Origin: Lacticaseibacillus parakribbianus
Lineage (GTDB): Bacteria; Bacillota; Bacilli; Lactobacillales; Lactobacillaceae
Direction: 5' to 3'
Assembly (NCBI RefSeq): GCF_025490915.1
Contig: NZ_JANQBA010000005.1
Span: 124,001 to 188,000 of the forward strand
DNA: 64,000 bases
Shown piece by piece: positions 1-64,000 of this stretch. The notes under the pieces are model-generated. The model worked only from the letters and a program-made list of their open reading frames with translations, was not told the origin of the DNA and ran no database searches. Position 1 is the stretch's first letter. Each line of letters begins with the position of its first letter. The translations under genes were made by a program, and so were the position numbers.

Positions 1-16
1 GGACACGGTGGCGGTC

Positions 17-120
17 GCAACCCGCGACCCGCAACCCGCGACCCGCAACCCGCAACCCGCAACCCGCAACCCGCAACCCGCAACCCGCAACCCGCAACCC
101 GCAACCCGCAACCCGCAACT
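17..120. repeat. Heptamer tandem repeat (GCAACCC)n
   Basis: Fourteen uninterrupted 7-bp units GCAACCC run from 17 to 114, two of them with the variant GCGACCC, followed by a partial unit. On the minus strand this is GGGTTGC repeated, so GGG runs are spaced by exactly 4 nt. That fits the G3-N4 pattern expected to form G-quadruplexes. It lies just beyond the terminator of the minus-strand operon and encodes nothing convincing. Confidence 0.95.
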
Positions 121-147
121 GTCGCGGCTGCGCCAGACCACACCAAA

Positions 148-191
148 ACAGGCCGGCCCCGCCTCCACAATGGAGAACGGGGCCGGCCTGT
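148..191 (-). terminator. Rho-independent terminator of the ssuA operon
   Basis: Perfect 14-bp arms (148-161 and 178-191) enclose a 16-nt loop. On the minus strand the hairpin is followed by TTTT. It sits 13 bp beyond the ssuA stop codon and ends the minus-strand operon. Confidence 0.9.
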
Positions 192-203
192 TGGCGTGGC
201 GCG

Positions 204-1163
204 TCACTTCAGCAGCGCGTCTGACACCTTGATTTTCTTTTCGATCAGCCCTTGCTCGTAGAACACGTCGGCAATTTTTTGCTGCTCGGCCACGATGCTC
301 GTGGTCATCTTGCCCATCGAGAAGTGGCGCCGGTCGATCATGCGCTTGACGATGGTCTTGGACAGGTGCAGGGTCTTGGCCAGCATCGTGATCAGCTTGT
401 CGTGGTTGGCGTTGGCCCACTTCATGTCGGAGGCCAGGTACGAGACCAGAAGGCTGGAGACCTCGGTGTGTTTCTTGGCGTACTTGCGGGTGGAGACGAA
501 GAAGTCGCGGTCCTTGGCCAGGCCGCTCGCGTCGATCAGGATCTTGGCGCCTTGCTCGACCTCGGCGGTTTCGGTGTATGGCGGCCAGGTCACCCAGGCG
601 TCGACGTTACCCTTGGCGAAAGCGACTGAGGCGGCGCTTTGGTCCATGTTGACCAAGGTCGCGTCGTTGACGGTCAGGTTGGCCGAGCCCAGCGCCTGGA
701 CCATCATGAACTGGGCCGTGGTGCCCTTGGCGTAGGCGATGCGCTTGCCCTTGAGGTCGGCCATCGACTTGATTTTCGAGTTCTTCTTGACCAGCACCGC
801 GGTGCCCTTGACCTTGGAGCCGCCGGCCGCGATGTAAACCAGATCCAGTCCGGCGGCCTGGTTGACCACCGGCGGGGTGTCGCCGAGCCGGGCGTAGTCG
901 ATGTTGCCGGACTTCAGCGCCGTCATCAGGGCCGCGCCGTCTTGGAACTCCTTGAAAACGACCTTGTAGCCCTTGTCCTTCATCTTCTTGGCCAGCTCAC
1001 CGTGCTGCCGGGCGATGTCGACGGGGTCGGCCTTTTGGTAACCGATCACGACGCGGGTCAGGTTGGTTTTGGCGGCGTCGGTTTGGGTGTAGCCGTAAGC
1101 GGCGACGGCCAGCCACGCGGCTAGCGCGATCAGCAGGCCGATTACTTTGGTTTTATGCTTCAT
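204..1163 (-). CDS. ssuA: SsuA/NitT/TauT-family ABC transporter substrate-binding protein
   Basis: This 319-residue protein has the two-lobed SsuA/NMT1 periplasmic-binding fold, with signatures such as the DLKGKRIAY stretch and the WVTWPPYT segment in the ligand cleft. Relatives bind aliphatic sulfonates, taurine, nitrate or other small anions; the ligand here is unknown. The N-terminus is a hydrophobic signal or anchor (about residues 7-26). No lipobox cysteine is visible, which is unusual for a Gram-positive binding protein. Its ATG overlaps the ligase stop by 4 bp, so it is translationally coupled to the adenylate-forming enzyme. The matching permease and ATPase are upstream in the same direction. 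Confidence 0.85.
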   Translation of the reverse strand: MKHKTKVIGLLIALAAWLAVAAYGYTQTDAAKTNLTRVVIGYQKADPVDIARQHGELAKKMKDKGYKVVFKEFQDGAALMTALKSGNIDYARLGDTPPVVNQAAGLDLVYIAAGGSKVKGTAVLVKKNSKIKSMADLKGKRIAYAKGTTAQFMMVQALGSANLTVNDATLVNMDQSAASVAFAKGNVDAWVTWPPYTETAEVEQGAKILIDASGLAKDRDFFVSTRKYAKKHTEVSSLLVSYLASDMKWANANHDKLITMLAKTLHLSKTIVKRMIDRRHFSMGKMTTSIVAEQQKIADVFYEQGLIEKKIKVSDALLK

Positions 1164-2683
1164 GCGTGAACTCCTAGAATCTGGTCGCGCAGTTGCGGCC
1201 GAAGGACTTTCCCGGTCGCGTTACGTGGGAAGTCTTGGACGAAAACAACTTGGGTCGGGGCCTCGAACTTGGCGAGGTGGCTGCGGCCAAAAGCCAGCAG
1301 CGTTTCGCGTTGCTGGTCCTCGTCGACCCCTGGGGTGCGGCTGACGACGACGGCACAGACGGCCTCGCCGTACAGCTCGTCCGGAACGCCGATCACGGCC
1401 AGCTGGGCGATGAACGGCAGCACATCCAGGACGTTTTCGACCGCCGCCGGGGCGACCTTCTCGCCGCCGCGGGAGATGATGTCCTTGGTGCGGCCCCGCA
1501 CGAACAGGTAGCCGTCCTCATCGAAGTAGCCGAGGTCGCCGGTCAAAAACCAGCCGTCCTTGAAGGAATCGGGGTGCGGATCTAGGTAGCTGGTGATCAC
1601 GTGGTCACCCTTGGCCACGATTTCGCCCAGCTGGTTGGCCGCCGTGGTCACCGTGCCATCCGCCAGGCGAATCGCCATGGTGGTGCCGACGGGCTTGCCG
1701 GCCGAGCCGATTTTCGGGGCGTCGTAGGGGTTGATCGTGCATTGGCTGGCCGACTCGGTCATGCCGTAGCCCTCAAGCACCCGGGTGTGGTAGCGTTGCT
1801 CGAAGCCTTGCAGCTTGTCTTCCGGCAGCGAGAAGCTCGAGCACCGCACGTATTCCAGGTGAATGGCCTGGGCGCGTTCGGCGTAGGCGGCGTTGGCCTT
1901 GTCGTTGAGCAGCAAGATCATGATCATGGTCGGCACCACCGTGGTCCAGGTGACGCCGTTGTCGGCGACTTGGGTCCAAAAGCGGCTGGCCGAGAACTTC
2001 TGCGCGATCACCAGCTGGCAGTTGGCGACCCGGCTGGCCAGCATCGCCATCACCTGACCGTTGATGTGAAAAAGCGGCATGGAGATCATGGCGACGGTGG
2101 TTTCGCTCATCCGGTTGCTGGCGGCGTTGTGCTTGGCGGCGTTGAAGATGATGCGGTGCGACAACCCGACGCGCTTGGGCTTGCCGGTGGTGCCGGAGGT
2201 GTGCATAATCAGCGCGATGTCGTCTTCGGTCGGGGTACTTTGGTCGGCCGCTTGACGCCCGGCGGTCAGCGTTGGGTCGAAGGCTAGGTGCAACGTGCCG
2301 CCGGCCAGCTGCACGGTGGCTTGCGAAAAGTCGCTCGGCAGCGCGGCGGCGAGGGCTGCGGTCAGGATCATCGCGTGGTAGTGGTGCTCGGCGTGATCGG
2401 CCAGCAGTTCCGAGGCCGGGGTGCTTGGCGACAGCGGGTGAACCGCAATCCCCAAAGACCAGGCGGCTTGGTCGATTGGCCAGAAGGTCGCGCTGTTTTC
2501 CAGGCAGACCACAAGCCGGTCGTGGCGGCCAATCAGGTGATTGGTCAGGGCCGAGGCCAAGGCGTCGGCGTCTTGCTGCAGCGTGGCGCCGGTGAACCAG
2601 CGATCCTGGGTCAGGTCCTTGACGAGCTGGCGGTCCGGCTGGGTCGCCAGCTGTTTGCGCAGGTAATCATTAAGCGCAGTCAT
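1160..2683 (-). CDS. Acyl-CoA synthetase / adenylate-forming ligase (ANL superfamily)
   Basis: This 507-residue enzyme carries the full ANL motif set. The P-loop is HTSGTTGKPK (about 161-170), the A5 motif is YGMTES, and the A7 motif is GWFLTGDLGY. The hinge is GRTKDIISRGGEKV, and the catalytic C-terminal lysine is in NATGKVLR. Such enzymes activate a carboxylate with ATP and usually transfer it to CoA. Overall it resembles the Pcs60/oxalyl-CoA synthetase-like group, but the substrate cannot be read from sequence. It overlaps the acyltransferase upstream and ssuA downstream by 4 bp each. This suggests that the activated acyl group is used by the neighbouring membrane acyltransferase. Confidence 0.88.
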   Translation of the reverse strand: MTALNDYLRKQLATQPDRQLVKDLTQDRWFTGATLQQDADALASALTNHLIGRHDRLVVCLENSATFWPIDQAAWSLGIAVHPLSPSTPASELLADHAEHHYHAMILTAALAAALPSDFSQATVQLAGGTLHLAFDPTLTAGRQAADQSTPTEDDIALIMHTSGTTGKPKRVGLSHRIIFNAAKHNAASNRMSETTVAMISMPLFHINGQVMAMLASRVANCQLVIAQKFSASRFWTQVADNGVTWTTVVPTMIMILLLNDKANAAYAERAQAIHLEYVRCSSFSLPEDKLQGFEQRYHTRVLEGYGMTESASQCTINPYDAPKIGSAGKPVGTTMAIRLADGTVTTAANQLGEIVAKGDHVITSYLDPHPDSFKDGWFLTGDLGYFDEDGYLFVRGRTKDIISRGGEKVAPAAVENVLDVLPFIAQLAVIGVPDELYGEAVCAVVVSRTPGVDEDQQRETLLAFGRSHLAKFEAPTQVVFVQDFPRNATGKVLRPQLRDQILGVHA

Positions 2684-3891
2684 GCGAGTTTAGCTCCCTT
2701 TCGATTTTTCTTCAAAACGTGCCACTGGGGCCGGCCAATCAGCAGGCCGAACGGCGGCACCTTGTAACAGAACCAGGCGATGGCAAAGGAGATGCCAAGC
2801 ACCAGCGCATAGCCCAGCGGAATCAGGGCGAACAGCGTCCAGTCCGAGACGTGAACGTAGGTCAAGAGTTTCTCAAGCACCAGCAGGCCGATGGTCTGAT
2901 CCAGGTAGATGCCAAAAGAGACCTTGGCGCCGTTGCGAATGAACGCGTCGAACCACTTCGGCATGCCGTGGTCGCGCCATTTGGCGTAGGCCTTGCCGAT
3001 GGCAAACACGGTGACGATCATCAGCGCGTCATACACCAGCATGTAAGGCTGGTGCGGCGACACGGCGGCGCTGTGGGTGAAGTCCAGGTGCTTGATGTTC
3101 CAGAAGTAGTACGGCACGGTGCCGACGCCCAGCACCAAGGTCGTGCCGACAATCAGGCGCAGGTGCTTTTGCACGAACTGGTAAAAGGCCTGGTAGTGCA
3201 GCGAGACGTAGGTGCCGAAGATGAAGTAGAACTGGTAGGTGAAGACGTTGACGCCGTAAGCGCGGAACCACCACAGCCAGTTGGTGCGATCGACGTGCGG
3301 CAGCCCGTACTTGATGCCAAACATCAAAAGCATCTGCACGGCGAAGCTGGTGACCAGAATCGCCAGGTGGTGCTTGTTGAGCTTCTTGAACAGCAGGACC
3401 ATGAACGGGAAGCACAGGTACAGCTGCAGGGTGACCAGGATGTAGTACAGGTAGAACTGGTCGCCGTGAATGATCGAGCTCCAGAAGGTCTTGCCGAAGC
3501 TCGACCACGCGAAGCCCTTCAGCGCCAACGCGCAAGACAGGACCAGCAGGCCGAAGTTCCACAGCAGGTAGGGCCAGCCGGAACCCGCGAAGCGCTTTTT
3601 GAAAAAGGTCGGCCAGTCGTTGCGGTTGTAGTAGTTCAAAGTCAGCACCAGGCCGGTCATGAACATGAAACCCATCCGCGTGAAGTGGATGAATAAGTGC
3701 AGCGAGTGCAGGGTGACGAACGGGGTCCCCTGCGAGTCGGCCATGGTCTGGGCGAATGCGGTGGTGGTGTGGTTGAGCAGCACCCCAAAGATGAAGAAGA
3801 CCCGCATCAGGTCGACTTCGTGCAGGTACTTGCGCTTCTTCTTCTTGGGCAGGGTAGTGGTCGGTGCAGTAACGATAATCAGGACCTCCAA
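2680..3891 (-). CDS. Acyltransferase family 3 membrane protein
   Basis: This protein of about 400 residues has many membrane segments and the typical N-terminal acyltransferase-3 pattern (HEVDLMRVFFIFGVLLNHTT). The family transfers acyl groups to sugars, peptidoglycan, teichoic acids or lipids at the cell surface. The start is uncertain. The listed start is a TTG, but the only good Shine-Dalgarno sequence (GGAGG) overlaps the first codons. Translation may therefore begin a few codons later at a non-standard codon (CTG or ATT), as no in-frame ATG or GTG is suitably placed. Its stop overlaps the ligase ATG. Confidence 0.85.
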   Translation of the reverse strand: MEVLIIVTAPTTTLPKKKKRKYLHEVDLMRVFFIFGVLLNHTTTAFAQTMADSQGTPFVTLHSLHLFIHFTRMGFMFMTGLVLTLNYYNRNDWPTFFKKRFAGSGWPYLLWNFGLLVLSCALALKGFAWSSFGKTFWSSIIHGDQFYLYYILVTLQLYLCFPFMVLLFKKLNKHHLAILVTSFAVQMLLMFGIKYGLPHVDRTNWLWWFRAYGVNVFTYQFYFIFGTYVSLHYQAFYQFVQKHLRLIVGTTLVLGVGTVPYYFWNIKHLDFTHSAAVSPHQPYMLVYDALMIVTVFAIGKAYAKWRDHGMPKWFDAFIRNGAKVSFGIYLDQTIGLLVLEKLLTYVHVSDWTLFALIPLGYALVLGISFAIAWFCYKVPPFGLLIGRPQWHVLKKNRKGAKLA

Positions 3892-3957
3892 AACTGGTGT
3901 GACGCGAGATGTCGCGGGGATGTTGGGTGGTGCTTGGTTGCCTTATTGGCGCTGCGG

Positions 3958-4016
3958 CCCCCGGGGCGAGTCGTGGCCCGGGGGAAAGCCAGGGCAAAAC
4001 CCGCGCGGCTTTGCCC
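3958..4016. other. Two intergenic hairpins between ssuB and the acyltransferase
   Basis: A hairpin with 8-bp arms CCCCCGGG/CCCGGGGG (3958-3984) is followed by a second with arms GGGCAAA/TTTGCCC (3992-4016). Neither has a proper U-tract on the minus strand. They could slow polymerase or stabilise mRNA ends between the two halves of the minus-strand cluster. Confidence 0.5.
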
Positions 4017-4050
4017 CTTACACGGACGACGAGGCGCAATACGGAGGCGG

Positions 4051-4764
4051 CTAGACCCGCGCGGCTTCGTCCTCTGGCGCTAGGATCACCTTCAGCACCT
4101 CATCGGCTACCTTGGCGACCGCTTCGGCGTCCTTGCCCTTGGCGCCTTTGGCCTCGTAGACGTTGGTGCCGGACTTGACGACGATCACGCGGTCGGCCAT
4201 GCGGGCGGCCTCGTCGACGTCGTGGGTGATCAGCAAGGTGGTCAGGTGCGACCGGTCGCAGATCTCGGTGATGAACTGCTGCATGTTGCGGCGGGTCAAG
4301 GCGTCCAAGGCGCCGAGCGGCTCGTCCAGCAAAAGCAGCTGGGGATCGGCCATCATCGCCCGAGCCAGGGCCAGGCGCTGCTTTTGGCCGCCGGAGAGCT
4401 GGCTGGGGTAGGCGTCGGCGAAGGCCGCAAGATCCACGGCCTCGAGCGCGGCCTGGGCCTTGGCCTGCTGGGCCTTGTCGTGGCTGGCAAAGGAGATGTT
4501 TTCAAGCGTGGTCATCCAGGGCAGGAGTCGGTCGTTTTGAAACATCACGCGGGTCACAAGGTTCGGGTCGGCGTAGGTGATGGAACCGGCGGTCGGCTGC
4601 TCGAGCTGCGCGATCAGGCGCAAAATCGTGCTTTTGCCGCCGCCGCTCATGCCGACCAAGGCGATGAACTGGCCGCGTTCAAGCGCAAACGACACGTCGT
4701 GCAGCGCCGCGGTGGCGCCGTACTGCTTGCCGATGCCATTGAGGGTCACTAATGCTTCGCTCAT
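4051..4764 (-). CDS. ssuB: SsuB/TauB-type ABC transporter ATP-binding protein
   Basis: This 237-residue ATPase has Walker A GMSGGGKST, signature LSGGQKQR, Walker B LLLLDEP and the H-loop ITHDVDEA. It energises the SsuC permease. The ATG at 4764 was chosen because it overlaps the ssuC stop codon by 4 bp (ATGA). A longer frame upstream would read through the permease gene. The family imports sulfonates, nitrate, thiamine precursors or related compounds. Confidence 0.9.
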   Translation of the reverse strand: MSEALVTLNGIGKQYGATAALHDVSFALERGQFIALVGMSGGGKSTILRLIAQLEQPTAGSITYADPNLVTRVMFQNDRLLPWMTTLENISFASHDKAQQAKAQAALEAVDLAAFADAYPSQLSGGQKQRLALARAMMADPQLLLLDEPLGALDALTRRNMQQFITEICDRSHLTTLLITHDVDEAARMADRVIVVKSGTNVYEAKGAKGKDAEAVAKVADEVLKVILAPEDEAARV

Positions 4765-5570
4765 TGGGTGCGTCCTTTCTTCTGCCACTCCAGGCACAGA
4801 CTTTCGAGCGCCTTGGCAATGATGTCGGACAGCTTGCCCAAAAGCGCGTAGATGACGATGCACAGGAGCACGGTGTCCATGTTCATGAATTCCTGGGCGT
4901 TGGTGGCCATGTAGCCGATGCCCGAGTTGGAGGAAATGGTTTCGGCCACAATCAGCGTGGTCCACATCACCCCGAGGGCGTAGCGAACGCCGACTAGGAT
5001 GGTCGGTAAGGCCCCGGGGAAAATGATTTTGGTCAAAAGCGCCCGTTTGGACAGGCCGTAAGCCTTGCCCATCTCGAGCAACTCCGGATCGACGCTGGTG
5101 ATGCCGTGGTAGGTGTTGATGTAGATGGGGAACATCACGCCGACGGAGACCAAAGAGATCTTGGCGGTCTCACCGATGCCAAGCAAGATGATCACCAAGG
5201 GGATTAAGGATAAGTGCGGAATGTTGCGCAGCATCTGAATGGTGGTGTCAAAAAGCCCCCGCATCACCTTGGACAGCCCGTTGGCCAGCCCGAGGACGAA
5301 GCCCAGGCTGCCACCGATGGCAAAGCCGGCGGTGGCGCGGAAGAGGGAAATGCTGATGTTTCTTGGTAACTCACCGGTCTGCGTCAAGGCGATGCCGTCT
5401 TGCACGACGGACCACGGTGAGGGAAGCAGGTTGCTGTTGAGCCAGCCTGCGTTAACGGCGACTTGCCACGTGCCGATCAAGAGCACGGGAATCAGCCAAG
5501 GTAGCAGACGATGCCAGCTGGCACCGTGTGGCCTCGGCTGGTTGGCGGCAAGTTCAGTCGCGTTGTCCAT
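4761..5570 (-). CDS. ssuC: SsuC/TauC-type ABC transporter permease
   Basis: This 269-residue inner membrane permease has six or so membrane helices. The conserved cytoplasmic loop (EMGKAYGLSKRALLTKIIFPGALP) docks on the ATPase. The ATG at 5570 lies 9 nt after GGAG. An ATG 9 bp further upstream abuts the Shine-Dalgarno and is unlikely. It is first in the minus-strand cluster ssuC-ssuB, acyltransferase, ligase, ssuA. Confidence 0.9.
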   Translation of the reverse strand: MDNATELAANQPRPHGASWHRLLPWLIPVLLIGTWQVAVNAGWLNSNLLPSPWSVVQDGIALTQTGELPRNISISLFRATAGFAIGGSLGFVLGLANGLSKVMRGLFDTTIQMLRNIPHLSLIPLVIILLGIGETAKISLVSVGVMFPIYINTYHGITSVDPELLEMGKAYGLSKRALLTKIIFPGALPTILVGVRYALGVMWTTLIVAETISSNSGIGYMATNAQEFMNMDTVLLCIVIYALLGKLSDIIAKALESLCLEWQKKGRTQ

Positions 5571-5601
5571 ATTGCTCATCTCCAATTACGTATAATGGCC
5601 C

Positions 5602-5607
5602 ATTATA
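5602..5607 (-). promoter_or_regulatory. -10 element upstream of ssuC
   Basis: A perfect TATAAT on the minus strand lies about 32 bp before the ssuC start. A matching -35 is weak in this AT-rich stretch, so only the -10 is claimed. Confidence 0.55.
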
Positions 5608-5957
5608 CCCTTAAATTTTGATTAAAATGTGAACAAATGCGGTCTAAAGACCGATTGCAAGAAAAAAAGAAGCGCCGCCACAACGCGTTTTCAAGAGGGC
5701 GCTTTCATTCGGCGAATGATAGCGATTTCACAGATTCAAGGGCAACGGGTGTTCGCTAGCCAAAGCGCTGGTCACCGCGTTATCCTGACCCCACGCCGCC
5801 AATGGGTTCGGCATCCGGTGCGGCGGCGCGGCGACCGGTCGCGGGATTCGGTCGGACAGGTGAGGAGGCCGCGGGGAGGGGCGAAGGCGCGGCCGAACGA
5901 AGGACGATGGGACGCCGTGGCCGCGAGGCGGTCACGCCGTCTTGGAGGTGAACCGCA
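5608..5957. other. Intergenic leader before the sigma factor gene
   Basis: About 350 bp hold no credible gene. An AT-rich end near 5610-5670 gives way to very GC-rich DNA. Small palindromes are present (GGTCTAAAGACC at 5641-5652), but I see no convincing promoter or riboswitch. It probably contains the sigma factor promoter and a long 5' leader. Confidence 0.4.
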
Positions 5958-6521
5958 ATGAACGAAGCCGAGCTGGCACAGATTCATCGCGCTCAGGACG
6001 ACTCCGAGGACTTCGAGACACTGTTCAACCAGTACCGACCGCTGGTGTATGGCCAGCTCAAGCGCTACAACCTGCGTGATTTTGACCGCGACGATTGGCT
6101 GCAGGAGGCGCGCATCGCGATGTACAAGGCGGTGCAGCACTTCAACGGGCGGCGCGGTTCGCAGTTTGGCCCTTACTACCAGTTGGTGTTGCACTCGCAC
6201 TTCAACTCCCTGCTGCGGCGGCAGCTGGCCCTGAAGCGCCAAAGCGATGCGCAGGCCATTCCGGTCTGGGAGGTCGGCGAGCGGCGGGTCGACCAACGCC
6301 AAGACGCCGCGGCCGTCGAGGCGGATTATCTGATGTACCTCGAGGCCTACCGCTTTTGGAACAGCCTGTCGCCGCGGGAGCTTGCGGCGCTGGCGGCCAG
6401 CGTCGTCGCGGAACCCGAGTCGCTTGAGGTGATTGAGGCGACCGCGCGACACGACCGCCGGGCCATGGAGCGGGTTCACAAGAAGCTGGTGCAGCACCTG
6501 CAGGACCTGCACCGCGAGTGA
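5958..6521 (+). CDS. sigH: SigH/ComX-like alternative sigma factor
   Basis: This 187-residue protein has a sigma-70 region 2 (about residues 20-100: FETLFNQYRPLVYGQLKRY..DFDRDDWLQEARIAMYKAV) and a C-terminal region resembling the sigma-4 helices. The ATG follows GGAGGTG by 7 nt. Position supports SigH: in Firmicutes sigH precedes rpmG-secE-nusG-rplK. Here that gene set follows after an inserted electron-transfer cluster. SigH/ComX proteins in lactobacilli are linked to competence genes. The C-terminal half is divergent, so the promoter specificity is unknown. Confidence 0.8.
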   Translation: MNEAELAQIHRAQDDSEDFETLFNQYRPLVYGQLKRYNLRDFDRDDWLQEARIAMYKAVQHFNGRRGSQFGPYYQLVLHSHFNSLLRRQLALKRQSDAQAIPVWEVGERRVDQRQDAAAVEADYLMYLEAYRFWNSLSPRELAALAASVVAEPESLEVIEATARHDRRAMERVHKKLVQHLQDLHRE

Positions 6522-6540
6522 TCAACGCGAAGGCAGATGA

Positions 6541-6569
6541 AAGGCCCCATGCCGGTGGCATGGGGCCTT
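6541..6569. terminator. Convergent hairpin between the sigma factor gene and dmkB
   Basis: Thirteen-bp perfect arms (6541-6553 and 6557-6569) with a 3-nt loop lie between two convergent genes. The U-tract is poor on both strands. The hairpin is very stable and probably serves both directions. Confidence 0.7.
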
Positions 6570-6702
6570 GGTGTGATTGTTGGGTGGCCACGCGGCGCCG
6601 CCGACACCGACGTGCTGGCACGTCGCGATTGGCGCCGAAAGACCGGCGCGTCGTGGGGCGAAGCGCCGCGGGTCCCCCCCGCAGCCTAGTTGGCCCGGCC
6701 CG

Positions 6703-7680
6703 TCAGCTCTTGCGGTTCAACAGCTGGGTGGTCAGGCGAATCAGGGTGGTCCGGGCCGGCTGATCCGGCAGCTTGGCCAGGCCGGCCAAGGCGCGTTGGG
6801 TGTAGTCGGCGGCCAGCGCCTGGGCCGAGGCGACGCCGTTGTGCGTGGCGACCAAGGCGACGACGGCAGCGAGATCGGCGTCCGTGGCGGCGCCCTCCTT
6901 GGTCAGGTAAGGGGCGAAGGCCGCCGGGTCCTGGCGCATGGCCAGAATCAGCGGGGCCGAGTAGACGCCTTGGCGGATGTCTTCATGCACTGGCTTGCCC
7001 ATGGTCTCGGCCGTTGAGGTGTAATCGAGGATGTCGTCGAGTAGCTGGAAGGCGATGCCGATGTCCATGCCGATTTTCTCGCAGGTCTTGGCGAAGCGCA
7101 GCGTGTTGTCGCTTTCGTAGGCACCGATGAAGGCGGCGAGGGCGAAGAGCTGGCCGGTTTTGCCCGAGACCTGGTTGAGGTAGTCGTCGATGGTGATCGC
7201 CTGGTTGTAGCGCCGGGCCATCTGCGACAGCTCGCCGTTGAGCAGCCGCTCCATGGAGGCGCCGTCCTGCTGCACGGAACGCAGGTCGGACGCCCAATGC
7301 GCGATCAACTTGAAGCAGACCACGAACAGGTAGTCGCCGGCGTAAACCGCGACATCCGGCCCGAACTGGGCGGCGATCGTGGGTAACCCCCGCCGCGTCG
7401 GCGACTTGTCGATGATGTCGTCGTGAACCAGCGTGGCGGTGTGAAGCGACTCGACGGCCGCGGCCAGCGCAATCATTTTCTTGCGGTCAACCGGCTTGAA
7501 CTGGGAAAAAAGCAGGCAGTAGGCCGGCCTTAGGAGCTTGCCGCCGGCGTTGATCATGCTCAGTAAGGCGGTCGCCACCGGCTGGTTCTGCGGTTGAATC
7601 TGGCTCTCGATCAGATCGAGGGTGGCCGTGAGCTCAGGCGCTAAGGTGGGGTAAGCTGCCCACATGGGATGGATCTTCAT
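6703..7680 (-). CDS. dmkB: Polyprenyl diphosphate synthase of the EET locus (DmkB)
   Basis: This 325-residue trans-prenyl synthase has both aspartate-rich motifs, DDIID (87-91) and DDILD (215-219), and the GGK.LRP signature near residue 47. It would make the long isoprenoid tail (heptaprenyl or similar) for demethylmenaquinone. The ATG overlaps the eetB stop by 4 bp, so eetA-eetB-dmkB form one coupled unit. The same order occurs in the EET loci of Listeria and lactobacilli, and the name rests on that context. Confidence 0.88.
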   Translation of the reverse strand: MKIHPMWAAYPTLAPELTATLDLIESQIQPQNQPVATALLSMINAGGKLLRPAYCLLFSQFKPVDRKKMIALAAAVESLHTATLVHDDIIDKSPTRRGLPTIAAQFGPDVAVYAGDYLFVVCFKLIAHWASDLRSVQQDGASMERLLNGELSQMARRYNQAITIDDYLNQVSGKTGQLFALAAFIGAYESDNTLRFAKTCEKIGMDIGIAFQLLDDILDYTSTAETMGKPVHEDIRQGVYSAPLILAMRQDPAAFAPYLTKEGAATDADLAAVVALVATHNGVASAQALAADYTQRALAGLAKLPDQPARTTLIRLTTQLLNRKS

Positions 7681-8243
7681 TGTGCTCTCCTTCGTCTGTG
7701 CCGCGCGGAATCAAAGCGCAGGCGGCGCAGCGTGTCGATGTGTTCGAATAAAAAGTTGGCGGCGATGCCGACCGCGATGCCGGCCAGGATGCCCATGAAC
7801 GACAAAATTGGCAGGTACAGCATCACGGTCCAGCTTTGGGCAATCCAGCTGGCGACCACCAGCTGGCCGACGTTGTGCAGGATGCCGCCGGCGGCGCTGA
7901 TGCCGATCATCGAGATGCGCTTTTCCCCCAGCAGGCTCAGTGCAAGCATGCCCAGCCAGCTGAGCAAGGCGCCGGCCCCGCTGTACATGAACGTCGAAAG
8001 CGTCCCGCCGAGCAGCGTGGTCAACAGCAGGCGCAAAATCAACAGCAGGAAGCTGTCGGAAACGGACATCGTGTACAGCGAAACAATGGTGATCAGGTTC
8101 GCCAGCCCCAGCTTGGCGCCGGGGGCGAAGGCGAAGGGGAAAGGAATCATGCGCTCCAGCAGGCCGATGACCACCCCCTGGGCGCAAAGTAACGCGATGA
8201 AAATCATCTGCCGGGTGCGGTCGGGACGGTAGGGTTTGGTCAT
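7677..8243 (-). CDS. eetB: Gx transporter family membrane protein EetB
   Basis: This 188-residue protein has about five membrane helices and the family motif PGAKLGLANLITI. Related proteins were once annotated as heptaprenyl diphosphate synthase component I and resemble ECF S-components. In EET systems EetB works with EetA and is thought to pass electrons from quinol towards the cell surface, though its biochemistry is poorly known. The start overlaps the eetA stop by 4 bp. Confidence 0.85.
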   Translation of the reverse strand: MTKPYRPDRTRQMIFIALLCAQGVVIGLLERMIPFPFAFAPGAKLGLANLITIVSLYTMSVSDSFLLLILRLLLTTLLGGTLSTFMYSGAGALLSWLGMLALSLLGEKRISMIGISAAGGILHNVGQLVVASWIAQSWTVMLYLPILSFMGILAGIAVGIAANFLFEHIDTLRRLRFDSARHRRRRAQ

Positions 8244-8665
8244 TGGGTCACCATCCCTCCCGTCTGCTCGCCGGTGCTGGACTTGATCTCAATCAGCAGC
8301 TTGTGCGGCAGACACACAATGGTTTCGCCTGGCTGCGAGATCTGACCTTTGCGAACGCAGACTTGATCCGAACAGTTGGCGTCGGTGATGGCAATGCGAC
8401 TGCCGGTGGTCACGATTTCGTTGTAGTCGTGGCCGTCGCTGTAGCGAAACTTGCTGGTGCCGGTGTGACCGGTCAGGCGGATGCGGTAGACTTCCTTGCC
8501 GTCGTGCGACACCACCGCGGTCAGCACCCGCGGCTGACCGCCGCGCTGGGCGTTGCTCGCCGCCTCGTGCCGCGCGAACAACACGTAAGGCAGGAAGGAA
8601 AGAAGCATCAGCGCGACGACGATGATCACATCGAGCGGCTTGATCATATGAAGGTACTTGCGCAT
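8240..8665 (-). CDS. eetA: NusG domain II membrane-anchored protein EetA
   Basis: This 141-residue protein has one N-terminal membrane helix (about residues 11-31) and an extracellular NusG-domain-II fold. Its hallmark is the cluster around C98, C103 and C118 (DANCSDQVCV and IVCLPHKL). In flavin-based EET it is an accessory needed for electron export. Its ATG is preceded by AAAGGAG. A repeat array occupies its 5' leader. Confidence 0.87.
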   Translation of the reverse strand: MRKYLHMIKPLDVIIVVALMLLSFLPYVLFARHEAASNAQRGGQPRVLTAVVSHDGKEVYRIRLTGHTGTSKFRYSDGHDYNEIVTTGSRIAITDANCSDQVCVRKGQISQPGETIVCLPHKLLIEIKSSTGEQTGGMVTQ

Positions 8666-8676
8666 GATAACTCCTT

Positions 8677-9000
8677 TCAGAGGGCGGAGCCGAGGGCTTA
8701 GTCGGGCGGCCAGCGTAGGGCTGGGACTTGAAGCGGTCCTTGCTTCAAATCCCGGGCCTAGCTGGCCGCACCGGCGATGCTCGGTGAAGCCCGTTTATGA
8801 GAGTGCGGAGGGCCGCGGGTTTAGTCGAACGGGTAGCCTAGCGCCGGACGTTGGGGCGAACTGTGCCCCGATGGCCGGTGCGTAGCTAGCCGTTTCGACG
8901 TTGCGGTGTGAAGCCCGTTTAGTCAGAGGGCGGAGCCGAGCGTTTAGCCGGTCGCTGGGACTGCCGCGGCCTCCGGGTTTCGGGCCGCTACATGGCAGAA
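8677..9000 (+). repeat. Structured 125-nt repeat, array R1 (about 2.6 units)
   Basis: Two full units (about 8677-8800 and 8801-8921) and a truncated third share the layout of the other arrays. The first hairpin pairs GACTTGAAGC with GCTTCAAATC; the second pairs TTGGGGC with GCCCCGA. The second unit also keeps the lower stem GTCGAA/TTCGAC. Sequence differs from other arrays while pairing is kept. The array lies antisense to, and in the leader of, eetA. Confidence 0.75.
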
Positions 9001-9195
9001 GTTAGGTCACGGTGCGGATAGCGGTTCGCGACCGCAGAAGGTGACCAGAAGCGACAATCATCACTTGTCGGTCGCGCTTGAGGAAAGACTTTGTGGGGCG
9101 AGAAATTGGGTGGGTCACCGTCTTGATCGATAGTCGGAAGCTGGAATCGACCCGGTCCGCAATTTCATCCACGACCATGGCCAAGGCCACCAAAC
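9001..9195. other. Intergenic stretch between repeat array R1 and the ndh2 terminator
   Basis: I see no gene here. An open frame on the minus strand overlaps the end of ndh2 and lacks a start signal. The eetA promoter must lie in this stretch or inside array R1, but no clear -35/-10 pair is visible. Confidence 0.4.
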
Positions 9196-9229
9196 AAAAA
9201 GGTCCTGGGGCCAGTTTACCCCAGAACCC
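9196..9229 (-). terminator. Terminator of ndh2
   Basis: Arms 9201-9210 and 9221-9229 form a stem, and the minus strand continues with TTTTT (9196-9200). It separates ndh2 from the eetA-eetB-dmkB unit, implying that the latter has its own promoter. Confidence 0.85.
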
Positions 9230-9246
9230 TAAGCCGGACAACGACG

Positions 9247-11145
9247 CTACTTGACCACGTCGGTGCCGTACAACGCTTTTGGCGTCTTGTACCACCACTT
9301 GCCGAAGGTCTTTTGCAGGTAAGGGACCACCCACTTGTCGAGGCCGAATGCCCGGCCGGAACCGTTCATCACGGCGATGGACATCGGGATCATCCAGATG
9401 TTGACCCAGTAGAACATGCCACTCAGGCAGAAAATGACGGTGAACATGGCCGACATGCCACCGGCGGCCCAGGTGAAGAGGCCGGCGATCAGCGCCAGGC
9501 CGATCAGGATTTCGACCACGGTCATGGTCTTTTGCATGAAGAAGGCGACGTCTTGGTTCGGAATCATGGCCTTGGTGATGTTGTACATCCACTTCGGCAT
9601 CTTTTCAAAGACCATCATCGGGTCCTTGCCGTACTGGTAGGACAGGGAGAACACGGCCTTGGTCGCCGCGGTTGCCGTGTCGGCGGCACCGCTTGCCGCG
9701 CTGGTGGCGTCGGCGCCGGCGGCACTGGCGCCGCTAGTCGCGGCCGGCTGCAGCCAGTCGAACGGCAGGCGCAGCTTGTCGATGAACCAGGATTCCTTGC
9801 CGGACACCTTGCCGGCACAGTCGACCAGCCACATCGCGCCTAAGAAAATTCGGGCGGGAACGGCCCACAGCACGTTGCCTTGGCGGGAAATGTGGCCGTG
9901 CATGATGTTGCGGTCGGTGCGGGTGCGGAAGAACTCGTGCATCAGGTACTGGAAGAAGTAGTAGCCCGAGAAGTTCTGCAGGAAGTACAGCATGTTGACC
10001 AGGTGCTTCATCAGCATCGCGAAGAAGCCGGAAAGGTGCAGCCAGCCCATGATGTTGGCCACGCCGTACTGCGAGCCCAGGCTGACCATGAAGCCGGAGT
10101 ACGACGCCTTGTAAGGAATCGTCGCCGGTTGGCCCTCGATTTTGGCCTCGATGTTCTTCAGCGCGGTCCCGGCGCTGGCCTCGGCGCCTTGCACGATCTG
10201 AGGCTCGCCGCGGTCGGAGTGACCGTCGAAGAAGGACACGTCGCCGACCACGTAGATGTCTGGGTCGTCCTTGGACGCCATGGTCTCATCGACCACGATG
10301 CGGCCACCGCGGCCCTGGGTCAGGCCGAACTGTGCAGCCTGATCCGTCGCCTTGACGCCGGCCGTCCAGATCAGGGTGGCCGTCGGGTAGGTCGAGCCGT
10401 CCTTGAGGTCGACGTGGTCCTCGTGAACGCCGACGACGCCGGTGTTCTTCATGATCTTGACGCCGCGCTTGACCAGGTAGCGCTCGGCCTTGTCGGCATC
10501 CGAGCGGTCCAGCATGTTCATGATCGTCGGCGCCATTTCCATCAGGGTGAAGGTCAGCTCTTCGGGGTTCAGCTTGTTCTTTTTGGCCAAGGCATCGCGC
10601 CAGTCGCGCAGCTCGCCGATGGTTTCGGTGCCGGTGAAGCCGGAGCCGACCACCACCAGAGACAGCAGGGCGCGGCGCTTTTCGGGATCGTGCTCGACGG
10701 CACCGGCGCGAACGACCTCTTCGATGTGCTGCTTGAGGTCAACCGCGTGCTCCCAGGAGCCCAGCGTGAAGCCGTGTTCCTTGACGCCCGGGGTGCCAAA
10801 ATCATTGGGCTCGGAGCCGATGCCCAGCATCACGTAGTCGTAAGGGTAGGCGCCGTGCTTGGTCTTGACGAGCTTCTTGTCCCGGTCGATGTTGGTGACG
10901 GTGTCCGTGACCAGCTTCACGTTCTTCTGCCGGAAGAACAGCCGCTGCAGGTCGTACTGAATCGCCTCGGGGTCGACGCGGTCGGCGGCGACTTCGTGAA
11001 GCTCGGTCATATAGGTAAAGTATGAATGCTTGTCGATCAGGGTGATGGAGACGTCCTGATTGCGCTTGAAATGTTTGGCTAACCGCTTCGTGGCGTATAC
11101 GCCCGCGAAACCGGCGCCGACGATCACGATATTTTTTTGCGCCAT
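9247..11145 (-). CDS. ndh2: Type II NADH dehydrogenase with C-terminal DoxX-like domain (Ndh2)
   Basis: The 632-residue protein starts with the FAD-binding motif VGAGFAGVYATKRL and has the second nucleotide-binding motif VVVGSGFTGTETIGEL typical of NDH-2. The last 200 or so residues are not part of ordinary NDH-2: they contain an Ala/Thr-rich linker followed by a four-helix DoxX-like membrane region. This extended form is characteristic of the EET-specific Ndh2, which transfers NADH electrons to demethylmenaquinone. The ATG at 11145 follows AAGGAG; a longer frame upstream lacks a ribosome site. It is divergent from pplA. Confidence 0.92.
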   Translation of the reverse strand: MAQKNIVIVGAGFAGVYATKRLAKHFKRNQDVSITLIDKHSYFTYMTELHEVAADRVDPEAIQYDLQRLFFRQKNVKLVTDTVTNIDRDKKLVKTKHGAYPYDYVMLGIGSEPNDFGTPGVKEHGFTLGSWEHAVDLKQHIEEVVRAGAVEHDPEKRRALLSLVVVGSGFTGTETIGELRDWRDALAKKNKLNPEELTFTLMEMAPTIMNMLDRSDADKAERYLVKRGVKIMKNTGVVGVHEDHVDLKDGSTYPTATLIWTAGVKATDQAAQFGLTQGRGGRIVVDETMASKDDPDIYVVGDVSFFDGHSDRGEPQIVQGAEASAGTALKNIEAKIEGQPATIPYKASYSGFMVSLGSQYGVANIMGWLHLSGFFAMLMKHLVNMLYFLQNFSGYYFFQYLMHEFFRTRTDRNIMHGHISRQGNVLWAVPARIFLGAMWLVDCAGKVSGKESWFIDKLRLPFDWLQPAATSGASAAGADATSAASGAADTATAATKAVFSLSYQYGKDPMMVFEKMPKWMYNITKAMIPNQDVAFFMQKTMTVVEILIGLALIAGLFTWAAGGMSAMFTVIFCLSGMFYWVNIWMIPMSIAVMNGSGRAFGLDKWVVPYLQKTFGKWWYKTPKALYGTDVVK

Positions 11146-11198
11146 GGTAACACTCCTTAATGTGAATAATGCCAGTTGACTGGCTGATTGCAACACCG

Positions 11199-11228
11199 AT
11201 TATACAGTTAGAACACAGGTCTTGTCCA
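11199..11228 (-). promoter_or_regulatory. ndh2 promoter
   Basis: On the minus strand TGGACA (11223-11228) and TATAAT (11199-11204) are separated by 18 bp, about 55 bp before the ndh2 start. Confidence 0.7.
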
Positions 11229-11384
11229 TCTCTTCACGAATTCTCGGGGCGATTTGTTGAATCCGGACGCAATGCCGATGCGACGGGCCTTGATCCGCCT
11301 TGGTAAGCGCCGCCAAAAAAATGAGAAAGCGCTGATAAAGGCCGACTTCTTGTTGCATTTTGCACAAGTTCTGATTACACTTGT

Positions 11385-11406
11385 TTTGTGTGAAATGTAA
11401 CACAAA
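11385..11406. promoter_or_regulatory. Inverted repeat upstream of pplA, candidate operator
   Basis: Perfect 7-bp arms TTTGTGT and ACACAAA flank an 8-bp spacer, 36 bp before the pplA ATG. The half-sites resemble Crp/Fnr- or Rex-type boxes but match neither consensus exactly. It could respond to redox state or carbon source. Confidence 0.45.
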
Positions 11407-11441
11407 GTTTTCCAAATAGATAGCTAAAGGGGTTTTTGGAT

Positions 11442-12380
11442 ATGAAACTGGCAAAGGCTTTAACGAGTGTCTCCCTGGTCGCAGTGGCGGCGTTGACGCT
11501 TGCGGCGTGTGGTAACGCCAACGATTCGAAAGATTCTAGCAGCAGCAAGACCTCCAGCTCCAAGGTCGCCAAGAAGTCCTCGTCCTCCGAAAAGAAGGAA
11601 GAGACTACAGAAGCGAAGCAGACGGCCGGCGGTGCTTTGAAGGACGGCACCTACAAGCTGGAAGAGCTCGCCTTCAGCCACGGCTACAAGGTGGAGATGT
11701 CCATGACGGTTGCCGATGGCAAGGTCTCGGACACCAGCTACGACTACGTGGACAAGGATGGCAAGTCCAAGCAAGACGACAAGGACTACGAATCCAGCAT
11801 GAAGGCCAAGAGCGGCACCGGCCCGAAGGAATACATTCCGGAGCTGAACGACTCCTTCAAGAAGAACGGCAGCAACGTCGGCGCCATCGACGTGGTTTCC
11901 GGGGCGACGGAATCCAGCCAAAGCTTCAAGAACTACGCGGCTCAGCTGGTTCAGGCGGCTCAGGCCGGCAATACCGATACCATTCAGATCCACAACGGCG
12001 ATAAGATGAAGGACGGCACCTACACGCTCGAAGAGAAGAACTACTCGCACAACTACCGCGTGGTCTTCTCCATCACCGTGGCCGGCGGCAAGATCACCAA
12101 GAGTGCCTACGACAACGTCGACAAGGACGGCAAGTCTAAGACCAAGGATGCCGCTTACGAAAAGAGCATGAAGAAGGTCAACGGCGTCGGCCCTGCCGAA
12201 TACACCAAGAAGTTGAACGACGAGCTGGTTAAGGCCCAAAACCCGGCCGAAGTCGATGCTGTGTCCGGTGCGACGAGCTCCTCCAACAGCTTCGTGCTTT
12301 ACGCTGAACAGCTGATCAACGCGGCTCAGGCCGGCAACACCGCCAAGATTGAAGTCGACAACATCGTTTTCGCTGAATAA
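11442..12380 (+). CDS. pplA: Flavinylated surface lipoprotein PplA (two FMN-binding domains)
   Basis: This 312-residue lipoprotein has a lipobox ending in C23, a Ser/Lys-rich linker, and two tandem FMN-binding domains. Each domain bears the flavinylation motif D-x-x-SGAT; the acceptor threonines are about T156 and T278. FMN would be attached to these by FmnB. PplA is the terminal extracellular electron carrier that reduces iron or soluble acceptors. The ATG was chosen over an upstream TTG because AAAGGGG sits 9 nt before it. Its own terminator separates it from fmnB. Confidence 0.95.
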   Translation: MKLAKALTSVSLVAVAALTLAACGNANDSKDSSSSKTSSSKVAKKSSSSEKKEETTEAKQTAGGALKDGTYKLEELAFSHGYKVEMSMTVADGKVSDTSYDYVDKDGKSKQDDKDYESSMKAKSGTGPKEYIPELNDSFKKNGSNVGAIDVVSGATESSQSFKNYAAQLVQAAQAGNTDTIQIHNGDKMKDGTYTLEEKNYSHNYRVVFSITVAGGKITKSAYDNVDKDGKSKTKDAAYEKSMKKVNGVGPAEYTKKLNDELVKAQNPAEVDAVSGATSSSNSFVLYAEQLINAAQAGNTAKIEVDNIVFAE

Positions 12381-12402
12381 GCGTCAGCTTCTGCAAGTTC
12401 TG

Positions 12403-12432
12403 GAGTCGAGAGGATGCTCTCGGCTCTTTTTT
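12403..12432 (+). terminator. Terminator of pplA
   Basis: Ten-bp arms (12403-12412 and 12417-12426) with a GATG loop are followed by TTTTTT, 22 bp after the pplA stop. Confidence 0.92.
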
Positions 12433-12439
12433 ATTCAAC

Positions 12440-12468
12440 TTGGCGGCCAGCCTGCGACCCGCTATACT
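12440..12468 (+). promoter_or_regulatory. fmnB promoter
   Basis: TTGGCG (12440-12445), a 17-bp spacer and TATACT (12463-12468) lie 34 bp before the fmnB start. Placed just after the pplA terminator, this gives fmnB independent expression. Confidence 0.8.
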
Positions 12469-12501
12469 GAATGCATGCACGCAACTCAAAGGAGATTCAA
12501 T

Positions 12502-13593
12502 ATGAAGAAATGGTTGATTGGCTGCGCCTTGGGGCTGGCGCTGGTGGCGACCCTGGCCGGCTGCAAACCCAAAGACGCGACCCCCAAAAGCAGCGCAAGC
12601 TCATCGCAAGCAGCGGCGCTTTTGAACACGCCGTACGAGGACACCCGCTTTTTGATGGGGACCGTGGTCACGCTGCGCATCTACGACCAGGGCAAAAGCA
12701 AGGTGATGACCAAGGCCTTCGACCGCATCGAGGCGCTGGCCGACGCCATCACCGTCAACCAGAAGGGCTCGCAGGTCGACGCAATCAACGCGGCAGCCGG
12801 TGAGAAGGCGGTGAAGGTCGACCCCGATGTGTTCAACCTGGTCAAGTACGCGAAGAATTGGTCGGAGAAGTCTAACGGCTCCTTCGACCTGGCCATCGGT
12901 CCGATCACGTCGCTGTGGCACATCGGCTTCAACGACGCGCGGAAGCCGGCCCAGTCGGAAATCGACGCGGTGTTGCCGCTGGTGCATTACCAAGACGTTG
13001 AGCTCAACGCCGCTAAGCGAACGGTTTACCTGAAGAAAAAAGGCATGAAGATCGACCTCGGCGGCATCGCCAAGGGCTACATCACGGACCTTGCGACCGC
13101 CACCATGAAGGCCAACGGCGTCACCACCGCGATTCTCGACCTCGGCGGCAACATCTACGTGCTGGGGCACAGCCCCAAGGCGCCGGGCAAGGATTGGACC
13201 ATCGGCATCCAAGACCCGAAGAAGACCCGGGGGACGTCGATCGGCACCCTGCCGGCCAGCAACCAGACCATCGTCACCAGCGGCATCTACGAGCGGTACC
13301 TCAAGGTCGACGGTAAGATCTACATGCACCTGATGAATCCCAAGACGGGCTACCCCTTCGATAACAACTTGATGGGCGTGTCGATCATCACCAAAAAAAG
13401 CGTGAACGGCGATGCCTTATCCACCGCCACCTTCGACAAGGGCCTACGCGGCGGCCTGGCCTTCATCGAGAAGCAAAAGGACGCGGAGGCCATCTTCATC
13501 ACCAAGGACAAAAAGGTCTACATCTCAAGCGGCCTGAAAAACAAGTTCAAGCTGCTCAAGAACTCGGGCTACACCATGGCGACGCTGAAGTAG
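12502..13593 (+). CDS. fmnB: FAD:protein FMN transferase FmnB (ApbE family)
   Basis: This 363-residue lipoprotein (lipobox cysteine C21) belongs to the ApbE family. Recognisable stretches are LMGTVVTLRIYDQ, the DLGGIAKGYITD segment, the ILDLGGNIYVLG segment and the HLMNPKTGYP stretch, which in ApbE line the FAD and Mg binding sites. It transfers FMN from FAD to the SGAT threonines of PplA outside the cell. The start follows AAAGGAGA by 7 nt. The flavin-supply transporter FmnA found in other EET loci is not in this window. Confidence 0.94.
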   Translation: MKKWLIGCALGLALVATLAGCKPKDATPKSSASSSQAAALLNTPYEDTRFLMGTVVTLRIYDQGKSKVMTKAFDRIEALADAITVNQKGSQVDAINAAAGEKAVKVDPDVFNLVKYAKNWSEKSNGSFDLAIGPITSLWHIGFNDARKPAQSEIDAVLPLVHYQDVELNAAKRTVYLKKKGMKIDLGGIAKGYITDLATATMKANGVTTAILDLGGNIYVLGHSPKAPGKDWTIGIQDPKKTRGTSIGTLPASNQTIVTSGIYERYLKVDGKIYMHLMNPKTGYPFDNNLMGVSIITKKSVNGDALSTATFDKGLRGGLAFIEKQKDAEAIFITKDKKVYISSGLKNKFKLLKNSGYTMATLK

Positions 13594-13594
13594 A

Positions 13595-13912
13595 GGGTGG
13601 CGCCGAGCGCTTAGCCGGCCGGCAAGCGTCGGGCAGGACGTTGGGCCCGGGCTTGGCCCGGCGTTCTGCGCGAGCTGGACGCGGCGGCGATGCGCGTTGG
13701 CGCCCGTTTAGCCGGCCGGCAAGCGTCGGGTAGGACGTTGGGCCCGGGCTTGGCCCGGCGGTCTGCGCGAGCTGGACGCGTCGGCGATGCTTGGTGGAAC
13801 CCGTTTTGTAGCCGGCAGAAACGCGCCCGTTTAGCCGGCCGGCAAGCGTCGGGCAGGACGTTGGGCCCGGGCTTGGCCCGGCGTTCTGACTGAGCTGGAC
13901 GCCTTGCCGGTG
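13595..13912 (+). repeat. Structured 125-nt repeat, array R2 (three units)
   Basis: Three units (about 13595-13700, 13701-13823 and 13824-13912) carry a near-identical core with the hairpin GTTGGGCC, loop CGGGCTT and GGCCCGGC. The conserved lead-in CCCGTTTAGCCGG recurs. The array fills the gap between fmnB and dmkA, so it probably lies in the dmkA leader. Confidence 0.85.
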
Positions 13913-13953
13913 CAATGGTTGGGGCATTGATATAGAAGAAAGACGGGGAAGAC

Positions 13954-14901
13954 ATGACACTTTCGGTATTTTTGGAGCTGGTCGAGCTGCGAACCAAGCT
14001 GGCGTCGGTGCTGCCATTCGTGGTCGGCACCCTGTTCGGCTATGTCTACTTCGGTGAGCTCAACTTGGTCAACACCGGCCTGTTCTTCTGTGCGATGCTG
14101 CTGTTTGACATGACCACCACCGCCATCGACAACCTGGTGCATTTTAAAAAGGCCAAGGACCCGACCTACGCCGCGACGGTCAACGTGATCGGTCGGGCTC
14201 ACCTGGACCCGCGGCGGGTGCTGGCGCTGATCGCCGCGATGCTTGCGGCGGCCACGGTGCTGGGGCTGATTCTGGTGTGGCGAACCGATTGGCTGCTTTT
14301 GGTCATCGGCATGCTGTGCTTTGGCGTCGGCATTTTCTACACCTTCGGGCCGCTGCCTTTGGCGCAGCTGCCCTTGGGTGAGGTGTTCTCCGGCGTGACC
14401 ATGGGGTTGGGCATCCCGTTCATCGCCGTATACGTCAACGCCGGTCCGGGCAAGCTGCTGGGGCTTGAGCTGGCGTGGCCGACGCTGACGCTGCAAGGCG
14501 ACTTCATCTCGCTGATCGCGCTGGGGCTGATCTGCGTGACGCCGATGGCCACCATCGCCAACATTATGCTGGCCAACAACCTGTCCGATCTGCAAGAGGA
14601 CTTGGCCAACCACCGCACGACGCTGCCGATGTACCTCGGTGAGGCCAAGGCGCTGGGCCTGTGGCAGGGGTTGACCTACGCCGGGTACTTCGCGCTGGTC
14701 GCCGCCGTGTTCTTCGGGGCGGTGTCTTGGCCGGCCTTGGCCGCGGTACTGACGGTGCCGCTGGCGGCGCGAAACGCCAGGCGCTTTGCCGCTAAGCCGG
14801 ACAAGCGCAAGACCTTTCCGCTGGCGATTGCCAACCTAGTGATTGAAAACGGTGGGTTGGCCGCCGGTCTGGCGCTGAGTCTTTTGGTGAAGGTGGGGTG
14901 A
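13954..14901 (+). CDS. dmkA: UbiA-family prenyltransferase, probable DmkA
   Basis: This 315-residue protein has about nine membrane helices and is homologous to MenA/UbiA, which joins a polyprenyl tail to dihydroxynaphthoate. Motif 2 is intact (LSDLQEDLANHRTTLP). In motif 1, the paralog next door has NNVQDFYKAQD, whereas this protein has DNLVHFKKAKD. The first metal-binding Asp is therefore replaced by His. In EET loci this position holds DmkA, the demethylmenaquinone synthase. Which of the two tandem copies carries the activity is unclear. Confidence 0.85.
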   Translation: MTLSVFLELVELRTKLASVLPFVVGTLFGYVYFGELNLVNTGLFFCAMLLFDMTTTAIDNLVHFKKAKDPTYAATVNVIGRAHLDPRRVLALIAAMLAAATVLGLILVWRTDWLLLVIGMLCFGVGIFYTFGPLPLAQLPLGEVFSGVTMGLGIPFIAVYVNAGPGKLLGLELAWPTLTLQGDFISLIALGLICVTPMATIANIMLANNLSDLQEDLANHRTTLPMYLGEAKALGLWQGLTYAGYFALVAAVFFGAVSWPALAAVLTVPLAARNARRFAAKPDKRKTFPLAIANLVIENGGLAAGLALSLLVKVG

Positions 14902-14905
14902 GGGG

Positions 14906-15883
14906 ATGACCACAACGTACAAGCCGCTGACCTGGCCGCTGTTTCTCGAGCTGATTCGGCTGCCGGCCAAGGCCGCAAGCCTGCTGCCGTTCCTGTTCGG
15001 CGTCAGTTACGCCGCGGTGATGTTCGGCCAGCTCGACTGGGTCAACACCCTGGTGTACTTCGTCGGTCAGATGAGCATCGCGCTTTTCGTCACCGGCTTC
15101 AACAACGTGCAGGACTTCTACAAGGCCCAAGACGCCCACTACCGCGCGACCCAAAACATTCTGGGCCGCGAACACCTGGACCCGCACCGCATTTTGGCGC
15201 TGATGCTCGGGTTTTTGGCCATCGCCTGCGTCAGCGGCGTGATTTTGGTGTGGCGAACCAACCTCGCACTGCTTTTGATCGGCGGCGCCGGCATCTTCGT
15301 CGCGGTGTTTTACACGTTCGGGCCCGTGCCGCTGTCGCGCATCCCCAGCGGTGAGGTGCTGGCCGGGCTGTGCGAGGGCTTCGGGACGATTTTCATCGCC
15401 GTGTTCGTCAACGTGGTGCCGCGGCCGGTTGACCTAAGCCTGGCCGGTCGCGCCTTCGCCTTGAGCGTCGACGTCTCGACCGTGCTGCGGCTGTTCGTGG
15501 TCGCGCTGCCGATCGTGCTGCTGGATGCGGCCACCATGTTTGCCGATAACATCTGCGACCTTGAGCAAGACATCCGCAACCAGCGCTTCACGCTGCCTTA
15601 CTACCTGGGTCGCGACCGGGCCCTGCGCGTCTACCCGTGGCTGCCGGCCTTGGCCTACCTGAGCATCGGCGTCGGTGTCTTGCTTCGGCTGTTGCCCTGG
15701 CCGGTGATTCTGGTGTGGGGGCTTTGGCCGCTGGCGCATCACAACACCCACCGCTTCTTGCAGCACCCCAGCAAGCAGGCGACCTTCATCACCGCAATTC
15801 ACACGATGCTTGTGACCTTCGGCGCCGAGGTCGCGGTGTTGATCGGCCTGGCCGGGCTTGCACACTGGGTGAAATTTTGGTAG
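14906..15883 (+). CDS. Second UbiA-family prenyltransferase, tandem paralog of dmkA
   Basis: This 325-residue paralog follows the first UbiA gene after 4 bp. The two align over their length (for example VILVWRTN../FYTFGPVPLSRIPSGEV). This copy keeps both Asp motifs, NNVQDFYKAQD and CDLEQDIRNQR, so it looks catalytically complete. It may be the true 1,4-dihydroxy-2-naphthoate prenyltransferase, or the pair may form a heteromer or act on different tails. Most EET loci I know of have one such gene. Confidence 0.85.
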   Translation: MTTTYKPLTWPLFLELIRLPAKAASLLPFLFGVSYAAVMFGQLDWVNTLVYFVGQMSIALFVTGFNNVQDFYKAQDAHYRATQNILGREHLDPHRILALMLGFLAIACVSGVILVWRTNLALLLIGGAGIFVAVFYTFGPVPLSRIPSGEVLAGLCEGFGTIFIAVFVNVVPRPVDLSLAGRAFALSVDVSTVLRLFVVALPIVLLDAATMFADNICDLEQDIRNQRFTLPYYLGRDRALRVYPWLPALAYLSIGVGVLLRLLPWPVILVWGLWPLAHHNTHRFLQHPSKQATFITAIHTMLVTFGAEVAVLIGLAGLAHWVKFW

Positions 15884-15910
15884 GCTAGGTTGAATGACTG
15901 GAGGCCCGAA

Positions 15911-16060
15911 ATGTCTGTTAAAAAAGTGGCACTTGCCTGCTCAGTGTGTGGTCGCCGGAACTACTTCGTGCCGGAGAATCCGCGCCGGACTGAGCGCTTG
16001 ACGTTAAATAAATTTTGTAAGTACTGTAAGCGGGTCACCGAGCACCGCGAAACCAAGTAA
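15911..16060 (+). CDS. rpmG: Ribosomal protein bL33 (zinc-binding form)
   Basis: This short gene encodes 49 residues: [18 protein letters not shown], then an [16 protein letters not shown] segment and a C-terminal HRETK. Two CxxC pairs (CSVC, CKYC) mark the zinc-binding C+ type of L33. The ATG follows GGAGGCCCGAA. It begins the conserved block rpmG-secE-nusG-rplK-rplA. Confidence 0.95.
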
Positions 16061-16075
16061 GGGAGGAGTAAGACC

Positions 16076-16246
16076 ATGAAGTTCATCAAGAGTGTGTTTC
16101 ACGAAATGACGCTTGTCACCTGGCCGACCGCCAAGGAGACGCGGCGCGACACGACCACGGTGATCATCACCTCCTTGCTGTTCGCGCTGTACTTCGCGCT
16201 GGCCGACTGGATCATCTTGCTGCTTTTGAACGCCTTCATTTTCTAG
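16076..16246 (+). CDS. secE: Preprotein translocase subunit SecE
   Basis: This 56-residue single-span protein has the SecE signature MTLVTWPTAKETRRDT followed by a C-terminal membrane helix. It is an essential part of the SecYEG channel. The start follows GGGAGGAG by about 8 nt, and it sits 15 bp after rpmG. Confidence 0.95.
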   Translation: MKFIKSVFHEMTLVTWPTAKETRRDTTTVIITSLLFALYFALADWIILLLLNAFIF

Positions 16247-16275
16247 TTGGTATTCGGCAGCTTTCCTGCTATACT
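16247..16275 (+). promoter_or_regulatory. nusG promoter
   Basis: TTGGTA (16247-16252), a 17-bp spacer and TATACT (16270-16275) begin directly after the secE stop codon. They allow nusG to be transcribed separately from rpmG-secE. Confidence 0.75.
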
Positions 16276-16291
16276 AGTGTCAGACATCGAA

Positions 16292-16319
16292 CCGCGTCCC
16301 GTCTTGGGGCGGGTTTTTT
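16292..16319 (+). terminator. Terminator-like hairpin inside the nusG leader
   Basis: An 8-bp stem with one bulged G, in CCGCGTCCC..GGGGCGGG, is followed by TTTTTT. It lies downstream of the nusG promoter and upstream of its ATG. Transcripts from either promoter must pass it to reach nusG, so it may act as an attenuator as well as the secE terminator. Confidence 0.75.
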
Positions 16320-16343
16320 ATTTTACTCAAAAAAAGGAGAATC

Positions 16344-16892
16344 ATGATGGTCGAATCAGCAGAAAAGCTCTGGTACGTGCTGCACACTTACTCAGGCTAC
16401 GAAAACAAGGTCAAGGCAAACCTCGAATCCCGCGCGACGTCGATGGGGATGGACGACTACATCTTCCGGGTGATCGTGCCGGAAGAAGAAGAAGAAGAGG
16501 TCAAAAACGGCAAGGCGAAGACCAAGATGGAGAAAACCTTCCCGGGCTACGTCCTCGTCGAAATGGTCATGACCGACGAATCCTGGTTCGTTGTGCGGAA
16601 CACCCCAGGCGTGACTGGCTTCGTCGGCTCCCACGGGGCCGGCTCCAAGCCGTCACCGCTGCTGCCTGAAGAAGTTGCGACCATCCTGCACAGCCTTGGC
16701 ATGAGCACCCGCCAGACCAACCTGGACTTCACGGTCGGCGAGCCGGTCACCATCGTCGACGGCGCATTCGCCGGCACCGACGGCAAGGTCACCGCCGTCG
16801 ACAAGGAGAAGAACAAGCTGAAGGTCGCCATGATGATGTTCGAGCGCGAAGTCGAGGCCGAACTGGACTTCGACCAAGTGGACAAGCACTAA
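16344..16892 (+). CDS. nusG: Transcription termination/antitermination factor NusG
   Basis: This 182-residue protein has the NGN domain (WYVLHTYSGYENKVKANLE, FPGYVLVEM) and a C-terminal KOW domain (GEPVTIVDGAFAGTDGKV). It binds RNA polymerase and modulates pausing and termination. Two adjacent ATG codons follow AAGGAG; the second (16347) has the better spacing. It is followed by repeat array R3 and then rplK. Confidence 0.95.
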   Translation: MMVESAEKLWYVLHTYSGYENKVKANLESRATSMGMDDYIFRVIVPEEEEEEVKNGKAKTKMEKTFPGYVLVEMVMTDESWFVVRNTPGVTGFVGSHGAGSKPSPLLPEEVATILHSLGMSTRQTNLDFTVGEPVTIVDGAFAGTDGKVTAVDKEKNKLKVAMMMFEREVEAELDFDQVDKH

Positions 16893-16893
16893 A

Positions 16894-17330
16894 AACCAGA
16901 GCGGAGAAGCGCGGGGTTAGCGACTCGGCTAGCCTAGCCGTGGCGCTGGGGGCCCGGGCTTGGCCCCGAGTGCCGCGGCGTAGCTAGACGCAGTCGCGTT
17001 GCGCTTCGGCGCTCGACGAACCAGAGCGGAGAAGCGCGGGGTTAGCGGCTCGGCTAGCCTAGCCGTGGCGCTGGGGGCCCGGGCTTGGCCCCGAGTGCCG
17101 CGGCGTAGCTAGACGCAGTCGCGTTGCGCTTCGGCGCTCGACGAACCAGAGCGGAGAAGCGCGGGGTTAGCGGCTCGGCTAGCCTAGCCGTGGCGCTGGG
17201 GGCCCGGGCTTGGCCCCGAGTGCCGCGGCGTAGCTAGACACAGGCGCGTTGCGCTTCGAAGCTCGACGAACCAGAGCGGAGAAGCGCGGGGTTAGCGACT
17301 CGACGACCCAGCGCGTAGCAAATCGCTCCC
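16894..17330 (+). repeat. Structured 125-bp tandem repeat, array R3 (three exact-length units plus a collapsed fourth)
   Basis: Units start at 16894, 17019 and 17144, each exactly 125 bp and nearly identical. A fourth from 17269 has lost its central hairpin. Each unit folds as outer stem GAAGCGC/GCGCTTC, internal loop GGGTTA opposite GTT, second stem GCGACT/AGTCGC, and a long hairpin GGGGGCC, CGGGCTT, GGCCCC. The array fills the nusG-rplK gap. Near-identity suggests recent tandem amplification or homogenisation. Confidence 0.95.
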
Positions 17331-17542
17331 GCGTTGCGGCCTAGAGCTCGCCGCCCCAAAGCGGCGCCAAGCGGCCGGACCGGTGCCGGCTCGGTCCCAC
17401 GCCGGGTGCGACCTGGCCGCCGGTGCTTGCTTTTGGCGGGCATTCATGGTAATTTATTCAGGTATGTTTAGGCATACGCGTGGGAGGCCAAAATTGTCTT
17501 GGCCATCATCACCACATCACGGACTTAAGGAGGTTATGTTTC
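17331..17542. other. rplK upstream region
   Basis: This holds GC-rich remnants related to the repeat 3' end (CGCTCCCGCGTTGCGG is at about 17325-17340), then an AT-richer stretch leading to AAGGAGG before rplK. The rplK promoter is expected around 17440-17490, but no clear pair stands out. Confidence 0.4.
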
Positions 17543-17971
17543 GTGGCTAAAAAAGTAGCAAACATCGTTAAACTCCAGATCCCTGCGGGGAAGGCAACTC
17601 CAGCTCCCCCGGTAGGTCCTGCTCTTGGGCAGGCCGGGATCAACATCATGGGCTTCACCAAGGACTTCAATGCACGGACTGCAGACCAGGCCGGCATGAT
17701 CATCCCTGTTGTGATCACCGTGTACGAAGATCGTTCCTTCGACTTCGTAACCAAGACCCCACCGGCTGCTGTCCTTTTGAAGAAGGCCGCTGGTGTTGAA
17801 CACGGCTCGGGCGAACCGAACACGAAGAAGGTCGCAACGGTCACGTTGGACCAAGTTCGTCAGATCGCTGAGACGAAGATGCAAGACCTTAACGCTGCAG
17901 ACGTAGAGGCTGCTATGCGCATGGTTGAAGGGACCGCTCGTTCGATGGGCTTCACCGTCGAGGGCTTATAA
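17543..17971 (+). CDS. rplK: Ribosomal protein uL11
   Basis: This 142-residue L11 carries the usual N-terminus ([20 protein letters not shown]) with the proline-rich hinge [14 protein letters not shown]. It binds 23S rRNA at the GTPase centre. Translation starts at GTG, preceded by AAGGAGG; the codon gives the canonical N-terminus. Codon use is more relaxed and less GC-rich than in neighbouring accessory genes, as expected for a highly expressed gene. Confidence 0.97.
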
Positions 17972-18054
17972 TCCGGATCATCAGCGAAAGCTGAATGAAT
18001 CAAGTGGAAGGGCTTCGGCCCGCTGACCACATTTGCAAGGAGGAAAATTCCAGA

Positions 18055-18744
18055 ATGGCTAAGAAAGCAAAGAAGTATATCGAAGCAGCAAAGCAGGTTG
18101 ATGCCACCAAGACCTACGCACCCGCTGAAGCGGTTGCCCTGGTCAAGAAGATCGACTTCGCCAAGTTCGACGCGACCGTTGAAGTTGCTTACAACTTGAA
18201 CATCGACGTTAAGCAGGCTGACCAGCAGATCCGTGGCGCCGTTGTGCTGCCTAACGGGACTGGTAAAACCAGCCGCGTGATCGTTTTCGCTGAAGGTCCT
18301 CAGGCTAAGGCCGCTGAAGATGCCGGTGCCGACGTTGTCGGCGGCGACGACCTGGTTCAAAAGATCCAGGACGGCTGGCTGGACTTCGACGTTGCGGTCG
18401 CAACGCCACCGATGATGGCCAAGGTTGGTCGTCTCGGCCGTGTCCTCGGCCCGAAAGGCTTGATGCCTAACCCGAAGACCGGTACCGTGACGATGGACGT
18501 CGCTAAGGCGATCAACGACATCAAGGCTGGTCAAGTGGCTTACCGTGCCGACAAGGCGGGGATCGTTCACGCCCCAATCGGCAAGGTGTCCTTCGACGAC
18601 GCTAAGCTGGTTGAGAACTTCAAGACCCTGAACGACGTGATCTTGAAGGCTCGCCCGGCTTCCGCCAAGGGCCAGTACATCAAGAGCTTGACCGTTACGA
18701 CCACCTTTGGTCCTGGCGTCAAGACCGATGCCCTGGGCTTCTAA
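18055..18744 (+). CDS. rplA: Ribosomal protein uL1
   Basis: This 229-residue L1 has the typical start [16 protein letters not shown] and the motif [22 protein letters not shown]1 forms the L1 stalk and often represses its own operon. A small hairpin in the 83-bp rplK-rplA gap (GTGGAAGGGCTTCGGCCC..CCAC) could be such a target. The ATG follows AAGGAGG. A terminator follows directly, so the operon ends here rather than running into rplJ. Confidence 0.97.
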
Positions 18745-18755
18745 TTGAACCAATT

Positions 18756-18784
18756 GCAGTCCCTTTCGAGGGACTGCTTTTTTA
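18756..18784 (+). terminator. Terminator of rplK-rplA
   Basis: Eight-bp arms GCAGTCCC/GGGACTGC with a TTTCGA loop are followed by seven T residues, 11 bp after the rplA stop. Confidence 0.95.
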
Positions 18785-18809
18785 TTGGGCCAAAGCGTGA
18801 GCTTAAAAT

Positions 18810-18838
18810 TTGACGGTTGAAATGGCAGGGCTTACACT
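18810..18838 (+). promoter_or_regulatory. Promoter of structured RNA copy A
   Basis: TTGACG (18810-18815), a 17-bp spacer and TACACT (18833-18838). The paralogous RNA at 60 kb has the same TTGACG and the same 17-bp spacing. Confidence 0.8.
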
Positions 18839-18844
18839 AGCCTC

Positions 18845-19251
18845 AGATGATTATCAACGGGCAGGGAAAACGCCGCGGCCGCGGCGCTTGCAACTCTACT
18901 GTCTATGGGGAACGGTCCGGGACATAAGCATTCCCAGTACCCCACTCATGCCATGCCGAACCAGGCAACAACGTCGACGTTTTCGTGCAACGGTCCCCTC
19001 CGATTGGGACCGACCACCAGGGTGTGGACCACCATCCCCCTGCCGCACAGTCCGGTGCCTACTCGCTTGCGAGGTAGCTGCGGTGCCGACTGACAGGGGG
19101 CTTGTCCCACGATACCGCGCAGCGGTGCGATGATCGGGGGACGAAAGCACAAGAACGCAAGTCATCAGCAAAAAATACCGAGGCTGCCGCGGGATGATAC
19201 CCTGCGGTGGCTTCGGCGCGTCCGGCGCAGTGTCTGCGCCGGGCGTTTTTT
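18845..19251 (+). ncRNA. Large structured noncoding RNA, copy A (about 400 nt)
   Basis: An independent transcription unit with its own promoter and a strong terminator (19220-19251). It encodes no plausible protein. Shared with copy B are a perfect self-complementary palindrome (18871-18886), the block GGGGAACGGTCC, and a covarying hairpin with an AAGC loop (18919-18935). AGTACCCCAC, the hairpin CCTACTCGC..GAGGTAG (19058-19077) and the 3' GGTGGCTTCGGCGCG are also shared. An enclosing stem CCCCCTG/CAGGGGG (19036-19042 with 19094-19100) occupies the place of a different-sequence stem in copy B. I do not recognise RNase P, tmRNA, 6S, SRP, a riboswitch or an intron in it. Confidence 0.8.
19220..19251 (+). 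terminator. Terminator of RNA copy A
   Basis: TCCGGCGCA pairs with TGCGCCGG around a short loop, followed by TTTTTT at 19246-19251. Confidence 0.9.
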
Positions 19252-19421
19252 GGGTGATGCTGTCGCCCAAGTGAACTTGACTGACAGCACGAAAAATTGC
19301 GCCGCCGTCAAGTATACTTGAGAACGGCTGCCAAAACTTTGGTTGAGACGGTGAGGCGCTTGCGCCTGAGCCGGCCGGGCGGCAAAATGAGAGGGACAAA
19401 TTTTTTGGAGGCCTAGTTGGA

Positions 19422-21374
19422 ATGGCACAGTTGAGTTACAGCGCATACCTTGAGGCGACACGCGTTGACCATCACATCAGCGTGAAGACGCTTTGCCGCT
19501 ACGTCGGCTTCTCGCCTGCGACCTATCACCGCATTTTGCGCGGGGAAAGCAGCCCCAAGGTTCGCGAGTTCTGCCGGTGGGTCGACTTCATGATGATGAC
19601 ACCGGGGTCGGAAATCGGAGAGAAGCTGAATGCGGACTACTTTCGGTTGACCACGGTGGAGGACCGCACGTCGATGCAGTTGCTCGCGGCTGCGCCACTG
19701 CGTGACGCGGCCGGACTGCGGGAGACGCTCACGGCGGTGGCGGCGCAGACGGGGCAAAGCGACTACGACCTGCTGGTGGCCCTGATCGACCTGCGTCAGG
19801 CCGCCCCGGCAGCGCGGCCGGCCATCGCCCGGCGGGTGGTCACAGCGCTGCGGCAACGGCAGCACTGGGCCTACTTCGAGCTCCGGTGCTTTTTAGTAGC
19901 GGCGCCTTACCTCAGCTGGTCCATCGTATCGCACTGCATGGCGCAGTACGCGACTGGGACGGCGTTCGGGGCGGCCGGTGAGGCGGCCCAGCGCCACTCT
20001 CTGGGCTACCAAGAGCTGCTTTTGATTGCCTATGTGCGTGCTGCGGCCAATACCCACATCTGCGAGAACGTGGTTCAGGCGTGTTCGTGGTACGGCCAGA
20101 CCTTCAGCGACGCTAGCCAGATGGTGTACGACGGGCGGGTGTTCGAGGGGCTGACGCAGGACCTGGTGACGCTGTTTGCCCAGCCGCAGGCGACCCGAAC
20201 CGCCATCGCCGCGGTGTGTGAGCCGCGGGTGACGGTGTTGACCGCGTGGCAGGACGATGCGCCGCACCGCGTGACCGACCGCGTGGCGCGGCTGCAGGAG
20301 GCGCTGTTGGCCGGGGGGCCTTACCACCACGACGGCCGCCTGCGCCACCGGCCGGCCGCTAAGCCGGTGCCGGTTCAGCGTGACGTGAACTTCGGACTGC
20401 GTTTCACCGCGCTGCGTCGTGGCAAGGGCGTCAGCGTCAAGGACCTGTGCCGCCTGTCTGGCATCTCACGCGGGGTCTACCGCCGCTTTTGCGACGGCAG
20501 CAACACGCTGCGGCTGGATCAGCTGTGCCGGCTTTTGGACTGCTGTCACATTGGGCTGCCAGAGTTTTTCTCCTTCAAAGATCTGCCAGGCAACCAGCGC
20601 ATTCGTGATGTCATGCAGTCGCACCTTGTGATTCGGTTGCGGGAGGGGCTGACCGCGGCCGATGAGGACGAGACGGAGCAACTCCACCAGTTCGCATTGG
20701 ATGCAGGCAGCCCGTTCTTCCTGAACCTGTGGCGGCTGGTTCGCACCGTTGACGTCGAAGGTAGCGACGATAATTCGGCGGCACTGCCAATCGCGCAGGC
20801 GGCCCTGGCACAGCTGATGAGCTACGACACTTGGAACTACCACGACTACATCCTGTTCGGCGACTTGGGGGGTTACGCCGACATGCAGACTGCGCGGCTG
20901 GTGATGCAGCGGCTGCTCAAGTCGATTGCGACCCCCAACTGCGTAATCACGCAGGTGCCGATGCAGACGAACGTGACGCTGTGGGTGAACCTGCTCCTAG
21001 TGGCCTACCGCACCCACGAGGTTGCCGCGGTGCTGACGGTGACCGATGCGATTCAAGGACTAGCCACGCCGCAGCAAGGCGGTCCCAACACGCTCGCGTG
21101 GAGTATCCTGCGGCGCTATGCGGCCTATGTGGCGGCGGTGGTGACCGCCGGGCCGACCAAGGCTGCGCCGGCGTGGCTGCGGCTGTGCCAGCAGATTAAG
21201 ACACTGATGACGGAGCCGCAGCCGGTGCTGTTGGCGATTCTGGGCGGCAACCACGACCTGCTGATGGCCTCGGACCTTTGGCCGGTCGCATGCGAGGCCG
21301 GCAACCCGCCGCAGGTGGTGACCGAAGAGGACCGCGAGTTCATGGGTACGGCAAAAAGGGCCCAGCCGCAGTGA
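19422..21374 (+). CDS. Double-length Rgg-like regulator with two helix-turn-helix domains
   Basis: This 650-residue protein looks like two Rgg/MutR-type regulators fused head to tail. An HTH-like domain sits at residues 1-55 (ISVKTLCRYVGFSPATYHRIL) and a second at about 313-372 (VSVKDLCRLSGISRGVYRRFC). Each is followed by roughly 250 mostly helical residues. Rgg proteins dimerise and usually respond to short peptides; a covalent dimer would be unusual. The ATG follows TTGGAGG. No membrane segments are seen. A single-length Rgg follows in the same direction. I could not find a clear pheromone gene beside it. Confidence 0.7.
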   Translation: MAQLSYSAYLEATRVDHHISVKTLCRYVGFSPATYHRILRGESSPKVREFCRWVDFMMMTPGSEIGEKLNADYFRLTTVEDRTSMQLLAAAPLRDAAGLRETLTAVAAQTGQSDYDLLVALIDLRQAAPAARPAIARRVVTALRQRQHWAYFELRCFLVAAPYLSWSIVSHCMAQYATGTAFGAAGEAAQRHSLGYQELLLIAYVRAAANTHICENVVQACSWYGQTFSDASQMVYDGRVFEGLTQDLVTLFAQPQATRTAIAAVCEPRVTVLTAWQDDAPHRVTDRVARLQEALLAGGPYHHDGRLRHRPAAKPVPVQRDVNFGLRFTALRRGKGVSVKDLCRLSGISRGVYRRFCDGSNTLRLDQLCRLLDCCHIGLPEFFSFKDLPGNQRIRDVMQSHLVIRLREGLTAADEDETEQLHQFALDAGSPFFLNLWRLVRTVDVEGSDDNSAALPIAQAALAQLMSYDTWNYHDYILFGDLGGYADMQTARLVMQRLLKSIATPNCVITQVPMQTNVTLWVNLLLVAYRTHEVAAVLTVTDAIQGLATPQQGGPNTLAWSILRRYAAYVAAVVTAGPTKAAPAWLRLCQQIKTLMTEPQPVLLAILGGNHDLLMASDLWPVACEAGNPPQVVTEEDREFMGTAKRAQPQ

Positions 21375-21610
21375 GGTGCGGTGAAGTGCGATTGAGGTGA
21401 AGGAAGTCGCAGAAAGGCACATCGGGCCGCAAAAAGACACAATTGAGGGCCCCAATCACGGTCAGAAAGTTGGCTAGCCGTGGTTGGTGCCTTTTGAGTG
21501 CCACCGGTCATGCACGAATTGAGGCGTTTTTGCACATTCTGATTCACTCGCACCCATCCTAGGGCCGCGCCGCCTAACATGGAGTCGTTGAGAGAAAGGA
21601 GGCGCGGCAC

Positions 21611-22453
21611 ATGGCCGAGGAGACGCAGCTGGACTTTGGGGGAACCTTCCATCACCTGCGCGTGGCGCGAGGCAAAACGCTGAGCGAGGCGGCGGACGGG
21701 GTGCTCAGCGCCCAGGCGCTGTCGAACTTTGAGCGCAACAATGCCAACATTTCGTTCGCGCGGCTGGTCGCGATTCTCAATCACCTGGGCTTCAGCGTGA
21801 CCGAGTTCACCCGGGCCTGTTTTCGCGAAACCGACCGCGGCGTCTTGCTGCACGGTCTGATCACCGCCCGGATCACGCTGCGGCTGGATGCGGTGCGGCT
21901 GGCCAACGCCGCGACCATCGTGGCCAACAGCCAAAGCGTGTTCAACGACGCCTTTGACCGCCAGCTTGAGGTCGTGATCGCCGGACTGCGCCAGGGTAGC
22001 CTGGCGCCACGCAAGCAGGCGGCCCTCGGCAAGTACTTCGCGGCGCAAAAAATCTGGCCGACCGCGGTCATCCAACTGTTCACGCTGGGCTGTGACCTGC
22101 TGGCCGACGCCGATTTTCTGCGGCTGATTCGCACGTTCGAGGACTACATCGACTTCAGCGCGGTGGTCGACCCGGCGGTGATCGAGGCGCGTGGTATGTG
22201 TGCCTTGATGATCCTGCGCCGGGCCCAGCGCCTCGGCCTCACCGGCATCGTCAACCGCCTTTTGCGCGAGCTGCAGGGCGAGTGGTCCCAGCTGGCCTAC
22301 ACCCAGCAGGCCGTTTTGACCTATTACACCGCCTTGGCCGCAGCCGACCGCGGCGACGCGACGGCGCAGCGCAAAATCGCGTTGACCCGCAAGTATCGCT
22401 CCGAGCTGCTTTTGGGTAGCGACCTGCTGACGTTCTTCGAGCCGGCGAGCTAG
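21611..22453 (+). CDS. Rgg/GadR/MutR-family transcriptional regulator
   Basis: This 280-residue protein has an N-terminal XRE-type HTH (GGTFHHLRVARGKTLSEAADGVLSAQALSNFERN, about residues 10-45) and the helical C-terminal domain of the Rgg family. The ATG follows AAAGGAGG. These regulators often sense short hydrophobic peptides and act on nearby genes. It may have arisen from the same ancestor as the double-length gene upstream. A large terminator follows. Confidence 0.85.
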   Translation: MAEETQLDFGGTFHHLRVARGKTLSEAADGVLSAQALSNFERNNANISFARLVAILNHLGFSVTEFTRACFRETDRGVLLHGLITARITLRLDAVRLANAATIVANSQSVFNDAFDRQLEVVIAGLRQGSLAPRKQAALGKYFAAQKIWPTAVIQLFTLGCDLLADADFLRLIRTFEDYIDFSAVVDPAVIEARGMCALMILRRAQRLGLTGIVNRLLRELQGEWSQLAYTQQAVLTYYTALAAADRGDATAQRKIALTRKYRSELLLGSDLLTFFEPAS

Positions 22454-22465
22454 TCGCGATTATGT

Positions 22466-22532
22466 CAAAAGGCAGCCAGGGGAGTACCGACGTCGTCGAT
22501 TGACGGGTCGGGCTCACACCGGCTGCCTTTTG
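22466..22532. terminator. Bidirectional terminator between rgg and the GNAT gene
   Basis: Perfect 12-bp arms CAAAAGGCAGCC (22466-22477) and GGCTGCCTTTTG (22521-22532) lie between convergent genes. The loop is 43 nt and partly self-paired. T and A runs suit both strands. Confidence 0.85.
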
Positions 22533-22537
22533 GGTGA

Positions 22538-23206
22538 TCAGTTCAGCTTCAGGAAGTAGGTACGCTCGCGGTACTGCACCTCGATATCGAAGTCGTCAAG
22601 CGCCGCCGCGGTGAAAACCGTGAACCACTGCGGCTGCTCGGCGCGGTACAAGAGGCGCTGGCCGGCGTCGTCGGTGACCTCAAGTTCCCGGCTGGCCGAG
22701 TTGAAGTGCCAGTGGTGGTGCGGCGCCGGTGCGTCGCGGCGGGTGCCCAGCACCCGCCAGCTGTGGGCGATTTCAACCGCGCCAATGCCTTGGTAGAGGC
22801 GGTTGGCCGGTTCGTCGCTGCGGGTGAAAATTTCCACGAAGGCGGCCCCGCGTTCGCGCAGCGCAGCCAGGCAAGCGGTGAGCAAGGCGCGGCCGACGCC
22901 TTGGCCTTGGGTGGCCGGCGCGACGGCGACCACCTCGATGTAGCTGCCGGTGCCAAGATTTTGGACGTACAGGTCGCCTTGGGTGCGGTCGGCGTTGAAC
23001 ACGCCGGCGTCGATTAGCCCCACCAGCCGGCCGTCAAGCTCCGCGACCAGCTCGACCACGCTTGCGTAGCCGAAGTCGGCCTCGGGGTACTGCTCACGAA
23101 CGGGTTCGATCTGGTCGTTGAACTGCGAGCGGCTGTAGGATTCGGCGCGAACGGCGAGCCAGGCCGCGGCGTCGCTTGGCTGGTAGGGGCGAATGGTGAG
23201 TGACAT
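22538..23206 (-). CDS. GNAT family N-acetyltransferase
   Basis: This 222-residue protein has the acetyl-CoA motif VAVAPATQGQGVGRALL and the downstream NRLYQGIGA segment of GNAT enzymes in its first 150 residues. The last 70 residues are an extra region of unknown role. The ATG is preceded by GAGGAGG. The substrate is unknown. It is convergent with rgg and divergent from the small coiled-coil gene. Confidence 0.85.
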   Translation of the reverse strand: MSLTIRPYQPSDAAAWLAVRAESYSRSQFNDQIEPVREQYPEADFGYASVVELVAELDGRLVGLIDAGVFNADRTQGDLYVQNLGTGSYIEVVAVAPATQGQGVGRALLTACLAALRERGAAFVEIFTRSDEPANRLYQGIGAVEIAHSWRVLGTRRDAPAPHHHWHFNSASRELEVTDDAGQRLLYRAEQPQWFTVFTAAALDDFDIEVQYRERTYFLKLN

Positions 23207-23316
23207 GATGGACCTCCTCGGGATTGTCTGGCCCCCAGTATACCACTAGCCAAGGCGGCGTTGACATGCGATAATGGGCGCAAATACGCGTGGGGGCGCG
23301 ACAGGAGGACTGCGAC

Positions 23317-23568
23317 ATGACAGCGAAACAGGAACTGGCACGACTGGATGAGGAGCTGGCGCAGCTGACCGCGGCGCTGGACGCACAACACCGCGACGTG
23401 GCGGCGGGGATGACCGCGTATCTGGCGGCCGCGCCGACCGGCGACACACTGGGGCTGCGCCACCTGCTGGCGAGCCTTGAGCTTCGCGCCAACCAAATTG
23501 ACGAGCTCAACCGCACGCTGGCCATGAAGACCCGGATGCGCCAGCTGCTGCGCCTTGAGGTCAAGTGA
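23317..23568 (+). CDS. Small coiled-coil hypothetical protein
   Basis: This 83-residue, Leu/Ala-rich protein (ELARLDEELAQLTAAL.., NQIDELNRTLAMKTRMRQLL) is predicted to be almost wholly helical, with two coiled-coil segments around a short Gly/Pro-containing turn. It has no signal peptide. The ATG follows ACAGGAGG. I do not recognise a family. A partly conserved TTGACA lies about 50 bp upstream. Confidence 0.65.
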   Translation: MTAKQELARLDEELAQLTAALDAQHRDVAAGMTAYLAAAPTGDTLGLRHLLASLELRANQIDELNRTLAMKTRMRQLLRLEVK

Positions 23569-23587
23569 GCGGCGCCGCAGATTAAGG

Positions 23588-23616
23588 TTGTCTGCTTGCC
23601 CGTTTTCGCCTACAAT
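23588..23616 (+). promoter_or_regulatory. Promoter of the membrane protein/lipoprotein operon
   Basis: TTGTCT (23588-23593), a 17-bp spacer and TACAAT (23611-23616). Confidence 0.8.
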
Positions 23617-23642
23617 GTAGGCATAATTCGAATTTCAAAAAT

Positions 23643-23732
23643 AGTCGGCCGACTAAGTCATTATTGCTCAACCCACTCCGGACCTGCAGATATGCAACGG
23701 ATGGGGAATAATTGCGACGCGGCCGGCTTTTT
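23643..23732 (+). promoter_or_regulatory. Leader with attenuator-like terminator
   Basis: Arms AGTCGGCCG (23643-23651) and CGGCCGGCT (23720-23728) could pair across 68 nt, ending in TTTTT before the start codon of the downstream gene. The enclosed segment has short repeats (ATATGCAACGGATGG) but matches no riboswitch consensus I know. It probably controls read-through into the operon. Confidence 0.5.
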
Positions 23733-23761
23733 GTGTGTCGCCGTCGCTTGGAGGAGAAAGC

Positions 23762-25207
23762 ATGGAAAAGAAGCTTACCACGCCTTCGGATGACGCGGTC
23801 AAGGACTTGGCGGCGCAGCTGGAGGCGCTGAGTTCGGCGCCGGGGGATGCGGCGCCACTGGCGGGGAACGCGGCCGACGAGACGCCTGGTGCGACCACGC
23901 CGACGCCAGGCGCTGCGGCGCCAGCGAAGGCTGCCCCGCCGGCGGAGACCGCTGATGCTGGCGCGGCGAACCCGGTTGCGGCTGTCGCGGGTACCGGCGG
24001 TTCGAACACCGCCGCCTCCGTCACGGATGCCGGTGATTCGAACACCGCCGCCTCGGCGTCTGGCAGTGCTGATTCGAACACCGCCCCGGTCGGCTCGAGC
24101 ATTGCCACTGTGACCCAGAACCCACAGCCGACCGGCGACGCCGACCTGCAGGCACAGATCGACGAACTGCGGCGCCAGCTGGCGGCGCAGACCCCGGCCG
24201 GCTCGTTCACCGCGGCGCTGGCACCGAACCAGAAGCACTGGATTCAGGCATTGCGGTTCTTTCAGGCCAATCCGCTGATGCTGTTCGCCGTCGCGTGGGT
24301 CGCCGTGTTCCTGCCGGCCTGGTGGGCAACTTGGCTGATGCTGGCCTACATGGTGCTGTGCTACGCCTACCCGCTTTTGACGCGCAAGACGCGCTTTGGC
24401 TGGGACCGGCGGCTGGACGACTGGCTGGCCGATCCGGAGGTCAGGCGCCGGCAAAACCAGCAGCAGCTGGCCCGGCTGAACCAGGTCAAAGACGAGCTGA
24501 GCCAGCAGGCCGGCGCCTTGGCCGACAGCGTGAAAAACGCCAGGGGCCCGGTGGCCGCGGGTAGCGCCGACGCGGCCACGAGTAGCGCCCAGGCGACAGG
24601 CGACCAGGCGACCAGCGCCCAGGCGACCGGCGCCGCCGGAACGCAACCGGTCGGCGGTCAGTCGGGGTCGGCAGCCGCGGCTGGGCAACCCATCCAGGCC
24701 GCTGCGGTGGCCCTGCCGCACCAGCCGCTTTTCACCAACAATCTGGAGCTGTGGCTGGGCCTGGTGGTCGGCGTGGTCGGCTACCTCGCCCAGCAGCAAG
24801 GCGGCCAGGGCGTGACCGATGGCATCGGCCAGCTGCAGGCGGTGATTCAGTCCGGCTCGCTGTCAAGCGACGGTTACGTGTTCATCTGGGGTTACCTGGC
24901 GGTGCGGATCGGCGTTTTGGCTGTGGTTGGGGGGCTGGTCAAGGGGCTGATGCACAAGGCCAACGGCGGGGCGATTCTCAAGGCACTGGCCGTTTTGGCC
25001 GGTGCGGCGGCCGCGGCTGCGGCCAGCTACGTCTACGCGCATCCCTTCGCCAGCGCCTACCAGGCGGCCCGGGCGGCCTACGAAAGCGGCGCGAGCCTGG
25101 ACGATATCGGCAACCTGGCGACGATGGTGCAGTACCTGCCGGTGGCCGTGATGGTGGTTTACGGCGTCGGCATCCTGCTCAACCTGCTGGGGAGGAACCA
25201 CGAATGA
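23762..25207 (+). CDS. Multi-pass membrane protein with long low-complexity N-terminus
   Basis: This 481-residue protein begins with about 150 Ala/Thr/Pro/Gly-rich residues including near-repeats of the form DSNTAAS. Two or three membrane helices follow (about 165-205), then a charged segment, another Ala/Gln/Gly-rich linker, and a C-terminal block of about four helices. The family is unknown to me. The ATG follows GGAGGAG. It overlaps the next gene, a lipoprotein, by 4 bp, so the two are probably partners at the membrane. The low-complexity parts are rich in GCC/GCG codons. Confidence 0.7.
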   Translation: MEKKLTTPSDDAVKDLAAQLEALSSAPGDAAPLAGNAADETPGATTPTPGAAAPAKAAPPAETADAGAANPVAAVAGTGGSNTAASVTDAGDSNTAASASGSADSNTAPVGSSIATVTQNPQPTGDADLQAQIDELRRQLAAQTPAGSFTAALAPNQKHWIQALRFFQANPLMLFAVAWVAVFLPAWWATWLMLAYMVLCYAYPLLTRKTRFGWDRRLDDWLADPEVRRRQNQQQLARLNQVKDELSQQAGALADSVKNARGPVAAGSADAATSSAQATGDQATSAQATGAAGTQPVGGQSGSAAAAGQPIQAAAVALPHQPLFTNNLELWLGLVVGVVGYLAQQQGGQGVTDGIGQLQAVIQSGSLSSDGYVFIWGYLAVRIGVLAVVGGLVKGLMHKANGGAILKALAVLAGAAAAAAASYVYAHPFASAYQAARAAYESGASLDDIGNLATMVQYLPVAVMVVYGVGILLNLLGRNHE

Positions 25208-26691
25208 AACCTTTGAAGCGATGGCTCCTGCTCGGCACCGCGGCGCTGGGGCTGATTCTGACCGCCTGCGGCAAGCCGGTGGCCGACCGGGTGCCGGGGG
25301 TGGATCAGATGAGCTACACGATTACCGGCAAGGACGCACATGGGGCCAAGGAGACCATGACCGTTCAGCTCAACGCGGATCACACCGCCGATATTTTGAT
25401 GGTCGGCAAGACGCCGACCATCGAATACCCGGGGTATAGCGATGGGCCCAACAAGTACGACGCGGTCAAGTATACGAGCGGCAAAATTAAGGGTAAGGGC
25501 CGGCACCTGACGATTACCGCAACCTGGTCGGGTCAGTACGCGCGGCAGCTCAAGGCCAAGAAGGGCAAGAAGCGTGCCATCTATCTGATCGGGAAGTACG
25601 CGACCAAGGAAGACGACGCGACGATCGAGCTGACCTTCGATAAGCACTACCGGCTAGTCAAGTTCAACGGCGAGAAGCAGAACAAGAAGGAAAAAGTTGA
25701 GGGCCCATCCGTCAGCACGATGCCCAGCGCCAAGTCGCAGTACCTGAGGCTGGCGCGTAAGTACCAGGCCGTGGCCGGAAACTCGTATCAACTGAGCAAT
25801 TCGGTGGGCAAAAGCGTCACCACGTTCACCGACAAGCGTTTTTACATGTACGTCAAAACGCCGACCACCGTCCTACCCGCGGCCTGGCGCAAGGTGGCCC
25901 GGGCGGGTGGCGAGCTCAGCCCCGCGGTTGCCGCTGGCACGGATCAAGTCATGGCGGAAGGCACCTACCACCTCAATCTGCTGACGGGCAAGCTGAAGTG
26001 GACGCCGACGCGCATCACCCCGACCTACCACAACATGGTGAAGCAGACCTACAGTGGGAAACACCAGGTGGCGGAAGGCGAGAAGCGCAACGGCAAGTTC
26101 GTGACGCAGCAGATACAGCTGGACAAGGCCGACACCACGGACTTCGGCCGCAAGCTCAAAGCGCCGGTCAAGCTGCCGACCGTGGCCAAGTGGACGGCCG
26201 GGCTGCGCAAGCAGGCCGTCGACGCCTCGGCGGCGGCTCTGCCACCGCACAAGCAGGCGGTGCCCAAGAGCGAGTGGCAAAACCTGTTCACCGGCATCTC
26301 CCCGGTGGTTGAGCAAAACGCCAGCCACCGGCTGCGCAAGAAGGACGCGATGTACTCCAAGTTCAAGGGCGAGGGGACGTCGTACAGCTGGGAGCTCAGC
26401 AACGACAGCCAAACCGACGGCGGTGACAAGGTCGTCGGGGTGTGGAAGGATAACGGCAACCTCCTGATCGAGCTGGCCCTAGACGATGAGCCCGAGACCT
26501 TCAAGATCCTGCTGTCCGACACGGACGGGGATGGGTTCACCACCCCGATCACGACCTACAAGCTGACCTACGCCGGCGTGACGGCGAAGTTCGGCCTGAG
26601 CGCCGGCAAGTACGTTGGGCATGGCCCAGTGCCAACGGTTTTCTACAATTCCCAGGCCTTCATGTACGACCGGTATCAGGCTAACAACTAG
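25204..26691 (+). CDS. Hypothetical lipoprotein
   Basis: This 495-residue exported protein has a signal peptide ending in the lipobox LTAC (C22). The rest is Lys/Thr-rich and beta-prone, with no recognisable catalytic motif. The start was set at the ATG overlapping the upstream stop (ATGA); the frame extends further upstream only as a shadow of the membrane protein gene. Codon use is less GC-biased than that of the partner gene. Function unknown. Confidence 0.75.
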   Translation: MKPLKRWLLLGTAALGLILTACGKPVADRVPGVDQMSYTITGKDAHGAKETMTVQLNADHTADILMVGKTPTIEYPGYSDGPNKYDAVKYTSGKIKGKGRHLTITATWSGQYARQLKAKKGKKRAIYLIGKYATKEDDATIELTFDKHYRLVKFNGEKQNKKEKVEGPSVSTMPSAKSQYLRLARKYQAVAGNSYQLSNSVGKSVTTFTDKRFYMYVKTPTTVLPAAWRKVARAGGELSPAVAAGTDQVMAEGTYHLNLLTGKLKWTPTRITPTYHNMVKQTYSGKHQVAEGEKRNGKFVTQQIQLDKADTTDFGRKLKAPVKLPTVAKWTAGLRKQAVDASAAALPPHKQAVPKSEWQNLFTGISPVVEQNASHRLRKKDAMYSKFKGEGTSYSWELSNDSQTDGGDKVVGVWKDNGNLLIELALDDEPETFKILLSDTDGDGFTTPITTYKLTYAGVTAKFGLSAGKYVGHGPVPTVFYNSQAFMYDRYQANN

Positions 26692-26723
26692 GACGTGTGA
26701 CCGTCGCGGTTCCAGACGCGACC

Positions 26724-26755
26724 AAGGCGCTGCTGCGGCAGCGCCTTTTATTTTG
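26724..26755 (+). terminator. Terminator of the lipoprotein operon
   Basis: Arms AAGGCGCTGC (26724-26733) and GCAGCGCCTT (26738-26747) with a short loop are followed by TTTATTTT. Confidence 0.9.
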
Positions 26756-26764
26756 CCCGCCCCC

Positions 26765-26794
26765 TTGACGCCGCGACGCGCTCAATGGTAAGAT
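26765..26794 (+). promoter_or_regulatory. rplJ-rplL promoter
   Basis: TTGACG (26765-26770), an 18-bp spacer and TAAGAT (26789-26794), just upstream of the L10 leader. Confidence 0.75.
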
Positions 26795-26799
26795 GGGCC

Positions 26800-26913
26800 T
26801 CGTGATTATTTCACTCTACCTAAGACTCAGGGGGCGCAAGCCTTAATCATCCTGCCGAGGTGGTATCGGAACGATTAGATACCTCTATGTCTTGGTGGAC
26901 ATGGAGTTTTTTT
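26800..26913 (+). promoter_or_regulatory. L10 ribosomal protein leader with terminator
   Basis: The leader upstream of rplJ has the expected folded region, including the stem GAGGTGGTATC../..GATACCTC. It is followed by a terminator hairpin CTCTATGTC/GACATGGAG (26883-26906) and seven T residues. In Firmicutes the L10(L12)4 complex binds this leader and shifts it towards termination. Recognition is by position and overall form, not by a covariance search. Confidence 0.85.
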
Positions 26914-26952
26914 ATGCGAAAAACTTCAACAAACTAACAGGAGGTGAACCAA

Positions 26953-27459
26953 ATGAGTGAAGCTATTATCGCACAGAAGGCTGAGATCGTTAAAGGCATT
27001 TCTGAACAGTTCAAGGCTGCTAAGAGTGCCGTTGTTGTGAACTACCGTGGCTTGACCGTCGCACAAGTGACCGAACTTCGTAAGGAGCTCCGTGACGCCG
27101 GCGTCAAGATGGAAGTTATCAAGAACACGTACCTCCGCCGCGCCGCTGACCTGAACGGTTACGAGGCACTGGATGATGTGTTCGCTGGCCCGACCGCCAT
27201 CGCCTTTTCTAACGACGATGTTGTCGCACCTGCCCGCATCATGGCGAAGTACGCCGACAAGATCGATGCCCTTGAAATCAAGGGTGGCATCATCGAAGGT
27301 AAGGTTGCAAGCCTTGAAGAAGTCCTTGCCCTTTCCAAGCTGCCAGATCGCGACGGCATGCTTTCCATGCTGCTGTCTGTTCTGCAGGCACCAGTTCGCA
27401 ACGTTGCTTACGCTGTCAAGGCTATTGCCGACAGCAAGAGCGAGGAACCAGCTGCCTAA
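26953..27459 (+). CDS. rplJ: Ribosomal protein uL10
   Basis: This 168-residue L10 ([20 protein letters not shown].., [16 protein letters not shown]) is the stalk base that carries L7/L12 dimers. The ATG lies after AGGAGGTG; an upstream GTG overlaps the ribosome site and is unlikely. It is followed by rplL 55 bp later and controlled by the leader upstream. Confidence 0.97.
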
Positions 27460-27514
27460 AGCAGCCTGAGTTCAACCTAATTTTCAAATACAATATAAAT
27501 TGGAGGAAACAAAC

Positions 27515-27883
27515 ATGGCTTTAGACACACAAGCAATCGTCGACCAGCTCAAAGAAGCTTCCATTCTTGAACTGAACGACCTCGTTAAGGCAATCGAAGA
27601 AGAATTTGGCGTATCCGCAGCAGCTCCTGTAGCCGCTGCCGGTGCAGCTGCTGGTGCAGCTGAAGAAGCTAAGGACTCCTTCAACGTTGAACTGACCGAA
27701 GTTGGCCAGGAAAAGGTTAAGGTTATCAAGGAAGTTCGCACGATCACCGGCCTTGGCCTGAAGGATGCGAAGGGCCTGGTTGACGGTGCCCCAGCTAACG
27801 TCAAGGAAGACGTTAACGAAGAAGAAGCCAACAAGATCAAGGAACAGCTTGAAGCCGTTGGCGCAACCGTAACCCTGAAGTAA
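27515..27883 (+). CDS. rplL: Ribosomal protein bL12 (L7/L12)
   Basis: This 122-residue stalk protein has its N-terminal dimerisation region, an Ala/Gly-rich hinge ([18 protein letters not shown]) and a C-terminal domain ([21 protein letters not shown]) that recruits translation factors. It has a strong GGAGGAAA site and codon use typical of high expression. Confidence 0.97.
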
Positions 27884-27902
27884 TTCAGCTCACGGTTCGT
27901 TA

Positions 27903-27951
27903 AAAATGCCGCCGCACAATTCCCAATCGGGAGCCGTGCGGCGGCATTTTT
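27903..27951 (+). terminator. Terminator of rplJ-rplL
   Basis: Fifteen-bp arms (27903-27917 and 27936-27950) are followed by a T-tract. It is nearly symmetric and may also stop minus-strand transcription. Confidence 0.93.
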
Positions 27952-27954
27952 GTG

Positions 27955-28100
27955 TCCAAAGCGGCAGGCCACCCTCGCGTTGCGGCTCGGAGCTCGACGG
28001 TTCCAAGCGGCGAGCCGCGGGTCCGCGAGGCGGCTCGCATCGGGCTGGCGGAGGCACGGGCTTAGCCCGGCCGGCGGTTTCGCCGCGCCTCCCGCGTCAC
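27955..28100 (+). repeat. Structured 125-nt repeat, decayed copy R4
   Basis: The 3' half of one unit (CCTCGCGTTGCGGCTCGGAGCTCGACG) is followed by the 5' half of the next (GCGAGCCGCGGGTCCGCGAGG). The stem halves still match across the junction (GCGGCTC with GAGCCGC; CCTCGC with GCGAGG), as expected for a remnant of a former tandem array. The hairpin core that follows is degenerate. Confidence 0.7.
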
Positions 28101-28101
28101 C

Positions 28102-29373
28102 TCACGCCAGCCACGGGCCTCGCACGTGGCTGCGCAGCCACTGCACGACGCCGCCGATCAGCCAGGTGGCGACCAGCCACCGGCCGAACAGCGCCAGCAC
28201 CTGGCCCAGTGTGATGCCGGCAAAAAAGTCCAGGTGGTTGAGCAAGGCCGCCTGGTTGGTGTAATAGGCGGGGAACAGCTGGCGAACCGGCTGGCTGAAG
28301 GCATCCAGCACGTGCAGCGGCATCAGGAGGATCAGGGCCGCGGCTACCATCATGCCGACCAAGGCGTTGGCGGAGAACTGGCTGACGGTGAAGGCGATGC
28401 CGGCGATCAGGGCGGCCCAGGCCATCATCAGGGCCAAGGCCCGGCCGAGGTACAGCCAGATCGGCACGGCGGTGGTGTGGGACTGGAAGGTGTCTGCAAT
28501 CGGCAGGCGCAAGCTGCCCCAGGTCTGGCCGGGGACGGCAGCGTTGACGGCCAGCGCCAGGCCGATCAAGGCGAGCATCACCGCGAAAATCACGGCCAGC
28601 GTAATCAAGGCGCGAGAGACGGCCAGCCGGAAGTCGGCGGCCGGGGTCATGCGCATGAAGGCCTCGGTGTGGTTGCGCTGGTCGAAGTTGAACACTAGGG
28701 TCAAGACGATGGTTGCGTAGGCCAAAAAGGCCCACATCAGAGGCGTCCCCTGGTCGATGGCGGTCGAGTCTGTCATCTGGCTGGGGTCATCGGCGCTGGC
28801 GGTTTGGGCCGCGTGGCTGCCAGCCTTGGCCCAGACATTGTAGACGATGGCCGCGGCCGACGTGGTTTGGTCGATGGCGAGCAGCCGGTTTTCGCGGTGC
28901 TTCACCAGGTACCGCAGCGGGTAGGCGACGCGTTCCCACTTGTTGACCTGATTGGCGCCGCTGGTCTGCAGGAACCCCTTGGCGTAGTCGTTGTAGACGA
29001 TCGTCGGGTGCTTGGTGATGGCGGCCAGCGTGAGCCGGTTGACCTTGACAAAATCGCGGTCGGCCAGCGGTTTTCGGACCGCCTTGAGCATCGCGACCGC
29101 CGCCGCGCGGTTGTGGTCGGGGTAGTAGGCCTGCTGCTTGAGGTTGGCCTTCAGCTCGGAGTCGACGGTGGTGACGACCGCATGGTAGCGGTCGTCCGCG
29201 GTTTGGCGGGTACTCAAGTAGTGCTTGACCCCGTTGAGGATGTAGTACTGGTTGGGCAAAACGCCGAGGTAATGGCCCAGCGGTGCGGCGAACAGCATCA
29301 GCATCCCGACCAGCGCGATGGCGTGGATCACCCACGGCTGTTTGCGCAGTTCCAGGCGAATTAGTGCAAGCAT
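28102..29373 (-). CDS. ABC-2-type membrane permease-like protein
   Basis: This 423-residue protein has one N-terminal membrane helix, an extracytoplasmic region of about 180 residues, and a C-terminal block of about five helices. That is the layout of ABC-2-type exporter permeases. It ends beside repeat R4. It is downstream of a second permease of the same design (17 bp apart), and the two probably form a heterodimer. No ATPase gene is adjacent. The substrate is unknown. Confidence 0.7.
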   Translation of the reverse strand: MLALIRLELRKQPWVIHAIALVGMLMLFAAPLGHYLGVLPNQYYILNGVKHYLSTRQTADDRYHAVVTTVDSELKANLKQQAYYPDHNRAAAVAMLKAVRKPLADRDFVKVNRLTLAAITKHPTIVYNDYAKGFLQTSGANQVNKWERVAYPLRYLVKHRENRLLAIDQTTSAAAIVYNVWAKAGSHAAQTASADDPSQMTDSTAIDQGTPLMWAFLAYATIVLTLVFNFDQRNHTEAFMRMTPAADFRLAVSRALITLAVIFAVMLALIGLALAVNAAVPGQTWGSLRLPIADTFQSHTTAVPIWLYLGRALALMMAWAALIAGIAFTVSQFSANALVGMMVAAALILLMPLHVLDAFSQPVRQLFPAYYTNQAALLNHLDFFAGITLGQVLALFGRWLVATWLIGGVVQWLRSHVRGPWLA

Positions 29374-29390
29374 GGTGTTCCTCCTTTCGG

Positions 29391-30623
29391 CTAGAGCCGC
29401 TCACGCCGGTGCAAGACCACGGCGCAGACGACGTACAGCGCGGCACTCCAGGCCAAAAGCACGACCACCCCAGCCCCGACGCTCAGGATCGGGCCGGCGG
29501 TGGTGTGCAAGACGACTGAAGAGACCTGCAGGTAGCTGCTCGGCAGAAACGGCGCGACGCCGCGCAGAACCGACAGCCCGGTGACCTGCGGAAGGGCGGT
29601 CAGCATTACCGCGGCCAGCACCCCGAGGTTGACGCCAAGCGACCCGGAGAACAGGCTGGTCAACGCGCTGACGGCCATTAGCCAAATCGCCCCGGCCAGA
29701 ATCAAGCCGGTGTACAATAGGAGAAACTGGGCGGGAAACATGGTCGCGACGTGCTGACCATCCGGCGAGAACACGATCGGGTACCGCCAGCTGCCGATGC
29801 CGAACCGTTGGGCGACCAGCCCGTAGGTGACGGCGCCGGCGATTAGCAAAAGCGGCAGCGTCAGCAGCACGTAGCTGGTCATGCGAGCGGTCAAAATCGC
29901 GAGCTTGCCGGTCGGCAGGTTGTTCATGAAGCTGATGGTGCCGCGGCGCTTCTCGTTGGTGAACAGCAGCCCGGCCTGAACCGCAAACACCGCCAGCAGC
30001 AAAAGCGGCGACAACCGGTACAGCAAGACGTTGATCATGTAGTTGTTGGCCGGCGCGGTTTGGCGCGTCACCGGAATCTCCACCAGCTTGTGGTCGACCA
30101 AGTACTGGTAAAAGGCGACGTCGAGCTTGCGGCCCAGGAGGCTGGCGTCGGGCTGCTTGCCCGGCACGGCGATGATCGCCAGGTCCAGCCGGCCGGCCCG
30201 GGTTTCGCGCAGCGTGTAGCGCTGGTAGGCCAGCACCGCCTTTTGCGACGTCAGCTTGGCCTCGCGCATGCTGGTCAGAGTCGGCGAGAAGACGGCGGCG
30301 TCGGCCAAGATGATGGTCTTGAAGTACTCGTGCTGCGCCATTTTGCGGCTCAGGCGCTGGCGTTCGGCCGCGGTCAGCTTGCGCCGGTCGGCCGTTTTTT
30401 GCAGCGCGAAGGCCTGGTTTTGGATGATGTTGTCGGCGCTGGCGTAGGCCTGGTAGGTCTGCCGAGCCGACAGGTCGCTGCCGCTTTGCGCGGTGAAAAA
30501 GGTGATCAAAAGCAGCGCGGCAAACACGACGAACACCACGAGGTTGGTGGTCGAGCGCCAGTTCTTCTTGAGGTCAAAGCCAATCTGCGTGGCCAAGCCG
30601 GCCAGGCTGTGCGGCAGGCGCAT
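29391..30623 (-). CDS. ABC-2-type membrane permease-like protein
   Basis: This 410-residue protein has an N-terminal helix (about 26-45), a large external loop and six or so C-terminal helices. It contains the segment LLFTNEKRRGTISFMNNLPTGK, typical of ABC-2 exporters of the antibiotic- or peptide-export type. It is the first gene of the minus-strand pair. A TATAAT lies in the short AT-rich stretch upstream. The partner ATPase is not in the window on this side. Confidence 0.75.
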   Translation of the reverse strand: MRLPHSLAGLATQIGFDLKKNWRSTTNLVVFVVFAALLLITFFTAQSGSDLSARQTYQAYASADNIIQNQAFALQKTADRRKLTAAERQRLSRKMAQHEYFKTIILADAAVFSPTLTSMREAKLTSQKAVLAYQRYTLRETRAGRLDLAIIAVPGKQPDASLLGRKLDVAFYQYLVDHKLVEIPVTRQTAPANNYMINVLLYRLSPLLLLAVFAVQAGLLFTNEKRRGTISFMNNLPTGKLAILTARMTSYVLLTLPLLLIAGAVTYGLVAQRFGIGSWRYPIVFSPDGQHVATMFPAQFLLLYTGLILAGAIWLMAVSALTSLFSGSLGVNLGVLAAVMLTALPQVTGLSVLRGVAPFLPSSYLQVSSVVLHTTAGPILSVGAGVVVLLAWSAALYVVCAVVLHRRERL

Positions 30624-30827
30624 GTCCTCACCGTCCTCTCATGAGTTTAATTAAAATTATAGCCCTTAACTTTTATGAATACTAGGCGAGCCGAAAAGCG
30701 CTGAACCGTTATCAAGCGGCTTGTGGCGGCGACTCAAGCACGGCTTGATAGGCAAGCTGGCCGCAGTCGGGTAGTCTGGGGTCAGCATCACATCACAGCG
30801 CCGCCGAGTGCGGCAGGAGGAACGATC

Positions 30828-31766
30828 ATGACAGAAACCTACATTTTTGACGCTCAACGCATCGGCCAACAGATTGCGGCGGCTCGCAAGCGCCTGAACC
30901 TGACCCAAAGCGCCTTGGCCGACCAGCTCAACGTGTCCTACCAGGCGGTGTCCAACTGGGAACGCAGCCAGTCGCTGCCGGACATCGACAAATACGCGCA
31001 ACTGGCGGCGGTTTTGCAGCTGCCCTTGACCGAGCTTTTGGGCTCGGCCAAGGCGGAGGCGACGGTTCACATCGTGGAGGCCGACGCGCCGCTTGAGCCC
31101 GAGACCCTGGCCCAGGCGGCGCCGGTGATGAAGCCGGCGCAAGTCGAGCATAGCGCAAGCGGCCTGCAGCTGGACTTGGCCAACCTCGAGTCGCTGGCGC
31201 CGTACCTCAGCAGCGACACGCTGGCCAAGCAGCTGCAGGCGCTTGAAGGAACCGCGGATTACGATGCGGCCGTGGTCTTGCTCGCGCCGTTCTTGGCTGC
31301 ACCGGCGCTGGACGCGATCGTCGACGCCAAGCTGGCCAGCGGTCAGGCGGCCGACATCGCCTACATCGGCAAGCTCGCCCCGTTTTTGACTCAGACCAAG
31401 GTTGACGCGGTGGCGCTGCGGCTGGCCGACGCGCCGCAACCGGCCGAACGCATTCGCCACCTGCTGCCGTTCGTGTCCGCAAAGGCGCTGGCCCAGCTGC
31501 TGGCCCAGGCGCCGGCCGACACCGACCTGTTCAAGGCCGCACTGCCTTTCTTGGGCTACGACTTGGCCGCCGAGCGTTTCGAGGCGATTGAGGCGGCCAA
31601 CGTGACCGATGAGCGGCTGGTCGCCATGGCGCCGTTCGTCAAGGCGGCGGTGCTGGCGGCTCACATCAAGCGGCTGGGGGCCGCCGGGGGTGCGGCGGAG
31701 TCGCAAATTCGCCGCTTCCTGCCCTTCCTGGACGAGGCGACGCTTTTGAAGCTGTTCGCCAAGTGA
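30828..31766 (+). CDS. XRE-family regulator with C-terminal helical repeats
   Basis: This 312-residue protein has an N-terminal HTH (IGQQIAAARKRLNLTQSALADQLNVSYQAVSNWERSQ, about 11-48). Its C-terminal half is built from repeated LAPFL/LLPFV helical units of about 30-35 residues, reminiscent of HEAT-like repeats. It is divergent from the permease pair and could regulate it. The ATG follows GGCAGGAGG. The sensing ligand is unknown. Confidence 0.8.
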   Translation: MTETYIFDAQRIGQQIAAARKRLNLTQSALADQLNVSYQAVSNWERSQSLPDIDKYAQLAAVLQLPLTELLGSAKAEATVHIVEADAPLEPETLAQAAPVMKPAQVEHSASGLQLDLANLESLAPYLSSDTLAKQLQALEGTADYDAAVVLLAPFLAAPALDAIVDAKLASGQAADIAYIGKLAPFLTQTKVDAVALRLADAPQPAERIRHLLPFVSAKALAQLLAQAPADTDLFKAALPFLGYDLAAERFEAIEAANVTDERLVAMAPFVKAAVLAAHIKRLGAAGGAAESQIRRFLPFLDEATLLKLFAK

Positions 31767-32055
31767 GCCGGCACAAGTTAGGCAATCCGCGCTTCCAATT
31801 CGCCGGGGCACCGCTCACCTGCTACACTGATTGCAGGATAGGGGGCAGCTGTTTTGGGTTGGTCCCGGCGCGGTGGGACCAACCGCGGTGACCCAACGCC
31901 GCTTAGTCATTCACGCGACCGCAACGCCAGATCCGCCGGGGCGTTTCCACCGGCGGGTTTGGTGCGTCTGGTGGCCGGCGAGCTAAGAGTTTTGTTACCT
32001 GCCGCACAGAGGCGCCCAAATTTCATATAATAGAGGTCTGAATGGAGGACGTCTG
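31767..32055. promoter_or_regulatory. Intergenic region with mprF -10 element
   Basis: No gene is visible. A hairpin GTTGGTCCC..GGGACCAAC occupies about 31858-31882. A TATAAT at 32026-32031, 25 bp before mprF, is its likely -10; the -35 is weak. Confidence 0.5.
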
Positions 32056-34668
32056 TTGAAAACTTTAGGGAAAAAAATCGTCGGCTGGGTCAAGCAGCAC
32101 CTCACGTTGTTGAAGGTGCTGTTCGTCGTGTCCGTCTTGGTCTTTGCCGTCGTGATGCTGGGGCGGATCTTTCGCGAGCTGAACGGCGACGAGGTCCGCG
32201 CCAGCCTGGCGACGCAAAGCCCGTGGTCGCTGTTGGCCATGGCCGTCATCGGCATGGCGGCGGTCTTGCCGATGCTGAACTACGACTTCGTGATCACCGA
32301 GATGCTGCCCGGGTCGTACCGGCCGTGGTACGTGGCCAAGTCCGGCTGGATCGTCAACTCGTTCACCAACATCGCGGGGTTCGGCGGCTTTCTCGGCGCC
32401 AGCCTCCGCGCCAACTTCTACCACAAGCACGCGACCAACAAGGAGGTGCTGGCCGCGATCGCTAAGATCGCGCTGTTCCTATTGGCCGGGCTGTCGCTGT
32501 GGTCGCTGATCGCCTTGGGGCTGATCTTTGGCCTCGGCATCGGGCGGATGTACACCGACTACTGGGTGTGGCTGATCGGCGGCGGCGCCTACTTCCCGGT
32601 GCTGATGTTGGTCACGCACCTGAACGGCCGCGGGGTGTTCGCCGACATGCCGCTGGCCCGGCAGCTGCGGCTGACGCTGGGGTCGTTTTGCGAGTGGGGG
32701 GCCGCGGCCGGCTTCTTCCTGTTGATCGGCCACTTCATCGGGGCTCCGGTCAACCTGGCGCATGTGCTGCCGCTATTTTTAGTCGCCAACGTGCTGGGCG
32801 TGATCTCGATGGTGCCCGGGGGGCTGGGCTCCTTTGACGTCTTCATGCTGATGGGGCTGGCGCAAGTCGGCGTCAACAGCAACATCGGCGTGGTGTGGCT
32901 GCTGTTTTACCGCCTGTTCTACTACATCGTACCCTTCGTCCTGGGGGTCGGCCTGTTCATCCAAGACGCCGGCCGCCAGCTCAACGCCCGGCTGGAAGGC
33001 CTGCCGGTCCAGGTGTTCACGCGCCTCGGCCACGTGACGCTGGTGGTGTTCTTGTACTTCTCGGCCGTCATGCTGCTGCTGCGCGGCGTGGTGCCGGATG
33101 TCGCGCTGCGCAACGCCGTGTACCTCAGGCTGTACCCTTGGACCTTCCTGTTTCTCAGCCGCGTGACCAACATCATGATGGCCTTCATCATCTTCGGGCT
33201 GGCGCGAGGCATCGCCAACCGGGTGCGTCGCGCCTACTGGCCGACGCTGGTAATCCTGGGGCTGGCGCTGATCGCGTCGCTGCGGCGCGAGGTCAGCGTG
33301 AAGTTCATCGTTTTCCTGGCGGTGATCCTGCTGGCGGCGGTGCTCGCCAAGCGCGAGCTGACGCGCGACCGGATGGATTTTCCCTGGGGTAACCGCATCG
33401 TCGACGGCGGCATCTTCGCCGTCACCGCGCTGTTTTACGCCGTCGCGCTGTTTTACAACGTGCCGCAGATTCACCACCGCCACCCGGTGCCGACGGTGTT
33501 CTTCTTCCCGTCCGAGCGGATGTGGGTGACCACGCTGGCCGGGGTGCTGGTCGCGGCGATCACGCTGAGCCTGATCTACGGTTACCTGAGCAATCCGCAA
33601 AAAACGCTGGGTGGCCTGGTCGACGATGCCCGGCTTCGCGCCTTCATCGCGCGGGTCGGCGGCAACGCCGTGTCGCACCTGGCGTTCACCGGCGATAAGC
33701 TGATGCGCTTTTACCAAGTCGACGGCGAGGACGCCGTGCTGTTCCTGTTCCGTAAGAAAAGCGACAAGCTGGTGATTCTCGGCGAGCCGATCGGCGCCCC
33801 CGAGAACTGGGCGCCGGCCATCGCCGACTTCATCCGGGAGGCGGACAAGCAGGACCTATCTTTGGTGTTCTACGAGGTGTCCGAGCGGCTGACCGTGATG
33901 CTGCACGAGTACGGCTTTGACTTCATGAAGTTCGGCGAGGAAGGCACGGTCGACGTGACCGACTTCACGCTGGCCGGCACCAAGCGCAAGGGCGAACGCG
34001 CCTTGATGCACAAGTTCGAACGCCAGGGCTACCAGTTCGCCTGGCTGACGCCGCCGTTCGACGCGGCGACCATGGTGCAGTTGCGCCAGGTCTCCGACAG
34101 CTGGCTGGATGGCAAGGCCGAGATCGGTTTTTCCCTCGGCTACTTCAACCCGCGCTACCTCAACCAGGCGCCGGTGGCCGTGATTCAAGACGCAAAGGGG
34201 CGCATCGTGTCCTTCGCGAGCGTCATGCCGATGGGCCCGGGCGTCATGTCCATCGACCTGATGCGCTCCAGCGACGCGGCGCCAAGCGGCATCATGGACG
34301 CGCTGTTCGTCAACTTGTTCGAACGTGCCAAGGCGGAGGGTTACACCCAGTTCAACATGGGCATGGCGCCTTTGAGCAACGTCGGGACCTCCGACTTCGC
34401 CTTCCTGGAAGAGAAAATGGCTCACCTGGTTTATGAATATGGGTATCGCTTTTACGGCTTCCAGGGGTTACGCTCTTATAAAGAGAAGTACGTGACCACC
34501 TGGACCCCCAAGTACGTCGCGTACCGCAAGCGGCAGTCGCTGTTGTTCACGCTGCTGCAAATCCTGATGCTCGTCAACACCCCGGTGACGGCCGCACCGC
34601 ACGGCCTGTGGCACAAGTACCTGGGCCTGGTCAGCCAGATCGGCTCGGTGTTGACTCCCAAGAAGTGA
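32056..34668 (+). CDS. mprF: Phosphatidylglycerol lysyltransferase MprF
   Basis: This 870-residue bifunctional protein has an N-terminal flippase region with about 12-14 membrane helices (residues 1-500) and a cytosolic synthase domain of GNAT-like fold (about 530-840; includes the LAGTKRKGERALMHKFERQGY segment). It adds lysine from Lys-tRNA to phosphatidylglycerol and moves the lipid to the outer leaflet, lowering surface charge and protecting against cationic peptides. Translation starts at TTG after GGAGG. It is followed 7 bp later by a methyltransferase gene. Confidence 0.93.
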   Translation: MKTLGKKIVGWVKQHLTLLKVLFVVSVLVFAVVMLGRIFRELNGDEVRASLATQSPWSLLAMAVIGMAAVLPMLNYDFVITEMLPGSYRPWYVAKSGWIVNSFTNIAGFGGFLGASLRANFYHKHATNKEVLAAIAKIALFLLAGLSLWSLIALGLIFGLGIGRMYTDYWVWLIGGGAYFPVLMLVTHLNGRGVFADMPLARQLRLTLGSFCEWGAAAGFFLLIGHFIGAPVNLAHVLPLFLVANVLGVISMVPGGLGSFDVFMLMGLAQVGVNSNIGVVWLLFYRLFYYIVPFVLGVGLFIQDAGRQLNARLEGLPVQVFTRLGHVTLVVFLYFSAVMLLLRGVVPDVALRNAVYLRLYPWTFLFLSRVTNIMMAFIIFGLARGIANRVRRAYWPTLVILGLALIASLRREVSVKFIVFLAVILLAAVLAKRELTRDRMDFPWGNRIVDGGIFAVTALFYAVALFYNVPQIHHRHPVPTVFFFPSERMWVTTLAGVLVAAITLSLIYGYLSNPQKTLGGLVDDARLRAFIARVGGNAVSHLAFTGDKLMRFYQVDGEDAVLFLFRKKSDKLVILGEPIGAPENWAPAIADFIREADKQDLSLVFYEVSERLTVMLHEYGFDFMKFGEEGTVDVTDFTLAGTKRKGERALMHKFERQGYQFAWLTPPFDAATMVQLRQVSDSWLDGKAEIGFSLGYFNPRYLNQAPVAVIQDAKGRIVSFASVMPMGPGVMSIDLMRSSDAAPSGIMDALFVNLFERAKAEGYTQFNMGMAPLSNVGTSDFAFLEEKMAHLVYEYGYRFYGFQGLRSYKEKYVTTWTPKYVAYRKRQSLLFTLLQILMLVNTPVTAAPHGLWHKYLGLVSQIGSVLTPKK

Positions 34669-34675
34669 GGTACCC

Positions 34676-35278
34676 ATGAATCACTATTACACGAACGACC
34701 CGACGCTTTCGCATGACGAACACAGCTTTCACTTTGAGCTGGCCGGCCACGACCTGCTTTTCACCGCCGACAACGGCGTGTTCTCCAAGCACACCATCGA
34801 CTTCGGCTCCCGCGTCCTGATCGACGTGGTGGCGGCGGACCAGGCGCTTGCCACCGGTGACATCCTCGATGTTGGCTGCGGCTACGGGCCGATCGGGCTG
34901 GCGCTGGCCCGGCACTTTGAGGCCCGGCACGTCACGATGAGCGACGTCAACGAACGCGCGTTGGCGCTGGCCAAGCGCAACGCCGCGGCCAACCACATCG
35001 ACAACGTCACGATTCTTGAGTCCTCGGTGTACGAACAGGTCACCGGTCAATTCGGCGTAATCGTCACCAACCCGCCGGTTCGGGCCGGTAAGGACGTGGT
35101 ATCGGCGATTCTGAGCGGCGCCTTCGCCCACCTGACCCCGGGCGGTCAGCTCTTCGTGGTGTTGCAAAAAAAGCAAGGCGCCCCGTCGGCCCTAAAGCTG
35201 ATGAAGGCCACCTTCGGCGACGCCGCCGTGGTCAAGAAGGAACACGGCTACTACATCCTGAAGGCGACGAAGGCCTAG
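34676..35278 (+). CDS. RsmC-like class I SAM-dependent methyltransferase
   Basis: This 200-residue enzyme has the SAM-binding motif ILDVGCGYGPIGL and the catalytic NPPVRAGK motif of guanine-N2 rRNA methyltransferases. It resembles the C-terminal half of RsmC, which makes m2G1207 in 16S rRNA. Single-domain forms are common in Firmicutes near tadA and dnaX. It is close behind mprF and followed by a strong terminator. Confidence 0.88.
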   Translation: MNHYYTNDPTLSHDEHSFHFELAGHDLLFTADNGVFSKHTIDFGSRVLIDVVAADQALATGDILDVGCGYGPIGLALARHFEARHVTMSDVNERALALAKRNAAANHIDNVTILESSVYEQVTGQFGVIVTNPPVRAGKDVVSAILSGAFAHLTPGGQLFVVLQKKQGAPSALKLMKATFGDAAVVKKEHGYYILKATKA

Positions 35279-35331
35279 CGGAGGGAACCCATTTCACGGT
35301 AGGGGACAGACACAAACCACCGTCGGCCACC

Positions 35332-35371
35332 AAAAACGCGCCGTCGCAATTGTATGCGACGGCGCGTTTTT
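35332..35371. terminator. Bidirectional terminator after the methyltransferase gene
   Basis: Seventeen-bp perfect arms (35332-35348 and 35355-35371) carry A5 and T5 ends. It separates two convergent genes. Confidence 0.95.
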
Positions 35372-35378
35372 GAGTGCG

Positions 35379-36206
35379 TCAGGCCTGAATCAGCAAGGCG
35401 CAAAGCACCAGGTCGTCCATCTGCCTGAGGTTGAAGCCGGTTTGGTGCTCGAATTTTTCCAGCCGGTACTGAAGCGTGTTGCGGTGCAAGAACAGCGCCT
35501 TGGCGGCCGCGGTCAGGTTGCCCTGCTCGTGGTACAGCGTGGTGATGACGTCTTGCATCCCCGCGTCCTGGGCGATCACGGCCGTCAGTGCCTGCAGCAG
35601 CGGGTTGTTTTGGCGAGCGTTGCGGGTCAGCGTGGCCAGCGCCGTCTGCTGAATGGTGGCCAGGCGCTGCGGGGCGGCGGCGGCCAGCTGGCGTTCCGCG
35701 GCGACCAGGCCGGGCAGCTCGTCGTCGACCGGCCAGGGGTGGCCGATGAACAGGCGGGTTTTGGAGTCAAAATCCGAGTCCAGCGTGTCGAGAATGCCGG
35801 CCAGGTCGGCGGTGCTTGCGATGAAGTTTTCGGTCGGCTCGATCACCACGCCGCTTGAGGCGGTGTCGAAAAAGCCGGTGACCGCGCTAGCAAACAGGCT
35901 GCACAGCGCGTCGAGCCACGCCCCGGGCGTCGCTTGGCTATTGTGAAGATCCACGTTAAAATAGAGCATGCGAACCGGATGGGTGGTCGGGGCCAGCCCC
36001 TCGCCGCGCAGGAATCGGGCCCAGGGATGCTGGCTTTGGGCCTGCGGGAGCAGCGCCTTGACCAGCGCGACCTCGCGCGGCGTCAGCGCCTCGGCATCGA
36101 TGGCGACGACCTGGTTGTCGACGGTCACGACCAGCGCGTTTTCCGGAAAAGGCGGCGCCGTGATCACCGGCACCACCCGCTTGAGTAATGGGAGCATTGC
36201 TGCCAT
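35379..36206 (-). CDS. PucR/CdaR-type transcriptional regulator
   Basis: This 275-residue protein ends in the PucR C-terminal HTH (LTAAAKALFLHRNTLQYRLEKFEHQTGFNLRQMDD), found in CdaR-like sugar-diacid and purine regulators. The N-terminal part has no clear sensory domain. Two starts are possible. I chose the ATG at 36206, which has GGTGAG upstream; an ATG at 36230 lacks a ribosome site. It is divergent from tadA. Its target genes are unknown. Confidence 0.8.
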   Translation of the reverse strand: MAAMLPLLKRVVPVITAPPFPENALVVTVDNQVVAIDAEALTPREVALVKALLPQAQSQHPWARFLRGEGLAPTTHPVRMLYFNVDLHNSQATPGAWLDALCSLFASAVTGFFDTASSGVVIEPTENFIASTADLAGILDTLDSDFDSKTRLFIGHPWPVDDELPGLVAAERQLAAAAPQRLATIQQTALATLTRNARQNNPLLQALTAVIAQDAGMQDVITTLYHEQGNLTAAAKALFLHRNTLQYRLEKFEHQTGFNLRQMDDLVLCALLIQA

Positions 36207-36268
36207 TGTCTCACCAACTTTCACGTCCATTGTAACAAAGAACCCGCCTCGGCGAAACGGAGGTCCGA

Positions 36269-36769
36269 TTGGAAAAAGCAGACATTGAACACTACATGGG
36301 CCTGGCCTTGGAAGAGGCACGCTGGGCCGGCCTGGTCGGCGAGGTACCGATCGGGGCCGTGATCGTCCACGACGGCGTGGTCGTCGGCCGCGGCCACAAC
36401 CTGCGCGAACACAGCCAAGACAGCACGTTGCACGCGGAGGTGCTGGCGATTCAAGAGGCCTGCGCGACCCTGAAGTCGTGGCGCCTTGAGGACTGCGACT
36501 TGTTCGTGACCCTGGAGCCTTGCCCGATGTGTGCCGGCGCCATGATCAACAGCCGGGTGCGGTGCTGCTACTACGGCGCCGCCGATCCCAAGGCCGGCGT
36601 GGCCGGTACCCTGATGAACCTGCTGACGGATTCGCGCTTCAACCACCAGGTTCAAGTCGTGCCAGGCGTTCGCGAAGGCGAGGCAGCGGCGCTTTTGCAG
36701 GGCTTCTTTCGCGCCATCCGCGCCAAGCGTAAGGCGGCCAAAAAGGCGCGGCGGGGCCAGGCGAAGTGA
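36269..36769 (+). CDS. tadA: tRNA-specific adenosine deaminase TadA
   Basis: This 166-residue zinc enzyme has the motifs HAE (H55, E57) and PCPMC (C85, C88). It converts A34 to inosine in tRNA-Arg(ACG). Translation starts at TTG after GGAGGTCC. The basic C-terminal tail (KRKAAKKARRG) may help bind RNA. Confidence 0.95.
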   Translation: MEKADIEHYMGLALEEARWAGLVGEVPIGAVIVHDGVVVGRGHNLREHSQDSTLHAEVLAIQEACATLKSWRLEDCDLFVTLEPCPMCAGAMINSRVRCCYYGAADPKAGVAGTLMNLLTDSRFNHQVQVVPGVREGEAAALLQGFFRAIRAKRKAAKKARRGQAK

Positions 36770-36903
36770 CGGCGGCCGCGCTGGGTGCGGCCGCATGACC
36801 CGGTGGCACGGCCGCGGTGCCTCGGGCGAGTGGTGGCGCGGCCAATGGTCGGTGCATCGCCGGCGAGAACGGACCGCTGGCCACGCACCAAGCGGAACCG
36901 CGG

Positions 36904-37437
36904 CTACTTGCGGTCTTTGAGCTTGGCCATCACGACGGTGGTCACGGCCACGCCGTCTTCGATGTGCTCGGCCTCAAGCCGGCCCTCCTCGTGCATGCCC
37001 AGCCGCAGCATCACGCGGCCGGAGCGGGGGTTTCGCGCGTCGTGCATCGCCTCGACGCGGGTGACGTCGAGCAGGTCGAAGCACAGGGCCATCACCGCCG
37101 CGGCGGCCTCGGTCGCGTAGCCGTGGCCCCAGTAGGCCGGATCCAGCAGGTAGCCGATCTCCGCCTTGCGGTTTTTCTCATCGGCGTGCAGCTCGCAGGC
37201 GCCGATCAGCTCGCCGTCCAGGGTGACGGCGAACTTGCCCAGGGGGCTGCCAATCCAGTAGTCGGCTAGGCCGGCGTAAGCGGCGTCGAGTGTCTTGTAC
37301 TTGATGGAAAACTCGGCGACTGGCGCCTGACTGCCGATTTCGAACAGGCGCTTGGCATCGGTGACGGCGAACGGCCGCAGCACCAGCCGGTCGGTGCGAA
37401 GAACCTGGTGCTTGAGCAAGGTAACGCTGTAAGACAT
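36904..37437 (-). CDS. RimJ/RimL-like GNAT acetyltransferase
   Basis: This 177-residue enzyme fits the acetyltransferase-3 group: TDRLVLRPF near the N-terminus, AEIGYLLDPAYWGHGYATEA for acetyl-CoA binding, and the VEAMHDARNPRSGRVMLRLG region. Likely targets are protein N-termini or small amines; which is unknown. The ATG at 37437 is preceded by AGAAGGG. It is convergent with tadA across a GC-rich 134-bp gap. Confidence 0.87.
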   Translation of the reverse strand: MSYSVTLLKHQVLRTDRLVLRPFAVTDAKRLFEIGSQAPVAEFSIKYKTLDAAYAGLADYWIGSPLGKFAVTLDGELIGACELHADEKNRKAEIGYLLDPAYWGHGYATEAAAAVMALCFDLLDVTRVEAMHDARNPRSGRVMLRLGMHEEGRLEAEHIEDGVAVTTVVMAKLKDRK

Positions 37438-37480
37438 GGAATCATTCCCTTCTGAGTTATGGCCATTATCGAACCCGGGC

Positions 37481-37509
37481 TGGCCAAAAGCAACCAAAAC
37501 GGGTATACT
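37481..37509 (+). promoter_or_regulatory. Promoter of the SRP RNA gene
   Basis: TGGCCA (37481-37486), a 17-bp spacer and TATACT (37504-37509). Confidence 0.7.
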
Positions 37510-37515
37510 TATTCT

Positions 37516-37615
37516 TGCCGAAAGGCCTTGAGGCAATGACCGCCTTTCGAATTGTGTCAGGTCCGGAAGGAAGCAGCACTAAGAATCGCCGGTCATGTGC
37601 CTTAAGTTTTGTAGT
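37516..37615 (+). ncRNA. ffs: Signal recognition particle RNA (4.5S type)
   Basis: The conserved apical domain GTCAGGTCCGGAAGGAAGCA is present (around 37555-37580), with the GGAA tetraloop that binds Ffh. The arms CTTGAGGCAATGACCG and CGGTCATGTGCCTTAAG close a long hairpin. It is the short form without an Alu domain. The gene sits upstream of dnaX, a common Firmicute arrangement. The 5' end is approximate. Confidence 0.95.
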
Positions 37616-37623
37616 CAATGAGC

Positions 37624-37653
37624 CCGGCCATCGAATGGATGGCCGGTTTTTTT
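37624..37653 (+). terminator. Terminator of the SRP RNA
   Basis: Arms CCGGCCATC/GATGGCCGG are followed by seven T residues. Confidence 0.95.
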
Positions 37654-37654
37654 G

Positions 37655-37860
37655 ACCCCAGAGCGAAGAGGCGCGGGTTTAGCGAGACGGCAAGCGCAGG
37701 CCTGGCGCATGAGGCCCGGGCTTGGCCTCAGGTGACAGGCCTGGCTGGACGTTCTCGCGTTGCGCCTCGTAGCTCGCCGACCCCGAGTGAAGCGGCACGG
37801 GTTCCCGGCCCGGCCCAGCCCGGCGCCGCCGCCGACCGGCAACTCGGGTGCAGTTCGGCG
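37655..37860 (+). repeat. Structured 125-nt repeat, copy R5 (one full unit plus fragment)
   Basis: The full unit (37655-37780) has all three stems: GAGGCGC/GCGCCTC, GCGAGA/TCTCGC and GAGGCC/GGCCTC under the loop CGGGCTT. GGGTTTA and GTT are unpaired between stems 1 and 2. A degraded 5' fragment follows. It separates the SRP RNA terminator from dnaX. Confidence 0.9.
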
Positions 37861-37925
37861 CGTTTGGCACCCCGAAAAAGGTGGCCGTGTGGTACACTTG
37901 AACGAGTACAGAAAGGATGAGTCAG

Positions 37926-39608
37926 GTGAGTTACCAAGCCTTATACCGCGTCTGGCGGCCCCAGACCTTCGCGGATGTGATCGGCCAAACCGCGATCACA
38001 ACCACGCTCAAAAACGCCTTGGTGACAGGGCAGACCAGCCACGCCTACCTGTTTTGTGGCCCGCGCGGCACCGGGAAAACCTCGGTGGCCAAGATTCTGG
38101 CCAAGGCGCTGAACTGCGAGCACCTGCAAGACGGCGAGCCCGACAACACCTGCGACATGTGCCAGGCGATCAACAACGGCAGCCTGACGGACGTGATCGA
38201 AATCGATGCGGCATCCAACAACGGCGTCGACGAGATTCGAGACATCCGCGACAAGGCCAAGTACGCGCCAACCGTCGGCCGGGTCAAGGTCTACATCATC
38301 GACGAAGTCCACATGCTGTCGACCGGCGCGTTCAACGCGCTGCTCAAGACGCTCGAGGAGCCGCCGGCGCATGTGGTGTTCATCCTGGCCACCACGGAGC
38401 CGCAGAAGATTCCGGCGACGATCATCTCCCGCACCCAGCGGTTTGATTTTCGCCGCATCACCGCCGCCGACATCGTCTCGCGGATGGCCTACATCCTGGA
38501 CGACAAGGGCATCACCTACGACCAAGCGGCGCTTGCCATCATCGCCAAGGCCGCGGAAGGCGGGATGCGAGACGCGCTGTCGATCCTGGACCAGGTGCTG
38601 TCTTTTGGCCAAAACCACGTGACGGTGGCAAACGCCTTGGACGTGACCGGCGGCGTGGCGGTGGCGCAGCTTGGCACCTACCTGACCGCCGTGGCCAACC
38701 GCGAGCCGGCCCAGGCGCTTGAGACCATCGAGCAGCTGTTGGCCTCGGGCAAGGATGCCGGGCGGCTGCTCGACGATCTGATCGGCTACCTGCGCGACCT
38801 GCTGGTGTTCCAGCAGGCCCCGAGCCTGGTCGGTGAGACCAGCGCGTTGCAGGACAGCCACTTCAAGGACCTGGCCCAGGCGCTGCAGCCGGCCGCCTTG
38901 TACCACATGATCAACGTGCTCAACGAGACGCAGGGGCAGCTGCGGTTGACCAACCACCCGACGCTGTACCTAGAGGTCGCCACGGTGCGGCTGGGCGAGG
39001 CCCCGCAAGCGGTGACGGCTCAGCCGGCCGCGGCCGAAGCCGCCCCGAGCGAGTCGGTCACGGCCCTTGAGGAACAGATTCAAAAGCTGCAGGCGACGGT
39101 CGCTGGCATCCAGCAAGCCGGCGTCGCGGCGGCGCCGGCCCCGAAGGCCAAGCCGGCGGCCAAAAAACATGCGCAGGTCAACAAGGCGCAGCTCTACCCG
39201 ATTCTCGGGGCGGCGACCAAGGCCGACCTGCTGAAGGTCAAGGACATCTGGCCGGACCTGTTGAACATGCTGTCGGTCACCAAACGCGCGATGATGCGGA
39301 TTTCCGATCCGGTCGCCGCCAGCCCCAGCGGGGTGATCGTCAGCTTCGCCTACGACATTTTGGTCGAACGGGCGATGAACGACGCGGCGCTGATGACCGA
39401 GCTGGAAGGCGCGTTGAACCGCCTGATGGGGGAGACGCTCAAGGTCGTTTTGGTCCAAAAAGACGAGTGGCCGCGCGTTCGCAAGGCCTACCTCCAGGAA
39501 ATGGGGGCCCCGAAGGCCAAGCCGGCCAAGCAGGCGGCCGACCCGGTTTTGACCACCATCGCCGACATGTTCGGCGACGCAGACAATGTTGCAATCAAGA
39601 ATGACTGA
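37926..39608 (+). CDS. dnaX: DNA polymerase III subunits gamma/tau
   Basis: This 560-residue clamp-loader ATPase has P-loop GPRGTGKT (45-52), zinc cysteines (C64, C76, C79), DEVHM (Walker B) and sensor SRT-like segments, then an Ala/Pro-rich linker and a C-terminal domain that contacts polymerase III. The GTG at 37926 gives the canonical MSYQALYRVWRPQTF; an ATG 9 bp upstream abuts the ribosome site. It heads the operon dnaX-ybaB-recR-yaaL. Confidence 0.95.
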   Translation: MSYQALYRVWRPQTFADVIGQTAITTTLKNALVTGQTSHAYLFCGPRGTGKTSVAKILAKALNCEHLQDGEPDNTCDMCQAINNGSLTDVIEIDAASNNGVDEIRDIRDKAKYAPTVGRVKVYIIDEVHMLSTGAFNALLKTLEEPPAHVVFILATTEPQKIPATIISRTQRFDFRRITAADIVSRMAYILDDKGITYDQAALAIIAKAAEGGMRDALSILDQVLSFGQNHVTVANALDVTGGVAVAQLGTYLTAVANREPAQALETIEQLLASGKDAGRLLDDLIGYLRDLLVFQQAPSLVGETSALQDSHFKDLAQALQPAALYHMINVLNETQGQLRLTNHPTLYLEVATVRLGEAPQAVTAQPAAAEAAPSESVTALEEQIQKLQATVAGIQQAGVAAAPAPKAKPAAKKHAQVNKAQLYPILGAATKADLLKVKDIWPDLLNMLSVTKRAMMRISDPVAASPSGVIVSFAYDILVERAMNDAALMTELEGALNRLMGETLKVVLVQKDEWPRVRKAYLQEMGAPKAKPAKQAADPVLTTIADMFGDADNVAIKND

Positions 39609-39626
39609 AAGAAGAGGATGACGAAT

Positions 39627-39935
39627 ATGCGTGGAATGGGCAATATGCAGGGCATGATGAAGCAGATGAAGAAGCTCCAAAAGGAAATGACCGAGGCGCA
39701 AGACGAGCTGAACCAAACCGAGTTCACCGCAAGCTCCGCCAGCGACATGGTCACCACCACCTTCACCGGCGACAAGCAGCTCAAAGACATCAAGATCAAG
39801 CCGGAAGCGATCGACCCAGACGACCCGGACATGCTCCAGGACCTGATCATCGAGGCGGTCAACGCGACGCTCAAGCAGGTCGACACGGCCACCCAGGCCA
39901 AGATGGGCAAGTACACCCGCGGCCTGGGGATGTAG
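39627..39935 (+). CDS. ybaB: YbaB/EbfC nucleoid-associated protein
   Basis: This 102-residue protein ([21 protein letters not shown]..) is a small DNA-binding dimer with the family's Met-rich N-terminus. The ATG at 39627 has good spacing; one 9 bp upstream is too close to the Shine-Dalgarno. Its place between dnaX and recR is conserved across bacteria. Confidence 0.95.
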
Positions 39936-40010
39936 CCCCGACCGCTCGCCGTCTGGCCGCGACCGCTCCCGCACCGCGGCCGGTCGCGGTGGTTGTCGAA
40001 GGAGGAAGTT

Positions 40011-40610
40011 ATGCAGTACCCAGAACCCATCGCCAAGCTGATTGACAGCTACATGAAGCTGCCGGGCATCGGCAGCAAAACCGCCACGCGCCTGGCCTTT
40101 TACACCATCGACATGAACCAAGACGACGTCGCGGCCTTCGCCAAGAGCCTGACCGCCGCCAAAAACGACCTGCATTACTGCACCATTTGCGGCAACATCA
40201 CGGACACCGAGCCCTGCGAAATCTGCCGCGACCAAAGCCGCGACCAAACCACGATTCTGGTGGTCGAGCAGCCCAAGGACGTGATGAGCATCGACCGCAC
40301 CAACGAGTACCACGGCCTGTACCACGTCCTGCACGGCGTCCTCAGCCCGATCGAAGGACGCGGCCCCGAGGACCTGAACATCGAGAGCCTGATCAAGCGG
40401 CTCCAAGCCAATCCCTCGGTCAAGGAGCTGATCGTGGCCACCAACGCGACGCCGGAAGGTGAGGCCACCGCCCAGTACCTGGCGCGGCTGATCAAGCCGG
40501 CTCGCATCAAGGTCACCCGCCTGGCCCATGGGCTGGCGGTCGGGTCAGACATCGAATACGCCGACGAGATGACCCTGCTCAAGGCCGTCGAAGGGCGAAC
40601 CGAACTGTAG
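40011..40610 (+). CDS. recR: Recombination mediator RecR
   Basis: This 199-residue protein has the HhH region ([16 protein letters not shown]), a C4 zinc finger ([16 protein letters not shown]) and a Toprim domain. With RecO it loads RecA on gapped DNA. The ATG follows AAGGAGG. Confidence 0.97.
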
Positions 40611-40625
40611 AAAGCAGGCGAGGCC

Positions 40626-40907
40626 ATGTTTTTCAAGAAGCGTCCTAACATCAAAACCGAGGCAGACCGCGAGCTGATGACCACGGTCTACCGTGTTCGC
40701 GACAAAATGGCGGCGCAGCGCAAGCTGGTCGCCACGTTCCGCGAAGTCGACGAGGCGACCCGGGCCCAGGTCAACCTGCAGGAGGGCCTGTTCGACTTCC
40801 TGCACCGTCAGGCCCGAGTCCGTGAGGTCTCCGGCGCCTTGGTCGCCGAGATGGCGGCCCAGCAGCTGCAAGAAGACAACCAAAGCTGGCAGCTCAGCAA
40901 GAAGTAG
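40626..40907 (+). CDS. yaaL: DUF2508 family protein YaaL
   Basis: This 93-residue helical protein (MFFKKRPNIKTEADRELM..) matches the YaaL family, which accompanies recR in Firmicutes. Function unknown. It starts 15 bp after recR and closes the dnaX operon. Confidence 0.88.
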   Translation: MFFKKRPNIKTEADRELMTTVYRVRDKMAAQRKLVATFREVDEATRAQVNLQEGLFDFLHRQARVREVSGALVAEMAAQQLQEDNQSWQLSKK

Positions 40908-40920
40908 CCGTTAACCGCAG

Positions 40921-40958
40921 CCCGGCCGTGAGCCTCCAAGGCCACCGCCGGGCTGTTT
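40921..40958 (+). terminator. Hairpin after yaaL, weak terminator
   Basis: Nine-bp arms CAGCCCGGC/GCCGGGCTG enclose a 20-nt loop. The U-tract is short (TGTTTGG), so termination may be incomplete. Confidence 0.6.
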
Positions 40959-40967
40959 GGATTGCGC

Positions 40968-41280
40968 CCAAGTTCGGGTCCCAAGCGCCAGCCCTACGCT
41001 ACCCGTCCCGCTAAGCCCGCCGGCCTTCGCCCTGGTTCGTCGGGCTGCGGCCGGCAACGCGGGAGCGGCTAGCTGGCGCCGTCACTTGGAACCAGGCCCG
41101 GGTCCCAAGCGCCAGCCCTACGCTACCTGTCCCGCTAACCCGCCGACCTCCGCCCTGGTTCGTCGGGCTGCGGCCGGCAACGCGGGAGCGCATAGCTACG
41201 CCGCGTCACCCGAGGCCAAGTTCGGGCCTCACGCGCCACGGCTGGGCTATGCGTCCCGCTAGCCCGCCGGCCTTCGCCCT
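40968..41280 (-). repeat. Structured 125-nt repeat, array R6 (reverse orientation, about 2.5 units)
   Basis: Full units span 41034-41156 (123 bp) and 41157-41280 (124 bp), and a 5' half unit spans 40968-41033. Read on the minus strand, they show the stems GGTCGGC/GCCGGCC, GCGGGA/TCCCGC and GGCTGGCGCTTGG with CCAAG..GCGCCAGC, plus GGGTTA and GTTG. This is the only array opposed to the adjacent genes (yaaL and tmk). Confidence 0.9.
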
Positions 41281-41347
41281 GGTATTTGGTGCAATCGGCG
41301 CTGAATTCAAGTACACTATAGATATTGACGAGAAAGAAGGCAGTGTA

Positions 41348-41995
41348 TTGGCAGGCACATTCATCACGTTCGAGGGACCCGACGGTGCGGGTAAAACCAG
41401 CGTCTTGGCGGCGCTGATGCCCAAGCTTCAGGCGCATTTGGCTAAGCCGGTTCGCCTCACCCGCGAACCCGGCGGCGCCAAGCTCTCCGAGGCCATCCGG
41501 GAGCTGATTTTGGACCCGGCCAACACCGAGATGGATGCGCGAACCGAGGCCTTGCTCTACGCGGCGTCGCGCCGCCAGCACCTGGCCGAGGTGATTCGCC
41601 CGGCGCTTGAGGCCGGAGAAGTCGTGATCTGCGATCGCTTCGTCGACAGCTCGGTGGCCTACCAAGGCGCCGGGCGGCAGATCGGCGAAGACGCGGTTTT
41701 GGCGATGAACCAGTTCGCCACCGAAGGACTGACGCCGGTTCGCACGTTGTACCTGGACGTGCCCAGCCAGGTCGGCCTAGCTCGCATCGAGGCGCATCGG
41801 CAAGATCGCCAGTACGACCGACTGGACCGCGAATCCATTGCCTTTCACCAGCGGGTGCGTGGGGCCTACCTGCGCCTGGCTGAACGCGAGCCCGAGCGCA
41901 TTGTGACCATCGATGCCACCAAGCCACTGGCTCAAGTCGTCTCGGATTGTCTGGGTACGTTGCACACGGTTTTGTCCGCGAGCTGGCTGGCTTAG
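41348..41995 (+). CDS. tmk: Thymidylate kinase
   Basis: This 215-residue dTMP kinase has P-loop FEGPDGAGKTS, the DR motif (ICDRFVDSSVAYQG) and TREPGG. Translation starts at TTG (41348) after AGAAGG, giving MAGTFITFEG; the frame extends upstream only into repeat DNA. It precedes darA-holB-yabA-rsmI, as in other Bacilli. Confidence 0.95.
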   Translation: MAGTFITFEGPDGAGKTSVLAALMPKLQAHLAKPVRLTREPGGAKLSEAIRELILDPANTEMDARTEALLYAASRRQHLAEVIRPALEAGEVVICDRFVDSSVAYQGAGRQIGEDAVLAMNQFATEGLTPVRTLYLDVPSQVGLARIEAHRQDRQYDRLDRESIAFHQRVRGAYLRLAEREPERIVTIDATKPLAQVVSDCLGTLHTVLSASWLA

Positions 41996-42018
41996 CGGCG
42001 CAGAAAGGAAGTAAGCCC

Positions 42019-42348
42019 ATGAAGTTGATTCTAGCCATCGTTCAAGATAAGGACGCCAACCTGCTGTCGAGTGAATTCATCGATGCCAATATTCGGGCAA
42101 CGAAGCTTTCGACCACCGGCGGCTTCCTCAAGTCCGGCAACACCACGTTCATCATCGGGATCGACGACGAACGCGTTCAAGAGGTGCTTCAGATCATCAA
42201 GGAATCCGCCCAGACGCGCGAACAGTTCATGACGCCGCCGGTCAACCTGGACGCGACCTCCGATTCGACCATGGCCTACCCGATCGAGGTCCAAGTCGGC
42301 GGCGCCACCGTCTTCGTGCTGCCGGTCGACGCGTTCCACCGCTTCTGA
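42019..42348 (+). CDS. darA: Cyclic-di-AMP receptor DarA (PII-like, YaaQ)
   Basis: This 109-residue PII-like protein has the conserved segments VQDKDA, RATKLSTTGGFLKSGNTTF and GIDDERVQEVL. It forms trimers that bind c-di-AMP; the downstream output is still unclear. The ATG follows AAAGGAAG. It overlaps holB by one base (TGATG). Confidence 0.95.
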   Translation: MKLILAIVQDKDANLLSSEFIDANIRATKLSTTGGFLKSGNTTFIIGIDDERVQEVLQIIKESAQTREQFMTPPVNLDATSDSTMAYPIEVQVGGATVFVLPVDAFHRF

Positions 42349-43325
42349 TGCCAGACATCGAGGCGCTGCAGCCGACCTTGGTGCGGCAGTTCGGCCAGGT
42401 CATCGCGGAGGGGCAGCTGAGCCAGGCCTACATTTTCAACGGCCAAAAAGGGACGGGAAAGGCGCAGTTCGCTCAGTGGTTGGCGATGCGCCTATTTTGT
42501 CAGAATCTGCAAGACGGCCAACCCTGCGGCAAGTGCCCGGAGTGTTCGCGGATTCTGTCGGAGAACCACCCGGACGTGGTCTGGCTGCGCAGCGACGCCA
42601 AAAGCATCAAGGTTGACGACGTGCGTGGCCTGAAGCAAGAAATGAGCAAAAGCGGGGTGGAAGGCAACCAGCGCGTGTTCGTGATCGAAGGCGCCGAGCG
42701 GCTGACGCCCGGCGCGGCCAACAGCCTGCTGAAGTTCTACGAGGAGCCGGTGCCGGGGATGCTGATCATTTTGACCACCACGGCCAAAAACCAGCTGCTG
42801 CCGACCATTCTGTCACGGGCTCAGGTGATCAACTTCCCGGCGCCGGCTCGCAGCCAAGTGATCGAGCAGCTGGAGGCCGCCGGCGTGACGCCGGCGCTGG
42901 CCCGGGTCGCCGCTCACCTGAGCGCCTCGATCGAGGCCGGCACCGCGATGGCCGCCGATCCGCAGTTCGCCCAGCGCATCGAGCGGGTGCTGGCCTTGGT
43001 CGACCAGCTGGCCGCCGGCGACCCCGCCGCCTTCGTCGCGGTGCAAACCGACCTGGTGCCGCTGGCCAAAACCCCGCCGGATCAAGAGCAGGTGCTGGCG
43101 CTTTTGGCCCAGGCCTACGCCGATGCGCTGAACCAGCACTACGGTGTGGCCGGCGTCGCGGCGTTCGGCGAGGAGCCGCGCGTGGCACGGCTGGCCGGCA
43201 CCAGCGGCCGGCGCCTGAGTGACGGTCTCGCCGCCATCCTGCAGGCCCAGATTCGCCTGCGTCAGAACGTGACCTTCCAATCGGCCACCGAGGCGCTGGT
43301 GATTGCGCTGGGGGCGGCGGGGTAG
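42348..43325 (+). CDS. holB: DNA polymerase III subunit delta prime
   Basis: This 325-residue clamp-loader subunit has a P-loop-like GQKGTGKAQ, zinc cysteines (CGKCPECSR) and the SRA/SRC-type sensor (LSRAQVI). It works with DnaX and HolA. The start overlaps the darA stop. Confidence 0.95.
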   Translation: MPDIEALQPTLVRQFGQVIAEGQLSQAYIFNGQKGTGKAQFAQWLAMRLFCQNLQDGQPCGKCPECSRILSENHPDVVWLRSDAKSIKVDDVRGLKQEMSKSGVEGNQRVFVIEGAERLTPGAANSLLKFYEEPVPGMLIILTTTAKNQLLPTILSRAQVINFPAPARSQVIEQLEAAGVTPALARVAAHLSASIEAGTAMAADPQFAQRIERVLALVDQLAAGDPAAFVAVQTDLVPLAKTPPDQEQVLALLAQAYADALNQHYGVAGVAAFGEEPRVARLAGTSGRRLSDGLAAILQAQIRLRQNVTFQSATEALVIALGAAG

Positions 43326-43523
43326 GCGACACCGAGGCCCCCGGCTGCCATTGGGGCCGCCTAACAGGCAGGTTCGGTTGGTGGCGCGAAGTTGGCGCGA
43401 AGTTGGCGGGTCCGATTGGCGGCGCGAAATCGCCGCGTTTGGTGCGGTCGGCGCGGCTGGTCTGGTTCCCGAGCGATTGCACCTGAATTAATCACATGAG
43501 TCACGAGTAGTGGAGGTGAGCCC

Positions 43524-43862
43524 GTGGAGAAGAAAGATCTCTATGACGGCTTTTTGCAGTTAGAACACGAGACTTCGGCCATCCTGGCGCAGCTGGCGGC
43601 CCTGAAAACGGACATGGCGACGGTGCTGGAGAAGAACGCGGAGCTTGAAATCGAGAACCGCCACCTGCGCGAGCACTTGGAGGAACTGCAAAAAAGCAGC
43701 GACCACAAGTCGACCGGCGCCGTGGAGCTGTCCAAGTCCAAGCTAAACCTGGAGAACCTGTACGAGGAAGGCTTCCACGTCTGCCCGTACATGTACGGCC
43801 AGCGCCGGGTCAACGATGAGCCCTGCGCCTTTTGCGTCGACATCATCTACGGTGAACACTGA
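43524..43862 (+). CDS. yabA: Replication initiation control protein YabA
   Basis: This 112-residue protein has an N-terminal coiled coil (leucine-zipper-like, 1-60) and a C-terminal zinc motif [13 protein letters not shown]. It tethers DnaA to DnaN to restrain initiation. The start is a GTG after GGAGGTGAG. It overlaps rsmI by one base. The 198-bp gap before it has short direct repeats of TTGGCGCGAAG (about 43390-43415). Confidence 0.95.
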
Positions 43863-44731
43863 TGGGCGTGAAACAGCAAAAAAGCTTCGCCGAACACGAC
43901 GTCGGCACCTTGTACCTGGTGCCGACGCCGATTGGCAACCTCGAGGACATGACGGTTCGCGCCGTTCACGTCCTGCAGCAGGTCGCGGTGATCGCCGCCG
44001 AGGACACGCGCAACACGCAGAAGCTCTTGAACCACTTCGACATCGCGACCAAGCAGATCAGCTTCCACGAGCACAACACCCAAGCCCGGATTCCCGAGCT
44101 GCTGGCCCGGCTGCAAAATGGCGACAGCATCGCGCAGGTCTCGGATGCGGGGATGCCGTCGATCTCCGATCCCGGCAAGGAGCTGGTCGCCGCGGCGATT
44201 GAGGCCGGGATTCCCGTGGTGCCGCTGCCCGGCGCCAACGCCGCGACCACGGCACTGATCGCCTCGGGACTGCCGCCGCAGCCGTTCATGTTCTACGGCT
44301 TCCTGCCGCGCAAGGCTAGCGAGCAGAAGGCGGCGCTTGAGGCGCTGGCGACGCAGCCGCAGACCGTGATTTTCTACGAGTCGCCGTACCGCCTGGCCAA
44401 AACGCTGACGAGCATCGCCGCGGTGTTCGGCGACCGGCCGGCGGTGCTGGCCCGGGAGCTGACCAAGAAATTCGAGGAGTTCGCCCGAGGCAGCCTGCTT
44501 GAACTGGCCGACTGGGCGGTCGACAACGCGCGTGGCGAGTTCGTCGTGATGGTCGGCCCGGCGCCGGTCGTCGCCCCGACGCCAAGCACCGTGCCGCTGC
44601 GTGAGCAGGTCGAGGCGCTGGTGGCGGCCGGGGCCCGCCCCAACGACGCGATCAAGACCGTGGCCAAGCAAAACGGTCTGAAGAAGCAGGCGGTCTATGC
44701 TGCCTATCACGAATTGGAGGCGCCGCAATGA
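43862..44731 (+). CDS. rsmI: 16S rRNA (cytidine-2'-O)-methyltransferase RsmI
   Basis: This 289-residue tetrapyrrole-methylase-fold enzyme has YLVPTPIGNLEDMTVRA and EDTRNTQKLL near the N-terminus, and SDAGMPSISDPG plus PLPGANAATTAL in the SAM-binding core. It methylates C1402 of 16S rRNA. The start overlaps the yabA stop (TGATG), and the stop overlaps the next gene by 4 bp. Confidence 0.96.
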   Translation: MGVKQQKSFAEHDVGTLYLVPTPIGNLEDMTVRAVHVLQQVAVIAAEDTRNTQKLLNHFDIATKQISFHEHNTQARIPELLARLQNGDSIAQVSDAGMPSISDPGKELVAAAIEAGIPVVPLPGANAATTALIASGLPPQPFMFYGFLPRKASEQKAALEALATQPQTVIFYESPYRLAKTLTSIAAVFGDRPAVLARELTKKFEEFARGSLLELADWAVDNARGEFVVMVGPAPVVAPTPSTVPLREQVEALVAAGARPNDAIKTVAKQNGLKKQAVYAAYHELEAPQ

Positions 44732-45450
44732 TCTACGAAGAAGCGGTCACCGTGCCTTTTTTCCTCGGCACCAAGACCGGCAACCTGAGCCTGGCCACCC
44801 TGACCAACATCATGCTCCTGACGTCCGAGCACCAGCTGGACCGGCTGGACGCCGGCATCGCGGCGCTGGCCAAGCACGGCGCCGGTTGGGTGATCACGCA
44901 GTACCACATCGCAATCACCCGGATGCCCAAGGTCGAGGAGCCACTGGTGGTCGGCACGGAGGCGTCCGGCTACAACAAGCTGATGACCTACCGCGAGTAC
45001 TGGGTCAAAGACCCCGCCGGCAACACGCTGGCGACGATGAGCGGCGCGTGGGTGATGATGGACCTGACGACCCGCAAGCTAATTCCCATCATCGAGAGCT
45101 TCGCGGCCAAGGTCGAGGCACCCAAAACGACCAAGGTGCGGCGCTACCCGCGGCTGCCCAAGCTCACGGACTTCGCGCATCGCCAGCCTTACACCGTGCG
45201 GTACTTCGACATCGACGGCAACGGCCACGTGAACAACACCCATTACATGGAGTGGATGGAAGACGCGCTAGGGGCGGATTTTCTGACGCACCACCGGCTG
45301 ACCGGCGTCGACATCAAGTTCGCGCGTGAGGTCACGTACGGCAGCACGGTCGAGTCGGCCTACACCATCGACGGCACGGCCTCGCACCACCAGATTTCGG
45401 TAGCCGGGGCGGATAACGCGACGGCGACGATGACCTGGGAGACAATCTGA
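44728..45450 (+). CDS. Acyl-ACP thioesterase
   Basis: This 240-residue protein belongs to the FatA/FatB (PF01643) family with two hot-dog domains. The catalytic segment is DIDGNGHVNNTHYMEWMEDAL in the second domain. It releases fatty acids from acyl carrier protein, affecting membrane lipid supply. It is coupled to rsmI by a 4-bp overlap and ended by a strong terminator. Confidence 0.93.
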   Translation: MIYEEAVTVPFFLGTKTGNLSLATLTNIMLLTSEHQLDRLDAGIAALAKHGAGWVITQYHIAITRMPKVEEPLVVGTEASGYNKLMTYREYWVKDPAGNTLATMSGAWVMMDLTTRKLIPIIESFAAKVEAPKTTKVRRYPRLPKLTDFAHRQPYTVRYFDIDGNGHVNNTHYMEWMEDALGADFLTHHRLTGVDIKFAREVTYGSTVESAYTIDGTASHHQISVAGADNATATMTWETI

Positions 45451-45454
45451 AGCA

Positions 45455-45485
45455 GGCGGCACCCATCATTGGGTGCCGCCTTTTT
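45455..45485 (+). terminator. Terminator of the tmk-thioesterase operon
   Basis: Eleven-bp arms GGCGGCACCCA/TGGGTGCCGCC with a 4-nt loop are followed by TTTTT. Confidence 0.95.
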
Positions 45486-45675
45486 CTCACCGATTGATTG
45501 GAATTTTCTCATGGTTTTCACGTAATGAAATTTTCAATGGTCGCTTTCATTATGGCGCTTGCGATGGCGAAAAATAGGCGTGGTAAGGCCTGAAAAATCT
45601 GAAATCGGCTTCACAAAGCGCTGGCCAGCCGCCACAATCTGGCGTAGAATGAAATGAGAGAAGGGTGGGGAGCAG

Positions 45676-46452
45676 ATGAATAAGCGACTATTGTTGATTC
45701 CGGCGATCCTCTTGCTGAGCGGCGCGGGTTACGTCGCCAGCCGTGCCGGCGCGGCGCCGCAGGCCGAGGCCGAGCACACCGTAGTGGTGGCCCGGCACGT
45801 TGGTAAGACGGTGCGAGCCGGCCAGGCGACCCGGGTGGCGGCCCGGCAGGCGACCAGCGACTTGGCCGCCCTGAAGGCCACGCTTGAGGCGCAGCTGCCG
45901 GGCGTCAAGGTGCCGACCGTCAACCCCTTCGGCGACGGCGTGACCGTCCACACCAAGGCGACCGGCAGCGTCGGCGATTACCGGCTGCTTTTTGCCGAGC
46001 ATGCCGCGCAGCTGACGACCACGACGGCCCCCCTGGCGCTCAAAAAGGTGACGCCGACCAGCACAGCCCAGGCGCAGACCGAGGCCGGCAAGCTCGCCTA
46101 CCGCGCCCCCGATCCGGACAAGACCAAGACGACCCTTGGGGCCGGCCTCACCGGCACCGTCAGCACCGCCACCGGGCAGTCAACCGTGAGCTGGCGGCAG
46201 GGTGATTACGCAATCATCGTCGCCGACGACCAGCAGGATCCCACCGAGGCCAAGGAGCTGGCCAAGAACGTCGTCAGCGTCCTGGCCAGCAACGCCTTGC
46301 CACGAACCGCGACGCGCGGCGCCATCGTGCTGCACGTCGCCGATGGCACCAAGCGCCAGAACACGGTGAGCTGGCGCGAGACCAGCGCCTACTACACCAT
46401 CAGCGGCGACAACGCGATGGCGACGCTGCGCCTGGCGTTCGGCGTTCGCTAA
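45676..46452 (+). CDS. Secreted hypothetical protein
   Basis: This 258-residue protein has a signal peptide (LLLIPAILLLSGAGYVASRAGA), no lipobox and no LPXTG motif. It is Ala/Thr-rich. Two stretches, STVSWRQGDYAIIVADD and NTVSWRETSAYYTISGDN, look like an internal repeat and suggest two related beta domains. Family not recognised. The ATG follows GGGGAGC. A terminator follows the gene. Confidence 0.75.
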   Translation: MNKRLLLIPAILLLSGAGYVASRAGAAPQAEAEHTVVVARHVGKTVRAGQATRVAARQATSDLAALKATLEAQLPGVKVPTVNPFGDGVTVHTKATGSVGDYRLLFAEHAAQLTTTTAPLALKKVTPTSTAQAQTEAGKLAYRAPDPDKTKTTLGAGLTGTVSTATGQSTVSWRQGDYAIIVADDQQDPTEAKELAKNVVSVLASNALPRTATRGAIVLHVADGTKRQNTVSWRETSAYYTISGDNAMATLRLAFGVR

Positions 46453-46472
46453 CTTAACCGAATTGGCAAAAT

Positions 46473-46517
46473 AGCGTCACAACTTTGCAGCGATTGCGAA
46501 GTTGTGACGCTGTTTTT
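46473..46517 (+). terminator. Terminator of the secreted protein gene
   Basis: Thirteen-bp arms (46473-46485 and 46499-46511) are followed by GTTTTT. Confidence 0.9.
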
Positions 46518-46545
46518 GACTGGCCCCGAGGCGGCGGTTAATTGC

Positions 46546-46629
46546 CGATTCGAGGTTCGATTCGAAGCGTGGTTTGAAGTGGGGTTCAAAGTGCGATTCG
46601 AAATGCGATTCAAAATGCGATTCAAAGTA
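46546..46629. repeat. Degenerate 12-bp tandem repeat (seven units)
   Basis: Seven units of the form CGATTCRAARTG run without gaps. The unit length is a multiple of three, and the minus strand could encode a repeated FESH tetrapeptide, but that frame lacks a ribosome site. The rest of 46453-46749 shows no gene. Confidence 0.8.
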
Positions 46630-46749
46630 CACTCCCGGGTGTTGGCCGCGGAATTGAGTCGCGGTGACGACTCGGGGAGGCATTCCGGTCGTCACCGGGC
46701 CAAGGGCGTGGCGTGGGTCTGCACCGCGAAGGCGCCGGCTGTACGGTGA

Positions 46750-48585
46750 CTAGACGCGCTTGCGGCGGCTTTCGGCCAGACCGAATAGTCCGGCCAAGGC
46801 GACCAGGAGGCCGGCGCCGCTCAGCAGGCGGTTTTGCTCGGCACCGGTTTGCGGCAGCGTGGCCCGACCGCTGCGGGTGTGAACGCGGCCGGTCGCGCTG
46901 AGGCCCTTCGACTGACCGCCGGCCGTAGGAATGCCCTTCGACGACGTCGGCGTGGTGACCGGCACGGCCGGGGTGGTTGCGGTGGCCGGGGTCACTTCGG
47001 CTGGCTTCGGGGCCGGCTTCGACCCAGGTTCCGGCGTTGGCTTCGGTTCAGGTGCTGGGTTTGGTTCAGGCGTCGGTTCCGGGGTCGGCTTCAGTTCTGG
47101 CTCCGGGGTCGGTTTCAGCTCAGGCTTCGACTCAGGCTCCGGCTTTGGTGCGGGTTCTGGGGTTGGTTCCGGCTCTGGCGTCGGGGTCGGCTTCTCCCCA
47201 ATTTCGGGAGCCGGGATAATCAGTTCAGGCTTGGGCCCAACGTGGTTGGCCCAGACCAACTGACCGGCGGCAAACCCTTTCTGCAGGGCCTCCTGTTCCT
47301 CGGCGCTGAGGCCTGCCAACACGCTGGTCGGCAGGAAGGCGGCGCCGGTTTGGCCAATCATCAGGCCCTTGGCGTAGGCGTCGGTTGCGGACTGGCTGGC
47401 GCCGGTTTGGTTGGCGCTGCCTTGCGCAGAAGCATCGGTGTTGGGCTTGGTCTTGGCGTCGAGGCGGTTGGCCCAAAGCGTGTGACCGGCGGCAAACCCT
47501 TTCTGCAGGGCGTCTTTCTCCTCGACGCTGAGACCTGCCAACACGCTGGTCGGCAGGAAGGCGGCGCCGGTTTGGCCGATCATCAGGCCCTTGGCGTAGG
47601 CGTCAGTTGCGGCCTGGCTGGCGCCGGATTGGTTGGCGCTGCCTTGCGCAGAAGCATCGGTGTTCGGACCGGCGTGGTTGTAGTCCGGTCGGCCGGCGCC
47701 GGCTTGGTCGGTGGCGCCTTGCGAAGCCGCATCGGTATTCGGACCGGCGTGGTTGTAGTCCGGTCGGCCGGCACCGGTTTGGTCGGTGGCGCCTTGCGAC
47801 GACGCGTCAGTGTTCGGACCGGCGTGATTGTAGTCCGGTCGGCCTGCACCGGTTTGGTCGGTAGCGCCTTGCGAAGTCGTGTCGGTGTTCGGACCGGCGT
47901 GGTTGTAGTCGGGCCGGCTGGCGCCGGTTTGGTCGGTGGCGCCTTGCGAAGCCGCATCGGTGTTCGGACCGGCGTGATTGTAGTCCGGTCGGCCTGCACC
48001 GGTTTGGTCGGTAGCGCCTTGCGAAGCCGCGTCGGTATTCGGACCAGCCTGATTGTAGTCCGGTCGGCCGGCACCGGTTTGGTCGGTGGCGCCTTGCGCC
48101 GCCGCGTCGGTGTTCGGACCAGCCTGGTTGTAGTCCGGTCGGCCGGCACCGGTTTGGTCGGTGGTGCCTTGCGCCGACGCATCGGTGTTCGGACCGGCGT
48201 GGTTGTAGTCCGGTCGGCCGGCACCGGTTTGGTCGGTGGCGCCTTGCGCCGCCGCGTCGGTGTTCGGGCCGGCCTGGTTGTAGTCCGGTCGGCCGGCACC
48301 GGTTTGGTCGGTAGTGCCTTGTGACGACGCGTCGGTATTCGGGCGAGCCTGGTTGTTACTTGGACGGCCGAGGCCGGTTTGGTCGGCGGCGCCGTTTTCC
48401 GTGGCGTCGGTGATCGGTGCGGTTGGGGCGGCGGTGACGCCGGCCTGGCTGACCATCACGCTGGCGGCGCTGACGGGCCGGCCGTTCAGCGCTTGGAAGC
48501 TGAGCAGGGTCGTGGCGGCGAGGGCGGCGGTCACCCAAATGCGGTGGCGATTCTTCCGGGTCGTGCTGCTGCGAAGCTCTGTCAT
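46750..48585 (-). CDS. LPXTG cell-wall-anchored repeat protein
   Basis: This 611-residue surface protein has a signal peptide ending near VSAA and ten 25-residue repeats (about 73-322) of the form GRPDYN-[QH]-AGPNTD-xx-x-QG-x-TDQTGA. Two larger modules contain [18 protein letters not shown], followed by a wall-spanning Pro/Glu-rich PEPTPEP segment. The sortase signal LPQTG is at about 577, with a membrane helix and a basic tail (RRKRV). The ATG follows AAGGAGG. Ligand unknown; adhesion or biofilm roles are typical. Repeat number is likely to vary between strains. Confidence 0.92.
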
Positions 48586-48633
48586 AAGTTTCCTCCTTGG
48601 GAAGCGGGTTTGATGAGTGGTCTCATCCGCCTC

Positions 48634-48662
48634 AGTATACGGAGTGTCACGACACGGGTCAA
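48634..48662 (-). promoter_or_regulatory. Promoter of the LPXTG protein gene
   Basis: On the minus strand TTGACC (48657-48662), a 17-bp spacer and TATACT (48634-48639) lie about 50 bp before the start. Confidence 0.85.
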
Positions 48663-48911
48663 TTGGGTTGTGTACCACCTAATGCCGGCCTCAATTAAAA
48701 TCACAATATCCGCGACTTGTGCCGGCGGTGGCCGCTTCACCGGCCGTGTGGTCTTTGAGGCGGGGGCCGTCGCTGGACCGGCGCGTTGTTGCCACCAAAG
48801 TTTTAGTTCATGAAAAGGGCGTGGCGGTGTGGTGGCAGGCGCCACAGACGCCGGCCATCAGATGCCAAGAAGCCGCGGCGGCGGTGTGATTGCGTGACTC
48901 AGCGCCATGCC
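48663..48911. other. Intergenic region upstream of the LPXTG gene
   Basis: About 250 bp in which I see no gene and no clear structure besides the promoter to its left and the glycosylase operon terminator to its right. Confidence 0.4.
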
Positions 48912-48944
48912 AAAAAAGCACCGCCGCATCAAGTGCGGCGGTGC
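48912..48944 (-). terminator. Terminator of the asparaginase-glycosylase operon
   Basis: Eleven-bp arms (48918-48928 and 48934-48944) are followed by six T residues on the minus strand (48912-48917), about 50 bp beyond the glycosylase stop. Confidence 0.93.
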
Positions 48945-48996
48945 AATCATCGACGGTGCAATCAATCACCCAGCGGTCGCTTGGCGGTTCGGGGCA

Positions 48997-49645
48997 TCAG
49001 GCCAGTGGCGCCCTCAGCGGCGTCAGGCGGCCACCGGCCAGGGGACTGGCGGCGAAGTCGGCCGGGGTCTTGACCGTTTTGCCGAAGTTGTCGATCAGGC
49101 CGTGGAATTCCTGGGCGTCGTGCAGCGACCAGCCGGCGACCGCCTGCGTCACCTTGGCCAGCGCCTGGTAGGTCGCATACGGCCGGCCGAGGAAGCCGAA
49201 CAGGCGCCTGGCGTAGGCGTCGGCGACGAAGGTGGGCTGATCGAAGACGAACAGCCGCGCCGCGTCCGCGGTTTCCTGGCCGATGCCGCGCAGGGCCAAC
49301 AGCTGCGCTCGCAGCGTCGCCGGCGGGAAGCCGCCGATGAAAGCGAGGTCGAAGTCCCAATGCGCCAGCCAGGCGAAGAGGCCGACCAACGCCCGACTCT
49401 TGTTTTGGTAAAAACCGCTGGGGCGAATCAGCGGCACCCAGTCGGCCTGGGTCAAGGCGGCCAGCTGGTCGGGGGCAAAGCCGGTCGTCTCACGCAGGTT
49501 GGCCAGGCTGCGGTCGACGTTGGCCCAGTTGGTGTTTTGGACCAGCACCGCGCCGACCAGGATTTCGTACTTGGAGTCGGCCGGCCACCAGCCGCTGGGT
49601 CCAAGCGCCTGGCCGAGTTGCGCGTAAAGGTCGGTCAAGGACCAC

Positions 49646-49659
<14 letters not shown>
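48997..49659 (-). CDS. HhH-GPD DNA glycosylase-like protein (endonuclease III domain)
   Basis: This 220-residue protein has the helix-hairpin-helix LRGIGQETADAARLF and the conserved Asp in FVADAYARR. The position of the catalytic Lys in Endo III (GxGxKTA) is Glu here (GIGQETA), and there is no C-terminal Fe-S cysteine cluster. It is probably a glycosylase without lyase activity, in the branch that includes alkyl-base glycosylases. The start overlaps the asparaginase stop. Confidence 0.82.
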
Positions 49660-50617
<958 letters not shown>

Positions 50618-50783
50618 CAGTCGCCTCCAGAGCATGCGCGAGCGTCACGCGCCGCGTCTTCACTAGCGTAACATGCACCCGGCGCTTTGCAAGCGCAAGT
50701 TGACCAGGTCGGAAAGTTCGTGCAAAACCGATATCATTTTAAAGCATAATCCCCGAACGATAATTCGATAAGGTCGCGGTTTC

Positions 50784-50812
50784 TTGCGGTTTTTCAGAAA
50801 AAGACGTATAAT
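50784..50812 (+). promoter_or_regulatory. folT promoter
   Basis: TTGCGG (50784-50789), a 17-bp spacer and TATAAT (50807-50812), 20 bp before the riboswitch. Confidence 0.88.
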
Positions 50813-50832
50813 AAGGCCGTACCAAAAATCTA

Positions 50833-50925
50833 AGGAGTAGGACCCACCGCGTTAAGTGCCGCCGGAACGGAATGTGAACGGCGGACGAAGGCATTGCCGC
50901 GGTGGTGGGTCCGCATTCGCCGCTT
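50833..50925 (+). promoter_or_regulatory. Tetrahydrofolate (THF) riboswitch
   Basis: The aptamer has the diagnostic CGCGTTAAGTG, the arm pair GCCGCC/GGCGG, GACGAAGGC and CGCGGTGG. It is closed by GGACCCACC/GGTGGGTCC (50840-50848 with 50904-50912) and followed by GCATTCGCC. These match the folT/folE THF riboswitch of lactobacilli and streptococci. A short hairpin and the weak AAAGGGG site follow, so control is probably at translation initiation. The downstream gene is folT, as expected. Confidence 0.93.
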
Positions 50926-50953
50926 TTGGCGTCTCCGCAAAGGGGATCATCAT

Positions 50954-51475
50954 ATGCAAGCACTATCTTTGACCGGCCCGAAGCTCACTACCCGCAACCT
51001 CGTCTACATGGCGATGTTCATGGCGATGCAGGTGGTGCTGGGTCGCCTGTCGTTTGGCACGAGCTTCCTGAAGTTCAGCCCGGCCTTTTTCGCCACCATT
51101 CTGATGGCCTACTACCTGGGCCCGTGGCTGGCGGGGCTGACCGCCGCCGTCACCGACCAGTTCACCACCATCGTCTTCAACCCCGGCGCGAACTTTCCAC
51201 CGTTCACGCTGAGTGCCGTCCTGGCCGCGATCATCTACGGCGTCTTCTTCTACAATAAGAAGGTCACCGTCTGGCGCGTCGTCACCGCCGTCGGGTTGGT
51301 GATTATCATCGTGAACATCTTCATGAACACGGTGTGGATCGACATGTTGGGAACGCCGTGGCAGGGGATCATCGCTATTCGCACCGTCAAGAACCTCGCG
51401 ATGTGGCCGATTCAGGCCTTCCTGTCCTACGCGACGCTCAAGGCCGTCGAACGCATCAAGCCGCACCTCAACTGA
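50954..51475 (+). CDS. folT: ECF transporter S component for folate (FolT)
   Basis: This 173-residue protein has six membrane helices and is typical of ECF S components ([20 protein letters not shown]). The THF riboswitch upstream identifies the substrate as folates. It needs a shared EcfA-EcfA'-EcfT module encoded elsewhere. The ATG follows AAAGGGG by 10 or so nt. Confidence 0.93.
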
Positions 51476-51486
51476 ATGCAAGAGCC

Positions 51487-51510
51487 AGGGACCGCTTAGG
51501 CGGTCCCTTT
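51487..51510 (+). terminator. Terminator of folT
   Basis: Nine-bp arms AGGGACCGC/GCGGTCCCT with a 4-nt loop and a short T-tract. Confidence 0.88.
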
Positions 51511-51727
51511 GTGGTACACTAAGGGGCATGAGAAAAACGCGCGGTCAGGCGCTGGCGTCGCGTCGCGGCCGGCCAAGTTGCCGCTTCGGGCCGCTGCGAC
51601 CGGCCAAGTTGCCGCCGCCTGGTGCGAACGGGTCAGGTTAGCGCCTTGGCCCGGTGCGACCGGGGCGGGGCCGGATGCGGCCGGGGCCACCGCGCCTTGT
51701 CAGAGATAATAGGAGTTGACCTTAACC

Positions 51728-52450
51728 ATGAAGATCTTAGCGCTCGACACGTCCAATCAGGCCATGAGCGTGGCCGTGACCGACGGCGAGCTGGTGTTGG
51801 CCACGATGACCATCAACCGCAAGAAAACCCACAGCGAACAGCTCCTGCCGACGATTCATCGCCTGCTGGACGTGTCTGGCCTGGCCGCCTCGGCGCTGGA
51901 CCGGGTGGTGGTCGCGCAGGGGCCGGGTTCTTACACCGGGCTGCGCATCGCCGTCACCACGGCCAAGACCTTGGCCTACACGCTGAACCTGGAGCTGGTC
52001 GGCGTGTCCAGCCTGGCGGCGCTGGCCGCCGGGGTCACGGCGACCACCGCGGTGATTGTGCCGCTGATGGACGCCCGGCGCCACAACGTGTTCGCCGGCG
52101 GCTACCAATGGGCCAACGGGCGGCTTGAAAACGTGATTGCCGACCGCCACCTGCCGCTGGACCAGCTTTTGGCCGAGCTTGCGGTGCTCAAGCAGCCGGC
52201 CGTTTTCACCGGGCCGGACGCCGTGGCCTTCCGCGAGCCGATTCAGGCGGCGTTGGGTCACGCGGCGAGCTTTGCCGACGCCATCACGGCGCTGCCCGAT
52301 GCCGCGCGGCTGGCGCAGCTCGGCGCCTTGGCCGCCCCGGTGTCAACGCTGACCTTCGTGCCGCGCTACCTGCGGCTGACCGAGGCGGAGACCAACTGGC
52401 TGAAAACGCACGACGACAAAGGACATGCCCCTTATGTTGAGAAAGTTTAA
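51728..52450 (+). CDS. tsaB: tRNA threonylcarbamoyladenosine biosynthesis protein TsaB
   Basis: This 240-residue ASKHA-fold protein (MKILALDTSNQAMSVAV, VVVAQGPGSYTGLRIAV) partners TsaD and TsaE in making t6A37 of tRNA. The ATG at 51728 gives the standard N-terminus. The 200 bp upstream are GC-rich with a direct repeat of CCGGCCAAGTTGCCG (about 51568 and 51599). Confidence 0.95.
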   Translation: MKILALDTSNQAMSVAVTDGELVLATMTINRKKTHSEQLLPTIHRLLDVSGLAASALDRVVVAQGPGSYTGLRIAVTTAKTLAYTLNLELVGVSSLAALAAGVTATTAVIVPLMDARRHNVFAGGYQWANGRLENVIADRHLPLDQLLAELAVLKQPAVFTGPDAVAFREPIQAALGHAASFADAITALPDAARLAQLGALAAPVSTLTFVPRYLRLTEAETNWLKTHDDKGHAPYVEKV

Positions 52451-52970
52451 GTCGTGGCTCGACCACGAACCGCCGGCCAGCCTGGCCTTCGCCGAGCGGC
52501 CGCTGACCATTAACGGTGTGACCTACACGCTGCGGCGCATGCGCAACGCCGACATCGACGCGGCGCTGGGCATCGAACGCGCGGTTTACCAAGGCGACAC
52601 GCCGTGGGACCGCGTGGCCTTTTTGTCCGAGCTGCGCAAGGTGCAGCACTCGCTGTACCTGGTGCTGGCCGGCGACTACGGCATCGATGCGTTCGTCGGT
52701 GCCAGCTTCACCAGAGACGAGGCTCACATCACGAACATCGCGGTCGGCCCGTCCGTGCAGCGGCTGGGCATCGGCACCGCCTTGATGCAGGTGATGATCG
52801 ATAAGGCCTACGACTTCGGCTCCCGGCAGATGACGCTTGAGGTTCGCACCGACAACGCACCGGCCCAGGCCCTGTACCACCAGCTGGGGTTTTACGACGG
52901 GGCGATCAAGCCCGGGTATTACGTGGCCACGCACAAGGACGCCATGGACATGTGGCGGCCACTGGATTGA
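52434..52970 (+). CDS. rimI: Ribosomal protein N-acetyltransferase RimI
   Basis: This 178-residue GNAT has [17 protein letters not shown] and [19 protein letters not shown], the RimI signatures. It acetylates the N-terminus of ribosomal protein bS18. It overlaps tsaB by 17 bp; an alternative ATG 9 bp upstream is possible. tsaB-rimI-tsaD is a conserved block. Confidence 0.94.
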
Positions 52971-52983
52971 AAGGACGAGTACT

Positions 52984-54189
52984 TTGAGTGAATTGATTCT
53001 AGCCTTCGAAAGCAGCTGCGACGAGACCTCGGTTGCGGTGATCGAAGACGGCACCCGCATTCTCAGCAACATCATCGCCACGCAGATCAACTCGCACAAG
53101 CGCTTCGGCGGCGTCGTGCCCGAGGTCGCCTCGCGCCACCACGTCGAGCAGATCACGGAGGTCATCGACCTGGCGCTGAAGGAGGCGCAGGTGACTTACA
53201 CCGACCTGACCGCGGTGGCCGTGACTTACGGGCCCGGTCTGGTCGGCAGCCTGATGATCGGCGTGACGGCGGCCAAAACGGTCGCGTTCGCGCATCACCT
53301 GCCGCTGATTCCGGTCAACCACATGGCCGGCCACATCTACGCCGCGCGGTTCGTGCAGCCCTTGACCTACCCGCTGCTGGCGCTGGTGGTGTCCGGCGGT
53401 CACACCGAGCTGGTGACGGTCGAAGCACCCGGTGAGTTCGCAATCATCGGCGACACCCGCGACGACGCGGCCGGCGAGGCTTACGACAAAATCGGGCGGG
53501 TGCTGGGCATTCCCTATCCCGCCGGCAAGGAGGTCGACCGGCTGGCGCATCTGGGGCAGGACACATTTCATTTTCCCCGGGCGATGGTCGACTCAGACGA
53601 CCTGGACTTTAGCTTCAGCGGCCTGAAGTCGGCGTTCATCAACACGGTTCACCACGCCGACCAGATCGGTGAGACCCTGAGCCGCGAGGACCTGGCGGCG
53701 AGCTTCCAGGCCGCGGTGATCGACGTCTTGGTGGCCAAAACCATGGCGGCCCTCGCCGCGCATCCGGTGGCCCAGCTGGTACTGGCCGGCGGGGTGGCGG
53801 CCAACCAGGGGCTTCGCGCGGCGCTGGCCGCGGCGCTGGCCACTCATCACCCCGACATCACGCTGATCGTGCCGCCGGTGCGGCTGACCGGCGATAACGC
53901 GGCGATGATCGGTGCGGCCGCTCACATCGAGCTGGCGCATCACCACCTGGCCGACGAGTCGCTGACCGCCACGCCGGGGCTGAACTTCCCCCGGGCCAGC
54001 GAGGCGGCACCAGCCGTTGCGACCGGCGCAAGCCAGCCGCAGCCGGTTGCGGCGGCGACCGAAGCGCAGGCCTTGGCCGGTCAAGCTCGCGCCGCCCAGA
54101 CCCCACAGCCCAAGTCCGGGCAACCCGACCTGGGCCACCGCGGCGAGGTCGTGCTGCCCAAGCCCGGACCGGTGCGGCGCCGCCGATAA
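52984..54189 (+). CDS. tsaD: tRNA N6-threonylcarbamoyltransferase TsaD with C-terminal extension
   Basis: This 401-residue enzyme has the start [18 protein letters not shown], metal-binding HMAGHIYAA, and [11 protein letters not shown]. It transfers the threonylcarbamoyl group to A37. Translation starts at TTG after AAAGGA. Usual TsaD length is about 340; here some 60 residues of low-complexity Ala/Gln/Pro-rich sequence follow the catalytic domain and end in GPVRRRR. The tail is probably disordered. Confidence 0.95.
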
Positions 54190-54196
54190 TCGAAAA

Positions 54197-54252
54197 ACAA
54201 ACAGCGGCCCGGTCGCACTTCGCAATGGAAGTGCGGCCGGGCCGCTGTTTGG
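54197..54252. terminator. Bidirectional terminator between tsaD and the ABC-F gene
   Basis: A very long near-perfect stem, AAACAGCGGCCCGG.. with ..CCGGGCCGCTGTTT, has A and T tracts on both sides and lies between convergent genes. Confidence 0.95.
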
Positions 54253-54255
54253 GCC

Positions 54256-56199
54256 TCAGGCGCCTTGCAGGTCCTCCAGCTTCAGGCTGGCGGTTTCCCA
54301 GGCGTCCTCGGTGGTCGCCACCTTGGCGTTGACGGCGTCGAGCTTGGTCTGCAGGTCCTGCATCTTGACGTAATCCGTCAACACGTCCGGGGCGGTCATC
54401 TGCTTTTGCAGCGCGTCGGCCTGATCGGCGAGCTCGCCCAGCTGGTCCTCAAGCGCCGCAACCTCGCGTTCGAGCTTGCGCTGGGCCTTTTGGTCGGCCT
54501 TGCTTTGCTGGTAGTCGACCTTGGCGGCGCTGACGGTCGGCCCCGCGACCGGGTCGGCGTTCTCCTGGGCCAGCGCCAGCTTTTCGGCCAGCTTCTCCTG
54601 GTAGTAATCCCAGTTGCCCAGGTACAGGTCGGCGCCGCTCGGCTCGACGGCGACGATGCTGGTCGCCAGCTGGTTGATGAAGTAGCGGTCGTGCGAGACG
54701 AACAGCACGGTGCCTTCAAAATCGGCCAGCGCCTGCTCGAGGACCAGCTTGGAGTTGATGTCCAGGTGGTTGGTCGGCTCGTCCAAAACCAGGAAGTTGT
54801 CGTGCTTCAAAGACAGCTTGGTCAGCTCCAGCCGCGCCTTTTGGCCGCCGGACAGGTCACCGACGCGCTTTTCGATGTCGTTGGCGTCGAACAGGAAGGC
54901 CGCCAGCGCGGAGCGGATGTCTTTTTCCGCCATGGTCGGGTGGTCGTCCCAGATCTCTGCGATCACGGACTTGTCCCAGTGCAGCTGGTGCTGGTCTTGG
55001 TCGTAGTAGCCGGTGGTGACGTTGGTGCCGAACCGCGCGTGGCCGGCCTTGAACGGAATCTGGCCGAGGACCGACTTGAGCAGGGTAGACTTGCCGACGC
55101 CGTTGTGGCCGATGATCGCAATGCGGTCGCCCTTGTTGACCTGGAAGTTGATCGGGCCGGCCATCACCGGGCCGTCCGGGTAGCCGACGGCGGCGTCTTG
55201 GACCTGCAGCACCTCGTTGCCCGAGGTTTTCTCGGGGCTGAAGCGAAAATGCACGGTCTTCTCCGGCCCGTCCGGCCGCGGCAAGCGGTCCATCTTCTCC
55301 AGCTGCTTGCGCCGGGCCTGGGCCTGCTTGGTCGAGCTAGCCCGGACGATGTTTTTGGCCACGAAGTCCTCGAGCTTGGCGATTTCCTCCTGCTGCTTCT
55401 CGTAGGCCTTCCACGCCAAGGCGCGGTTTTGGTCCTTTTGCTGCAGGTAGCCGGTGTAGTTGGTGGTGTAGTGAACCGCGCGGCTCGGGGTCAGCTCGTA
55501 AATCTCAGACACCACGTGGTCCAGGAAGTACTGGTCGTGGCTGACGGTGAGAATCGCGCCGGCGTAAGTCTTGAGGTAGCCCTCCAGCCAGCTGAGCGTG
55601 TCGATGTCCAGGTGGTTGGTCGGCTCGTCCAAGATGATGAGGTCGTGGTGCTCAAGCAACAGCTTGGCCAGGGCCAGCCGCGAGCGTTCGCCGCCGGACA
55701 GCGTGTGAATCGGCATCTGCCAGGTGCTTTCCGGGAAGTTGAAGCCGGTGAGGACGCCGCGAATTTCGGCGCGGTAGCCGTAGCCGTTGGCCGCTTCGAA
55801 GTCGTGTTGCAGCTGGTCGTACTGCTTCAGCACCGCGTCGTAGTCGGCCTGGTTCTCCGCGAGCTTAGGGTCGGCGATCGCGGCCTCGAGCTCGTGCATC
55901 CGCTGCTCCTGGGCAATCTGCTTGGCAAAAATCGTCAGCATTTCGTCGAAAATGTTGCGGCTGGAGTCGAGCCCCGAATCCTGCGCCAGGTAGCCGATCG
56001 ACATGTTCTTGCCGGTGGTGACCAGGCCGCCGTCTGCCGGGTCGAGCCCGGCGAGAATGCGCAGCAGGGTGGTTTTGCCGATGCCGTTGGGGCCGACCAA
56101 GCCGATGCGGGAGTTGGTCTGAACCTCAAGCGTGATGCCCGTGAATAAGTCGTTGCCGTCGAAGGTGCGGCCGACGCCTTGGGCCTGCATGATGATCAT
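54256..56199 (-). CDS. ABC-F family ATPase
   Basis: This 647-residue cytosolic protein has two ABC domains: Walker A GPNGIGKTT and GHNGVGKST, signatures LSGGERSRLALAKLL and LSGGQKARLELTKL. They are joined by a charged linker, with a C-terminal coiled coil (about 560-647). ABC-F proteins bind the ribosomal E site and adjust translation; some give antibiotic protection, but this looks like a housekeeping YdiF/Uup-type member. The ATG at 56199 lies 8 nt after AAAGGA. Confidence 0.92.
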   Translation of the reverse strand: MIIMQAQGVGRTFDGNDLFTGITLEVQTNSRIGLVGPNGIGKTTLLRILAGLDPADGGLVTTGKNMSIGYLAQDSGLDSSRNIFDEMLTIFAKQIAQEQRMHELEAAIADPKLAENQADYDAVLKQYDQLQHDFEAANGYGYRAEIRGVLTGFNFPESTWQMPIHTLSGGERSRLALAKLLLEHHDLIILDEPTNHLDIDTLSWLEGYLKTYAGAILTVSHDQYFLDHVVSEIYELTPSRAVHYTTNYTGYLQQKDQNRALAWKAYEKQQEEIAKLEDFVAKNIVRASSTKQAQARRKQLEKMDRLPRPDGPEKTVHFRFSPEKTSGNEVLQVQDAAVGYPDGPVMAGPINFQVNKGDRIAIIGHNGVGKSTLLKSVLGQIPFKAGHARFGTNVTTGYYDQDQHQLHWDKSVIAEIWDDHPTMAEKDIRSALAAFLFDANDIEKRVGDLSGGQKARLELTKLSLKHDNFLVLDEPTNHLDINSKLVLEQALADFEGTVLFVSHDRYFINQLATSIVAVEPSGADLYLGNWDYYQEKLAEKLALAQENADPVAGPTVSAAKVDYQQSKADQKAQRKLEREVAALEDQLGELADQADALQKQMTAPDVLTDYVKMQDLQTKLDAVNAKVATTEDAWETASLKLEDLQGA

Positions 56200-56291
56200 C
56201 TTATCGTTCCTTTCAGTCGTCAATAATTCCAGTTTACCATAGAAGGAATGTTCGGGTTGTGAAAAAAGTTGAGCATGACCGGTCTAGAAAC

Positions 56292-56320
56292 TTGCAGTCT
56301 TATGAAAAAGCGGTTACTAT
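56292..56320 (+). promoter_or_regulatory. rex promoter
   Basis: TTGCAG (56292-56297), a 17-bp spacer and TACTAT (56315-56320). Just downstream, GCATGC is repeated around TGACAATTTCACAATTGG, which holds a Rex-like half-site TTTCACAA. Confidence 0.8.
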
Positions 56321-56401
56321 ATTTTGAGAAGCATGCTGACAATTTCACAATTGGGCATGCAGAGCTGCCGCGCTGACGCGGCCAACTTAGGAGGCATATT
56401 G

Positions 56402-57058
56402 ATGGCTGAAACGATGATTCCCAAGGCCACGGCGAAGCGACTGCCGCTTTATTACCGCTACCTGAACTTCCTCGCGAACTCCGGCACCACCAAGGTTTCA
56501 TCCACGGAGCTGTCCGAGGCGGTCAAGGTGGATTCGGCAACCATTCGGCGCGACTTCTCGTACTTCGGGGCGCTGGGCAAGCGCGGCTACGGCTACGACG
56601 TGATGGACCTGATCAAGTTTTTCAAGAAAATTCTCAATCAGGACCGCCTGACCAACGTGGCGCTGGTCGGCGTCGGGAACCTCGGTCACGCGCTTTTGAA
56701 CTACAACTTCCGCCAGACCAACAGCATTCGCATCAGCGCGGCCTTCGACGTCAACCCCCAGCTGGCCGGCACCATTCAGGCCGGGGTGCCGGTGTACCCG
56801 ATGTCCGAGCTGGTGTCGCAGCTGCGCCAGCAGCAGATCGAAATCGTGATCCTGACCGTGCCGATTGACGCGGCCCAGGGCATCACCGACGACCTGGTGA
56901 AGGCCGGCATCAAGGGCGTGATGAACTTCACCCCGCTGCGCATCTCGGTGCCAAGCTACGTCCGGGTCCAAAACGTCGACCTGGCCACCGAGCTGCAGAC
57001 GCTGATTTACTTCCTGGAACACTACGGGCCGACCCTGCAGGACACCGAGGAAGACTAA
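56402..57058 (+). CDS. rex: Redox-sensing transcriptional repressor Rex
   Basis: This 218-residue repressor has an N-terminal winged helix ([24 protein letters not shown]) and a Rossmann domain ([16 protein letters not shown]). It senses the NADH/NAD ratio and represses fermentation and respiration genes when NADH is low. In this genome it could connect to the EET locus, which also handles NADH. The ATG follows GGAGG. Confidence 0.96.
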
Positions 57059-57066
57059 CATAAGCG

Positions 57067-57094
57067 AGCCGTCTCACAAAGAGGCGGCTTTTTT
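57067..57094 (+). terminator. Terminator of rex
   Basis: Nine-bp arms AGCCGTCTC/GAGGCGGCT are followed by TTTTTT. Confidence 0.93.
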
Positions 57095-57204
57095 GCTAGG
57101 CGAGCGTTGGCGGCGGCGGGACCGGGGAGACACGGGCTGTCGCGTTGACGTAAGCGCTACAAATTGGTATATTGACCTCGATCACTAGCGGGGAGGAATG
57201 CGGC

Positions 57205-57810
57205 ATGAGCCTAGACGGGCAGCGCGGCAGTCAGTTGTTGAAACAGCACCATTCAAGCGTCAGCCTCAAGCAGCGCCACGTGCTGCGACCGGGGCTGGGC
57301 CTGGGCCGCCCCGGGCTTGCGACCAAGCCGAGCCGAACGGCGCAGGCGGTGGCCGGCCACCGGGCGGCCCAGGCCGGGCGCTCGCGCGATGCGACCCAAG
57401 CGGAGCGCTCGCGCTTGGCGAAAGGCGGTGGCCCAAGCGAAGGCCTTGGCGGCCAGCGCAACGGTGGGCGGCAGACCGCCCGCAACGGGCAAGGCGCCGC
57501 TCACGACCGGGCGACCCAGGGCACGACTGGCGGGGCCAGCGAGCGCCAACCGCGCAATGCCGCCAAGCAGTCGCACCGGCAGGCCAACGCCACCCACGTG
57601 CGGATGCCGACCGCGGCCCCGGCGCAACCGCGTGGTGCCGCGGCTCACAGCGATCAGGCGCGATCCAAACCAGCGGCGCAACCGCGAGCCAACCCGGCCA
57701 AGGGCAACACCGCCAAGTCGGCCCAGCAGCCCGGCGGCGGGATCAACTGGGGGACACTGATTCTCGGGGTGGTCGCGATCGTGTTGCTCTGGCTTTATTT
57801 CATGGGATGA
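57205..57810 (+). CDS. Basic low-complexity tail-anchored protein
   Basis: This 201-residue protein has about 175 residues rich in Ala, Gly, Arg, Gln and Pro with no predicted fold. A single C-terminal membrane helix follows (WGTLILGVVAIVLLWLYFMG). The strongly positive cytosolic part might bind nucleic acid or acidic lipid. It starts at an ATG after GGGAGG and is 9 bp before an NfeD-like gene, so it belongs to the flotillin operon. No family recognised. Confidence 0.72.
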   Translation: MSLDGQRGSQLLKQHHSSVSLKQRHVLRPGLGLGRPGLATKPSRTAQAVAGHRAAQAGRSRDATQAERSRLAKGGGPSEGLGGQRNGGRQTARNGQGAAHDRATQGTTGGASERQPRNAAKQSHRQANATHVRMPTAAPAQPRGAAAHSDQARSKPAAQPRANPAKGNTAKSAQQPGGGINWGTLILGVVAIVLLWLYFMG

Positions 57811-57819
57811 GGTGAGTCC

Positions 57820-58212
57820 ATGCAGGCATTGTGGAATCAGCCCTGGTGGGTGCTGGCCTTGGTCGGCCTCCTCGTGGCGATTATCGGTGGCGCCTTCTTG
57901 TGGGCGCTTTTCTCCCTGGTCGCGCTGCCGATTCTGGCGGCCTTGAGCCGGCTGTTTCGCGGCGTGGATAACAGCACCGCCGAAAGCAGCAAGGCCTACC
58001 TGGTCGGCCGGCTCAGCCTGACGATTCCGGTCGGTGGCCTTGGCGAGGTGATGGTCGTCGGCAACGGCCGGGCCCGGCAGACCTACGCCGCTCGCGCCTA
58101 CGACCCCGGCACCCGCATCGCGCAAGGCACCCGGGTCGTCGTCATCGAGCTCAAGGCCGGGGTGGCGTATGTGCAACCGGTTCGCGATCCGGCCACGACG
58201 ACCACGAAATAA
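57820..58212 (+). CDS. NfeD-like short membrane protein
   Basis: This 130-residue protein has one or two N-terminal membrane helices (residues 9-48) and a C-terminal OB-fold-like domain (VGRLSLTIPVGGLGEVMV.., IAQGTRVVVIELKAGVAYV). This is the NfeD1b layout that accompanies flotillin genes. It probably helps FloT assemble at membrane microdomains. It begins 9 bp after the tail-anchored protein gene. Confidence 0.82.
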   Translation: MQALWNQPWWVLALVGLLVAIIGGAFLWALFSLVALPILAALSRLFRGVDNSTAESSKAYLVGRLSLTIPVGGLGEVMVVGNGRARQTYAARAYDPGTRIAQGTRVVVIELKAGVAYVQPVRDPATTTTK

Positions 58213-58272
58213 GGGGTTTTACAGTCCGGTCGGCGCCTTTGCACCGGCCACACGCTACTAAAAGGAAGTGTC

Positions 58273-59787
58273 ATGATGGAAAACTACTCGAGTCTGATCA
58301 TCATCGGCGTCATCGCCGTGCTAGTCATTTTGTTCTTTGTCTTTTTGGTCACGCACCGCAAGACGGCGCTGCCCAACGAGGTCTTGATCATCTCCGGGGC
58401 GATGATCGGCGGCAAGCACTCTTACCAAGACACCAACGGCAACAAGGTGAAGCTGATCACCAACGGCGGGGCGTTCATCCTGCCGATCGTGCAGCGCTGG
58501 GACGCCTTGTCGCTCAACACCCGCACCATCGAGGTCGCCACGCCCGAGGTTTACACCAAGGCCGGGGTGCCGATCAAGGTCGATGGGACGGTCATCCTGA
58601 AGATCGGCTCCTCGCTTGAGGAGATCGCGACGGCCGCCGAGCAGTTCCTGGGCAAGGAGGACGCGCAGATCAACGGCGAAGCCACCGAAATTCTGGAAGG
58701 CCATCTCCGCGCCATTTTGGGGACGCTGACCGTCGAGGACACCTACCAAAACCGCGAGGTATTCGCCGAGAAGGTGCAAGAGGTCGCAAGCTCCGACCTG
58801 GCCAAGATGGGCCTGCAGATCGTGTCCTTCACCATCAAGGACATCACCGACAGCAACGGCTACTTAGACAGCCTGGGCAAAAAGCAGATCGCCGAGGTCA
58901 AAAAGAACGCGGCGATCGCCGAGGCCGAAGCCGACAAGGAGCGGCGCATCAAGCAGGCCGAGGCCGACCAGCTGGCCCAGGAAGAAGAGATCAAGCGCCA
59001 GACGCAGGTCGCCGACTCCAAACGCGCCCAGGCCGTGCAGGTCGCGGAGTTCGAAAAGGAACAGCAGATCGCCAAGGCCCAGGCGGATCAGGCCTCGATT
59101 GCCGAGCAGATGAAGGCCAAGCAGGTCCAAAAGGAAAAAGACATCGAGCTGGCGCAAAAAGACGCCGACCTGCAGGAAATGACGCTGAACGCGACCGTGC
59201 GTAAGCAGGCCGACGCCAACCGCTACCAGGCCGAGCAGGAGGCCGCCGCGCAAAAGGCGGCCAGCATCGCTAAGGCCCAGGCCGAAGCCGAGCAGGTGAA
59301 GCTGTCGGCCGAAGCGTCTGCCGAGCAGGTCAAGCTGCAAGCGGCCGCCCAGGCGGAGCAGGTTCGCCAGGCCGCCGACGCCGCGGCTCACCAAGTCGAG
59401 GTGCAGGGGCAAGCCGAAGCCAAGGCCACGGAGCTGACCGGTAACGCGACGGCGGCCAAGACCCGCGCCGTCGGGCTGGCCGAGGCCGAGGCGACCGAGA
59501 AGAAGGCCGCCGCCCTGGCCAAAATGAACGAGTCCGGGAAGCTGCAGATGGTGCTGGATGTCCTGCCGGCGCTGTTTGCCGCCAACGCCGACGCCTACAA
59601 GAACGTCGACCACGTGACGCTGTACGGCCAAGGCGACGTGACCGGCCAGTCGGTCGAGAACATGACCAAGCAGCTGGCGATGATTCACCAGATGACCGGC
59701 ATCGACCTGGAGCAGGTGATCAACAGCACCATCAGCACCAAGGCCGGCACCAAGCCGGTGGCCGACGCGGTTCAAAAGGCCGAGTAG
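58273..59787 (+). CDS. floT: Flotillin FloT
   Basis: This 504-residue protein has an N-terminal membrane segment (8-26), a PHB/SPFH domain (about 30-200) and a long Ala/Glu/Gln/Lys-rich coiled coil (about 205-410) with the EAEA repeats of flotillins. A C-terminal helical segment follows. It organises functional membrane microdomains. The start has two adjacent ATGs after AAAGGAAG. Confidence 0.94.
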   Translation: MMENYSSLIIIGVIAVLVILFFVFLVTHRKTALPNEVLIISGAMIGGKHSYQDTNGNKVKLITNGGAFILPIVQRWDALSLNTRTIEVATPEVYTKAGVPIKVDGTVILKIGSSLEEIATAAEQFLGKEDAQINGEATEILEGHLRAILGTLTVEDTYQNREVFAEKVQEVASSDLAKMGLQIVSFTIKDITDSNGYLDSLGKKQIAEVKKNAAIAEAEADKERRIKQAEADQLAQEEEIKRQTQVADSKRAQAVQVAEFEKEQQIAKAQADQASIAEQMKAKQVQKEKDIELAQKDADLQEMTLNATVRKQADANRYQAEQEAAAQKAASIAKAQAEAEQVKLSAEASAEQVKLQAAAQAEQVRQAADAAAHQVEVQGQAEAKATELTGNATAAKTRAVGLAEAEATEKKAAALAKMNESGKLQMVLDVLPALFAANADAYKNVDHVTLYGQGDVTGQSVENMTKQLAMIHQMTGIDLEQVINSTISTKAGTKPVADAVQKAE

Positions 59788-59906
59788 GCGCCGCGGCGCC
59801 GGGCGAGGCCCAGCCAGGCCCCGGCTCAGCTACCGGGTGCGGCACGACACGGGCCGGGTCGCGGTTCAACGCAGTGCAAAGCGCATGCGGCACCGGCCGA
59901 GGCACG

Positions 59907-59942
59907 AAAAAGGCGCATCCCCAGCGGGGATGCGCCTTTTTG
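59907..59942 (+). terminator. Terminator of the flotillin operon
   Basis: Long perfect arms (59907-59922 and 59926-59941) with an AGC loop are followed by a T-tract. Confidence 0.95.
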
Positions 59943-60004
59943 GGTGCCGAGTGGTTCGCCGGCCGGTTAGCGAGAGACGGGTAGAATTAGGCGAGTCAAA
60001 ATGC

Positions 60005-60033
60005 TTGACGGCAAATTGGTCCGGTGTTAAGCT
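60005..60033 (+). promoter_or_regulatory. Promoter of structured RNA copy B
   Basis: TTGACG (60005-60010), a 17-bp spacer and TAAGCT (60028-60033). The -35 and spacer length are identical to those of copy A. Confidence 0.8.
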
Positions 60034-60039
60034 ATCCGC

Positions 60040-60430
60040 GAATGATCAGTCACGTGCGGGGATGGCGCTGCGGCCGCAGCGCTGGCACCTCTGCCGCATA
60101 GGGGAACGATCCGGAGCGCAAGCGCCTCTAGTACCCCACCCATGCCAAGCCGCAGTGTAGCGCCACACGGCTTTCAAACTCAAGAGTTTTAGTGCAACTC
60201 CTTCAACTTAGGAGGAGATACCAGGGTAAAGGATTTTACCACCCCACCGCTCGCACCAAGCTAGGACCTACTCGCAACTCGAGGTAGCTGCGGCCCCGGC
60301 GAGCGCGGTGGTGGCACCACCATAGTAAGCAATGGACAGCAACGTAACCGAATTAGGCCAAGGCCACCGGACTGGGTGAGTCCGGTGGCTTCGGCGCGGC
60401 CGCCGCACCCCCATCGTTGCGGCGGCTTTT
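60040..60430 (+). ncRNA. Large structured noncoding RNA, copy B (about 390 nt)
   Basis: Homologous to the RNA at 18.8 kb. It carries a perfect 18-nt palindrome GCGCTGCGGCCGCAGCGC (60065-60082) and GGGGAACGATCC. Next is the hairpin GGAGCGC-AAGC-GCCTCT with compensatory changes relative to copy A, then AGTACCCCAC. The enclosing stem CCACCGCTCGC/GCGAGCGCGGTGG (60244-60254 with 60299-60311) surrounds the hairpin CCTACTCG..CGAGGTAG. The 3' end shares GGTGGCTTCGGCGCG with copy A. A terminator ends it. It contains several short stop-riddled frames only. Confidence 0.8.
60399..60430 (+). terminator. Terminator of RNA copy B
   Basis: Nine-bp arms GCCGCCGCA/TGCGGCGGC are followed by TTTT. Confidence 0.85.
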
Positions 60431-60463
60431 GGCGTGGCCCCATAACCGCGGCGCCGATGGACG

Positions 60464-60501
60464 CCAAAACGCCGCCGCGATGGCCTGCGACGGCGTTTTG
60501 G
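60464..60501 (-). terminator. Terminator of the LCP gene
   Basis: Arms CCAAAACGCCG/CGGCGTTTTGG lie just beyond the LCP stop codon. On the minus strand the T-run is within the 3' arm. Confidence 0.85.
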
Positions 60502-60503
60502 GG

Positions 60504-61565
60504 TTAGAGCTCGGGGTTGTAGATGGTGTAGACCTGCGCGGCCGGGTTATCGAAGTTGAAGCCGGTGTTGGCCTTGTTCTCCCGGACGTTTTGGTTGGCG
60601 ATGGTCTCGGTCGCAAGCCCCAGGGCGGTCCGCAGCTTGTCGGAGACGCGCTGCAGCTCGCTAGTCGAGGGAATCTGGTAGGACGACGGCCCCGGGTAGA
60701 CCCAGGCGTCGTGGCCCTGCACGTGGTCGGTCGTGACCTTGCCGGCGGCCGCGCGGTAGTTGGTGACCAGCGTGGTCAGATCCGAGAAGCTCAGGTTGGT
60801 TCGCATGTTGCCGGAGATGGTCTTGAGCAGGCGGTCAAAATGGGTCAGCGTGTCGGTCGACAACGCCTTTTTGAGAATCGCGCGAATCACCTGCTGCTGC
60901 CTTTTTTGGCGGCCATAGTCGCCTTCCGGATCCTCGTGGCGCATTCGCGCGTAGGCCAGGGCCCAGGCGCCGTTGAGGTGCATCGGCCCCTTGACGAAGT
61001 GCTGGGAGCCGGTGTCCTTGTCGGTGAAGGAGAAAGGAACCTGCACGTCGATGCCGCCGACCGCGTCGACGATTTTTTCAAGCGCCCCCATGTTGACGGT
61101 CAGGTAGTAATCGATCGGCACGTTGACTAAGGCGGAGACGGTCGCAACCGCCATCTTGGAGCTGCCGATCGAGTAGGCGGCGTTGATTTTTTGCATGTTG
61201 AAGTGGGTGGTGCCGATCATCTTGGCGGCGGTGTCGCGCGGAACGCTGACCAGGGTGGTCTTTTTTTGCTTGGGGTTGACCACCGCGACAATCAAGGTGT
61301 CCGAGCGGCCGTTGTCGGTGCGGCCCAAGGCGCCGGAGTCGACGCCGATCAACAGCGCGGCGAAGGGCTTCTTGTTTTGAATCGTCGGGTTGGCCTTGTT
61401 GTCCAACGACGCGTAGGTCTTGTCGAAGGCGTACTTGGCCTGGCTGTAGAGGCGCAGGCCGTACAACCCGGCGGTGACCAGAAGCGTCGACACGATGAGC
61501 AAAACGAACTTGAGCCAGGGCCGGTGCGGCCGCCCCTGGTCGTGGCGGCTGGTGCGAGTATCCAT
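60504..61565 (-). CDS. LytR-CpsA-Psr (LCP) family cell-wall ligase
   Basis: This 353-residue protein has an N-terminal membrane anchor (about 20-42) and an extracellular LCP domain with the signatures DTLIVAVVNPKQKKTTLVSVPRDT and YARMRHEDPEGDYGRQKRQQ. LCP enzymes attach teichoic acids or polysaccharides to peptidoglycan. The ATG at 61565 follows AAGGAG by 8 nt. Confidence 0.93.
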   Translation of the reverse strand: MDTRTSRHDQGRPHRPWLKFVLLIVSTLLVTAGLYGLRLYSQAKYAFDKTYASLDNKANPTIQNKKPFAALLIGVDSGALGRTDNGRSDTLIVAVVNPKQKKTTLVSVPRDTAAKMIGTTHFNMQKINAAYSIGSSKMAVATVSALVNVPIDYYLTVNMGALEKIVDAVGGIDVQVPFSFTDKDTGSQHFVKGPMHLNGAWALAYARMRHEDPEGDYGRQKRQQQVIRAILKKALSTDTLTHFDRLLKTISGNMRTNLSFSDLTTLVTNYRAAAGKVTTDHVQGHDAWVYPGPSSYQIPSTSELQRVSDKLRTALGLATETIANQNVRENKANTGFNFDNPAAQVYTIYNPEL

Positions 61566-61675
61566 TGCAATCACTCCTTAAAGCTATTGTACCGACTCAA
61601 CCGCGGCTGCGTCAGGTTGCGGCCATTGTTAACGCATCCTTAAGCTCGCCGCCGGTCGCGGTTCCCCCCGCCGGC

Positions 61676-62302
61676 CTAATGCGCGAAGGCGTCAATCAGC
61701 GTCAAGGCGACGGTGCCGACATGGGCGATGATTGCCGGCTGGATGCTGCCGGTGCGATCGTACAAGAAGGCGTAGGTGGCCCCGACCAGGCTTGCGACCA
61801 ACCAGTGCGTCGGGTCGCTGGCCAAGGCGAACAGCAGCCCGGCGATCAGGGCCGCCCCGACCTTGCCGGTGACGCCGGCGAGGTTGCCGAACACGATGCG
61901 GCGGAAGGTCAGCTCCTCAAGAATCGGCATCACGACCACCAGGCTCACCAGGTAGCCCGGGGCGGCCTGCACCGCCGTCAGCGTCTGGTTCAACGCCCAG
62001 CCGCCGGCGCGGTTGAACAGCAGCTGCTCCAAGAGGCTGGCACCGAGCTGCACCGCCAGCACCAGCGCGATGCCGGAGATGCCCCACACCGCCCGGGTGG
62101 TGGGGCTGGCCACGCCGGCCGCCTCGATGGCGTTGGGGACAATCAGGCGGCGGTTGGCTAGCAGGGCCACGATCAGGCAGACCAGGCCCAAGGCAGCCGC
62201 GAGCCACAGGCCGCCGGTTCCCCACCGCGTCAGCCACAGGCCACCGATCAAGGCGACCAGGTAGCAGCCGACGATCGCAATTGCATTTTTCGCTCCAGAC
62301 AT
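61676..62302 (-). CDS. CPBP family intramembrane metalloprotease
   Basis: This 208-residue membrane protein has the CPBP motifs EELTFRR (catalytic Glu pair), the FALASDPTHWL region with a conserved His, and a late AIIAHVG. Members cleave prenylated or signal-type peptides within the membrane and include bacteriocin self-immunity proteins. The ATG at 62302 follows GGAGG. It is divergent from groES. Confidence 0.87.
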   Translation of the reverse strand: MSGAKNAIAIVGCYLVALIGGLWLTRWGTGGLWLAAALGLVCLIVALLANRRLIVPNAIEAAGVASPTTRAVWGISGIALVLAVQLGASLLEQLLFNRAGGWALNQTLTAVQAAPGYLVSLVVVMPILEELTFRRIVFGNLAGVTGKVGAALIAGLLFALASDPTHWLVASLVGATYAFLYDRTGSIQPAIIAHVGTVALTLIDAFAH

Positions 62303-62356
62303 CAGGCACCTCCAAAGATTTTCGTTCAGGGTCAGTATAACAGACCGACTTGGGGG

Positions 62357-62385
62357 TTGCATTCAGGCGGCAAACTCGTTATAGT
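62357..62385 (+). promoter_or_regulatory. groESL promoter
   Basis: TTGCAT (62357-62362), a 17-bp spacer and TATAGT (62380-62385), just upstream of the CIRCE operator. Confidence 0.9.
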
Positions 62386-62396
62386 AATGAATGTAG

Positions 62397-62423
62397 TTAG
62401 CACTTGGGACACAAGAGTGCTAA
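62397..62423 (+). promoter_or_regulatory. CIRCE operator (HrcA site)
   Basis: The inverted repeat TTAGCACTT-N9-GAGTGCTAA matches CIRCE with one mismatch. HrcA binds it and represses groESL until heat or misfolded protein titrates GroEL. Confidence 0.97.
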
Positions 62424-62453
62424 GCCTAATCAATTATGTATGGAGGGATTGCC

Positions 62454-62738
62454 TTGTTAAAACCATTAGGAGACCGCGTCGTCGTATCGGTCGTTGAGGA
62501 ACAAGAAGAGACTGTTGGAGGCATTGTGCTCGCCAGCAACGCGAAGGAAAAGCCCCAATCCGGCAAAATCGTCGCCGTGGGCGAAGGCACACGCACCCCT
62601 GAAGGCAAGCTGCTGCCGCTGACCGTCAAGGTGGGCGACGTGGTTGTTTACGACAAGTACGCCGGTTCCGAAGTGAAGTACGAAGGCGAGAAGTACCTGG
62701 TCCTGCACGAAAAGGACCTGATGGCGATCGCTGAGTAA
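62454..62738 (+). CDS. groES: Co-chaperonin GroES
   Basis: This 94-residue protein has the mobile loop [20 protein letters not shown]. Translation starts at TTG (62454) after GGAGGG, giving [11 protein letters not shown]; the upstream ATG would place the Shine-Dalgarno inside the gene. Confidence 0.97.
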
Positions 62739-62768
62739 TCTGAGTCAATAATCTATCATATGAGGTGA

Positions 62769-64000
<1,232 letters not shown>

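Follow-up and report, generated by a model that had tools for sequence, protein, structure and literature searches.

The window analysed here, a stretch of 64,000 nucleotides from Lacticaseibacillus parakribbianus, holds two related noncoding regions on its forward strand, copy A and copy B, and raises the question of what kind of genetic element they represent. With slightly better than even confidence, we propose that they are two copies of a new large structured noncoding RNA class, forming the RNA half of an RNA–protein module and amplified to high dosage. An earlier note had described both as starting from TTGACG-17 nt-TANNCT promoters and ending in terminators, and sequence inspection located both copies with these parts where it had placed them. 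Copy A directly follows the terminator (18756–18783, + strand) of a gene that, judged by eye, is rplA-like; other palindromic repeats stand behind rplA in several species. The promoter region of copy A (18797–18838, +), delimited from the sequence and a class profile of 31 rows, opens with the conserved 5′ edge GTGAG (18797) and comprises the −35 box TTGACG (18810–18815), a 17-nt spacer and the −10 box TACACT (18833–18838). The structured RNA (18845–19217, +), with a start predicted about 7 nt past the −10 box, includes the hairpin GGGACAT-AAGC-ATTCCC (18919–18935) seen in sequence and alignment, contains the core match to our RNA model R1 (C28:142937–143082, window 18937–19082) and ends in the conserved hairpin CCGAGGC...GGTGGCTTCGG, after which comes an intrinsic terminator (19218–19252, +; stem 19218–19246 with a T tail).

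Copy B repeats this layout, with a promoter region at 59991–60033 (+; sequence and class profile) that begins with the conserved 5′ edge GCGAG (59991) and carries the −35 box TTGACG (60005–60010), 17 nt and the −10 box TAAGCT (60028–60033). Its structured RNA (60040–60398, +; start likewise predicted) includes the hairpin GGAGCGC-AAGC-GCCTCT (60113–60129; sequence and alignment) and the R1 core match (C28:184131–184292), and is closed by a terminator-like hairpin (60399–60426) followed by TTTT (60399–60430 in all, +). A simple promoter and terminator scan flagged neither element of copy B, because the −10 box is weak and the loop exceeds the limit of the scan. In the alignment of A with B, 268 of 435 letter pairs are identical (62%), and the four compensatory pairs proposed earlier around the AAGC loop are visible in both copies and in their alignment.

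The family that the earlier note had suspected within the genome is far larger than two copies. Searches of the own genome by blastn returned 43 matching pieces with A as query and 49 with B, which merged into 53 distinct places, and R1 gave 56 matches in the 2.82-Mb genome, 53 strong and 3 weak, with the best 99 of 1342 candidates scored. The promoter hexamers are present in 50 of 53 aligned copies, promoter spacers are conserved inside each class, and conservation in the class profile sets in sharply 13–14 nt 5′ of the −35 box. In this species the RNA measures about 350–390 nt plus terminator, and most copies are solo, that is, they lack an adjoining gene for the partner protein discussed below. 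By eye, some neighbours are housekeeping genes. Gene calls relied on a home-made codon score, which overlooked one or more neighbours (among them the partner gene of locus L076). The upstream gene was called co-directional for 43 of 50 copies, and correcting L076 lowers the count to 42 of 50. Judged from sequence, these are many paralogous putative RNA genes with their own predicted promoters.

Comparison of 32 sequences showed that 88.9% of cells pair, as against 37–45% with the partner column slid, and that cells changed on both sides number 57, compared with 16.8 in shuffles. Further pair types are fewer than in shuffles (15 versus 17.9), and pairs with both-side change lie barely above them (7 versus 5.1, a value reached by 8 of 500 shuffles). 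Covariation supports the predicted helices, and the pairs proposed earlier are largely kept in additional homologues from the window's species and its sister. Single-sequence folding energy is ordinary for A (z −0.9) and B (z −1.2), given −3.5 to 0.4 in 12 random window segments, and also in seven of eight relatives tested, the exception being L153 (z −5.2); since the energies of A and B are not unusual, the structural evidence is comparative only. A protein-coding reading was rejected, as no conserved frame was seen among the copies, in line with the earlier claim that no protein is encoded: the longest open reading frame starts within the first ten bases in 22 of 52 copies and elsewhere in 30, and one-base indels shift the frame. 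Its median length is 81 aa, versus 63 in shuffles. Several classes have an ATG close to the 5′ end, with no conserved frame seen after it.

Size and complexity could suggest that these RNAs belong, in diverged form, to one of the known large classes (ROOL, GOLLD, OLE, raiA, group II introns or others), but likeness in size to ROOL, GOLLD and OLE is no evidence of kinship. Rfam includes a group II intron model, and its release 15 includes the ROOL, GOLLD, OLE and raiA classes. Neither A nor B reached a gathering score or, in permissive scans, any E-value below 1; 18 related loci gave no Rfam match, and the only gathering-score matches of the window were THF, the L10 leader and SRP. No covariance-model match to ROOL, GOLLD, OLE, raiA or the group II intron (IIC) was found, nor a credible Rfam match of any family. 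The earlier view that no known class can be assigned holds, and kinship with such a class, largely refuted at the level of sequence and structure and rejected here, would be extremely improbable.

A protein family encoded beside the RNA provides a further clue; among 330 genomes, 9 were found to encode it, all of them Lacticaseibacillus. In the window's genome and the sister species (G006), an R1 match lies divergently beside the protein gene at eight of nine loci, six strong and two weak. R1 was built from RNAs found regardless of the protein, so that this linkage is an independent test, and the only one, of RNA–protein adjacency. The ninth locus (C12:199658) and the protein loci of G004, G008, G012, G020 (C72) and G021 (C27) show by eye only an unmodelled divergent noncoding stretch; two loci near contig ends (C15 of G021, C28 of G020) were left out of this judgement. 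Proteins of distant species form one family (hhalign 96.9%, E 1.9e-10) with a unit of about 280 aa; the window's species and its sister mostly have a form of about 500–580 aa, apparently a duplicated unit. The protein has no credible match in Pfam, NCBIfam or PHROGs, where the best weak single-member match was a tape measure protein (E 0.0022). The structure model is poor and of low confidence (mean pLDDT 52.1, pTM 0.33) and a profile comparison for SSB homology was negative, so that nucleic-acid binding draws no support from the fold.

The window's genome has more copies than its sister, in which R1 finds 14, and none are found in 28 other genomes of the genus. Other members of the genus possess other RNA classes beside the protein: R2 has 9 matches in G017, 9 in G013 and 8 in G024, with none in 27 others, and a DNA probe for a third species class has 7 in G020 and 7 in G021, with none in 28 others. 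Neither model, R1 or R2, picks up the other's class, and the RNAs of different classes are linked only by their position beside homologous proteins and, on inspection by eye, by faint motifs. Because the R2 and G020-probe RNAs were picked from beside the protein, their adjacency is by construction; that 17 of 26 and 10 of 14 copies, respectively, stand solo is independent of it. The RNA gene is about 310 nt in some species, and the RNA class is so far found only in Lacticaseibacillus. Among solo copies, those of G013, G017 and G024 have a co-directional upstream gene in 14 of 17 cases but those of G020 and G021 in only 4 of 10, and orientation bias as a general rule was rejected on the latter count. 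In the G013/G017/camelliae class, 6 of 8 copies have a cre-like site for CcpA in the promoter (shuffled P ≤ 0.006), as does one G004 copy; six promoters of the window's species gave P 0.046 to 1.0, and catabolite repression was therefore kept out of the main explanation.

RNAs at five orthologous sites share 46–68% identity, compared with 86–98% for the best paralogue inside a genome, so that the copies are homogenised, as in concerted evolution. Locus A is empty in all five other genomes examined, the sister species included, and locus B is empty in the sister; synteny is kept for 7 of the 14 copies in the sister and for several in the G013/G017/G024 class. At the L089/L097 site, the partner protein is about 38% identical and the other neighbour 96%.

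The copies might instead be a selfish dispersing RNA element, a mobile promoter–RNA–terminator cassette lodged behind the ends of genes. The divergent protein would then assist mobility at the master copies, and the solo copies would be their non-autonomous offspring. The 56 matches versus 14 in the sister, both sets of empty sites, the sharp 5′ edge and the co-directional upstream genes (42 of 50 corrected, 14 of 17 in the R2 species) accord with such dispersal. Nevertheless, the G020/G021 copies do not follow the orientation (4 of 10), half of the sister copies and several of the R2 class are syntenic, no match links the partner protein to a transposase or reverse transcriptase family, and no such enzyme was noticed in an unsystematic look at neighbours. 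Copy A has no match in 50,697 phage records or in a plasmid collection, nor has one partner protein in either, in collections that may leave out records near the window's genome, and these results give no support to a phage or plasmid origin. We regard the selfish element as rather unlikely.

An addiction pair of the toxin–antitoxin kind, in which the protein would be the toxin, the divergent RNA its specific antidote and the solo RNAs spare antidotes, would fit the RNA–protein linkage and the very fast joint divergence at L089/L097. Yet no known toxin domain, as a type III toxin–antitoxin system would have, appears in Pfam, NCBIfam or PHROGs, the sole exception being a repressor/antitoxin family of NCBIfam that a single member matches weakly (E 0.0048), and it is difficult to account for dozens of spare antidotes; such a pair is improbable. 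Untranscribed dispersed repeats, REP or MITE-like and gene-like in looks only, would be dispersed and intergenic as these copies are, and recall the palindromes behind rplA, but the hexamers in 50 of 53 copies, the covariation and the linkage to a protein family make them more improbable still.

Under the RNA–protein module that we favour, the basic unit appears to be an RNA gene plus a divergently transcribed gene for a rapidly evolving protein, which may bind its RNA so that the two would function together as a ribonucleoprotein. Copying within the window's lineage would have brought the RNA gene to about 56 places, most of them downstream of genes read in the same direction, with gene conversion or continued replacement holding the copies similar. 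The RNA, presumably transcribed, would most likely be abundant and act in trans, as a regulator or by sequestering a protein, with copy number setting dosage. A more tentative possibility is that lineage-specific protein and divergent structured RNA form an undescribed two-part module whose RNA half spreads chromosomally as promoter–RNA–terminator cassettes behind gene ends, conversion keeping the copies matched to the current protein version.

Group IIC introns sit directly behind terminators in sense orientation, a placement shared here; the present RNAs differ in their own promoter and terminator, in matching no Rfam family and in a partner that matches no reverse transcriptase family. CsrB-type RNAs, which have a GGA-repeat architecture, sequester the protein CsrA; their length and the proposed principle of titration are similar. 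To our knowledge, about 56 copies of a 350–390-nt RNA gene in a 2.8-Mb genome exceed any known multicopy bacterial regulatory RNA family. PMC11697453 describes the 14-member FopS family of Bacteroides with RbpB, likewise paralogous noncoding RNAs with own promoters and an associated RNA-binding protein, an association seen here as gene linkage; FopS RNAs pair with mRNAs through a seed and RbpB is a global RNA binder, whereas here there are about 56 copies of a larger multi-helix RNA with a divergently linked protein and putative binding. ROOL and GOLLD, the latter also in Lactobacillales, are presented in PMC12286853 as large structured RNAs of poorly understood function, phage- or prophage-encoded and forming RNA-only cages; the present copies lie among chromosomal genes, lack an Rfam match and are linked to a protein. 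That paper cites as a concomitant report the 520-nt lncRNA of Lactobacillus salivarius, another long noncoding RNA of a lactic acid bacterium, which PMC5643018 describes as megaplasmid-encoded, species-specific, stable and abundant, with no definitive function found.

No description of the RNA or its partner protein was found in searches of the open-licence PMC literature, and the libraries searched gave no credible family match for either. Relatives of the module occur in L. hegangensis, L. jixianensis and L. camelliae. An RNA beside an unknown protein gene in several related bacteria points to an unrecognised RNA–protein system, and the linkage, homogenisation and empty sites open its function, mobility and protein binding to direct tests in these named species.

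Copy A (18797-19252, counted with promoter region and terminator) and copy B (59991-60430, likewise) of the window are both present as the earlier note described them, with the same letter in 268 of the 435 pairs aligned. The window lies on contig C28 of G000. Its suggestion that they belong to a genome-internal family was right by a wide margin: blastn of the own genome (G000) gave 43 matching pieces with A and 49 with B, which merged into 53 distinct places that were then aligned. R1, a covariance model of the RNA core built from 25 sequences, is mainly a sequence model because it holds just 16 base pairs; with the best 99 of 1342 candidates scored, it gave 56 matches in G000, 53 of them above 113 bits and three weak (C1:92421, C32:46374 and C1:309044), the first two also being picked up by a DNA probe from a sister-species class. 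The RNA had further been described as unmatched to any known class, and neither copy had a gathering-score match in Rfam 15, nor did any of 18 related loci. No weak Rfam 15 match for these 20 sequences was convincing; the lowest E-value (0.067) was for SgrS in one related locus (L176), on the strand opposite the RNA. Elsewhere in the window, Rfam matches mark an L10 leader (26801-26921), the bacterial small SRP RNA (37520-37616) and a THF riboswitch (50831-50924).

A promoter (TTGAC, 16-18 nt, TA...T) is properly placed in 50 of the 53 aligned copies, the exceptions being L067, which has none, and L079 and L081, which are cut by contig ends. Conservation begins sharply at GNGAG, 13-14 nt ahead of the -35 box, and no column upstream of this edge reaches 60% conservation; the promoter-box spacer is conserved inside each RNA class and differs from class to class. 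In the RNA body, conserved blocks alternate with variable stems as far as a long hairpin that closes with GGTGGCTTCGGCGCG; in the 47 copies measured, its end lies 346-394 nt after the inferred start. Most copies then carry a terminator hairpin with arms that are variable yet paired (by eye). In six of the eight copies of one class (L153, L160, L161, L168, L169 and L177), a site resembling the CcpA cre consensus overlaps the RNA promoter, hinting at carbon catabolite control in those species.

When 32 copies from two species were aligned by sequence alone, 88.9% of cells formed the 23 named pairs, versus 37-45% when partner columns were slid, a test that favours structure because the pairs were chosen after the sequences had been inspected. 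Pairing in helix 4 reached just 73%, since the alignment places one class out of register. Cells changed on both sides numbered 57 versus 16.8 in shuffles, and further pair types were fewer than in shuffles (15 versus 17.9). A second RNA class (7 copies) paired in 97.8% of cells, with 18 both-side changes versus 5.1, on an RNAalifold structure derived from the same alignment as tested. Single-sequence folding energies were ordinary for A, B and seven of eight relatives.

Three neighbours of G000 RNA copies are related proteins, and the one scanned against Pfam had no match. Across 30 genomes of the genus, a search recovered this partner protein five times in G000 and three times in the sister species (G006), and a profile search added the sixth G000 gene (C12:199658-200416), beside which lies a similar-looking further ORF. 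A profile search of 330 genomes from the 40 genera of the taxonomic family placed the protein in nine, every one of a single genus; in a tenth genome of this genus, G024, it was seen next to the RNA. A protein scan of GTDB contigs gave eight loci, from L. hegangensis, L. camelliae and L. jixianensis, which identifies the genus as Lacticaseibacillus. Profile comparison unites the proteins of distant species (96.9%, E 1.9e-10). NCBIfam, Pfam and PHROGs returned just weak single-member matches (best E 0.0022), PDB sequences gave a best E-value of 0.74, and an AlphaFold2 model from eight sequences was of low confidence (mean pLDDT 52.1, pTM 0.33); the strand order in its first part looks OB-like, an impression rather than a result.

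An R1 match divergently adjoins eight of the nine partner-protein loci of G000 (C3, C12:134 kb, C10 and C30, strong; C1:92 kb, weak) and G006 (C5 and C1:1517 kb, strong; C1:941 kb, weak), which is an independent test since the protein played no part in how R1 was built. At the ninth, G000 C12:199658, the divergent noncoding region carries signals like those of promoters and terminators and resembles an RNA of another class (by eye). R2, the model of another RNA class, matched nine, nine and eight RNAs in G013, G017 and G024, nine of the 26 divergently adjoined by the protein and 17 solo, and a DNA probe found seven RNAs each in G020 and G021, four of the 14 protein-linked; because the RNAs behind R2 and this probe were themselves chosen as neighbours of the protein, adjacency in both classes is by construction and just recurrence as solo copies is independent. 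Divergent noncoding stretches also adjoin protein loci in G004, G008, G012, G020 (C72) and G021 (C27), by eye only. Between the divergent genes and upstream of the RNA promoter, L047, L060 and L117 share a TGTAACGAAATCTG stretch, which may belong to the promoter of the protein gene or be an operator.

The gene upstream of the RNA was called co-directional in 43 of 50 G000 copies, three without an upstream call being dropped, or 42 of 50 because the gene caller missed the partner gene at L076; random orientation predicts half. The proportion was 14/17 among solo copies of G013/G017/G024 and just 4/10 in G020/G021: two clades show a strong bias and a third shows none. Directly downstream of copy A are encoded a 650-aa protein containing two HTH regions (19422-21374) and a 280-aa HTH protein (21611-22453); a similar gene follows rplA in G008 (DNA match), another sequence standing there in G006. 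In three species (L210, L212 and L213) the rplA terminator is followed by a separate palindromic repeat of roughly 110-130 nt (by eye).

At 7 of 14 G006 RNA loci, at least one neighbour is common to a G000 RNA locus. Two of these seven syntenic pairs were left out (L099, with no RNA start found and the 5' part missing; L079, a G000 copy cut by a contig end); in the other five the RNAs are just 46-68% identical across species, and their best same-genome paralogues are 86-98% identical. Flanking DNA there is mostly 80-91% identical where aligned, dropping in parts of L073/L103 and L076/L107. The RNA copies evolve in concert or are being replaced by local ones. The partner protein at the syntenic sites L089/L097 and L076/L107 is just about 38-45% identical, against 96% for the other neighbour at L089/L097, so it diverges or is replaced very fast. 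Behind rplA, no RNA lies within 650 bases in five of five other genomes examined, and copy A is most simply read as a gain in the window's lineage; at locus B in G006 the RNA is absent with both flanking genes in place.

The main rival explanation is that of a selfish RNA element spreading through these genomes, and such spreading and a sequestering or regulatory role, which is the role we choose for the RNA, are not mutually exclusive. The open PMC literature yielded no description of this RNA or of the partner protein; the closest published working analogue found is FopS, a family of 14 members, together with RbpB (PMC11697453). RNA–protein gene linkage, the many additional RNA genes, promoters and terminators common to whole classes, and homogenised RNA copies are best explained by a putative partnership between the RNA and a fast-diverging protein, in which RNA dosage would matter and all RNA copies would have to fit the current version of the protein.
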